Assembly: GCA_017561025.1 (NCBI GenBank) | Contig: JAFZDU010000111.1 | Span: forward strand, 1 to 35,741 | From: Bacteroidales bacterium | GTDB lineage: Bacteria; Bacteroidota; Bacteroidia; Bacteroidales; F082 | Length of the DNA: 35,741 nt | Reading direction: 5' to 3' | Shown here: one piece after another, positions 1 to 35,741 of the stretch | Layout of the letters: the number at the start of each line of letters is the position of its first letter | Numbering within the stretch: the first letter of the stretch is position 1 | Made by a program: the position numbers and the translations under genes | Notes under the pieces: model-generated | Databases searched by the model: none | What the model was told of the DNA's origin: nothing | What the model saw: only the letters and a program-made list of their open reading frames with translations

Positions 1-120
1 AACCCAGAAGGCACAGCCGACGTACTCAAAGCAGCTGGCATGGAATACTTCATCCACGTCAAGAGCAACGTCTTAGAGACATTACAAGATTTTCAAAAGA
101 AATTAGGTATAACAAAATAA
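1..120 (+). CDS. mutA: Methylmalonyl-CoA mutase small subunit, C-terminal fragment
   Basis: Frame 1 is open from the window edge to a TAA at 118-120 and encodes 39 residues, including AAGMEYFIHVKSNVLETL, which resembles the end of Bacteroidales MutA subunits. MutA is the non-catalytic partner of MutB in the heterodimeric adenosylcobalamin-dependent mutase. The next gene, mutB, starts 15 bases downstream, which fits a mutAB operon. Only the 3' end is in the window, so the identification rests on this short tail and on the neighbour. Confidence 0.8.
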   Translation, partial: NPEGTADVLKAAGMEYFIHVKSNVLETLQDFQKKLGITK

Positions 121-135
121 AGAAAGGAGTAAACG

Positions 136-2286
136 ATGAAGCCAAATTTTAAAGATATAAACATCAACGTTATACCTCAGACAGAAGACCCAAAAGAATG
201 GGAAAACAAAAACGGTATCAAACCAGAATGGGAAACTGTTGAACATATCAACGTACGTCCTGCTTACACTTCAGCACAGCTCGAAGGTATGGAACACCTC
301 AACTATGCAGCAGGTATCGCTCCTTACCTCCGCGGACCTTACTCAACAATGTACGTGATGCGTCCTTGGACAATCCGTCAATATGCAGGTTTCTCAACAG
401 CTGAAGAATCAAATGCTTTCTACCGTCGTAACATCGCTGCTGGACAAAAAGGCTTGTCAGTCGCTTTCGACCTTGCTACACACCGTGGCTATGACGCCGA
501 CCACGAACGCGTTATGGGCGACGTCGGCAAAGCAGGCGTAAGTATCTGTTCAGTAGAAGACATGAAAGTCTTATTCGACCAGATTCCTCTCAACAAGATG
601 TCTGTTTCTATGACAATGAACGGCGCTGTTTTGCCAGTATTGGCATTCTACATAGTCGCTGCTTTGGAACAAGGCGCTACCTACGAAGAACTTCAAGGTA
701 CAATCCAAAACGACATCTTGAAAGAGTTCATGGTTCGTAACACATATATCTATCCACCTGAGTTCTCAATGCGTATCATCGCCGACATCTTCGAATTCAC
801 ATCTAAGAAGATGCCTAAGTTCAACTCTATCTCTATCTCTGGCTACCACATGCAAGAAGCTGGTGCTACATGCGACATCGAGTTGGCTTACACTTTGGCT
901 GACGGTTGGGATTATCTCCGTACAGGTGTCAAATCAGGTCTCGACATCGACGCTTTCGCACCACGTCTTTCATTCTTCTGGTGTTCAGGAATGAACCACT
1001 TCATGGAAATCGCTAAGATGCGTGCAGCTCGTATGTTATGGGCCAAGATCGTCAAGACTTTCAATCCTAAGAGCGAAAAGTCATTGGCACTCCGTACACA
1101 CACTCAAACATCAGGCTGGTCATTGACAGAACAAGACCCATTCAACAACGTAGCACGTACATGTATCGAAGCTATGGGCGCAGCACTCGGCCACACACAA
1201 TCATTGCACACCAATGCTTTGGACGAAGCTATCGCTCTTCCTACAGACTTCTCAGCACGTATCGCTCGTAACACTCAAATCTACATCCAAGAAGAAACTA
1301 ACGTATGTAGAGTAGTTGACCCATGGGCAGGTTCTTACTACATTGAATCATTGACAAAAGAAATCGCCGACAGAGCTTGGGAACACATCATGGAAATCGA
1401 AGCTATGGGCGGTATGGCAAAAGCTATCGAGACAGGTCTTCCAAAGATGCGTATCGAAGAAGCAGCAGCACGCAAACAAGCTCGTATCGACGCTGGCAGC
1501 GAAATCATCGTTGGTATCAACAAGTTCCGTCTCGAACATGAAGACGCTATCGAAACTCTCGAAGTCGACAACACTGCAGTTCGTGACTCACAAATCAAAC
1601 GTCTCAACGACTTACGCGCTAAACGTAACCAAGCTGACGTCGACCGTTGCTTAGCAGCTATCACAAAAGCAGCTGAGACAGGCGAAGGCAACTTGTTAGA
1701 ATTAGCAGTTGAAGCAGCTAAATGCCGCGCTACATTAGGCGAAATCTCTATGGCATGCGAAAAAGTAGCAGGTCGTTATAAAGCAGTTATTCGTACAATC
1801 TCAGGAGTTTATTCTATGGAAACTAAAGGTGATGCTAAATTTGCAGAAGCAGTCGCTAAGGCTGACGAATTCGCAAAAGTTGAAGGACGCCGTCCTCGTA
1901 TCATGATCGCTAAGATGGGTCAAGACGGTCACGACCGCGGTGCTAAGGTTGTAGCAACAGGTTACGCTGACATAGGCTTCGACGTAGATATGGGTCCATT
2001 GTTCCAAACACCTGCAGAATCAGCACGTCAAGCAGTTGAAAACGACGTTCACATCCTCGGCGTTTCAAGTTTGGCAGCAGGTCACAAGACTCTCGTTCCT
2101 CAAGTTATCGAAGAACTCGAGAAGTTAGGTCGCCCAGACATCATGGTAGTTGTCGGTGGTGTTATCCCTCCACAAGATTACCAATTCTTATATGACGCTG
2201 GCGCAGCAGCTATCTTCGGACCTGGTTCAGTCATCAGCGACTCTGCAATCAAGATGTTAGATTTGCTTTTAGCAGCAAGAGGATAA
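136..2286 (+). CDS. mutB: Methylmalonyl-CoA mutase large (catalytic) subunit
   Basis: A 716-residue protein of normal family length that interconverts (R)-methylmalonyl-CoA and succinyl-CoA with adenosylcobalamin, in the cytoplasmic propionate/succinate pathway. The N-terminal TIM-barrel part carries the substrate-channel signature around residues 70-100 ([18 protein letters not shown]), and [12 protein letters not shown] holds the conserved active-site His. The C-terminal B12-binding domain has DGHDRG at 597-602, with D597, H599 and G602 forming the DxHxxG lower-ligand motif, followed by GVSSLAAGH and [11 protein letters not shown]. The ATG at 136 follows AGAAAGGAGT, a good ribosome-binding site and one of few in this window. 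Codon choice is strongly biased (CGT, GCT, ATC), suggesting high expression. A hairpin terminator follows. Confidence 0.97.
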
Positions 2287-2293
2287 TAGCAGC

Positions 2294-2321
2294 GAGCTAT
2301 GAGCCTTGAGCTGTGAGCTCA
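2294..2321 (+). repeat. Heptad array, GAGCTNT family (4 units)
   Basis: Four successive 7-base units are seen: GAGCTAT, GAGCCTT, GAGCTGT, GAGCTCA. The array starts 8 bases after the mutB stop and ends just before the terminator. The unit contains an implicit TGA across its junction (TAT-GAG), so it has a stop in every frame when repeated. The same family recurs at 9971-10038. Confidence 0.8.
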
Positions 2322-2328
2322 AAATAAC

Positions 2329-2365
2329 AAAAGGCTAAAGGATTTCCTTTAGCCTTTTATTTTTA
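2329..2365 (+). terminator. Intrinsic terminator of mutAB
   Basis: A perfect 14-bp stem, AAAAGGCTAAAGGA (2329-2342) pairing with 2345-2358 across a 2-base loop, is followed by ATTTTTA. It lies 43 bases after the mutB stop and points in the direction of mutB transcription. Confidence 0.9.
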
Positions 2366-2370
2366 CTACA

Positions 2371-2390
2371 TCTGTCGCTCCTACGGAGCT
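2371..2390. repeat. Small palindrome, CTGTCG-stem-loop family
   Basis: TCTGTCG is followed by the 5-bp stem GCTCC-TAC-GGAGC (2377-2389). The same layout, CTGTCG running into a 5-3-5 stem-loop with another stem sequence, is present at 20579-20600. It is listed as a repeat because two unlinked intergenic copies share the lead-in and geometry. Its function is unknown. Confidence 0.4.
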
Positions 2391-2424
2391 GATTTGAGTA
2401 CACTTTCTTTCCTATTTTTTTTGA

Positions 2425-2460
2425 CAAAAAAACCTCAGAACTTTTTAATTCTGAGGTTTG
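2425..2460 (-). terminator. Terminator for the minus-strand gene at 2482-3879
   Basis: An 11-bp perfect stem, AAACCTCAGAA (2430-2440) pairing with TTCTGAGGTTT (2449-2459), has an 8-base loop. Read on the minus strand it is followed by a T-rich run (2420-2430). It lies 22 bases past the stop of the minus-strand gene. Confidence 0.85.
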
Positions 2461-2481
2461 ATTTTTTTGAATCTCTGAGTT

Positions 2482-3879
2482 TTATTTAACTACGAGTTTC
2501 TCAACTTTGTTGTTTATATTAATAATGTAAACTCCTTTGTTCAAGTCTTCAATATTGACTGTTGTGTTGTCAACGACATTGACTTCTTTCACGCAGCGGC
2601 CTGTCATGTCGAAGATTCTTGCCATTCCTTCTTCAGCACCCTCAATGATGATTGATGTTGTTGCAGGATTTGGATAGATGTTGAAGTTATTTTCAACGAT
2701 TTCTATTGTGCCTTCCAATGTTGTCTTGAACTCTATCTTTGTGATTTCGCCCCATTCGCCATTGACGTTCTTGCCTTGTGCGATAGCGAAATATTCTGTC
2801 TCTGCTGTCAAGTCAATCCATTCCCATTCATCAATGTCATAAAGAGCATATGGATCTTCGTGAAGAATCTGCATTGTTGAGTCAACGCCTATTGAATCAG
2901 CATAAAGTTTCTCGATGAGGATGTAATGATATTCTGATGTCTCTTCATTAGGTGTTGCTGTCACAAATACAGATGTCGTTGTTTTGACTTCCACTTTAAG
3001 ATCTATGATAGATACGCCTTCTCCGCCAAGTATAGCTGTTGACACCTTCTTGGTATCTAATTGTATTGTATTTCCTTCAGCATCTTTTGACAATGCATAG
3101 AGTGTGTATTCTGTGTTAGGGATAAGTTTATTCCATGTGCTTTTAGCAGTACCTGTCTTTTTGCCGCCCCATGATTCAATGAGCTGTTCCAAAGATGCAC
3201 CCATCCATGTAATCCATTGTTGCATTTCTGCTTCAGTGCTGAGCAAAATGATATATGATGCGCACTCTCCTACTGGAGTGAAAGTAGCTTCTACTGTTGT
3301 GTAAGTAACTTCGCCTACAGTTATATCAATTATAGGTTCTGCTGTTTCTGGTTCTTCACCGCATTCATATTCTTGGATGCCGAAGGCAGCGAGAGCTGTT
3401 ATCACATCTTCAGCTGTCTCTATTGAAGCGATGTCATCAAGAGCGATGCTTTTATCTGGAGCGATGAGCATTGTTGTTGGCATCTCGCATTGAAGTGCTT
3501 GCCAGATGTCCATAGCTGGACCTTCCATGCCATAACTATCGTCTGTGTTATGAATCATTGGAAATTCGATTCCATATTCTTCTACATATTTCTGTGTTGC
3601 GCTTGTTGTACCATTAGGAACGATGCCTACAAAGAACACATCGTGTTGGTTACATCCTAAATTCTTATAAGCCTCCACCAATGCTGGAGTGACTGTTGGA
3701 GTAGCGCCATTTGTTCTTGTGTTAACATGCAACAAGACATATTGACCGCCTTCGAGGATTTCGTATAAATGGATTTCGTCACCGAAATAATCTGTTGCTG
3801 TAAAGTCAGGTGCTGTAGTTTGTGCATTCAATCCAAGACCGAATATCACTGCGATTAGAATAGATAATAATTTCTTCAT
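2482..3879 (-). CDS. Secreted thioredoxin-fold protein without CXXC, with T9SS sorting domain
   Basis: 465 residues. A signal peptide ends near residue 20 (LGLNAQ). A TlpA/AhpC-like thioredoxin-fold domain covers about 24-165. Fn3-like regions covering about 180-380 follow, and a type A T9SS C-terminal sorting domain begins near 394 (NFNIYPNPA) and ends KLVVK. The two downstream paralogs have CVPC or CPPC at the redox site; here the aligned residues are N57-G58-A59-T60, so thiol redox activity is not expected. The following cis-proline site (MPTT) is kept. The region from about 290 to 400 is almost identical to the paralog at 5918-7318, suggesting recent duplication or gene conversion. Export through the Sec and type IX systems to the cell surface is inferred from the two signals; the ligand or partner is unknown. 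Confidence 0.85.
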   Translation of the reverse strand: MKKLLSILIAVIFGLGLNAQTTAPDFTATDYFGDEIHLYEILEGGQYVLLHVNTRTNGATPTVTPALVEAYKNLGCNQHDVFFVGIVPNGTTSATQKYVEEYGIEFPMIHNTDDSYGMEGPAMDIWQALQCEMPTTMLIAPDKSIALDDIASIETAEDVITALAAFGIQEYECGEEPETAEPIIDITVGEVTYTTVEATFTPVGECASYIILLSTEAEMQQWITWMGASLEQLIESWGGKKTGTAKSTWNKLIPNTEYTLYALSKDAEGNTIQLDTKKVSTAILGGEGVSIIDLKVEVKTTTSVFVTATPNEETSEYHYILIEKLYADSIGVDSTMQILHEDPYALYDIDEWEWIDLTAETEYFAIAQGKNVNGEWGEITKIEFKTTLEGTIEIVENNFNIYPNPATTSIIIEGAEEGMARIFDMTGRCVKEVNVVDNTTVNIEDLNKGVYIININNKVEKLVVK

Positions 3880-3932
3880 AGTTATAATTTTTAATTGTTA
3901 AAAGTTGAGCAAATATAACAATTATATCAAAT

Positions 3933-3971
3933 AAAAAAAGTAGCAATCAAAATTTGACTGCTACTTTTTTC
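3933..3971 (-). terminator. Hairpin terminator between two paralogs
   Basis: A-rich stem with core AAAAAAGTAGC (3934-3944) pairing with GCTACTTTTTT (3960-3970), extended inward with one mismatch. It ends 20 bases from the stop of the minus-strand gene at 3991-5763, and the A/T tracts on both flanks let it work on either strand. Its position upstream of the next minus-strand gene suggests the paralogs are separate transcription units. Confidence 0.8.
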
Positions 3972-3990
3972 AATATGATTTTTATCGATA

Positions 3991-5763
3991 TTATTCAACA
4001 ACTAATTTTTGGATGTTGTAGTTGCTATCTTGTTTTACAGAGATGAAATAAACACCTTTGTTCAAGTCTTCGATGTTGATAGAAGCGTTGCTCATTTCAA
4101 CAACTGTTTGTTTTACACAACGACCTGTCATGTCGAAGATGCTTACTTGAGCTTCACCGTTCAATGATGATTCGATATTGATCATTGATTTAGCTGGGTT
4201 TGGATAGATGTTGAAGTTAGCGTTTACTTCTTCCAAAGCGTCGCCAGCTGGAGTTGTGAAGTGTACGATTGCTGTTTCACCCCATTCGCCGCCAGCGTTC
4301 AAAGCTGAACCTAAAGCAACGTATTCTGTTTCTGGAGTAAGATTATCCCATGAAGCTGATGTTGTCATGTAAGCTGGATAACCATCGTTGCGAACTTGAG
4401 CGATAACATACTCAACGCCATATTCATCAAATACTGATTTCTTAACAAGACCGAAGTGGAATTCTACTGCATAGTCATTTGGAGTAGCTGTGATAGTAAC
4501 GCTTGTTGCCATTGGCTTAACGTTCAATTCAACTGTAGCTGGACCAACTGGTTGTTCAACGATGAATTCTTTAATGATTGGTTTGAACCATTCGCCTTCG
4601 CCGTTTCTACCTATTGCAACAACGTAGTAAGGAGCATTAGGTTCGAATCTTGGAGCGCCTGTTTCTTCGTTCTTGATAGGAACTTGATATGAGTCAGCGT
4701 CGCATAATGGATAATCGTCATTAACAAGGCTGTTAAGGAAGATGAATTGTTTTTCTGATGGGAATACACCTTCAACAGCACCTTCTTCATAGTATGATTT
4801 CTTTACGAAGCCGAAGTGGTATTCTGCTGTTGATTCGTTTGGAGTTGCATTAGCGATAACGTATGCTGCTGTAACTTGAACTGAAAGTTCGATTTCAACA
4901 TCACCTGCATCACCAGGACATAATGTTCTTGTTTCGATAACACTCAATTCACCGTTTTCACCATTACGGCCAATAGCTTGTGCATAAACGAAATATTTTG
5001 TTGATTCTTTCAAGCCTTCGAATGTGTGAGTGAATTCTCTGTCTTCTGTTCTTTCACCATCTGCAATAACATCTTCAGCTGTTAAGTTAGCTGATTCTGA
5101 AATTGTATAGTAGAATTCTTTTACAGCACCGTTAGCACGGAAGTCAGCGTAAACTTTTGTTGAAGCTTCGATAAGGTCTTTACCTGTTGCACCGTCAACT
5201 TTTGTTTTTTCAACAGAAACTGATGGAGTTTGGTCTGAACAGTAGCTTTCTTCGATATCAAAGTTTGTTGTGAAATATTCAACCATTTCCTCTGCTGAGT
5301 GAGGATAATAGTTTTGAAGAACGATTTGATGGTCAGGAGCGATGAGAATAAGTGTTGGGTAAGAATTGATTTGATACATTTCTCTGATTTTATCGCCTGT
5401 ATCACCACCTGTTTTTGTGTGGATTGTTGGATATGGAATATCAAATTGTGAAAACCATTGTCCGATAGAGTAAGATGCTCCGTGGTCAGTTGGAGAAACT
5501 TCCATGAAATAGATATCAGCTTCGTTACAGCCTAACATATAATAAGCATCAATCACTTTTGGAGCTGTTTCTTTACAAGGAACACATGTTGAGAAGAAAA
5601 AGTCGATCAATACATATTGACCACCGTCTAAGATTTCGAAGAGGTCGATTTCTTCGCCATTATGAGCTGTTGATGTGAAGTTAACAGCTTCTGTCAAAGG
5701 TGTTTGTGCGCTTACGCTAATGCTTAATAACAAAGCGAAAGCAAATGATAAAATTTTTTTCAT
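3991..5763 (-). CDS. Secreted thioredoxin-like protein (CVPC) with Fn3-like repeats and T9SS sorting domain
   Basis: 590 residues. A signal peptide ends near residue 20 (VSAQ). A TlpA-like thioredoxin domain has C60-V61-P62-C63 in FFFSTCVPCKETAP and a cis-Pro before TLILIAP. Three Fn3-like modules follow; the second and third share a paired signature (ATPN.....EYHFG.VKKS and ATPN....EFHFGLVKKS). A T9SS type A tail begins near 515 (NFNIYPNPA) and ends QKLVVE. The likely role is a cell-surface or released thiol-disulfide protein, perhaps adhesin-like through the Fn3 modules; the substrate is unknown. Of the three paralogs this is the longest. A TAAATTTG -7-like box lies 45-52 bases upstream of the start. 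Confidence 0.87.
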   Translation of the reverse strand: MKKILSFAFALLLSISVSAQTPLTEAVNFTSTAHNGEEIDLFEILDGGQYVLIDFFFSTCVPCKETAPKVIDAYYMLGCNEADIYFMEVSPTDHGASYSIGQWFSQFDIPYPTIHTKTGGDTGDKIREMYQINSYPTLILIAPDHQIVLQNYYPHSAEEMVEYFTTNFDIEESYCSDQTPSVSVEKTKVDGATGKDLIEASTKVYADFRANGAVKEFYYTISESANLTAEDVIADGERTEDREFTHTFEGLKESTKYFVYAQAIGRNGENGELSVIETRTLCPGDAGDVEIELSVQVTAAYVIANATPNESTAEYHFGFVKKSYYEEGAVEGVFPSEKQFIFLNSLVNDDYPLCDADSYQVPIKNEETGAPRFEPNAPYYVVAIGRNGEGEWFKPIIKEFIVEQPVGPATVELNVKPMATSVTITATPNDYAVEFHFGLVKKSVFDEYGVEYVIAQVRNDGYPAYMTTSASWDNLTPETEYVALGSALNAGGEWGETAIVHFTTPAGDALEEVNANFNIYPNPAKSMINIESSLNGEAQVSIFDMTGRCVKQTVVEMSNASINIEDLNKGVYFISVKQDSNYNIQKLVVE

Positions 5764-5807
5764 TTTTTGGATGATTTTGATTTAAAATGTTAATTTAAAA
5801 TAATTTG

Positions 5808-5815
5808 CAAATTTA
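5808..5815 (-). promoter_or_regulatory. Candidate -7 box upstream of the CVPC paralog
   Basis: Read on the minus strand this is TAAATTTG, matching the Bacteroidota TAnnTTTG box. I found no clear TTTG -33 element at the usual distance, so this is a weak call based on one box in an AT-rich region. Confidence 0.35.
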
Positions 5816-5870
5816 AGATAAATTTAAAAGCCATAAGGCATTTTTTCTTAAAAAAGTGATAATTTGAGTT

Positions 5871-5926
5871 AAAAACGGAAAATTGAAAGCTGAAAATTAA
5901 AAATTAACTTTCAACTTTCAATTTCC
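5871..5926 (-). terminator. Terminator-like hairpin built from inverted TTGAAAG heptads
   Basis: The arm 5877-5900 (GGAAAATTGAAAGCTGAAAA...) pairs with 5904-5926 across a 3-base loop with few mismatches. Both arms are made of TTGAAAG-type 7-base units in inverted orientation. On the minus strand the stem is followed by GTTTTT (5876-5871), giving the shape of an intrinsic terminator. The TGA stop of the minus-strand gene (5918-5920) lies inside one arm. The same unit family is at 19197-19231. Confidence 0.7.
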
Positions 5927-7318
5927 AATAACGATCTTCTCATTCTTGCCATTGACATTGATAATGTACATTCCTTTTTCAATATCGCTGACGTTTATTG
6001 TAGCATTGCTGATGTCTGATATGCTGATGTTTTTCACAAGACGACCTGTCATATCATAGATGCTGACATCTGCTTTTCCTGACTTCTCAGATCTGATATT
6101 GATATGGGATGTTGCAGGATTTGGATAAATGTTGAAGTTATTTTCAACAAGTTCGATAAGGTCTTCCAATGATGTGACGAATTCCACTTTTGTTATCTCG
6201 CCCCATTCTCCATTTACGTTCTTGCCTTGAGCGATAGCATAGTACTCTGTTTTCGCTGTCAGGTCAATCCATTCCCATTCATCGATATCATAAAGAGCGT
6301 ATGGGTCTTCGTGGAGAATCTGCATTGTTGAGTCAACGCCTATTGATTCAGCGTAAGCTTTTTCTATAAGAATATAATGATATTCCGATGTCTCTTCGTT
6401 AGGTGTTGCTGTCACGAATACTGAAGTGTTTGACAATACTTCAACTTCAAGATCAATTACTGAAACGCCTTCGCCACCGAGTATTTCTGTTGAAACTTTT
6501 GTCTTTTCCATTGGCAATGCGTTGCCTTCAGCGTCTTTTGGCGAGACATAGATTGTATATTCTGTGTTAGGAATCTGATCTTTCCATGTATGAGTATAAG
6601 TTCCAGTTTTTTCAATGCCCCATTCTGAAACCAAAGTCTTCAAATCAACGCAAAATGCACCAGCCCATTGTTCCATCTCAGCTTCAGTACCGATCATAAA
6701 ATCGTAAGAAGCGCATTCTTCACTTGGAGTAAAAGTTGCAGTGATTGTTGTGTAAGTTGTCTCATCAATTTTAACATCAACGACTGGATCGTCGCAGCTG
6801 TGTTTCTCGATACCAAACTGTTCAAGTTGATCTATGATATATTGAGCGCCAAGTTCTTTGATTGAATCATAATCCATATCTTGCAATAAAATCTTGCGAT
6901 CTGGAGAAATCAGCACCAATGTTGGATATGCTGGAATGCCATAAGCTTGTTGTATCGCAACACCGCCGCCGTCTTTTCCAATAGTAGGATATCCTACACC
7001 ATATTTCTCAGCCCACCATTGGCAGATCTCATCATTATCAACATGTGTTACCTCCAAGAAGAACACGTCGTGTTTGTTGCAACCGAAAGCCTCGTATGCT
7101 TCAACTACACGTGAAACCGCTGTCTGACAAGGAGGACATGAATAGAAGTAGAAATCGATAAGAACATGCTGTCCTCTGTCCAAGATTTCAAACAAGTTTA
7201 TTGTCTCTTCGCCGTAACAGTCTGTTCCAGTGAAGTCGACAGCTTCTGTTAATGATGTCTGAGCCTTGATGTTAAAGCTCAATATTGCAATAAGAATAAG
7301 GGTAAAAATCTTCTTCAT
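5918..7318 (-). CDS. Secreted thioredoxin-like protein (CPPC) with T9SS sorting domain
   Basis: 466 residues from the ATG at 7318. The frame is open a further 25 codons upstream, but those would precede an ordinary signal peptide (MKKIFTLILIAILSF..KAQ), and a TATCTTTG promoter box lies at 7341-7348, so the inner ATG is preferred. The thioredoxin domain holds C61-P62-P63-C64 in FYFYSCPPCQTA and a cis-Pro before TLVLISP. Fn3-like regions lead to a T9SS type A tail from about 392 (NFNIYPNPA) to KIVIGN. Its C-terminal half is nearly identical to that of the CXXC-less paralog at 2482-3879. The stop codon lies in a repeat-derived hairpin. It is inferred to be a surface thiol-disulfide protein with unknown substrate. 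Confidence 0.87.
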   Translation of the reverse strand: MKKIFTLILIAILSFNIKAQTSLTEAVDFTGTDCYGEETINLFEILDRGQHVLIDFYFYSCPPCQTAVSRVVEAYEAFGCNKHDVFFLEVTHVDNDEICQWWAEKYGVGYPTIGKDGGGVAIQQAYGIPAYPTLVLISPDRKILLQDMDYDSIKELGAQYIIDQLEQFGIEKHSCDDPVVDVKIDETTYTTITATFTPSEECASYDFMIGTEAEMEQWAGAFCVDLKTLVSEWGIEKTGTYTHTWKDQIPNTEYTIYVSPKDAEGNALPMEKTKVSTEILGGEGVSVIDLEVEVLSNTSVFVTATPNEETSEYHYILIEKAYAESIGVDSTMQILHEDPYALYDIDEWEWIDLTAKTEYYAIAQGKNVNGEWGEITKVEFVTSLEDLIELVENNFNIYPNPATSHINIRSEKSGKADVSIYDMTGRLVKNISISDISNATINVSDIEKGMYIINVNGKNEKIVIGN

Positions 7319-7340
7319 AAATATAAATTTTGTTATGGCA

Positions 7341-7348
7341 CAAAGATA
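7341..7348 (-). promoter_or_regulatory. -7 box for the CPPC thioredoxin gene
   Basis: The minus strand reads TATCTTTG, a match to TAnnTTTG, 22 bases before the ATG at 7318. A standard -33 TTTG is not evident. It lies back to back with a plus-strand box at 7373-7380. Confidence 0.5.
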
Positions 7349-7372
7349 ATATTTTTTAAGGTAATATTTTAT

Positions 7373-7380
7373 TATTTTTG
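7373..7380 (+). promoter_or_regulatory. Candidate -7 box for the mevalonate cluster
   Basis: TATTTTTG matches TAnnTTTG and is 134 bases upstream of the HMG-CoA reductase start. If it is used, the leader of the mevalonate transcript contains a GTAGAGACG element (7405-7428) and a heptad array (7462-7503). No convincing -33 box was found. Confidence 0.35.
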
Positions 7381-7404
7381 CGAACAAAGACATTCTGTAT
7401 TAAA

Positions 7405-7428
7405 GACGCCACAGAGTGACGTCTCTAC
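7405..7428 (-). repeat. GTAGAGACG palindromic element, copy 1
   Basis: On the minus strand it reads GTAGAGACGTCAC, then TCT, then GTGGCGTC: an 8-bp inverted repeat (GACGTCAC/GTGGCGTC, one wobble) behind a GTAGA lead. It matches copy 3 at 22310-22334 apart from one inserted base. It lies in the leader region upstream of the HMG-CoA reductase gene. Confidence 0.7.
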
Positions 7429-7461
7429 CAGATTATCTAAAAAATAATTATCATCTTTCTA

Positions 7462-7503
7462 ATGTGGGCAAAGTCTGTTGACAATTGTCCATTGTCTGTT
7501 GAC
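7462..7503 (-). repeat. Heptad array, GACAACA family, upstream of mvaA
   Basis: Read on the minus strand: GTCAACA, GACAATG, GACAATT, GTCAACA, GACTTTG, CCCACAT. Six 7-base units end in the GACTTTG + (T/C)CCACA block typical of this family. It ends 11 bases before the mvaA start codon. Confidence 0.8.
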
Positions 7504-7514
7504 TTTAAAATATT

Positions 7515-8843
7515 ATGAAAAAAAGAGATATCATAAAGAAAGGTTTTTCAAAGCTTATCAAAGAAGATAAGTTGAAAGCCGTTGCAGAATTCGTGGAGAA
7601 TCCAAGTGAATTCATTGCTTTATTGAAGAGTTTCTGGCATCAGGACGAGAAGCGCCAGAAGCAGTTTGACGAGTTCAGCGAGAACACCATTTCCAACTAT
7701 CACATACCTTACGGCGTTTCACCTAACGTGATCATCAACGGCGAGTCATATATCGTCCCAATGGTAATCGAAGAGAGCTCTGTTGTTGCAGCAGCTTCTG
7801 CCGCAGCTAAATTCTGGGGCGAACGTGGCGGCTTCCACGCTGAGGTCATCGATGTGAAGAAAGTCGGTCAAGTGCATTTCTGCTGGAAAGGAAAGAAAGA
7901 GACATTGTTGAACCTCATGCCTGAGATCAAGGCCGAACTTCTCCGCAACACAGCTTCCATCACCGAAAAGATGGAGAAACGCGGCGGAGGCATCCTCGAC
8001 ATAGAACTCATTGACTTCACAGATAAAATCGATAACTATTATCAGCTTCGCGTCACCTTCAACACCTGCGACTCCATGGGCGCCAACTTCATCAACTCGA
8101 TATTGGAGAGCTTCGGCCGCAGTCTGCAGGACTTCTTCGCTCGTCAAGAGTCTTTAGATAAAGAAGAGAGAGAAGTCGAGATCGTGATGTGCATCTTGTC
8201 AAATTACACTCCAGAATGTAAGGTAAAGGTCTGGGTTGAATGTCACACCGACGAACTCAACGGCGTCTATGACCAACTCGACGGCAAGGCTTTCGCAGAG
8301 AAATTCAAGAAGGCAGTCGACATCGCAAACATAGATGAATATCGCGCCGCTACACATAACAAAGGTATTTATAACGGCATCGATGCCGTGGTCATTGCAA
8401 CAGGCAACGACTTCCGCGCCGTGGAAGCAGCCGGCCATTCTTACGCTTCAAGAAACGGTCATTACGGCAGCCTCTCATACGTCGAGATCAAAGACGACAT
8501 CTTCAGATTCACACTTGAAGTTCCATTGGCACTCGGCACAGTCGGCGGACTCACTTCATTACATCCTTTGGCAAATAAATCACTTGAGCTATTAGGCAAT
8601 CCTTCAGCGAAACAGCTGATGATGATAGCTGCAACAATGGGTCTCGCCAACAACTACGCCGCTGTCAAGTCATTGACAACAAAAGGAATCCAACAAGGAC
8701 ATATGAAGATGCACCTTGCTAACATCCTCAACCAATTCGGAGCGACAGAAGAAGAAAAAGGTTTGGCAGCAGAACATTTTAAAGATAAAACCGTTTCATA
8801 TTCTGAAGTCGAGAAATTCCTTCATACAATTCATTATGCATAA
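7515..8843 (+). CDS. mvaA: Hydroxymethylglutaryl-CoA reductase
   Basis: 442 residues, the size of class II (bacterial) HMG-CoA reductases; it reduces HMG-CoA to mevalonate in the cytoplasm. Catalytic signatures are visible: the glutamate in MVIEESSVVAAAS (E86-E87), the lysine in NKGIYNG (K283), the aspartate in GNDFRAVEA (D299) and the histidine in QGHMKMHL (H396). There are no membrane segments. It opens a four-gene mevalonate cluster. Its TAA stop lies inside a heptad array (TGCATAA unit), so the last residues HYA are partly repeat-encoded. No clear Shine-Dalgarno is visible, and a GACAACA-family array lies directly upstream. Cofactor preference (NADH or NADPH) cannot be read here. Confidence 0.95.
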   Translation: MKKRDIIKKGFSKLIKEDKLKAVAEFVENPSEFIALLKSFWHQDEKRQKQFDEFSENTISNYHIPYGVSPNVIINGESYIVPMVIEESSVVAAASAAAKFWGERGGFHAEVIDVKKVGQVHFCWKGKKETLLNLMPEIKAELLRNTASITEKMEKRGGGILDIELIDFTDKIDNYYQLRVTFNTCDSMGANFINSILESFGRSLQDFFARQESLDKEEREVEIVMCILSNYTPECKVKVWVECHTDELNGVYDQLDGKAFAEKFKKAVDIANIDEYRAATHNKGIYNGIDAVVIATGNDFRAVEAAGHSYASRNGHYGSLSYVEIKDDIFRFTLEVPLALGTVGGLTSLHPLANKSLELLGNPSAKQLMMIAATMGLANNYAAVKSLTTKGIQQGHMKMHLANILNQFGATEEEKGLAAEHFKDKTVSYSEVEKFLHTIHYA

Positions 8844-8892
8844 TGCAAAATGCATAATTATGAATTGTGAATTATGAATTATGAATTAAATT
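8837..8892 (+). repeat. Heptad array, TTATGAA/TGCATAA family, over the mvaA stop
   Basis: Eight contiguous 7-base units: TGCATAA, TGCAAAA, TGCATAA, TTATGAA, TTGTGAA, TTATGAA, TTATGAA, TTAAATT. The mvaA stop TAA (8841-8843) is the end of the first unit. The array fills the gap to the AAGGAG ribosome-binding site (8893-8898) of the next gene. When repeated, the unit contains a stop in each frame. Confidence 0.85.
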
Positions 8893-8900
8893 AAGGAGTT

Positions 8901-9965
8901 ATGCTTTATAAATCGAATGGTAAGTTTTTATTGACAGGAGAATATCTCGTGTTGAAAGGTGCGACAGCATTGGCTCTGCCTTTGAAAAAAGGACAAAGTC
9001 TGGAAGTTGAAAATCTGGATAGCAACGATGGTCTTATCCATTGGGATGCTTATTATAAGACAACAGACAACGGACAACAGACAACAGACATTGTCCACAG
9101 TTTAAGTTCAACAGACAACAGACAACAGACAACAGACATTGTCCACAGTTTAGTTCAAAGTTCAGAGTTCAAAGCTCAAAGTTCAGAGTTCAATAGCCAT
9201 AGCCCTTGGTTTTCTGCTGTTTTGGATAAAAATGATTTCAGCATTAAAAGCACCGATGACAAAGAAAAAGCAGAGCGGTTGTCAGATATTTTGACGAAAG
9301 CCAAGGCATTGAACGAAAACATTTTCACCGAGGCTCACGACTATAAATTCAGCACACACCTGGATTTCGACCCGCAATGGGGTTTGGGCAGCAGCTCCAC
9401 ATTAATTAATAATATAGCAGAATGGGCTGAGATAAATCCATATAAGCTTTTGGATCAGACATTCAAAGGATCAGGCTACGACATCGCATGCGCGAAATAC
9501 AACCATCCTATTTTCTTCGAGGTGATGAGAACAGCGCCTCAGGCCATAAGCCAAAAGATAGAAGCTGCCAACTTCGACCCTGTATTCAAAGACAACCTCT
9601 ATTTCGTGTATCTCGGGCATAAGCAAAACTCCGCAAGAGAGATAAAGGCATTCTTAAGTAAGGACAAGAATTACGACAGCGAGATAAAATCTATCAGCGA
9701 GATAAGCAGAGCCTTGCCTAACATACAAACACTACGCGACTTCTGTTATTTCATCAAGATACATGAAGAAATAACAGCGGCATGCCTAGAACAAAAACGA
9801 CTCAGAAAATATTTCAACGACTTCGAAGGAGAGATAAAGTCACTCGGAGCATGGGGCGGCGACTTCTTCCTGGTAGCTACCGAATGGGACGAAGAGAAAG
9901 TCAAGAAATATTTCGACAGCAAAGACCTTAATATTGTATTTAGATATCAAGATATTGTTTTATAA
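8901..9965 (+). CDS. GYDIA-family GHMP kinase, probable phosphomevalonate kinase
   Basis: 354 residues. GHMP features: N-terminal GKFLLTGEYLVL (8-19), the glycine/serine ATP loop GLGSSSTLI, the family-naming GSGYDIAC, and SLGAWGGDFFL near the C-terminus. The location among mvaA, mvaD and a canonical mevalonate kinase leaves phosphomevalonate kinase as the unfilled step, so that role is inferred. Residues of about 53-98 are encoded by two kinds of heptad repeat and give low-complexity sequence (TTDNGQQ.. then VQSSEFKAQ..); the frame is intact. The insert lies between the N-terminal strands and the ATP loop, probably a surface loop. The start at 8901 follows AAGGAG. Confidence 0.85.
   Translation: MLYKSNGKFLLTGEYLVLKGATALALPLKKGQSLEVENLDSNDGLIHWDAYYKTTDNGQQTTDIVHSLSSTDNRQQTTDIVHSLVQSSEFKAQSSEFNSHSPWFSAVLDKNDFSIKSTDDKEKAERLSDILTKAKALNENIFTEAHDYKFSTHLDFDPQWGLGSSSTLINNIAEWAEINPYKLLDQTFKGSGYDIACAKYNHPIFFEVMRTAPQAISQKIEAANFDPVFKDNLYFVYLGHKQNSAREIKAFLSKDKNYDSEIKSISEISRALPNIQTLRDFCYFIKIHEEITAACLEQKRLRKYFNDFEGEIKSLGAWGGDFFLVATEWDEEKVKKYFDSKDLNIVFRYQDIVL
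9059..9148 (+). repeat. Double heptad array, GACAACA family, inside the GYDIA kinase
   Basis: Two copies in tandem. Copy one: GACAACA, GACAACG, GACAACA, GACAACA, GACATTG, TCCACAG (9059-9100). Copy two: three GACAACA, GACATTG, TCCACAG (9114-9148), joined by a 13-base linker. Each ends in TTGTCCACA (9091-9099 and 9139-9147), a DnaA-box-like 9-mer. The coding strand has no stop in any frame. Confidence 0.9.
9153..9194 (+). repeat. Heptad array, GTTCAGA family, inside the GYDIA kinase
   Basis: Six units: GTTCAAA, GTTCAGA, GTTCAAA, GCTCAAA, GTTCAGA, GTTCAAT. It begins 4 bases after the preceding array and is translated as VQSSEFKAQSSEFN. The coding strand is stop-free in all frames, while the opposite strand would carry TGA. 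Confidence 0.85.
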
Positions 9966-9970
9966 GCATT

Positions 9971-10038
9971 GAGCTACGAGCCATGAGCTGTGAGCAAAAC
10001 CTCAACACAGCTCATACTCAAAGCTCACAACTCATAGC
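9971..10038. repeat. Inverted heptad arrays, GAGCTNT family, between the GYDIA kinase and mvaD
   Basis: GAGCTAC, GAGCCAT, GAGCTGT, GAGCAAA (9971-9998) are followed by complementary units around CTCA at 10011, 10017, 10024 and 10031, ending CATAGC. The two halves can fold into an imperfect hairpin. It starts 5 bases after the kinase stop, fills the whole gap, and leaves no Shine-Dalgarno for mvaD. Confidence 0.75.
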
Positions 10039-10041
10039 AAA

Positions 10042-11046
10042 ATGAATAACAATCAGATCATAAAACGCAGTCCTTCTAACATCGCAATCGTGAAATATTG
10101 GGGCAAACATGGAAATCAGCTTCCTAACAACCCTTCAATAAGCTTCACCTTGAGCAATTGTTTCACAGAGACAAAAGTGACATATAACGAAAACGGCACC
10201 GATTCCACCAATATGGAATTCTACTTTGAAGGCAAAGAAAACCCAGCCTTTAAAAGTAAGATCGAGAAATATCTGCTTGAAAACGAACAGCATTTCTCAT
10301 TCCTCAAAGGACTCGACCTTAAGATTGAGAGCTACAACTCTTTCCCTCATTCTTCAGGCATTGCCTCTAGCGCTTCTTCTATGAGCGCGCTGATCATGTG
10401 CTTGCTGGCGATAAAATATCAAGACGAGCCTATCGACTTGCAAGAAGCTTCGTTTCTGTCGAGACTGGCATCTGGAAGCGCCGCACGTTCAGTCTATCCG
10501 TTGATGACAGTATGGGGCGAGACACCATCATTGCCAAGCAGCTCTGACGAATTCGCCATCCCTATCGGAGATATGCTGCATCCTGTCTTCAAGACTTATC
10601 ACGACACCATCTTGATAGTAAGTTCAAAAGAAAAAAGCGTCTCCAGCCGCGCAGGACACTCCTTGATGAACGAGCATCCTATGGCTGAAATGCGTTACGC
10701 CACAGCGAGAAAAAATACTGAAGATTTATTAACAATATTAAAACAAGGTGATGTGGAAGGTTTCATAAGAATCGCTGAAGCGGAAGCAAATCAGCTCCAC
10801 GACCTTATGGCGACTTCAACACCATCATACACTCTCAAAGAACCTAATACTATCAATATTATCAACAAGATTTTAGAATTCAGAAAAGACACCGGTCTCC
10901 CTGTATGTTACACCTTAGACGCAGGTCCTAACGTACATCTTCTCTACCCTGACTCATGTTCTGAGCAAGTACATGACTTCATCGAAAAAGAGTTGAAAGA
11001 CTATTGCTTTGAAAACAAATACATCGAAGATAAGGTTTTGAGATGA
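10042..11046 (+). CDS. mvaD: Diphosphomevalonate decarboxylase
   Basis: 334 residues, normal for the family; it catalyses ATP-dependent decarboxylation of mevalonate diphosphate to isopentenyl diphosphate. Signatures: SPSNIAIVKYWGK (10-22) at the N-terminus, the ATP loop FPHSSGIASSASS (101-113), SRLASGSAARSVYP, and the catalytic aspartate in YTLDAGPNVHLLY (D293). It overlaps the mevalonate kinase start by four bases (ATGA), indicating translational coupling. Unlike its neighbours in the cluster it has no heptad insert. The only feature between it and the upstream kinase is an inverted heptad array. Confidence 0.96.
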   Translation: MNNNQIIKRSPSNIAIVKYWGKHGNQLPNNPSISFTLSNCFTETKVTYNENGTDSTNMEFYFEGKENPAFKSKIEKYLLENEQHFSFLKGLDLKIESYNSFPHSSGIASSASSMSALIMCLLAIKYQDEPIDLQEASFLSRLASGSAARSVYPLMTVWGETPSLPSSSDEFAIPIGDMLHPVFKTYHDTILIVSSKEKSVSSRAGHSLMNEHPMAEMRYATARKNTEDLLTILKQGDVEGFIRIAEAEANQLHDLMATSTPSYTLKEPNTINIINKILEFRKDTGLPVCYTLDAGPNVHLLYPDSCSEQVHDFIEKELKDYCFENKYIEDKVLR

Positions 11047-11957
11047 AAAGGTATAACGGCAAACTCATTTTATTCGGAGAATATTCTATGATATTCGGTT
11101 CGGAGGCATTGTTAACTCCTTATTATTCAGCATTTGGAGAATGGAGTTCTGTCACAAACCGTCCATCAGACAGAGGTTTCGAGTCGAATGCAAGCATACG
11201 CAAGTTCTATGATTATCTCTGCAATAATGATGGATTCAAAATCCTCGATTTAAGGAGATTCGGCATGGAACTCGACGCTGGATTATTCTTCGATTCCAAT
11301 ATTCCCCTCGGATATGGTGTCGGCAGCTCTGGTTCTTTGGTAGCTGCTATTTACGACCGTTATAAGCTAATAGAAATTAACGATATTCCTAAATTGAAAG
11401 ACTTTCTTGCAAAGATGGAGAGTTTCTTTCATGGCAGCAGTTCCGGTATGGACCCTTTGCAATGTTATCTGGGAAAACCTTTTATCTTAAGACAACAGAT
11501 AACGGACAACGGTCAACAGACTTCCTTCACAATGTTGGAGGATGATTTTATGTCGGAAGATATCCATATCTTCTTGATTGACACAAAAATCAAAAGTCCG
11601 ACTGCTCCTTTGGTCACACGTTTCAAGGAACTTAGAGAAGATGCCACTTACCTAAATAAGTTTGATAACGAATATATTCCTACTGTAAGTAATTGTATAA
11701 AATCCTTAATCGAGAAGAAGGATAATGAGTTTTACAATTATTTGTCACAGCTTTCAAAATTACAGATTGAGTTGTTGTCGCACACCATCCCAGAAGAGAC
11801 AAGAGAATATTTCTTAACAGATATTAACAAAGAAGGTTTCCAAGTGAAACTATGTGGTGCAGGCGGCGGCGGTTTCCTTTTAGGATTTAGTAATGACATT
11901 CAAAAAACCAATGACTTTTTTGAAAAAAATAATAAAAATATAATCTGGGTCAAATAA
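11043..11957 (+). CDS. Mevalonate kinase (GHMP family)
   Basis: 304 residues. GHMP motifs: GKLILFGEYSMI (5-16), ATP loop GYGVGSSGSL (90-99), FHGSSSGMDPL and the C-terminal KLCGAGGGGF (269-278). Together with its neighbours it supplies phosphorylation of mevalonate, the step after HMG-CoA reductase. The assignment between mevalonate kinase and phosphomevalonate kinase for the two GHMP proteins is inferred: this one has the canonical GHMP motif 3 of mevalonate kinases. A GACAACA-family insert encodes RQQITDNGQQTSF near residues 150-161 without frame disruption. The start overlaps the mvaD stop (ATGA). Confidence 0.85.
   Translation: MKRYNGKLILFGEYSMIFGSEALLTPYYSAFGEWSSVTNRPSDRGFESNASIRKFYDYLCNNDGFKILDLRRFGMELDAGLFFDSNIPLGYGVGSSGSLVAAIYDRYKLIEINDIPKLKDFLAKMESFFHGSSSGMDPLQCYLGKPFILRQQITDNGQQTSFTMLEDDFMSEDIHIFLIDTKIKSPTAPLVTRFKELREDATYLNKFDNEYIPTVSNCIKSLIEKKDNEFYNYLSQLSKLQIELLSHTIPEETREYFLTDINKEGFQVKLCGAGGGGFLLGFSNDIQKTNDFFEKNNKNIIWVK
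11491..11525 (+). repeat. Heptad array, GACAACA family, inside mevalonate kinase
   Basis: Five units: GACAACA, GATAACG, GACAACG, GTCAACA, GACTTCC. It is translated in frame as part of RQQITDNGQQTSF. It lacks a perfect TCCACAG end, and its unit degeneracy suggests an older insertion. Confidence 0.8.
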
Positions 11958-12018
11958 TTTTCAAATAAAACCGTTTTACAAATATCTACAATATCAATAA
12001 CATTATCAACATTATCTA

Positions 12019-12050
12019 TTTGCTTAAAATCTAGGAACTCAATACTTTTG
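12019..12050 (+). promoter_or_regulatory. Bacteroidota-type promoter (-33 TTTG, -7 TACTTTTG)
   Basis: TTTG at 12019-12022, a 20-base spacer, then TACTTTTG at 12043-12050, matching the TTTG/TAnnTTTG consensus of the Bacteroidota primary sigma factor. It is 57 bases upstream of the PepSY-like gene. This is the clearest promoter in the window and supports the taxonomic call. Confidence 0.75.
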
Positions 12051-12107
12051 CAAAAAAATAAGACACTTTATAAAACCAGACTAATAAAAACTTAAAAACT
12101 TTTAACT

Positions 12108-12542
12108 ATGAAAAAAAACATCCTAGCACTAGCATTAATTATCTTTTTGAGTGTAAACGCTTTCGCTCAAAACGGCATGGCTAAATTCGAACAACTTCCT
12201 GCAACTGCACAAGAATTTGTAAAAACTTATTTCAAGGATTATAACATCCAATACATTTTCTGCGACAAAGAATTTGCAGATGTCGATTACAAGATTCGTT
12301 TCGAAGACGGTACTGAAATCGAGTTTAACGCTAAAGGCGAATGGACCGACGTAAGCAGCAAACAAAAATGCATTCCTACAGCTTTCATCTTGAAAGAAAT
12401 CACCGACTATGTCGAGACATATCACAAAGACATGTGTATCACTGATATAGAAAGAGAATTCAATCGTATAACCATCGAACTTAACGATACCTTAGAAATT
12501 GAATTCAACAGCAAAGGAAAACTAATTTCTTACGATGATTGA
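12108..12542 (+). CDS. Secreted PepSY-like (DUF2874) protein
   Basis: 144 residues. A signal peptide ends near residue 21 (NAFAQ). Two similar halves follow, each with a helix beginning LPATAQEFVKTYF or FILKEITDYVETYH and strands ending in a hairpin (GTEIEFNAKGEW and TLEIEFNSKGKL), the pattern of PepSY-like DUF2874 proteins of Bacteroidales. Their biochemical role is not established; periplasmic location is inferred. It has its own promoter at 12019-12050 and its own terminator, so it is a single-gene unit. Confidence 0.8.
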   Translation: MKKNILALALIIFLSVNAFAQNGMAKFEQLPATAQEFVKTYFKDYNIQYIFCDKEFADVDYKIRFEDGTEIEFNAKGEWTDVSSKQKCIPTAFILKEITDYVETYHKDMCITDIEREFNRITIELNDTLEIEFNSKGKLISYDD

Positions 12543-12546
12543 AAAC

Positions 12547-12576
12547 AAAAAACTCCAGCAGCTGCTGGAGTTTTTT
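12547..12576. terminator. Bidirectional terminator, perfect 30-base palindrome
   Basis: AAAAAACTCCAGCAG (12547-12561) is directly followed by its exact complement (12562-12576). It gives a GC-rich stem flanked by A and T runs and works for the PepSY-like gene (plus) and for the LRR gene (minus, stop at 12582). It is 4 bases past one stop and 5 bases from the other. Confidence 0.92.
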
Positions 12577-12581
12577 ATTGA

Positions 12582-15224
12582 TCAATAATAAATCACATTC
12601 AAATCAGGGAACTTACGTTTCAGCAATGTGATATGCTTACTTTTAATCTTAGTCTTATAAGCTTTCAGATGCTTTAAGGAAGTGAGTCCTTCCAAAGGAA
12701 CTATGCTTTTTATAAATGTATTGACTATAGACAAGTCCTCTAAAGACTCATATTCCGCAATCGGTTTGAGATTTCTTACAGATGTTCCACCAATGTTAAG
12801 AACCTTGATATTCTTCAAAGAAGCTATAGGTGTCAAATCCGAAACAGGTGTATTCTCAATATTCAAGTTCTTCAAAGAATGCAATTCAGCCAATGGAACA
12901 ATATTATCGATAGGATTACCGCTTACAGATAAAACTTCCAAAAACTCCTTATCGCTCAATGGTGTAAGATCGTGAATCTGATTGTTGTTTATTATAAGCT
13001 TTTTCAAGAAAGCCATTTCGCTTAGCGGTTCTAAGCTCTCTACCACATTTGTTGGGTCAACGACAATTTCCTCAATGTCAACAATAGATTGCAATTGTTC
13101 AGCTGTAGGATTCAAGTTGCACAAGATATGGTTGTTAAAGACCTCACGCCAGCCTGGTGAAAGCTGAGTTCCCCACCATAATCTAAGATCATCTGTTTGG
13201 TAAATGACAGTTACTTGTCTTTGTTTTTTCTTCAACTCAACGACCTCATCTTTTTTCACCTTGCTTCCATCTGCATATATCTTAGAGATGTTTGAAAGTT
13301 CATAAAGAGGTTGCAATGACTTAACTTCTGTATTTTCTATATTGAGTTCCTTCAGATTCTTGAGATTCGACAAAGATGACAAATCTGAAACAGCTGTATT
13401 TTTAACATTTAAAGATTTAAGATTATGCAATCCATAAAGCGGAGACAAGTCATCGATCTTTGAGTCTGACATATCAAGGAACTCTATGTTAGTCAAACGA
13501 CTGATAGGCTCTGCATCTTGAATGAAATGGTTTATCTTAAGATTCTTTATGTTAATGATAGAATGTAATTCCTCTTTAGAAGGTCTCTTGCTTGTCATTG
13601 CCTGATCTGTCAAAAGATCTTTCCAGAATGAAGGAAGAGCATTCCACCATAATTCAAGAGCCTTGGTCTCGTAGATAACAAGAACATTAGGATTAGAGCT
13701 CATGAAAGTATCTGTCATCTTCTTATCAACCAAAGAGTTGTCACAATAAATCTTAGTTAATCGTGACATCTTGTCCAATGGCATCAAATCTGAAATCTGA
13801 GTATTCGAGAAATTAATCTCATTAAGTACGTCCAAATTATCAAGTGATGCTAAGTCAGTCACTTTAGTGCCTTCTATATTCAAGAAATGGAGGTTTACAA
13901 GATTATGTAATGGAGCGATGTCAGACACTGGAGTATTGCTGATATCCAAATCATAAAGATTCAATAAGTTAGACAAAGGAGCGAGATCTGTGACCTGTGT
14001 TCCTGACAAGTTAAGAGTTGTCAAGTTAGTACATTTCGACACTGGAGCGATATCGCTAACGTTGGTATTTGCCAAAGACAAATTATTCAGATCTTTGAAG
14101 AAAGACACCACAGAGATGTCGCTTATCTGGACGTTATCGGCTTTAAAAGCCTGAACGACGTTAGCATATTTCAGGTTAGAGATGTCTGTCACATCAGTTC
14201 CGCTGATATTCAGTTCCTTGATTTTATTCAAGTTACGGATTGGATTGATATCAGATACTTTTGTATCAGAGCAATTGAGCGAACGAAGTTCTGACAACTC
14301 TGACAAAGGGTCAAGGTTGACGATATTTTCATCACCAGCAACATTGACTTCTGTAGTTTTCGCTATCTGTTGAAGTATCTCATAAACAGGTGACAATGAA
14401 GTTATTATAGTATCTTCAACCCAACGTGACACCACATCGTCAATATATACTATAGTATCAGGTCTATGACCGTACAACTCACCAATGCGATCCATTGACA
14501 TTGTGTCATTGCCAACGATCATGAAAGAATCTTGAAGAACAAAATCCTTCTTAACCAACATAGTATAGCCATCTGTCAGGATTTTATTGATCTCGCTAAT
14601 TTCCACATCCTCGGCTATGAAATAATCTTTGCCAAGATACTGTTTCCAGGTGCTACTCATAGAATTCCACCAATTGTACAATTCTTCTTTAGCATTAGGT
14701 TTAGTGGTATAGAAACTGACTATCTTAAGTTCTTTCTTATATGTATCAAGATTTATCTCAAGGAAACGATTTATGGAATTATTTATTGAATCGCCTGTGA
14801 TTGCATTTCCAGCGATTGTTCTTACCATCTCCACCTTAAAGAATGTCTCGCCCAACTCATTTATTTGAGGGATAACATTCTGAATATCAAATGTAAATTC
14901 TACATCATGAAAGAAGAAATCTATATCTTTAAGATATGCCTGGACATCTTTATTGATTGTTGTACCTCTATTTTCATCGAGGTCATCTTCTATCTGAACA
15001 TTTTCGTCTCTGAAGATCTTGCTATAGCTCTCCTTAAAGATTATATCTTTTTCTTGGGCATAGTTGTCGGGATCTCCGATGAAGTTAACAGTCTCTTGAA
15101 GATAGTTCACCATCTGATATATCTGATTTTCATACTCTTTGATATCTTTATCAGACAAGCTGGTTTGAGCTGTTATTGATAATGTTAAGAAAAATAATAT
15201 TAAAGATATTGATATTTTTTTCAT
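12582..15224 (-). CDS. Large secreted leucine-rich-repeat protein with tryptophan-rich caps
   Basis: 880 residues. A signal peptide ends near residue 20 (ITAQ). The N-terminal third is helical and unrecognised. LRRs of about 22-23 residues with consensus L.NLNISGT.VSDL.PL occupy roughly 310-515, 560-670 and 720-880, the internalin/BspA-like spacing. Three tryptophan modules are visible: ELYNWWNSMSSTWKQYL near 185, LELWWNALPSFWKDLL near 524 and LRLWWG..LSPGWREVF near 682. The second and third begin new LRR blocks right after a closing NVLVIY or QVTVIY, and the protein ends NVIYY. No T9SS sorting tail is seen, so it is probably periplasmic or released. Last gene of a four-gene operon, 2 bases after its neighbour. 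A ligand-binding role is inferred only. Confidence 0.85.
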   Translation of the reverse strand: MKKISISLILFFLTLSITAQTSLSDKDIKEYENQIYQMVNYLQETVNFIGDPDNYAQEKDIIFKESYSKIFRDENVQIEDDLDENRGTTINKDVQAYLKDIDFFFHDVEFTFDIQNVIPQINELGETFFKVEMVRTIAGNAITGDSINNSINRFLEINLDTYKKELKIVSFYTTKPNAKEELYNWWNSMSSTWKQYLGKDYFIAEDVEISEINKILTDGYTMLVKKDFVLQDSFMIVGNDTMSMDRIGELYGHRPDTIVYIDDVVSRWVEDTIITSLSPVYEILQQIAKTTEVNVAGDENIVNLDPLSELSELRSLNCSDTKVSDINPIRNLNKIKELNISGTDVTDISNLKYANVVQAFKADNVQISDISVVSFFKDLNNLSLANTNVSDIAPVSKCTNLTTLNLSGTQVTDLAPLSNLLNLYDLDISNTPVSDIAPLHNLVNLHFLNIEGTKVTDLASLDNLDVLNEINFSNTQISDLMPLDKMSRLTKIYCDNSLVDKKMTDTFMSSNPNVLVIYETKALELWWNALPSFWKDLLTDQAMTSKRPSKEELHSIINIKNLKINHFIQDAEPISRLTNIEFLDMSDSKIDDLSPLYGLHNLKSLNVKNTAVSDLSSLSNLKNLKELNIENTEVKSLQPLYELSNISKIYADGSKVKKDEVVELKKKQRQVTVIYQTDDLRLWWGTQLSPGWREVFNNHILCNLNPTAEQLQSIVDIEEIVVDPTNVVESLEPLSEMAFLKKLIINNNQIHDLTPLSDKEFLEVLSVSGNPIDNIVPLAELHSLKNLNIENTPVSDLTPIASLKNIKVLNIGGTSVRNLKPIAEYESLEDLSIVNTFIKSIVPLEGLTSLKHLKAYKTKIKSKHITLLKRKFPDLNVIYY

Positions 15225-15226
15225 TG

Positions 15227-16081
15227 TTATTTATTGATATTTGGTTGGTAAAATTTCAGAAGCTCTTCTTTTTCATTATCTTTCAAGAAGATGAGATTTG
15301 ATATTAACCATCCGGTATTCATGCCATCTCTATTGAACCATGACACTTCGAAATACCAGTTATCTATTTGGAATACATGGAATTTCTCGCTATTTATCTT
15401 TTCAAATACGAGATTACCTTTCTTTATCTCATAGAAAAACAGAGTAAGATAATCAGGTGAGTATGTTTTAGATGCGTAATATTCTATGCATTCTGGTGTT
15501 TTGAACACCTTATGGATATTCATGAAATCCAGTTCGTGGCTCATTGGATGAAGGAAATGTTTTTGTTGTTCAGCGATATCACCTTTAGGGAAAAGCTTGC
15601 TGAAATCTGAGAAATAAACATTTGTAAGCACCCATTTAGAGCCGAGGTTCTCTTGTTCTATTGCGAATATCATGCTTATATCGACGCTTTGGCCATTCAT
15701 TTTGAACGTTGCCGATACTTCTGAATACCATTTTCCTCCGAGGAATTCGAAGTAATTAGAATCTGCCTGTGTGAGGTCGGAGATGAAGAAATCGCGCAGA
15801 GAGCCGTTTGTTCTTGGATTTTCCATATCGAACAAAAGAGGCAGCACTGTCTTGCGTTTCATTCTATTTCTGTAGTCGGGAGAGTCAGGATGGATTTTCT
15901 TTCCATACTGATCTTCTTCATAGTTGAAACGGCTCATAAACTGACTCATCTGTTTTGTCATAGTATAAAAAGCCCTTTCATCTGTTTGCACGTTACCTAG
16001 GTTAGTATAGACTTGAGCATCAGACAATTTAACAGACATACCAAGTATCAACAAGGTACAGATTCGCAAAAATTTATTCAT
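15227..16081 (-). CDS. Hypothetical exported protein
   Basis: 284 residues, family not recognised. A signal peptide ends near residue 23 (SDAQ). The remainder is soluble and rich in aromatic residues, with a C-terminal stretch IDNWYFEVSWFNRDGMNTGW that looks like beta strands. No lipobox and no sorting tail. It lies 2 bases upstream of the LRR gene and downstream of two other exported proteins, so it is probably co-transcribed. A hairpin just before its start (16099-16124) may reduce its expression relative to the first two genes. Confidence 0.75.
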   Translation of the reverse strand: MNKFLRICTLLILGMSVKLSDAQVYTNLGNVQTDERAFYTMTKQMSQFMSRFNYEEDQYGKKIHPDSPDYRNRMKRKTVLPLLFDMENPRTNGSLRDFFISDLTQADSNYFEFLGGKWYSEVSATFKMNGQSVDISMIFAIEQENLGSKWVLTNVYFSDFSKLFPKGDIAEQQKHFLHPMSHELDFMNIHKVFKTPECIEYYASKTYSPDYLTLFFYEIKKGNLVFEKINSEKFHVFQIDNWYFEVSWFNRDGMNTGWLISNLIFLKDNEKEELLKFYQPNINK

Positions 16082-16093
16082 TATGATATTTTA

Positions 16094-16124
16094 GTAAAAA
16101 CAGCTCCAAAAATTAGGAGCTGTT
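16094..16124 (-). terminator. Intra-operon hairpin (terminator or attenuator)
   Basis: AACAGCTCC (16099-16107) pairs with GGAGCTGTT (16116-16124) over an 8-base loop, and on the minus strand it is followed by TTTTTAC. It sits in the 51-base gap between two minus-strand genes, so it may partly terminate transcription and divide the operon two plus two. Confidence 0.7.
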
Positions 16125-16132
16125 ATGTTTCA

Positions 16133-16711
16133 TTATTTAAGTGAAGTTTCTTTAACTCTCATGTCTCCGAGCAAGACATCCCAGAAACCGATGAGGCGAC
16201 CGCCGATCTGAGTCTCTTTACGTTTCACGTAGACCGTGATATCTTTTTTGGTTGTGTCTTGGTAGATGAGACGGCCTTCTTTATCGAAGCCTTTGAATGT
16301 CTGGAACACTGTGATAACACCTACATAAGTTCCGTCTGGCTGACGTTGCAAGTCGCTGACGTATTCTATTTTATACCAGTCGATTTCGACTCTGTCGTAG
16401 TTGAGGCGCATCAAGCGTTCGAGGTATTTACGTACTTTGTAGTACATCACCTCATTAGATGCCAATGAAGAAACGCCTATCTCTGCATCAGGAGCGAAGA
16501 GCTCTTCTGCGCGGTCGATGACTCTGTTAGCTTCACTCCATGGAGTCTCTTTAGAACCGACGATCTTGATATATTTGCTAAGGTCACGAACTTTTTCAAG
16601 AGCGAGGCTATCGACAGCTTGTTTACGTTCAGGGCTTAATTCTTGAGCAAAAACCTGTGTATTACCGATAAGAAATATACCGAATAACAATGTCAACAAT
16701 ATTTTCTTCAT
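16133..16711 (-). CDS. Hypothetical exported protein
   Basis: 192 residues with a signal peptide ending near residue 23 (QVFAQ). The mature part mixes helices and strands (EANRVIDRAEELFAPDAEIGV, then VEIDWYKIEYV, YVGVITVFQTF and DITVYVKR), reminiscent of an NTF2-like cone fold, but I do not recognise a named family. It is 5 bases from the upstream lipoprotein gene, indicating an operon. No catalytic motif is apparent. Confidence 0.75.
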   Translation of the reverse strand: MKKILLTLLFGIFLIGNTQVFAQELSPERKQAVDSLALEKVRDLSKYIKIVGSKETPWSEANRVIDRAEELFAPDAEIGVSSLASNEVMYYKVRKYLERLMRLNYDRVEIDWYKIEYVSDLQRQPDGTYVGVITVFQTFKGFDKEGRLIYQDTTKKDITVYVKRKETQIGGRLIGFWDVLLGDMRVKETSLK

Positions 16712-16716
16712 AACAT

Positions 16717-17349
16717 TTACTTTTTAATTAATTCTAACTCAGTGATTTTGTTGTTGCTGTCATATTTGATGTTATAGATGCCGACAGCCACTTTCTTTTG
16801 GTCTTTGATATAGTTCAAATATCTCTCTGCTGTTGTAGGAGCGTCATAGTCAATGATATCGCCAACATGATAGACAATGATGAGGACTGGAACATCAGGT
16901 GATGCGAACAACTTCAATGCCTCTGCTATCTTAGCGTTAGCAGTCTCTGCATTTGGAGCAGCAGCTATGATTGTGAAGTAATCTTCCAAAGATGTCACCT
17001 GTTTGACCTTATTCTGTTCTTCTATCTGGCGGAGGCGTTCTTCTTCAGCAACGCGTGCAGCTTCTGCCATCTTACGTTCAACGACTTCTTTTGCCTTGAC
17101 AATCAATGCATCTATTTCTGCATTTTGAAGATCAGATTTTTCTATTTCTTCAATTCTTGATTTTTGTTCTTCTAATGTCCACTGTGTAGTTCCTTCAATA
17201 ATAGCGTTCAAGTCAGTCTTTGCTTGTAAAAGCTTAGCTTCATACTCTTTCTTTGCTAACTTTTTCTTACTGCTGCAACTTGTTGTACCACCTATAGTTA
17301 CAAAAGCTAGCATTGTAATTAAGATAATGTTTTTAACGTGTAATTTCAT
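16717..17349 (-). CDS. Hypothetical lipoprotein with coiled coil
   Basis: 210 residues. The lipobox TTSC gives acylated C25. Residues of about 28-120 are Lys/Glu-rich helix, probably coiled coil (KKKLAKKEYEAKLL.. and AEEERLRQIEEQNK). A small alpha/beta part (VPVLIIVYHVGD...) forms the C-terminus. First gene of the four-gene minus-strand operon, with a TATATTTG -7-like box 28-35 bases upstream. The family is not recognised; an envelope-anchored partner for the downstream exported proteins is inference from context. Confidence 0.78.
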   Translation of the reverse strand: MKLHVKNIILITMLAFVTIGGTTSCSSKKKLAKKEYEAKLLQAKTDLNAIIEGTTQWTLEEQKSRIEEIEKSDLQNAEIDALIVKAKEVVERKMAEAARVAEEERLRQIEEQNKVKQVTSLEDYFTIIAAAPNAETANAKIAEALKLFASPDVPVLIIVYHVGDIIDYDAPTTAERYLNYIKDQKKVAVGIYNIKYDSNNKITELELIKK

Positions 17350-17376
17350 AGTTATTGTAATTAAAATTCATCTTTG

Positions 17377-17384
17377 CAAATATA
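17377..17384 (-). promoter_or_regulatory. Candidate -7 box for the lipoprotein/LRR operon
   Basis: The minus strand reads TATATTTG, matching TAnnTTTG, 28-35 bases before the ATG at 17349. No good -33 TTTG at the right spacing was found. Confidence 0.45.
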
Positions 17385-17433
17385 ATAATTTTGGGCTTAA
17401 GTTTTGAAATGATTTTTTTATGATTTTTGCAGT

Positions 17434-19206
17434 ATGATTAAACACTACAACATACCTATCTTTTTGCCTGAATTGGCCTGTCCTTATCGTTGCGTTTACT
17501 GCAATCAGTTTAGCATTACAGGATTGAACGACATTGTCAAAGCCGATGATGTCAAGACTATTATTGACAGTCACTTAGCCTCATTCAAGGAAGAGAAGCG
17601 TTTTGTTGAAGTGGCATTTTTCGGAGGTAATTTCACAGGCCTTCCGCTCCAGATGCAGAACGATTATCTGGATGCCGTGCAACCTTATCTCGACAAAGGA
17701 CTTATCGACGGCATACGCTGCAGCACTCGCCCCGACTACATCACGCTCCAACGCGTCCAAGAAATAAAACGCCTCGGAATGCGTAACATCGAACTCGGAG
17801 CGCAAAGCACCAACGACGAAATCCTGAAACAATGCAAACGCGGACATACTTACAACGACATTGTTGAAGCTTCGCAAACAATCCTTTCTGAAGGAATCAC
17901 ATTAGGATTACAGATGATGATTGGATTGCCGTCGAGCAGCGAGGAACACGACTTGCAGACAGCAAAAGACATAGTAAATCTCGGCGCAGAAGAGACTCGC
18001 ATATATCCTTGCATAGTAGTAAAAGACACCGAGTTAGCAGCGATGTATAAATCAGGAGAATATGAAGCGCTCTCTATTGAAGAAGCAGTCAAACGTTCTT
18101 CAAAACTTTATTCTTATTTCACAGAAAATAACGTCAAGGTCTTAAGAATCGGACTTCACACCTCCGACGAATTAGATAATGAAGCTTACGTAGCAGGACC
18201 TTATCATAAGAACTTCGCCGAGATGGTCTTCAGCAATATCTGGAAAGAGAAACTGAGATGCTTAGATCCTGAGACTCTGAGAAGTAAAGACATTATCATC
18301 AATGTTCCTGAGTCGCAGATAAATCACGCCATAGGATGGAAAGGAGAGAATAAGAAATTATTATTGGAAAGATTTGATAATGTTGTTTTTAAATCTTTTG
18401 TCAACGGACAACGGTCAACAGACAACAGACTTTATCCACAGAACGATTTTGATTTCACTATTACTTCAAAAGAAGAGTTGCCAACTATAATCGCTGACGG
18501 ACGAATGCCGGAGGAAGCGAAGAAGAATCTCAAAAAACTAGGCGATGTCTTATTCTTAAATCCGACTGATATAACATATAAATCAATATCTGCTCATCCT
18601 GACATTTTCTTCTTCCAAGGAAAAGACGGATTAGTCTATGCGCCCAACGCACCGAAGAGAATCGTCAAGGAACTAAAGAAACGAAAGATAAAACTGACAG
18701 AAGGCAAGAAAGAAGTCGGAAGAAAATATCCAGACACAGTGCCTTATAATGCAGTCGGCATCGGCGACACTTTAATACATAATCTCAAACACACTGACCC
18801 TACGATTTTGTCACTATATGAAAACCATATACAAGTAAATCAAGGATATACGAGATGTAATCTTGTAGCGTTGAAGGAGGGTGTTTTTATTACGTCGATT
18901 CCGGACAACAGACAACAGACAACAGACAACAGACTTTGTCCATCAGAATCTCACGTAGAGACGTACGGACGTACGTCTATCCTCTACATTGATCCTAAAC
19001 AGATAAAATTAGAAGGTCACGACCATGGATTTTTCCCTGGATGTTGCGGCGTCTGGAAGAACAATCTGATAGTCTGCGGCAACACTAAACATCTTAAAGA
19101 AAAAGCAGAACTCGACAAATTCCTCAAAGACAACAACTTCAACCTCATCGAATTATACGATGGAGAACTGGTTGATGTTGGAAGCATTTTGATAATTGAA
19201 AACTGA
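17434..19206 (+). CDS. Radical SAM protein fused to a DUF6873-like domain
   Basis: 590 residues. The N-terminal half is a radical SAM domain with C16-x3-C20-x2-C23 (CPYRCVYC), FFGGNFTGL and QMMIGLP, closest in feel to the Elp3/HemN-like group; it should bind a 4Fe-4S cluster and cleave S-adenosylmethionine. From about residue 350 a second domain resembles DUF6873, a guanidino-group-modifying-like fold of unknown activity: NQGYTRCNLVAL, IKLEGHDHGFFPGCCG and a C-terminal DGELVDVGSILI. Heptad repeats encode the linker between domains (about 323-336) and a loop in the second domain (about 491-505), which also carries a GTAGAGACG element. The stop TGA lies in a TGAAAGT heptad. The fusion is seen directly; the substrate is unknown. 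Confidence 0.82.
   Translation: MIKHYNIPIFLPELACPYRCVYCNQFSITGLNDIVKADDVKTIIDSHLASFKEEKRFVEVAFFGGNFTGLPLQMQNDYLDAVQPYLDKGLIDGIRCSTRPDYITLQRVQEIKRLGMRNIELGAQSTNDEILKQCKRGHTYNDIVEASQTILSEGITLGLQMMIGLPSSSEEHDLQTAKDIVNLGAEETRIYPCIVVKDTELAAMYKSGEYEALSIEEAVKRSSKLYSYFTENNVKVLRIGLHTSDELDNEAYVAGPYHKNFAEMVFSNIWKEKLRCLDPETLRSKDIIINVPESQINHAIGWKGENKKLLLERFDNVVFKSFVNGQRSTDNRLYPQNDFDFTITSKEELPTIIADGRMPEEAKKNLKKLGDVLFLNPTDITYKSISAHPDIFFFQGKDGLVYAPNAPKRIVKELKKRKIKLTEGKKEVGRKYPDTVPYNAVGIGDTLIHNLKHTDPTILSLYENHIQVNQGYTRCNLVALKEGVFITSIPDNRQQTTDNRLCPSESHVETYGRTSILYIDPKQIKLEGHDHGFFPGCCGVWKNNLIVCGNTKHLKEKAELDKFLKDNNFNLIELYDGELVDVGSILIIEN
18400..18441 (+). repeat. Heptad array, GACAACA family, at the radical SAM domain junction
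   Basis: Six units: GTCAACG, GACAACG, GTCAACA, GACAACA, GACTTTA, TCCACAG. It is translated as VNGQRSTDNRLYPQ. It contains TTATCCACA (18432-18440), an exact match to the standard DnaA box. It lies between the radical SAM and DUF6873-like parts. Confidence 0.88.
18904..18946 (+). repeat. Heptad array, GACAACA family, in the DUF6873-like part
   Basis: Four perfect GACAACA units, then GACTTTG and TCCATCAG. The end differs from TCCACAG by an inserted T. It is translated as DNRQQTTDNRLCPS. It is followed 8 bases later by a GTAGAGACG element. Confidence 0.88.
18955..18987 (+). repeat. GTAGAGACG palindromic element, copy 2
   Basis: GTAGAGACGTAC (18955-18966), GGAC, then GTACGTCT-ATCCT-CTAC (18971-18987): an inverted repeat whose right arm has five extra bases. 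It lies in frame inside the radical SAM/DUF6873 gene and encodes ETYGRTSILY. Confidence 0.7.
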
Positions 19207-19231
19207 AAGTTGAAAGTTGAAAGTTGGCAAC
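19197..19231 (+). repeat. Heptad array, TTGAAAG family, over the radical SAM gene stop
   Basis: TGAAAAC, TGAAAGT, TGAAAGT, TGAAAGT, TGGCAAC. The gene's TGA (19204-19206) is the start of the second unit. The array fills most of the 29-base gap to the convergent ATPase gene, and no other terminator is visible there. Confidence 0.85.
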
Positions 19232-19235
19232 CATC

Positions 19236-20411
19236 TTAATACAGCAATCCGAAAGTCCACAAAGGAACTATATTTGAAGAACCATATTCTATATCATCTT
19301 TAACGAGATATGAATCTTTAATATCCTTTATCTGCTTCTGTTTCTTGTTTTTACCACCCAATTCAAATGTATATTTCTTATCTACAATAAAATCAGAATA
19401 TGGAGATGATGTAATATCGTATATTGGCTTTAACAATGATAAAAATACCGTCTCTCTGGCATTTCCTATATCAGTCATATCTCCAACCAAAGCATACGAC
19501 AGATTCGTGTTGTTAAGATATATTTTATCAACTTTACCCAAAGAACTTATTCCAAAAGAATTATCGCGCAAAATATTGATAAGCTGAGCTTTTTCAAGGT
19601 ATATCATCAGGTCGGAGACCAATTTTCTATTTACATCTATATCATTGGAAATCTTGCTGTAATTAGGTTTAAACGGAACAGACTGCGCTATTATATACAT
19701 CAATTTCTTCAAAGCATGAGCCGTTGAAACCGTCATCTCCGCAAAATCTTTTATATCATTTTCAAGTATCTGATTTACAATTGAAGATAATCTCATATAA
19801 TATCCATAATCCTTAAAGAATGGATAATAACCTTCTTTCATATAATCTTTAAACAACGCCAAAGGTTTATAGTCAGCATATGGAAATTCGACATTATGTG
19901 ACAATACCTCTTGCAAAGAATGTGTTTTCACATTGACATCACGCGAAATCATCAGATATTCTCTGAACGACAGACCAGGCAATCTATACTCCAATTTGCG
20001 ACGCGACAAATCAGCACCGCCTTTTTCAAGTTCCAAGATAGACGAACCTGTATATACGATTTTTAAGTCAGGAAACGAGTCATAAATATTTTTTATTTCT
20101 TGAGACCAATTCTTATACTTATGAATTTCATCTATATATAATGCCTTTCCACCTAAATTATAGAATTCATTAGCTAACTCCAACAAAGAATGAGCTGAAA
20201 AATAAATATTATCAGCAGAAACATACAATGTTGAATTTATATCTTCATATAATTTGATATGCTGTAAAACAAGTGTAGATTTTCCAACGCCACGAGCACC
20301 AAGAATTGCTATCAACCTCGACTTCCATTCAATTTCATCATGTAAATATCTCACATATTTTGTTGAAACCAATTCTATTTCTTTCAAAAATACATTTTTC
20401 AAAGCATTCAT
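19236..20411 (-). CDS. AAA ATPase, DUF4143-type
   Basis: 391 residues. Walker A GARGVGKST (38-46), Walker B ALYIDEIH (about 89-96) and the sensor-like YTGSS match the AAA_14 plus DUF4143 family, common in Bacteroidota and archaea as accessory ATPases of unknown role. The C-terminal half contains the typical DUF4143 stretch (winged-helix-like, then a nuclease-fold-like region ending LVKDDIEYG). It is monocistronic, convergent with the radical SAM gene and preceded by a TATCTTTG box 28 bases upstream. Such genes often lie in variable or defence neighbourhoods, but nothing else here suggests that. Confidence 0.88.
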   Translation of the reverse strand: MNALKNVFLKEIELVSTKYVRYLHDEIEWKSRLIAILGARGVGKSTLVLQHIKLYEDINSTLYVSADNIYFSAHSLLELANEFYNLGGKALYIDEIHKYKNWSQEIKNIYDSFPDLKIVYTGSSILELEKGGADLSRRKLEYRLPGLSFREYLMISRDVNVKTHSLQEVLSHNVEFPYADYKPLALFKDYMKEGYYPFFKDYGYYMRLSSIVNQILENDIKDFAEMTVSTAHALKKLMYIIAQSVPFKPNYSKISNDIDVNRKLVSDLMIYLEKAQLINILRDNSFGISSLGKVDKIYLNNTNLSYALVGDMTDIGNARETVFLSLLKPIYDITSSPYSDFIVDKKYTFELGGKNKKQKQIKDIKDSYLVKDDIEYGSSNIVPLWTFGLLY

Positions 20412-20438
20412 AACACAATGATTTTTAATTTATAAACG

Positions 20439-20446
20439 CAAAGATA
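20439..20446 (-). promoter_or_regulatory. -7 box for the AAA/DUF4143 gene
   Basis: The minus strand reads TATCTTTG, a match to TAnnTTTG, 28 bases before the ATG. No clear -33 box is visible in the AT-rich upstream stretch. Confidence 0.5.
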
Positions 20447-20452
20447 ATAAAA

Positions 20453-20506
20453 ATTGCAATCTCCATCTTACATTTTTTTAAAAAATTGAGACTTGCATCT
20501 TGCAAT
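20453..20506. repeat. Degenerate inverted heptads around TTGCAAG
   Basis: ATTGCAATCTCCATCTTACAT (20453-20473) and ATTGAGA, CTTGCAT, CTTGCAAT (20485-20506) share inverted 7-base words (TTGCAAG/CTTGCAA). It resembles a decayed version of the TTGAAAG hairpin at 5871-5926. It lies in the 315-base gap between the ATPase and U32 genes. Confidence 0.4.
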
Positions 20507-20578
20507 TTAAAAAATATCATTATAAAGAAATATAAATCAAAGAGTTAACTAAGTCTTTTTGGTTAGGAATCAGTAATT

Positions 20579-20600
20579 TTCTGTCGTCCTTTCAGGACTT
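20579..20600. repeat. Small palindrome, CTGTCG-stem-loop family, copy 2
   Basis: TTCTGTCG runs into GTCCT-TTC-AGGAC (20586-20598). It has the same lead-in and 5-3-5 geometry as 2371-2390 with a different stem, as expected for compensated changes in a folded element. Confidence 0.4.
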
Positions 20601-20628
20601 AATACGTATCTACTAATTTTAAATTCTT

Positions 20629-20660
20629 GGCGACTTGGTGTCTCGGTGACTCGGTGACTT
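20629..20660 (+). repeat. Octad array, GGTGACTC family
   Basis: Four 8-base units: GGCGACTT, GGTGTCTC, GGTGACTC, GGTGACTT. Intergenic, 10 bases before a heptad array. When repeated, the unit contains TGA in each frame. Confidence 0.8.
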
Positions 20661-20670
20661 TAAAAAACTT

Positions 20671-20698
20671 TTGTCTTTTGCCGTTTGTCCGTTGCCTT
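20671..20698 (+). repeat. Heptad array, TTGTCCG variant
   Basis: Four units: TTGTCTT, TTGCCGT, TTGTCCG, TTGCCTT. Read in reverse these are a variant of the GACAACA family (CGGACAA). It is directly upstream of the TATCTTTG box of the U32 gene and supplies the candidate -33 TTTG. Confidence 0.7.
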
Positions 20699-20710
20699 TT
20701 CTTATCTTTG
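20677..20710 (+). promoter_or_regulatory. Promoter of the U32 gene, -33 box inside the heptad array
   Basis: TTTG at 20677-20680 lies in the heptad array and TATCTTTG is at 20703-20710, a 22-base spacing, slightly long for TTTG/TAnnTTTG. Another TTTG at 20684-20687 is too close. The ATG is at 20727. Confidence 0.45.
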
Positions 20711-20726
20711 CGACAAACATTTCCTT

Positions 20727-22631
20727 ATGAAAAAAATAGAACTTTTATCGCCGGCGAAGAATCTGGAAGTTGGCATCGCTGCCATCAACCATGGCGCTGA
20801 CGCAGTATATATAGGTGGACCTAGTTTTGGTGCACGTGAGAAGGTGGGCAACAGCATCGAAGACATAGAGGCTTTGTGCAGACACGCTGCTCTCTTCGAT
20901 GCAAAGGTTTACGTCACAATGAATACTCTTTTGTACGACAGTGAGTTAGAAGACGCTCGCAAGCTCGCTTACGACTGCTGGAATGCTGGTGTCGATGCGC
21001 TCATCGTACAGGACATGGCGTTATTGAACATGGACATGCCTCCTATCGCATTGCACGCTTCAACACAATGTCATAACATTGAAGCAGAGAAAGTCAAGTT
21101 CCTCGAAGACGTCGGTTTCTCGCAAGTGGTGCTCGCACGAGAACTCAGCATCGAGCAGATAAAAGACATCAGATCAAAAACCACAGTTCCTTTAGAATAT
21201 TTCGTTCACGGCGCGTTATGCGTTTCATATAGCGGTCAGTGTTATTTAAGCCACGTCATCGGAGGCCGTTCTGCCAACAGAGGCGCATGCGCTCAGCCTT
21301 GCCGTCTCAGCTGGAACCTCGAGAATGCAGAAGGCAAACGCCTGATAAGCAACAGACATCTTCTCTCATTAAGAGATTTGAACAACAGCAAAAACATAGA
21401 AGAACTCATCGATGCCGGCATCACTTCTTTCAAAATCGAAGGCAGGTTGAAAGACATCGACTATGTCAAAAATGTCACTGCTTATTACAGAAATAAAATT
21501 GACGAAGTCATTGCAAAACGCGACGACCTTTGCAGAAGCTCTCGCGGAGAAAGCAGCCCTTCGTTCTACCCTGCTCCAGAGAAGTCATTCTCAAGAGGCT
21601 TCACCGATTACTTCATCCACGGCCGTCAGAAATATATCGACGCTCCTTATTCCCCAAAATCAATGGGAGAATATCTCGGCACCATCGAGAAAATCAAAAA
21701 CAAATCCATCACCATCAGAACAGGAAAAGAACTTCATAACGGCGACGGACTTTGTTTCTTGGACAGAGAAAACAATCTCTTAGGTTTCAATGTTAATGCT
21801 GTTGCTGAAAACAAAACAAGGAGTCTTTCACAGACCATCACAAGCAACACCGACATCTCGATGGCGACAAGATTCAAGATCGAAGGAAGCAAGATCTTCA
21901 GAAACCACGACAATGTCTGGGAAAAAGAACTTGAGAAATCCAATGGCAACAGAAAGCAGAAGATCAGCTTGAGATTCACTGATACAGAAGACGGATTTGC
22001 TTTGTCAGCGAAATTATATAATAAAGATTCAGAATACGTTACAACAAATATCTCAATAGATAAAGAAGTCGCGATAAACACAGAAAAGGCTCTTGACAAC
22101 ATTAAAAGCAAGCTGTCACAATGGGGCGATACTGAGTTCTCTGTTGAGGAGATTGACGTTGAATTCGGACAACAGACAACAGACAACGGACAACAGACTT
22201 TGTCCACAGCATATTTCATCAGAGCGTCGGTTTTAGGTGAGATGAAGAAAGATTTAGTGGAGAAATTAAAATCATATCTCATTGAGAAACATCGTAATGA
22301 GAGAGATTGTAGAGACGTCACTCCTGTGGCGTCTAACGTGATTTATCCTAAAGAAAGTTTAACATATTTAGGCAACGTCATCAATGAAAAGTCGAGAGAG
22401 TTTTACAAGAGACACGGTGTTGAAATAATCGAAGACGGATTGGAGAAATTACGTTCTGGCGACGAGCTCGTTGTGATGACGACAAAGCACTGTGTTCGTT
22501 ATGCCAACAATATATGTAGCAAGGAGATAGGCAAACCTGCGACATCATTATATCTTGCTAATGACAAAGGCAGATTCCGCTTAGATTTCGATTGCAGAAA
22601 TTGTTGCATGAAAGTGATAAAAGAAAAATAA
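20727..22631 (+). CDS. U32 family peptidase / tRNA hydroxylase-like protein, long form
   Basis: 634 residues from the ATG at 20727; an upstream TTG at 20685 would place the start inside a heptad array and upstream of the promoter box. The U32 core is recognisable: ELLSPAKNLEVGIAAI at the N-terminus, GADAVYIGG, LHASTQ, the cysteine-rich YFVHGALCVSYSGQCYLS and NRGACAQPCR, and KIEGRLKD. The C-terminal DUF3656-like extension ends with DCRNCCMKV. The family includes PrtC-type proteins and TrhP/RlhA, which hydroxylate tRNA or rRNA using an Fe-S cluster; a tRNA-modifying role is the better guess. Heptad (codons 481-494) and GTAGAGACG (about 528-536) inserts both lie in the C-terminal part, in frame. 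Confidence 0.88.
   Translation: MKKIELLSPAKNLEVGIAAINHGADAVYIGGPSFGAREKVGNSIEDIEALCRHAALFDAKVYVTMNTLLYDSELEDARKLAYDCWNAGVDALIVQDMALLNMDMPPIALHASTQCHNIEAEKVKFLEDVGFSQVVLARELSIEQIKDIRSKTTVPLEYFVHGALCVSYSGQCYLSHVIGGRSANRGACAQPCRLSWNLENAEGKRLISNRHLLSLRDLNNSKNIEELIDAGITSFKIEGRLKDIDYVKNVTAYYRNKIDEVIAKRDDLCRSSRGESSPSFYPAPEKSFSRGFTDYFIHGRQKYIDAPYSPKSMGEYLGTIEKIKNKSITIRTGKELHNGDGLCFLDRENNLLGFNVNAVAENKTRSLSQTITSNTDISMATRFKIEGSKIFRNHDNVWEKELEKSNGNRKQKISLRFTDTEDGFALSAKLYNKDSEYVTTNISIDKEVAINTEKALDNIKSKLSQWGDTEFSVEEIDVEFGQQTTDNGQQTLSTAYFIRASVLGEMKKDLVEKLKSYLIEKHRNERDCRDVTPVASNVIYPKESLTYLGNVINEKSREFYKRHGVEIIEDGLEKLRSGDELVVMTTKHCVRYANNICSKEIGKPATSLYLANDKGRFRLDFDCRNCCMKVIKEK
22168..22209 (+). repeat. Heptad array, GACAACA family, inside the U32 gene
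   Basis: Six units: GACAACA, GACAACA, GACAACG, GACAACA, GACTTTG, TCCACAG, with TTGTCCACA at 22200-22208. It is translated as GQQTTDNGQQTLSTA. Confidence 0.9.
22310..22334 (+). repeat. GTAGAGACG palindromic element, copy 3
   Basis: GTAGAGACGTCAC, TCCT, GTGGCGTC. It matches copy 1 (7405-7428, minus strand) except for one extra C. It is in frame in the U32 gene and encodes part of CRDVTPVAS. Confidence 0.75.
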
Positions 22632-22638
22632 AAATCAT

Positions 22639-22646
22639 TATTTTTG
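22639..22646 (+). promoter_or_regulatory. Candidate -7 box for aspS
   Basis: TATTTTTG matches TAnnTTTG, 38-45 bases before the aspS ATG and just after the U32 stop. No -33 TTTG at the right place, so aspS may instead be read through from the U32 gene. Confidence 0.35.
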
Positions 22647-22683
22647 TAGGTCAATTTAGGTAAAAAACAAAACAGATATAACT

Positions 22684-24447
22684 ATGTACAGAACACATAC
22701 ATGTGGAGAACTTCGCCTTGCTGATGCAGGAAAAGAAGTCGTTTTAAGCGGTTGGGTGCAACGCGTCCGTGACAAAGGCACTCTCTTATGGATTGACATC
22801 CGAGACAGATACGGATTGACACAGCTCTTCCTCCAAGAAGGCGTCAGTTCAGCAGAAGTGATAGAAAAAGCACGTACCTTAGGACGTGAGTTCGTCATCC
22901 AAGCTAAAGGTACTGTAATCGAAAGAGAATCAAAGAATCCAAATATCCCAACAGGAGAAATCGAGATTCAGCTCAACGAGTTGAACATCTTGAATGCAAG
23001 TAAGACTCCTCCTTTCACAATCGAAGACAAATCAGATGGCGGCGACGACCTCCGTATGAAATACCGTTACTTGGACTTACGTCGTAACCCATTGAAAAAC
23101 AACCTTATCTTACGTCATAACGTAGCTATCGAGACAAGAAGCTATTTGTCAGAACAAGGATTTATCGAAGTTGAGACACCATGTCTCATCAAGTCAACAC
23201 CAGAAGGAGCACGCGACTTCGTCGTTCCATCACGTATGAATCCAGGCGAGTTCTACGCTCTTCCACAATCACCACAACAGTTCAAACAACTTTTGATGGT
23301 CGCTGGCTTCGACAAATATTTCCAAATAGTACGTTGTTTCCGTGACGAAGACCTCCGTGCCGACCGTCAGCCTGAGTTCACACAAATCGACTGCGAGATG
23401 TCATTCGTTGAACAAGAAGACGTTCTCAACACATTCGAAGGCTTGGCAAAACATCTCTTCAAGAAAGTCAAAGGTTTGGAATTCGACAAGTTCCCACGTA
23501 TGACATGGCACGACGCTATGAAATACTACGGCAGCGACAAGCCAGACATCCGTTTCGACATGCGATTCGTTGAGTTGACCGACTTGGCACAAGGCAAAGG
23601 TTTCCCTGTATTCGACGACTCTGAAATCGTGGTTGCAATCAACGCTAAAGGTTGCGCATCATACACACGTAAACAAATCGACGCATTGACAGACTTCGTC
23701 AAGAGACCACAAGTAGGCGCTAAAGGTTTGGTTTATGTAAAATATAACGAAGACGGCAGCATCAAGTCATCTATCGACAAGTTCTATTCACCAGAAGATT
23801 TGAAGACATGGTTAGACCGCTGCGGCGCAGAAGCAGGCGACATGTTGCTCATCTTAAGCGGCAAGACAATGGAGACAAGAGAACAGATGAACTGCTTACG
23901 TCTTGAAATGGGTAACCAACTCGGTCTCCGCAACCCAGACGACTACAAACCATTATGGGTTATCGACTTCCCACTCTTGGAATGGGACGAAGAGACACAA
24001 AGATACTACGCAAAACACCACCCATTCACAGCACCTAAGCCAGAAGATGAACATCTTCTCGACGAAGAACCAAGCAAATGGGCTGACATCAGAGCTAACG
24101 CATACGACATCGTCCTCAACGGCGTTGAAATCGGCGGCGGTTCAGTACGTATCTTCAACCGTGACTTACAAAACAAGATGTTCCGCACTTTAGGCTTCAC
24201 CGACGAAAGCGCACAAGCACAGTTCGGTTTCTTGATGAACGCCTTCGAATACGGAGCACCACCTCACGCAGGTTTGGCATTCGGCTTCGACAGATTATGC
24301 TCATTGTTCGGCGGACAAGAAAGCATCCGCGACTTCATCGCATTCCCTAAGAACAATATGGGCCGCGACGTAATGACAGAGTCACCATCAACAATCGCTG
24401 ATGCTCAACTCGAAGAATTACAGATTAAATTAGATTTGAAACAATAA
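22684..24447 (+). CDS. aspS: Aspartyl-tRNA synthetase
   Basis: 587 residues, the length of bacterial-type AspRS with an inserted GAD domain. It charges tRNA-Asp. The OB-fold anticodon domain opens the protein ([21 protein letters not shown]). Class II motif 2 is [18 protein letters not shown] (about 219-236), a middle GAD-like insertion follows, and motif 3 is GLAFGFDRL (about 530-538). The ending [17 protein letters not shown] is typical. Codon use is biased as in mutB, fitting a highly expressed gene. No heptad insert is present despite flanking genes with repeats. Confidence 0.97.
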
Positions 24448-24455
24448 ATATTCAC

Positions 24456-24483
24456 GTAGAGACGCACACTTGTGCGTCTCTAC
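24456..24483. repeat. GTAGAGACG palindromic element, copy 4 (perfect)
   Basis: GTAGAGACGCACA (24456-24468), CT, then the exact complement (24471-24483): a perfect 13-bp inverted repeat. It lies between aspS and pfkA, 8 bases after the aspS stop. There is no T tract directly after it, so it is only a weak terminator candidate. Confidence 0.85.
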
Positions 24484-24503
24484 ATTTATAATAACGAACC
24501 AAC

Positions 24504-25598
24504 ATGAAACGTGTATTAGTATTAACAGGCGGAGGCGACTGTCCAGGTCTGAACGCCGTGATAAGAGCCATCGTGAAGAGAGCCTCGCAGGAGAAAGACT
24601 GGGAAGTGCTCGGCAGCATACAAGCATTTAACGGAGTATTGTGGGAACCAAGTGAAATTGTAAGACTCACTCCTGAAAGCGTGAGAGGAATACATTTCAG
24701 AGGCGGAACCATTTTAGAGACAACAAACAAGGGCGGCCCGTTCTCATGGCCTGTCAAGAACAACGACGGCACATGGACCACGGTTGACCGTTCTGACGAG
24801 ATGATAAGAAAACTCCAATATATGGGCATCGACTGTGTCATCAACATCGGCGGCGATGGTTCACAGAGAATATCAAAGAAATTATTCGATAAAGGATTAA
24901 ACATAATAGGCGTTCCTAAGACTATCGACAACGACTTATCCATGACCGACAGCACCTTCGGTTTCCAGACTGCTGTCGAAATCGCCACTGAATCAGTCGA
25001 CAAACTCGTCACGACAGCGGCAAGTCATAACAGAGTCTTTGTGTTAGAAGTGATGGGTCGCGACGCAGGATGGATCGCCTTGAATGCAGCAGTGGCGGGC
25101 GGAGCGGAAGTATGCCTCCTCCCTGAATTCCCTTACGACATAGAGAAAGTAAAAGAAAAACTGGAAAGCAGATTCGTCAACGACAGAGGATTCGCTGTTG
25201 TAGTAATATCAGAAGGTGCGAAACCAAAAGACGGACAGCAGGTCTTTGAGGTAAGCAAAGAAGTAGGTTACGAAAACGTGAAACTCGGCGGCATCGGACA
25301 GAAGTTCATCGAACAGATGAAGGCGGCAGGTTTCAAACACGACATGCGCGAGACTACATTAGGTCACCTTCAAAGAGGCGGTGTGCCTGTAGCTTACGAC
25401 AGAGTGCTCGCTGCACAGTTCGGAGTGAAGGCTTTCGAAATGGTCCTCAACCAGGAATATGGCAAGATGGTAGCATATCGCCATCCAAATATAATCTCAG
25501 TACCATTGGAAGACGCAGTGGCAAAGATGAACTTCGTCACAATGGACAACGACCTTGTAAAGACCGCAATGGGACTCGGAATCTCGTTAGGAATTTGA
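24504..25598 (+). CDS. pfkA: 6-phosphofructokinase, group III-like
   Basis: 364 residues. It phosphorylates fructose 6-phosphate in glycolysis. Motifs: LTGGGDCPGLNAVIR near the start, GGDGS (116-120), VPKTIDND (137-144), EVMGRDAGWIAL and TLGHLQRGG. The two residues that separate phosphoryl donors are mixed: glycine at the GGDGS position (G119), as in ATP enzymes, and lysine before TIDND (K139), as in PPi enzymes and group III PFKs. ATP use is predicted, because PPi enzymes usually carry Asp at the first position. It follows aspS by 56 bases with a palindrome between, and is convergent with rodA across an octad array. Confidence 0.9.
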   Translation: MKRVLVLTGGGDCPGLNAVIRAIVKRASQEKDWEVLGSIQAFNGVLWEPSEIVRLTPESVRGIHFRGGTILETTNKGGPFSWPVKNNDGTWTTVDRSDEMIRKLQYMGIDCVINIGGDGSQRISKKLFDKGLNIIGVPKTIDNDLSMTDSTFGFQTAVEIATESVDKLVTTAASHNRVFVLEVMGRDAGWIALNAAVAGGAEVCLLPEFPYDIEKVKEKLESRFVNDRGFAVVVISEGAKPKDGQQVFEVSKEVGYENVKLGGIGQKFIEQMKAAGFKHDMRETTLGHLQRGGVPVAYDRVLAAQFGVKAFEMVLNQEYGKMVAYRHPNIISVPLEDAVAKMNFVTMDNDLVKTAMGLGISLGI

Positions 25599-25605
25599 TA
25601 AGAAT

Positions 25606-25692
25606 CTCAGAAATTCAGAACCTCAAAACTTCAGAAATAAAAGATTCTAAAATTCTGAGTTTCTGAGTTTCTGAGTTTCTGAGTTTTTGAGT
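25606..25692. repeat. Inverted octad arrays, TTCTGAGT family, between pfkA and rodA
   Basis: Left arm (25606-25637): CTCAGAAA, TTCAGAAC, CTCAAAAC, TTCAGAAA. Right arm (25653-25692): four TTCTGAGT and one TTTTGAGT. The arms are complementary and can form a hairpin of about 32 bp. The array occupies nearly all of the 98 bases between the two convergent stop codons, so it probably acts as a bidirectional terminator. Confidence 0.88.
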
Positions 25693-25696
25693 TTCA

Positions 25697-26956
25697 TTAA
25701 AGGATATTCATTCTATTAGCGTCTTGTTTCAAAAAGACGAAGAACATCAGACTGAACATAAGAAGGCTGGAGCCTCCATAGCTTAGAAATGGCAATGGGA
25801 TTCCGATAACAGGAAGCAATCCTATCGTCATTCCTATATTTACCATCAGATGGAAGAATATTATCGAAGCTATAGCATAACCGTATATTCTGCTGAATGC
25901 AGAGCGCTGCCTTTCCGCCAGAAGTATTATCCTTACCAATAATGCAAGATAAAGAGAAAGCAAGACAAAAGAGCCAACAAAACCAAACTCCTCCCCTATA
26001 GTACAGAAGATAAAGTCGGTATGCTGCTCCGGAACAAAGTTGTATTTCGTCATGGTACCCTGCAGATAACCCTTACCCGAGAACCCTCCAGAACCGATAG
26101 CTATCTTTGACTGATGCAGGTTATATCCCACACCATAAATATCCTTTTCTACACCTAATATAATATTGATACGAGTCCTCTGGTGCTGTTTCAAGACCTT
26201 ATAAAAGAAAAAGTCGACAGAGAATACAAACATAGCCGATACAATGAACACAGCTATCAAGCCCCATATATTCCTCCTAGTTTTTTCTATAATGAAGACA
26301 ATCACTGCAAACACCACAGCGAGACCGATAAGCACATACCACTTGGAAAAATATAGCGTCAGAAGGAACAACACTATAGCCACAAGACCTATTACCAGTA
26401 TCTTGCCCGACATTCCTTCTCTATAAAAGACGAGTATGAAGACAAGAAACACGAGAGAAGAGCCAGCGTCGCCTTGCATCAGGACAAGCATCATCGGAAA
26501 AAGAACAAGTCCGTATGCTATAGCCTGCGTCTTCAGTTTTGTGAAATCCGTGTTGATACCGCCAAGATAATGCGCCACCGCCAATGCCGTTCCGAACTTA
26601 GCGAACTCGGAAGGCTGGAACGAGAAACTGCCGAACTGTATCCACGATTTGGAACCGGCAATAGTACTTCCTCCCACCAAGACATATAAAAGGAAAAGTA
26701 TTGACAATCCATATATTATATATGCAAAGGCATTGAAAAACTTGGCATCTATCAACATTATTATCAAGCCTAAGAATATGCTAACGCCTGCAAAAAGAAA
26801 CTGTTTGCCATAGTGCTGCGACATATCGAAGATACTAGGATGCATCTCATTGAAAGCAGCAGCATAGATAGCCGACACACCAATGGAAACGAGTGCCACA
26901 TAAATTGCAAGCAGCCACCAGTCAATCTTACCTACTATATTATTTCTTGCTGTCAT
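25697..26956 (-). CDS. rodA: Peptidoglycan glycosyltransferase RodA
   Basis: 419 residues from the ATG at 26956; an upstream in-frame TTG at 26998 lies inside a heptad array and is rejected. SEDS family polymerase with about ten membrane segments. Signatures: KSWIQFGSFSFQPSEFAK, HQSKIAIGSGGFSGKGYLQGT, EQHTDFIFCTIGEEFGF and the terminal GIPLPFLSYGGSSLL. It works with PBP2 (mrdA, directly upstream) in cell elongation. The 64-base gap to mrdA contains a GACAACA array, and co-transcription is likely. Confidence 0.95.
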   Translation of the reverse strand: MTARNNIVGKIDWWLLAIYVALVSIGVSAIYAAAFNEMHPSIFDMSQHYGKQFLFAGVSIFLGLIIMLIDAKFFNAFAYIIYGLSILFLLYVLVGGSTIAGSKSWIQFGSFSFQPSEFAKFGTALAVAHYLGGINTDFTKLKTQAIAYGLVLFPMMLVLMQGDAGSSLVFLVFILVFYREGMSGKILVIGLVAIVLFLLTLYFSKWYVLIGLAVVFAVIVFIIEKTRRNIWGLIAVFIVSAMFVFSVDFFFYKVLKQHQRTRINIILGVEKDIYGVGYNLHQSKIAIGSGGFSGKGYLQGTMTKYNFVPEQHTDFIFCTIGEEFGFVGSFVLLSLYLALLVRIILLAERQRSAFSRIYGYAIASIIFFHLMVNIGMTIGLLPVIGIPLPFLSYGGSSLLMFSLMFFVFLKQDANRMNIL

Positions 26957-26972
26957 GATTTTGCCTTTGGCA

Positions 26973-27007
26973 GACAACAGACCACGGTCAACAGACAACA
27001 GTCTTCG
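26973..27007 (+). repeat. Heptad array, GACAACA family, between mrdA and rodA
   Basis: Five units: GACAACA, GACCACG, GTCAACA, GACAACA, GTCTTCG. Intergenic within the mrdA-rodA pair; its orientation is opposite to the two genes. It extends a false upstream reading frame for rodA. Confidence 0.8.
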
Positions 27008-27020
27008 TCATTACCTATTT

Positions 27021-28823
27021 TTATTCTAGAAACCTTTTTTCCTTATTAGTGTTTTTAATATAACCTCTTAGATATTTCTCTATCATGAGACTTGCTATAG
27101 GCGCAGCCCATTGCGAACCGAATCCAGCATTTTCCACGACTACTGCTATCGCTATCTGAGGCTTGTCGGCAGGAGCGAAGCCCATAAACAAAGAGTGGTC
27201 GTCGCCATGAGGATTCTCGGCTGTACCTGTCTTACCTGCAACCTGCATGCTGTCTATTTTAGAAAATCTCGCTGTTCCATGGTCTCCTTCAAAAACACGG
27301 CACATTCCTATCTTCACATCCTTGAAATGCTTTGACTTAATATCGATGACCTTCTTTGTCGTCATGACCGAGTCGATAGCGGAGCCATCGCTGAATGACT
27401 TGATAAGATGAGGAGGGTAATAGTAGCCCTCATTGCCGATGGCTGCCGCCATATTAGCGAGCTGTAGCGGAGTGACAAGTATCTCACCCTGACCTATACT
27501 CAAGGAACGAATAGTAAGAGCATTCCACACTCCTCTATACACCTTGTCATATAAAGAACTCTTAGGTATGCTGCCAGACACCTCAGATGGTATGTCAGTC
27601 TTGAAGGTGCTGCCCAAGCCGAAGCTCAGCACATGATCATACCAAAAAGAATAAGCCTCTTTGGCTGATGCGAAACGTGAGGATGCGAACATATCACGGA
27701 ATGTCTCCCAGAAATATGGGTTACATGAATTCTCTATCGCCTCGTGCAGAGCCACAGGGCTGTTATGAGAGTGCGTACAGCGAATAGGCTGGCTTTCCTT
27801 TCCGTTACATGGGTATGCTGATTTTGCTGTGACGGCACCACTCTGCAACACTATCAAGCCGTTGAGCATTTTAAATGTGGATCCAGGAGGATATACACCG
27901 CTCGTTGCACGATTGATAAGAGGCTTTAGAGTGTCGTTCAGCAACTTTGTATAGTTGTCGCTGCGTACCCTTCCCACCAGCTCGTTAGGGTCGTAAGCCG
28001 GACTCGACACCATGGCAAGAATCTGGCCAGTAGAAGGCTCTATTGCCACGATAGAACCTGTTTTGTTTTTAAGAAGCTTCTCGCCATATAGCTGCAGCTC
28101 GGCATCAATTCCGAGGAAAATATCCTTGCCTGCGACAGGAAGAGTGTCGAACTGACCATCCATGAAACTCTCTTTCTCACGGTTGTGGACGTCGACAACT
28201 ATGATCTTCATGCCTTTTTCACCACGAAGCTCTTTCTCATAAAACTGTTCTATGCCTGATTTTCCTATATAGTCACCGGATTTATAATAAGAATCCCTTT
28301 CCAGATCTTTTTTGCTTACCTCACCGATATTACCTAAAGTATGAGCTGCTATAGGATATGGATAGTTTCTCACAGAACGTGTCTGGAAATAAAAGCCTTG
28401 GTATTTATGAAGATTCTCCGCAATCATGCCATACTCCTCTTTAGTTATCTGTGCCATAAACACCGACGGACTGAATGTGGAATAACGTCTGGCCTTGATC
28501 ATGCGTTCATTGAAATACTCTCTAGATATATTCATGGTGGAACAGAAATCGAGGGTGTCGAGCTTCTTGACCTGACGCGGTATCACCATCAAGTCGTATA
28601 TGGCCTCATTATAAACCAAAAGCCTGCCGTTTCTGTCAAAAACCTTGCCTCGAGCAGGATATTGCGTTATATATCGCAAAGTGTTATTATCAGAAGAATG
28701 TTTATACGATTGGTCGACGACCTGAATCATGAACAGCTTAACCAACAGAACTAAAACCACGATAGAGAATATCATGATTACCACATATTTACGTGACGAA
28801 TAATTAGTCCTGTTCTTAATCAT
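27021..28823 (-). CDS. mrdA: Penicillin-binding protein 2 (elongation transpeptidase)
   Basis: 600 residues. One N-terminal membrane anchor (about 12-33), a PBP dimerisation region (YPARGKVFDRNGRLL), and a transpeptidase domain with S315-T-F-K318 (PPGSTFK), S366-C-N368 (ENSCNPYF) and K531-T-G-T (AGKTGTAENP). It crosslinks peptidoglycan during lateral growth with RodA, whose gene follows by 64 bases. In many Bacteroidales mreC and mreD lie directly upstream; here the upstream neighbour is a divergent lipoprotein gene instead. Confidence 0.95.
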   Translation of the reverse strand: MIKNRTNYSSRKYVVIMIFSIVVLVLLVKLFMIQVVDQSYKHSSDNNTLRYITQYPARGKVFDRNGRLLVYNEAIYDLMVIPRQVKKLDTLDFCSTMNISREYFNERMIKARRYSTFSPSVFMAQITKEEYGMIAENLHKYQGFYFQTRSVRNYPYPIAAHTLGNIGEVSKKDLERDSYYKSGDYIGKSGIEQFYEKELRGEKGMKIIVVDVHNREKESFMDGQFDTLPVAGKDIFLGIDAELQLYGEKLLKNKTGSIVAIEPSTGQILAMVSSPAYDPNELVGRVRSDNYTKLLNDTLKPLINRATSGVYPPGSTFKMLNGLIVLQSGAVTAKSAYPCNGKESQPIRCTHSHNSPVALHEAIENSCNPYFWETFRDMFASSRFASAKEAYSFWYDHVLSFGLGSTFKTDIPSEVSGSIPKSSLYDKVYRGVWNALTIRSLSIGQGEILVTPLQLANMAAAIGNEGYYYPPHLIKSFSDGSAIDSVMTTKKVIDIKSKHFKDVKIGMCRVFEGDHGTARFSKIDSMQVAGKTGTAENPHGDDHSLFMGFAPADKPQIAIAVVVENAGFGSQWAAPIASLMIEKYLRGYIKNTNKEKRFLE

Positions 28824-28858
28824 TTTTAACTATATTTTATTAATTGAAATTAACATAA

Positions 28859-28866
28859 CAAAATTA
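28859..28866 (-). promoter_or_regulatory. Candidate -7 box for mrdA-rodA
   Basis: The minus strand reads TAATTTTG, matching TAnnTTTG, 36-43 bases before the mrdA start. No -33 element is clear; the region is AT-rich, so chance matches are likely. Confidence 0.35.
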
Positions 28867-28910
28867 TAAAAAATACCTTTTTTAGCTATATACATAATGA
28901 AAAAAAATTC

Positions 28911-28918
28911 TAAATTTG
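28911..28918 (+). promoter_or_regulatory. Candidate -7 box for the GldH-like lipoprotein gene
   Basis: TAAATTTG matches TAnnTTTG. If transcription starts just after it, the ATG at 28897 would not be on the message, and the start at 28942 is favoured. Confidence 0.4.
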
Positions 28919-28941
28919 CAAGATTTAAATTTTTATTTAAA

Positions 28942-29433
28942 ATGCGCTATACACTCTCAACATTACTGCTATTTCTTGTGTTTGTATCATGTACAAAAAA
29001 ACAAGACAATGTTATTATTTCTAAAAATTTCGTTAATGAAGAATGGTCGAGATTCGAATATCTCAACGGCAACATCAACATCTCTAAAGCCCCGGCCAAA
29101 TGTGACATAATAATGGAAGTTGTAGTAAGCGAAGTTTTCCCTAATGTTTACGAGAACCATAAAGATGATTGTTCTTTATCATTTAATATGACTATCAAAT
29201 ATCCTAACAACAGCGGAGCGCGTTCCAACAACTACAGTTATTCCTTGAAAGACAGAGATGGCAATTGGAAGGCCGACAAGAAGGAAGGATATTATACCTT
29301 CAAGCTTCCTATCATCAGCGAGATATCTCTAGGCGAAGAAGGCGTTTATGACATAAAATTAGAAAACAAATATCCAAAAGACCCTCTATACGGAATAAAA
29401 AGCCTGACACTAAAATACGTTACTTCTAAATAA
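28942..29433 (+). CDS. Lipoprotein, possibly GldH-like
   Basis: 163 residues from 28942. A start at 28897 would add 15 basic residues before the signal peptide, and a TAAATTTG box lies between the two. Lipobox VFVSC gives acylated C17. The mature part is beta-rich, with SYSLKDRDGNW, then an IPV-like basic strand, and EEGVYDIKLENKYP, loosely resembling the gliding-motility lipoprotein GldH; T9SS cargo in this window makes such a protein plausible. The similarity is from memory and weak, so the family is uncertain. It lies 11 bases upstream of the Wza-like gene and may be the first gene of that operon. Confidence 0.5.
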   Translation: MRYTLSTLLLFLVFVSCTKKQDNVIISKNFVNEEWSRFEYLNGNINISKAPAKCDIIMEVVVSEVFPNVYENHKDDCSLSFNMTIKYPNNSGARSNNYSYSLKDRDGNWKADKKEGYYTFKLPIISEISLGEEGVYDIKLENKYPKDPLYGIKSLTLKYVTSK

Positions 29434-29444
29434 TAAACATAAAA

Positions 29445-30263
29445 ATGAAGAAAAAAACAACACTACTATTATGTGCCATTGTAATTATGGCAATTACAGC
29501 TATCACTTCCTGCGTACCACAAAAAAAGATTCTGTATTTACAAAACGACACCACGATGAACGACAGTGTTTTCATGTCTATGGAATATGAAAACGCACGT
29601 ACATTCAACTATAAGGTCCAGCCTGGCGACAACCTTTACATCAGAATAGCCAGCCTCAACGAAAAGTCAACAGCTTATTTCAACATGGGCCAAAACGCAA
29701 GCATAAACACCAGCAACACCTACAGCAGCGGAAACGCCGCCATATATCTTAACGGATATACTGTAGACGCCGATGGAAATATAAGCCTGCCTCTGATAGG
29801 CGAAGTGTTTGTCAAGGACCTCACCATAGATGAAATCCAAACAAAAACACATACTCTTATTAACGAATATCTCAAAGCTGACGTATATGTCAAGCTAGGA
29901 CTCTTCAACCTCACAATACTCGGTGAAGTGACACGCCCAGGACAATATCAGATTTATCAGTCAGACATCAACATCTTCCAGGCAATAGCATTGGCCGGAA
30001 ACGCAACAGACTTCGCTAATAAGTCGAACATAAAAATCATCCATCAGACACCTAAAGGCTCTCAGATAGTAAAAGTAAACCTCAATGATGCAAGCATATT
30101 GTCATCACCTGATTATTATCTCAAACCTAATGACATAATCTATGTTGAACCGCTCAAGACCAAACAGTTCGGTTTCACCAGCGTACCTTACGGCACAATC
30201 ATCTCTGCCATTTCACTACTAGTTACATGTTTCACTTTCGTTGCAGTTTACTTACAAAAATAA
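29445..30263 (+). CDS. Polysaccharide export outer-membrane lipoprotein (Wza-like)
   Basis: 272 residues. Lipobox AITSC (C23). The polysaccharide export domain begins YKVQPGDNLYIRI, and an SLBB domain begins NLTILGEVTRPGQYQI and includes IFQAIALAGN. A C-terminal hydrophobic helix (about 248-270) probably spans the outer membrane, as in Wza-type channels. Followed 9 bases later by its co-polymerase/kinase. It exports an exopolysaccharide or capsule; the polymer is unknown because no glycosyltransferase is in the window. Confidence 0.92.
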   Translation: MKKKTTLLLCAIVIMAITAITSCVPQKKILYLQNDTTMNDSVFMSMEYENARTFNYKVQPGDNLYIRIASLNEKSTAYFNMGQNASINTSNTYSSGNAAIYLNGYTVDADGNISLPLIGEVFVKDLTIDEIQTKTHTLINEYLKADVYVKLGLFNLTILGEVTRPGQYQIYQSDINIFQAIALAGNATDFANKSNIKIIHQTPKGSQIVKVNLNDASILSSPDYYLKPNDIIYVEPLKTKQFGFTSVPYGTIISAISLLVTCFTFVAVYLQK

Positions 30264-30272
30264 CTTATTACC

Positions 30273-32738
30273 ATGAATAACAATATAGAATTACAAAATA
30301 GACCTCAATACGAAGAAGAAGATATAATAAACATCAAAGTCATAATCATCAAGATAATCAGTTACTGGTATCTTTTTGCTATTGGAATCATCGCTGCCTT
30401 AACAATAGGCTACCTCTACAATAGATACACACCTTACGTCTATCAGGCATCAGCATCCGTCTTCATCAAAGAAGACAAAATGGGCATCGACCCTACTTCT
30501 ATGATGACAGGCTTGACTTTCAAGAGCAACATCAATATCGATAACGAAATAGGCATTCTCAAGTCATTCAGCCTAAGAGAAAGAACTATCAAAGAACTCG
30601 AATTCTTCAATGTCTCTTATTATGCCAGCGGAAGAATAGCAACCAAGGAATTATACAAAAGCACACCTTTCAATGTAGAACTCGACTACGATACTTTGCA
30701 AGTTGTGGGCTGTAAATACGACATCATCTTCCTCGACAACGAAACATATCGTATCAAGGCAAAAGAAAATGAATATTCCATTTACAACTACGACACCGAT
30801 GAGAACGTAGGATTGGCTCATGTCTTAGACTACGAAGACACATACCGTTTCGGCGAATGGATAAACAACGGATACAATAAATTCAGAGTCATATTAAACA
30901 GCAACTACGACTTCAACCCTGAGAAAAAGGAAAACCTTAAATACAGCTTCGTAATCAAGAGCCGTCTGGCATTGATCAGCGAGATGAGCAGCCTCTCAAT
31001 AGCTCAAAGCACAAAAACATCATCAATCCTGAATCTCACAATACAAGGTTATAACAGACATAAGATAACCGACTACCTCAACCAGCTGCTGAATGAATAT
31101 ATAGAAAGAAACCTGGAAGAAAAAAACCTCGTCTCTGACAATACCGTAATATTTATCGATGAACAATTAATCGGCATCCAAGACTCTCTTAACAAGGCTG
31201 AAGTAGACCTCCAAGTATTCCAGGAAGGAAACGACTTCATGGACTTGAGAACACAATCCAGCGAGATGTTCAACCGCCTCAAAGACATCGAAAGACGTAA
31301 GTCTGAACTGGAATTGAGCGTTAAATATTACACCAACCTTCAAGAATACATCAACAGAAACATTGACGACCTGAACAAACTTGTCGTTCCAAGTGCAATG
31401 GGAATCCAAGACCAAATGCTCAACAAACTCGTTCTTGAGTTGGTAGCCTTGTCATCAGAGAAATCAAAGCTCTTAGCCATATCTAGAGAAAAGGACCCTA
31501 TGGTTCAAAACATTGACGATCAGATTATCCAGACAAAGATGCAGTTGTTGGAAAACATCACCAACATGATTAACAATACAGAAGTCACAATATTGGAATT
31601 GTCTAATCAGATAAAATTATACGAAGAACAAATCAAACAACTTCCAACGACACAACGTGCATATTTAGGCTACGAACGTAAATTCGCTTTGAACGACGAA
31701 TTATATAAGTTCTTGATGCAGAAGAGAGCCGAAGCTCAGATCGTTATGGCAAGCAACAACTCCGACAACAGCATAATCGACGAGGCACGCATTTCAAGAA
31801 CAAGGGTTGTAGCTCCTAAAAGCATGATGGTGTATTGGTTCTGCCTCATATTGGGATGCGGTATACCAGCAGCATTCATCCTATTAAAAGAGATATTCAA
31901 CACAAAGATATTGGAAAAGAGTGATATCGAGAAAATCAGCAAGCTTCCAATCATCGGACAAATTCCATATACAAATCCTAAAGAATCACACGCCAGCCCT
32001 ACCGTTGTCATCGATTCACCAAAGTCACCCGTATCAGAAGCATTCCGTTCTATACGAACCAATATCGAATATATAGTTCAAGGCAAGGACAAATGTGTCT
32101 TTTCTGTCATAGCTGACTCTCCTGGCATTGGCAAGACATACATCTCAATCAATATGGCATCTATCTACGCCATGTATGGAAAGAAGACAGTATTGATAGG
32201 CATGGACCTCCGCAAGCCTCGTCTATATCAAGAATTCGGTTTGTCAAACAGCATAGGCGTAAGCTCATATTTCTCAGGCAAAGCATCTTTGGATGAAATC
32301 ATACAGCCTTCAGGCAAACTGCCAACACTCGATGTCATCACAGCAGGTCCGGTTCCTCCAAACCCTGCAGAACTGATAGCATCAGACAGATGCAGCAAGT
32401 TGTTCGAAGAGTTGAAAGAAAGATACGATTACATCATCATTGACACACCTCCACTCTTATGGGTGACAGACGCATTGTTGTTGATGAAACATGTTGACAC
32501 ATCAATCTACGTTGTAAGACAAGGCATAACAAATAAGAAAGCCTTTGATGTAGTTATCAAAGATTTGGAAAGACGTAAATATAATGTCAGCTTGGTTGTA
32601 AACGGAATCAATTACCAAGGTTCATACGGCTACCGCTACAGCTACGGCTATGGTGGTTACGGCTACGGCTATGGTTACGGCTATGGATATGGACAAGGTT
32701 ATTACGACGAAGAACATGAAGATAAAAAACGCAGATAA
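30273..32738 (+). CDS. Polysaccharide co-polymerase and BY-type tyrosine kinase (Wzc-like)
   Basis: 821 residues. Wzz-like domain with membrane helices near 30-50 and 510-531, separated by a long periplasmic coiled-coil segment. The C-terminal kinase has Walker A SPGIGKTY (about 615), Walker A' MDLRKPRL (about 644) and Walker B IIIDTPP (about 722). A tyrosine-rich tail from about 780 (repeated Gly-Tyr) supplies the autophosphorylation cluster. It controls polymer length and export with the Wza-like protein. Its last 23 bases overlap the NusG-like gene. The Gly-Tyr tail is coded by a 6-base periodic stretch. Confidence 0.93.
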   Translation: MNNNIELQNRPQYEEEDIINIKVIIIKIISYWYLFAIGIIAALTIGYLYNRYTPYVYQASASVFIKEDKMGIDPTSMMTGLTFKSNINIDNEIGILKSFSLRERTIKELEFFNVSYYASGRIATKELYKSTPFNVELDYDTLQVVGCKYDIIFLDNETYRIKAKENEYSIYNYDTDENVGLAHVLDYEDTYRFGEWINNGYNKFRVILNSNYDFNPEKKENLKYSFVIKSRLALISEMSSLSIAQSTKTSSILNLTIQGYNRHKITDYLNQLLNEYIERNLEEKNLVSDNTVIFIDEQLIGIQDSLNKAEVDLQVFQEGNDFMDLRTQSSEMFNRLKDIERRKSELELSVKYYTNLQEYINRNIDDLNKLVVPSAMGIQDQMLNKLVLELVALSSEKSKLLAISREKDPMVQNIDDQIIQTKMQLLENITNMINNTEVTILELSNQIKLYEEQIKQLPTTQRAYLGYERKFALNDELYKFLMQKRAEAQIVMASNNSDNSIIDEARISRTRVVAPKSMMVYWFCLILGCGIPAAFILLKEIFNTKILEKSDIEKISKLPIIGQIPYTNPKESHASPTVVIDSPKSPVSEAFRSIRTNIEYIVQGKDKCVFSVIADSPGIGKTYISINMASIYAMYGKKTVLIGMDLRKPRLYQEFGLSNSIGVSSYFSGKASLDEIIQPSGKLPTLDVITAGPVPPNPAELIASDRCSKLFEELKERYDYIIIDTPPLLWVTDALLLMKHVDTSIYVVRQGITNKKAFDVVIKDLERRKYNVSLVVNGINYQGSYGYRYSYGYGGYGYGYGYGYGYGQGYYDEEHEDKKRR
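32628..32699 (+). repeat. Gly-Tyr coding repeat in the Wzc-like tail
   Basis: GGC/T TAC/T codon pairs repeat about ten times, period 6, with synonymous variation, which argues for selection on the protein rather than recent DNA slippage. It is distinct from the 7/8-base arrays elsewhere. Confidence 0.8.
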
Positions 32739-33264
32739 CAACAAGAAATGGTTCACACTATATGTCAAGTCAAGAAGCGAAAAGAAAGTAGCTAAACAAC
32801 TTGAAGACATAGGCGTTGAATCATTTCTTCCCCTAATAACAAAAATAAAACAATGGAGCGACCGCAAAAAAAAAGTAGAAGAACCATTGTTCCGTTCATA
32901 CATCTTTGTGCACATAACAGATAAAAACATCAACGACAAAGAATACAATGATGTAATAAAATGCCCTAATGTAGTAAGATTCATAAGCTTTGAGAAAAAA
33001 CCAGTTGTAGTACCAGACAATCAGATTATAGCCATAAAAGAATATATCAACGATACCGACCTTCATGAAATAGACTATGAAGAATTGAAGGAAGGTGAAT
33101 TGGTAAAAATCAAATCAGGACAAATGAAAGGCTTGATGGGAAGACTTACAGAGATAAAAGGTAAACATCGAATAATAATCGATATAGAAACCGTAGGCCA
33201 ATCATTACCTATTAACATATCTAGATATAACGTAGAAAAAATCACACAAACACACATTTATTAA
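32716..33264 (+). CDS. NusG-like transcription antiterminator (UpxY type)
   Basis: 182 residues from the ATG at 32716. A GTG at 32650 is in frame but would read the Gly-Tyr repeat of the upstream gene in another frame. NGN domain: KWFTLYVKSRSEKKVAKQL, then LFRSYIFVHI; a KOW motif with GELVKIKSGQMKGLMGRL near 125-145. Specialised NusG paralogs of this kind promote elongation through polysaccharide operons in Bacteroidota. They usually stand first in such operons; here the gene is after wza/wzc, with its start inside wzc. The downstream CsgG operon is 16 bases away and could be its target. Confidence 0.88.
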   Translation: MKIKNADNNKKWFTLYVKSRSEKKVAKQLEDIGVESFLPLITKIKQWSDRKKKVEEPLFRSYIFVHITDKNINDKEYNDVIKCPNVVRFISFEKKPVVVPDNQIIAIKEYINDTDLHEIDYEELKEGELVKIKSGQMKGLMGRLTEIKGKHRIIIDIETVGQSLPINISRYNVEKITQTHIY

Positions 33265-33280
33265 CTAAAATTTCTAACAA

Positions 33281-34150
33281 ATGAGAAAACTATTTATTGT
33301 AATGCTCGCAATGATGATGACAGTCACATCATTCGCACAAGGTGAAAAAACCTTAAAAAGAAAAGTCGCCATCGGCAGATTTACAAATGAGACACAATAC
33401 GCAAAAGGTGTTTTTTACGAAAAAGAAAATGACCCTATCGCCAAGCAAGCTTTGGACATCTTGTCAGCAAAGCTCGCAGCAAGCGGCAAATTCATCTTAC
33501 TCGAAAGAGACGGTCTTGAAGAATTAGTAGCAGAAGCCGGCAGCGATATGCAACAGGTAGGAGCCGACTACATCATCTTAGGTTCTGTAACTAAATTCGG
33601 AAGAAAAGTAGAAGGCGACCACGGCGTATTCACAGAAACAAAGACACAAACTGTAGAAGCAGGCGTAAGCATCAGATTGGTTGAAGTTGCAACAGGATTA
33701 ATCATCTATTCTGAAGAAGCTTCAGGCTATGCTGAAACAACATCAAAACAGACTTTAGGCTACGGCGGCACCTCATCTTACGACGCTACATTGAGCGACG
33801 AAGCTATCTCTGCTGCTATGACTCAACTCGTTGAAAACATCATCAACAAATGTATGGACAAACCATGGAGAGGCTACTTGCTCTCAATTGAAGACGGCAG
33901 CTACATCATCTCTGGCGGCAAGTCACAAGGCATCGAAGAAGGCGCTACATTCGTACTCTACAAAAAAGGCAAAATGGTCAAAAACCCTCAAACAGGCATG
34001 GACGTAGAACTTCCTGGAACAAAACTCGGAACATTGACAGTATTGTCATCTGTAGGCGATACCCCTGAAACAGAAATATCATTCTGCACCTACGAAGGCA
34101 CTGAACTACAAGCTAACGAATTGTCTAACTATTATATACTTGAAAAATGA
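33281..34150 (+). CDS. CsgG/HfaB-family protein
   Basis: 289 residues. A signal peptide ends SFAQ near residue 20, without a lipobox cysteine, unlike E. coli CsgG. The CsgG-like domain runs from RKVAIGRFTNET through KLAASGKFILLERDGLEEL and GADYIILGSVTKFG to VEVATGLIIYSEE. A C-terminal extension (about 200-289, SGGKSQGIEEGATFVLYKKG) resembles the FlgT/SH3-like ends of similar proteins. Associated with DUF4810 and GNA1162 lipoproteins rather than curli subunits; no csgA, csgE or csgF is seen. The pore role is inferred from the family. The stop overlaps the next start (ATGA). Confidence 0.88.
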   Translation: MRKLFIVMLAMMMTVTSFAQGEKTLKRKVAIGRFTNETQYAKGVFYEKENDPIAKQALDILSAKLAASGKFILLERDGLEELVAEAGSDMQQVGADYIILGSVTKFGRKVEGDHGVFTETKTQTVEAGVSIRLVEVATGLIIYSEEASGYAETTSKQTLGYGGTSSYDATLSDEAISAAMTQLVENIINKCMDKPWRGYLLSIEDGSYIISGGKSQGIEEGATFVLYKKGKMVKNPQTGMDVELPGTKLGTLTVLSSVGDTPETEISFCTYEGTELQANELSNYYILEK

Positions 34151-34491
34151 AAAAACTCATAATGATATTATTTGCAGCTATCACAATGACATTGACAAGC
34201 TGCGGCGTAGGCTCTTATTCTGTAGTAAGCGGCAATGCTGATGAAGCTGCTGTATGTTTTATAGCATCAGAAAAATACGACATCACTGTCGATATCGACG
34301 GAAACACATACGAACTTGAAACTATTAAAGAAAAACAATACAAGAACCGTCGTCATATCAAAAAAACCGCTCAACAAGAAATCTCAGTTTCACCTGGCAG
34401 ACATCAGATAAGTGTTAAAAGAAATGGCACAGAAATCTACAATCACGAAATTTTCATTTCTAACACTGAGATTAAAGTCATAGAATTATGA
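34147..34491 (+). CDS. Small lipoprotein of unknown family
   Basis: 114 residues. Lipobox TLTSC gives C19. The mature protein looks like a PEGA-type small beta domain: YDITVDIDGNTYEL..., ISVSPGRHQISVKRNGTEIYN, where PEGA-like domains carry an SPGRH turn. It overlaps csgG (ATGA) and the DUF4810 gene (ATGA), so it is translationally coupled on both sides. A role in assembly of the CsgG/DUF4810/GNA1162 complex is inferred from position only. Confidence 0.75.
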   Translation: MKKLIMILFAAITMTLTSCGVGSYSVVSGNADEAAVCFIASEKYDITVDIDGNTYELETIKEKQYKNRRHIKKTAQQEISVSPGRHQISVKRNGTEIYNHEIFISNTEIKVIEL

Positions 34492-34922
34492 GGAAACTAT
34501 TAGCTATTTGTGCCTCCGCCATGTTGCTTTCCTCATGCGTTCCAACAAGCATGTACTATTGGGGAAAGATGACTGACGGCGTATCAAAATATGAACAGCT
34601 AACATATAAACACTATGACCAACAGACTCCTGAGAGCATCTGTGAACTCTTAGTGTTATATGAAGATATGGTAAGCAATCCTGGAGGCTCACGCAACACC
34701 GTGCCTCCTGGAATATGCGCCGAATACGGATTTCTCATGCTTCAGCCTAATACAGCAGAAATATTTGAAATGTATGCCACACCAAAACAAAAAAAAGCAT
34801 TCGAAAATTCAGAATACGGAGCTTTGTTCAGTGAAAAAGGCATCAAAATGCTGGAAATGGAGATGGAACTATATCCAGAGTCAGTAACGTTCATTGGTCC
34901 AATACTTAAAAGACTGAAGTGA
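34488..34922 (+). CDS. DUF4810 family lipoprotein
   Basis: 144 residues. Lipobox LLSSC gives C17. The start region YYWGKMTDGVSKYEQLTY and the later PPGICAEYGFLML and FSEKGIKMLEMEMELYPESV follow the DUF4810 pattern (short helical repeats, PPG turn). DUF4810 genes accompany CsgG-like and GNA1162 genes in many Gram-negatives. Exact function is unknown. It overlaps the upstream gene by four bases and ends one base before the GNA1162 gene. Confidence 0.88.
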   Translation: MRKLLAICASAMLLSSCVPTSMYYWGKMTDGVSKYEQLTYKHYDQQTPESICELLVLYEDMVSNPGGSRNTVPPGICAEYGFLMLQPNTAEIFEMYATPKQKKAFENSEYGALFSEKGIKMLEMEMELYPESVTFIGPILKRLK

Positions 34923-34923
34923 T

Positions 34924-35598
34924 ATGAAAAAGATACGTTTAAGCATAATCTCCATATTGGCCAGCATATTGATGTCATCTTGTGCCACATACACAAGAGC
35001 TGGATTATATCCAATGATGTATGAAGAAAAGCCATTATCGATACTTGTGATGCCACCTATCAATAACACCACTAATGTTGAAGCAAAGGAACTCTTATAC
35101 ACTTCTATCAGCAAACCTTTGATTGAAGCAGGTTATTACGTGGTGTCACCACATATCGCAATGGAATTCCTCAAAGCTGAGAGCGGATACGATGCCGAAA
35201 GATTCATCGAAGGCAACATATCCATGTTCGGCAATATCTTCGGAGCTGATGCCGTCATCTTCTCCATAGTCGACAGATGGACTAAAGTCGGATTGGGTAT
35301 TCAAACTAGGATTAAATATGTAATGAAGTCAACAAAGACAAACGAAATCTTGTTTGAAAGAACATGCGACTTATATCTAGACCTCTCCGTCGACAGCGGC
35401 AGTTCTGGCATATTAGGAGCTCTTATAGACATTACTGCATCAGCAATTATGACAGCAGCTACCGACCATATCGTAGCAGCCCGTAAATGTAACGGATATA
35501 TATTCAACGATATCCCAAGAGGCGCTTACAGCCCTGAATTCGGACTCGATATGGAAACAAAAGCATCAGAACAAAACAGTAATGTTACAGTAAAATAA
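34924..35598 (+). CDS. GNA1162 family (DUF799) lipoprotein
   Basis: 224 residues. Lipobox LMSSC gives C20. Diagnostic features: LSILVMPPINNTTNVEAKELLYTS, then SPHIAMEFL, FGADAVIFSIVDRW and VAARKCNGYIFNDIPRGAYSP. GNA1162 is an outer-membrane lipoprotein first described as a Neisseria antigen, with a fold like TolB/CsgG domain 1. Last gene of the csgG operon, followed by a terminator candidate. The set probably builds one envelope complex; its cargo is unknown. Confidence 0.9.
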   Translation: MKKIRLSIISILASILMSSCATYTRAGLYPMMYEEKPLSILVMPPINNTTNVEAKELLYTSISKPLIEAGYYVVSPHIAMEFLKAESGYDAERFIEGNISMFGNIFGADAVIFSIVDRWTKVGLGIQTRIKYVMKSTKTNEILFERTCDLYLDLSVDSGSSGILGALIDITASAIMTAATDHIVAARKCNGYIFNDIPRGAYSPEFGLDMETKASEQNSNVTVK

Positions 35599-35601
35599 TA
35601 T

Positions 35602-35640
35602 TAAGGGGACTTCTATAAATTCCCCGTTTAAATAATTTTT
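35602..35640 (+). terminator. Terminator candidate after the csgG operon
   Basis: GGGGA (35605-35609) pairs with TCCCC (35621-35625), flanked by TTAA and GTTTAA. A T run (35636-35640) follows after 10 bases. The stem is short, so confidence is moderate. Confidence 0.55.
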
Positions 35641-35673
35641 GACAGTAACAATTAAAACTTTTGCATGCTTTAT

Positions 35674-35740
35674 GTTTTTTCTTGGAATCTTTTTGCCTTT
35701 CTTTCAATCACATAGCTCGCTATGTTCTTTCAAGAAAAAC
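35674..35740. repeat. Nested inverted repeat at the window edge
   Basis: Outer arms GTTTTTTCTTGGAA (35674-35687) and TTTCAAGAAAAAC (35728-35740) are near complements. Inside is a perfect ACATAGC-TC-GCTATGT (35710-35725). No coding frame is visible in the last 143 bases. The element may continue past the window. Confidence 0.5.
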
Positions 35741-35741
35741 A

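Follow-up and report, generated by a model that had tools for sequence, protein, structure and literature searches.

Heptanucleotide tandem arrays are already known from cyanobacteria, Beggiatoaceae, Xanthomonas and a few Bacteroidetes; those of cyanobacteria go by the name STRR. Like STRR repeats, the arrays described here consist of seven-base tandem units of several word families at many loci. In possible contrast to STRR repeats they form a narrow class of about 4.5 units, come in pitches of both 7 and 8, lie in ORFs in one third of cases and exchange words at orthologous sites; the host phylum is different. TAACTGA direct repeats have been reported in Beggiatoaceae, Cyanobacteria and five Bacteroidetes (PMC4679880); an initial annotation of this DNA had considered an equivalent with multiple unit families in a Bacteroidales genome to be little described. 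They resemble ours in being heptamer arrays of patchy occurrence in Bacteroidetes that lack a mechanism, and we count as a further likeness their absence from the shorter intergenic regions of the close relatives compared in that paper; as presented there, however, the system is built on a single word, lies in the main genome mostly just upstream of start codons, and rarely repeats related heptamers, whereas dozens of words coexist here (PMC4679880). The GGGAATC repeats of Xanthomonas and GGGGA(T/C)T repeats of Nostoc, described in a paper that also mentions three heptanucleotides in Calothrix, likewise vary in length and sequence between relatives, with a mode of four units in Xanthomonas, but their words are G-rich and quadruplex-forming (PMC4692102), whereas three consecutive G are absent from GACAACA and GGAATTA, the words met most often here. 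A pitch of 7 has been reported as a general bacterial tendency in long simple repeats (Mrazek 2007, as described in PMC4679880), and the accounts in PMC4679880 and PMC4692102 do not establish a mechanism for bacterial heptamer arrays.

Arrays in the window and in the host genome

The initial annotation had listed 18 arrays in the 35,741-nt stretch analysed here (the window), with a period of nearly always 7 and twice 8. Using TRF and a purpose-written tandem scorer for detection, we compared the best period between 5 and 12 in 60 bp at each coordinate with 5,000 Markov-3 sequences of that size. Most of the list was borne out: 11 of 18 sites were strong (P<0.01 at 5877, 8837, 9059, 9114, 9153, 11491, 18400, 18904, 19197, 20629 and 22168), three marginal (P=0.03 at 2294, 20671 and 25606, the last with a very strong second arm at 25653-25694, score 31) and four nonsignificant when each was tested singly against Markov-3 (P=0.105 at 7462, 9971, 20453 and 26973). 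The best period was 7 or 8 at all 18 sites, and 8 at two, as first read. At scores of at least 14 the window holds seven arrays of period 7 and two of period 8, the remaining periods being the multiples 14, 16, 21 and 24 plus one at 18; the Markov mean for period 7 at this score was 0.03 per window. The site at 20453 is unconvincing as an array and that at 7462 weak; those at 9971 and 26973 resemble degenerate arrays of known words. The features are as follows.

2294..2319, no strand: degenerate GAGCTNT array, period 7, between convergent genes (P=0.03 singly)
5878..5925, no strand: inverted pair of GAAAATT and AACTTTC arrays, period 7 (P<0.01), separating two minus-strand ORFs and reaching as far as the 3' end of the second
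8828..8888, no strand: composite array passing from AATGCAT to AATTATG, period 7, where the HMG-CoA reductase gene ends
9058..9193, + strand: three arrays of period 7 in frame within the GYDIA GHMP kinase gene (8901-9965), two of GACAACR with tail TTGTCCACAG and one of AGTTCAA
9971..10038, no strand: degenerate GAGCTNT array and inverted copy, between genes (P=0.105 singly)
11491..11521, + strand: GACAACG array, period 7, within a GHMP kinase gene (11043-11957)
18400..18430, + strand: GWCAACR array, period 7, within a radical SAM/DUF6873 gene (17434-19206)
18904..18934, + strand: perfect GACAACA array, period 7, within the same radical SAM/DUF6873 gene (17434-19206)
18955..18978, no strand: REP-like hairpin GTAGAGACGTACGGACGTACGTCT, linked by the tail TTTGTCCATCAGAATCTCAC to the array at 18904..18934
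19189..19226, no strand: GTTGAAA array, period 7, spanning a stop codon
20626..20659, no strand: GACTCGGT array, period 8, intergenic
20668..20700, no strand: CTTTTGY/CGTTGCC array, period 7 (P=0.03 singly), immediately upstream of the box TATCTTTGC, which we take to be a Bacteroidetes-type -7 box
22168..22198, + strand: GACAACR array, period 7, with tail TTTGTCCACAG, within a peptidase U32-family gene
25601..25695, no strand: two AGAANCTC-type arrays of period 8, inverted relative to each other and terminator-like, which take up the whole space between the convergent PFK and RodA genes
26971..27001, no strand: degenerate CAGACAA array, period 7, overlapping the 5' end of the rodA ORF (P=0.105 singly)

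By eye, terminator-like hairpins come next after the array at 2294..2319. The placement of several arrays in conserved enzyme genes, the inverted pairs and the narrow range of array lengths had no place in the initial annotation.

The period scan of the genome that the initial annotation had called for gave a peak at 7 and 8. In 41 stretches (594,710 bp, 21%) of the host genome (G000), a fragmented metagenome bin of a gut bacterium that is 84% complete, we found 145 arrays, 96 of period 7 and 49 of period 8; when multiples were not folded in, the counts were 79, 41 and, for period 9, five. The first 20 stretches (281,978 bp) gave 30, 11 and three arrays of periods 7, 8 and 9 and none of period 4, 5, 6 or 10, and three Markov versions of these stretches gave none of period 7 or 8. 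Dispersed 7-bp tandem units thus exceed chance, as in repeats of the LSSR/STRR type, and extrapolation from at most 56 arrays in the first 281,978 bp and 145 in 594,710 bp puts the whole genome at 550-680 arrays. Among the 145 are 59 different canonical words; one family (AACAGAC, AACAGTC, AACGGAC and AACGGTC) accounts for 33 arrays, about a fifth. Paralogous TPR-type genes inflate the GWCAACR family in part. A control search with reversed patterns was uninformative, GACAACA being almost identical when reversed. The bin is fragmented and seems to contain two related strains, which could raise the suspicion of an assembly artefact; we consider this extremely improbable, as arrays are found at orthologous sites in other bins, including SIG104-107 with their different name series, and in frame within open ORFs.

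Genes, promoters and mobile elements near the arrays

Forty-nine of the 145 arrays (39 of period 7 and 10 of period 8; only these periods were counted) lie within ORFs, several of them in conserved enzyme genes. Whichever frame is read, a perfect array with a 7- or 8-bp unit gives the same peptide, and a stop-free word is thus a frame-neutral insert; words free of stops on both strands make up 16 of the 49 arrays in ORFs and 8 of 85 between genes (p 0.0018), and in 13 CTD arrays, by our reading, a variant unit is placed where the word would give an in-frame TAG. The repeats of Borgs are likewise numerous, with different units, about half within ORFs and fast evolving, but the ORF repeats described there all have perfect copies and unit lengths divisible by three (PMC9879509), whereas the copies here are imperfect and every ORF array counted has a pitch of 7 or 8.

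One could envision that the arrays are kept for a function, as binding sites, promoter spacers or terminators, with a DNA-binding protein or RNA polymerase setting pitch and copy number. Of 60 intergenic TATCTTTG boxes, 11 have an array no more than 25 bp away (against 4.5% expected; p 6e-5), with a recurrent order of A-tract, array and -7 box, and several 8-mer arrays pair up in inverted orientation next to an A/T run, as terminators do. However, such a role is unlikely for the third of arrays that lie within ORFs, and 59 canonical words do not suit a single binding protein, so we regard functional selection as an improbable origin. Convergent gaps were rejected as preferred sites, their density (1.54 arrays per kb) being not much above that of tandem (1.34) and divergent (1.05) gaps.

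Alternatively, the arrays could travel as the cargo or the ends of small transposable elements that a Y1/RAYT transposase moves together with REP-like hairpins. REP-like elements lie within 25 bp of arrays at 6 of 27 and 5 of 34 intergenic sites (4.5% expected, p 0.001 and 0.017); a composite very similar to the array, tail and hairpin at 18904..18978 occurs at a different gene site on another contig (L046); and G000 has one Y1_Tnp gene (on L168), with several array families about 0.4-0.5 kb off on one side. In this the arrays recall REPINs, which are also short, dispersed and non-autonomous (PMC3116915), but the arrays are not hairpin doublets, and directly beside the single Y1_Tnp gene, where a palindromic doublet would be expected of REPINs, lie copies of another repeat family. 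RAYT was rejected as the mover for this last reason. Y1_Tnp is also found in 32 of the 40 genomes of the relatives search, array load having been measured for G000 alone, and we saw no target duplication. Transposition is thus distinctly unlikely. A telomerase-like reverse transcriptase such as DRT10, which is described as copying a short RNA template, 9 nt long in one system and of different lengths in further ones, into cDNA of tandem repeats (PMC12632851), is hardly credible as the source: RVT_1 matches number zero in G000 at its 84% completeness, which led us to reject this origin, and occur in only 21 of the 40 genomes of the relatives search, and dozens of words would require dozens of templates.

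Same sites, other words in relatives

Phase-variable contingency repeats switch genes on and off through variable copy number; a near-identical contig (L045) carries the same arrays as the window at the sites it covers. In near relatives, 43 of 68 orthologous intervals hold an array of period 7 (30) or 8 (13), often of another word or pitch, as compared to 3.6% of 1,360 random intervals from the same loci, a generous contrast in that the sites were picked for having window arrays and the random intervals are mostly coding. At 22168, an array is present in all eight near relatives that have both flanks, with pitch 7 in four and pitch 8 in four. At 18400 near relatives carry AAAGGCT, AAAGACA, GACAAAA, GTCAACA, ACAACAC or the 8-mer GAGTCACC, and two have no array; of four with both flanks at 19189, three have AATTAGG, TTAGGAG or CAATTGA arrays and one has none; at 9058..9193 two other contigs (L039 and L040) have no array. 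In far relatives, none of 43 orthologous intervals holds an array of period 7 or 8, and thus the identical arrays at distant orthologues that, according to the initial annotation, would have indicated ordinary conserved sequence were not encountered. Genomes of the same genus have the pitch in common and the words different. That sister species often have other words at the same places suggests some copying process.

Four pairs of relatives at 82-86% identity showed five gaps of at least 12 bp with good flanks. Two amounted to whole units, 21 bp (three 7-mers) and 24 bp (three 8-mers), and fell within an array or next to one; one was a REP-like insertion, and none of the five was a clean insertion of a whole array.

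Slippage or copying between arrays

One rival, credited to Mrazek (2007), is that replication slips independently at each site, the polymerase having an intrinsic preference for 7-8 nt, and that the units are then homogenised locally. The shared pitch with other words among congeners and the two gaps of three units each are consistent with slippage, as is one array (L104 7833-7890) whose word drifts along its length. However, 52% of 87 period-7 arrays measure 29-33 bp (about 4.5 units), and five geometric slippage models placed at most 18% of arrays in that range, a geometric spread being our own expectation of slippage; this narrow class counts against slippage as the mechanism, not against membership in the known repeat class. 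Like units are also not neighbours (425 adjacent-unit differences, 409 expected, p 0.076; in the other phase 412 and 394, p 0.041), contrary to local slippage. The share of the commonest word family argues in the same direction, though some of its arrays are in paralogous genes. Doubling of 14- or 16-bp units was rejected on lower identity at lag 2 than at lag 1 (0.862 vs 0.892, 95 arrays of G000), though selection of arrays at lag 1 favours lag 1, and self-pairing words were rejected because 4-bp palindromes are fewer than in shuffled words (0.27 vs 0.44).

Tests for block copying were mixed and give it moderate support. Because an AATTAGG set was at first partly targeted (19 stretches chosen from pattern matches), it was redone as a whole-genome census of GGARTTA, which gave 36 windows; 15 without a TGAG unit (12 arrays) were used and 21 with one excluded. 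Many of the excluded windows are copies of one protein domain. Seven of the 12 four-unit arrays are one and the same 26-mer, whose second unit is the variant one, set in dissimilar flanks (shared-order permutation p 0.040), which weighs against slippage. For GWCAACR, 48 matches less seven without flank gave 38 arrays, which fall into 20 flank clusters. Of the 20 flank-distinct arrays, 13 begin with a GTC unit, as against 4, 8 and 4 with GTC at the later units (p 0.008), and the interior units show no shared order (p 0.26; 0.20 and 0.42), nor do the 8-mer AGACWACA arrays (n=7, p 0.27). Pairs with identical codes are not in excess over column shuffles (p 0.22 and 0.15), as slippage would have it. 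An array with its tail is identical over 42 bp at 22168 and on L105 in different flanks, and in a single T9SS C-terminal domain (L091) the array consists of GGAGTTA-type units from end to end, the 12 other listed copies having GGAATTA/GGAATGA. Taking both sides together, slippage is a real but doubtful possibility.

We tentatively favor, at something under an even chance, the explanation that multi-family arrays of about 4.5 units occupy permissive slots and are rewritten by templated copying from arrays of the same genome. The slots would be limited in number: enzyme loops, gene ends, promoter-upstream regions and terminators. Existing arrays would be rewritten in place and new ones seeded with other arrays of the genome as template, perhaps through template switching or ectopic gene conversion at replication forks, and the pitch would be kept while the word changes because re-annealing on an array works only in a 7- or 8-bp register. 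Purifying selection would then sort the arrays, stop-free words persisting in reading frames and stop-containing words between genes. The pitch, the size class, the recurrence of arrays with other words at orthologous sites and the coding filter are observations; the copying step and its enzymes are the parts of this scheme that we infer.

A broader version, in which bacteria in general have a process that puts patches of 4.5 units with a pitch of 7 or 8 nt, some 31-36 nt in all, into their chromosomes and rewrites those present from a shared stock of words, is unlikely in our estimation. Such a process would extend beyond one lineage, in keeping with IMG/VR contigs of 27-68% G+C (nine near-duplicates of 41 dropped) that have the same pitch, a similar length mode and some degenerate words in common. 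Beyond the words searched for, the exact overlap in words was one match (0.58 expected), and 12 of 27 words were within one change (7.5 expected, p 0.03, a weak result); IMG/VR arrays also reach 94 bp, longer lengths as slippage would give. The initial reading of one fixed-pitch mechanism behind unrelated words thus stands in part: the pitch is shared genome-wide, and the lengths and part of the unit-order tests are unlike simple independent slippage, but a single dedicated mechanism goes beyond these results: a pitch of 7 is already a reported bacterial tendency, heptamer repeats of Bacteroidetes are already described, and the block-copy tests are mixed.

Frame-neutral, stop-free arrays suggest a possible route by which enzymes gain new loops. 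A clade that often keeps its slots but exchanges the words in them is also a natural experiment, whose outcome should differ according to whether slippage, conversion or transposition is at work.

Distribution of 7- and 8-bp arrays

Tandem arrays of 7- or 8-bp units (words) were found with TRF across 2.3–27 kb of the window, and a scorer that weighs periods 4–30 equally returned, at scores of at least 14, only periods 7 and 8, their multiples and a single period-18 array; the period-7 background in Markov-3 sequence is 0.03 per window. The initial annotation had listed 18 array coordinates between 2294 and 27007 and suggested one fixed-pitch mechanism; 11 of these hold at P<0.01 and three are at P = 0.03, and four, at P = 0.105, are not significant individually. 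A TACGGC repeat (6/18 bp) within an ORF at 32625–32692 is an ordinary codon-multiple repeat.

The genome-wide peak at 7–8 that the same annotation proposed to test is present: across 41 stretches of the host genome (594,710 bp, window counted, multiples of the period folded in) we placed 145 arrays, 96 of period 7 and 49 of period 8, against five at period 9, the next short period. Before folding, the first 20 stretches (281,978 bp, contigs 1–20) gave 30, 11 and 3 arrays at periods 7, 8 and 9; in another 20-stretch set, five were picked on contigs already known to bear arrays. The copy number mode is 4.5 at both pitches (45/96 and 15/49), and 52% of 87 observed period-7 arrays are 29–33 bp long, as compared to at most 18% under a geometric length model run through the same detector at five settings. 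The 145 arrays contain 59 canonical words, with GWCAACR forms in 33 and AATTAGG in 13.

The host genome (126 contigs, 2,793,328 bp, completeness 84%) seems to be a bin of two related strains or species, because its GHMP kinase and radical SAM genes are present on contig C117 and, diverged, on contig C82. The latter matches a contig of RGIG7428, a water-buffalo-colon bin, base for base across 14,506 bp, and the window shares 99.93% identity with another RGIG7428 contig across 16,381 bp.

Nine near loci (radical SAM proteins 74–87% identical; 181,502 bp) hold 36 period-7 and 17 period-8 arrays, and 18 far loci (53–58%; 358,763 bp) hold three and one. Three of four other same-genus genomes have 3, 3 and 6 period-7 arrays in 65–100 kb each, 24–43 bp long and with words that differ from those of the host genome; the fourth has no period-7 array in 97 kb. 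Other genera of the family (18 stretches, 251,596 bp) yielded five period-7 arrays and other families (22 stretches, 342,269 bp) two. The pattern GWCAACRx2.9 has 119 matches in the host genome (reversed control, 12), and occurs in 5 of 295 other genomes of the phylum and in none of 59 other genomes of the family.

Two exact patterns matched 23 and 18 IMG/VR stretches of 27–68% G+C. With nine near-duplicates removed (283,888 bp kept, contigs viral or host), words unlike the search patterns formed 37 period-7, 9 period-8 and 13 period-9 arrays, 12 of the 37 being 31–33 bp long. In these contigs (L215–L255), one heptamer array is often accompanied by others of unrelated words.

Heptamer repeats are already known from cyanobacteria, Xanthomonas, Beggiatoaceae and five Bacteroidetes, according to PMC4679880 and PMC4692102; the former relays a survey (Mrazek 2007) that ranked heptanucleotides first in abundance among the long repeats of most genomes, and PMC12699852 describes a subset of 6–9 bp repeats as strongly enriched in prokaryotic phyla. 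Judged, outside the papers cited, by titles and abstract openings, the literature searched yielded no description of Bacteroidales sites at which words are exchanged.

Words at orthologous sites

We compared ten window sites with nine near and 18 far relatives, taking the interval between alignable flanks and counting only intervals with both flanks located. A period-7 array is present in 30 of the 68 near intervals and a period-8 array in 13, one further interval has a period-10 array and 24 have none; random intervals of the near loci (n = 1,360), which are chiefly coding, hold period 7 or 8 in 3.6%. The initial annotation had proposed such a comparison across genomes, and distant relatives proved to be without arrays at the window sites (0/43 intervals). 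Because the sites were selected for having arrays in the window, the test speaks to recurrence in relatives rather than in general.

Site 22168 has an array in all eight near relatives with flanks, at pitch 7 (GACAACR) in four and pitch 8 in four (AAGACAAC, AAGACTAC, CAACAAGA, AGTCGCCA). At site 18400 the near relatives carry AAAGGCT (two), AAAGACA, GACAAAA, GTCAACA, ACAACAC or the 8-mer GAGTCACC, and two have no array. At site 19189, three of four relatives have AATTAGG, TTAGGAG or CAATTGA in place of the window's GTTGAAA.

Genomic setting of the arrays

ORFs of at least 150 aa make up 87% of the sampled sequence; 49 of the 145 arrays lie within them, 11 at their edges and 85 in intergenic sequence. 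Words free of stops on both strands account for 16/49 arrays in ORFs versus 8/85 intergenic ones (p = 0.0018). Array-bearing genes in the window encode a GYDIA GHMP kinase, a second GHMP kinase, a radical SAM protein and a U32 peptidase; those elsewhere encode PrmC-like and other methyltransferases, GH20, GH97, YjeF/Carb_kinase and a UvrD/AAA-type helicase. GHMP kinase length in nine relatives is 305–354 aa; most of the variation falls in a single loop, and in some relatives another loop contains QQTTDN-type peptides.

Thirteen T9SS sorting domains (loci L074, L088, L091, L149–L154, L161, L162 and L168) contain an in-frame GGARTKA-type array, and in all 13 a variant unit, TGAG or, in L091, AGTGTGG, sits at the position where TTAG would create an in-frame stop. 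The L091 domain has GGAGTTA-type units throughout, versus GGAATTA/GGAATGA in the other 12. Separately, in two genes with weak TPR matches (L097:7368-9506 and L091:3139-5025) the first third contains several arrays, facing either way, together with REP elements, and encodes peptides such as VPEPVEGT and ASTSSA.

Of 60 intergenic TATCTTTG boxes, which we take to be -7 boxes, 11 have an array no more than 25 bp away versus 4.5% expected (p = 6e-5), several in the order A-tract, array, -7 box. This layout may mark a putative promoter family. Thirteen arrays are directly upstream of the box, and many of them have an A-tract on their other side:

Arrays upstream of a TATCTTTG box: loci L071, L072, L078, L079, L080, L088, L091, L096, L099, L101, L103

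Against the same 4.5% expectation and distance, REP-like CTGAGCYTGTCGAAG was near an array in 6/27 cases (p = 0.001) and RTAGAGACG in 5/34 (p = 0.017); GTAG is the signature of REP elements. Several arrays of the 8-mer AGAANCTC are terminator-like inverted pairs adjoining an A/T run, as in the PFK-RodA gap. Locus L168 (host contig C42:19800-23600) holds a single Y1_Tnp (RAYT-like) gene at C42:20647-20988, with copies of a ~100-bp element (CAGTTCCCAGGCAGGCGGTGAAG...GTGCCGAAGGTACGACAG) on either side, perhaps the REP family of that gene.

Copying or slippage

In a whole-genome GGARTTA census that used 12 four-unit arrays without TGAG (21 TGAG-bearing windows excluded), the same 26-mer recurs in 7 of the 12 with dissimilar flanks (permutation p = 0.040). 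GTC opens 13 of 20 flank-distinct GWCAACR arrays, as compared to 4, 8 and 4 at later units (p = 0.008); array and tail, 42 bp, are identical between window site 22168 and locus L105; and like units do not sit side by side within arrays (p = 0.076 and 0.041). These four observations count towards copying.

Counting against it, identical-code pairs were not in excess over shuffles, the interior units of GWCAACR arrays had no shared order (p = 0.20 and 0.42; separate test, 0.26), nor had the 8-mer family, and five clean gaps between relatives included two three-unit differences and no new whole array. This last result moved the odds slightly towards slippage, which we regard as possible and only somewhat less likely than copying. 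While not proven, the rewriting of arrays from other arrays is, tentatively, the best explanation.
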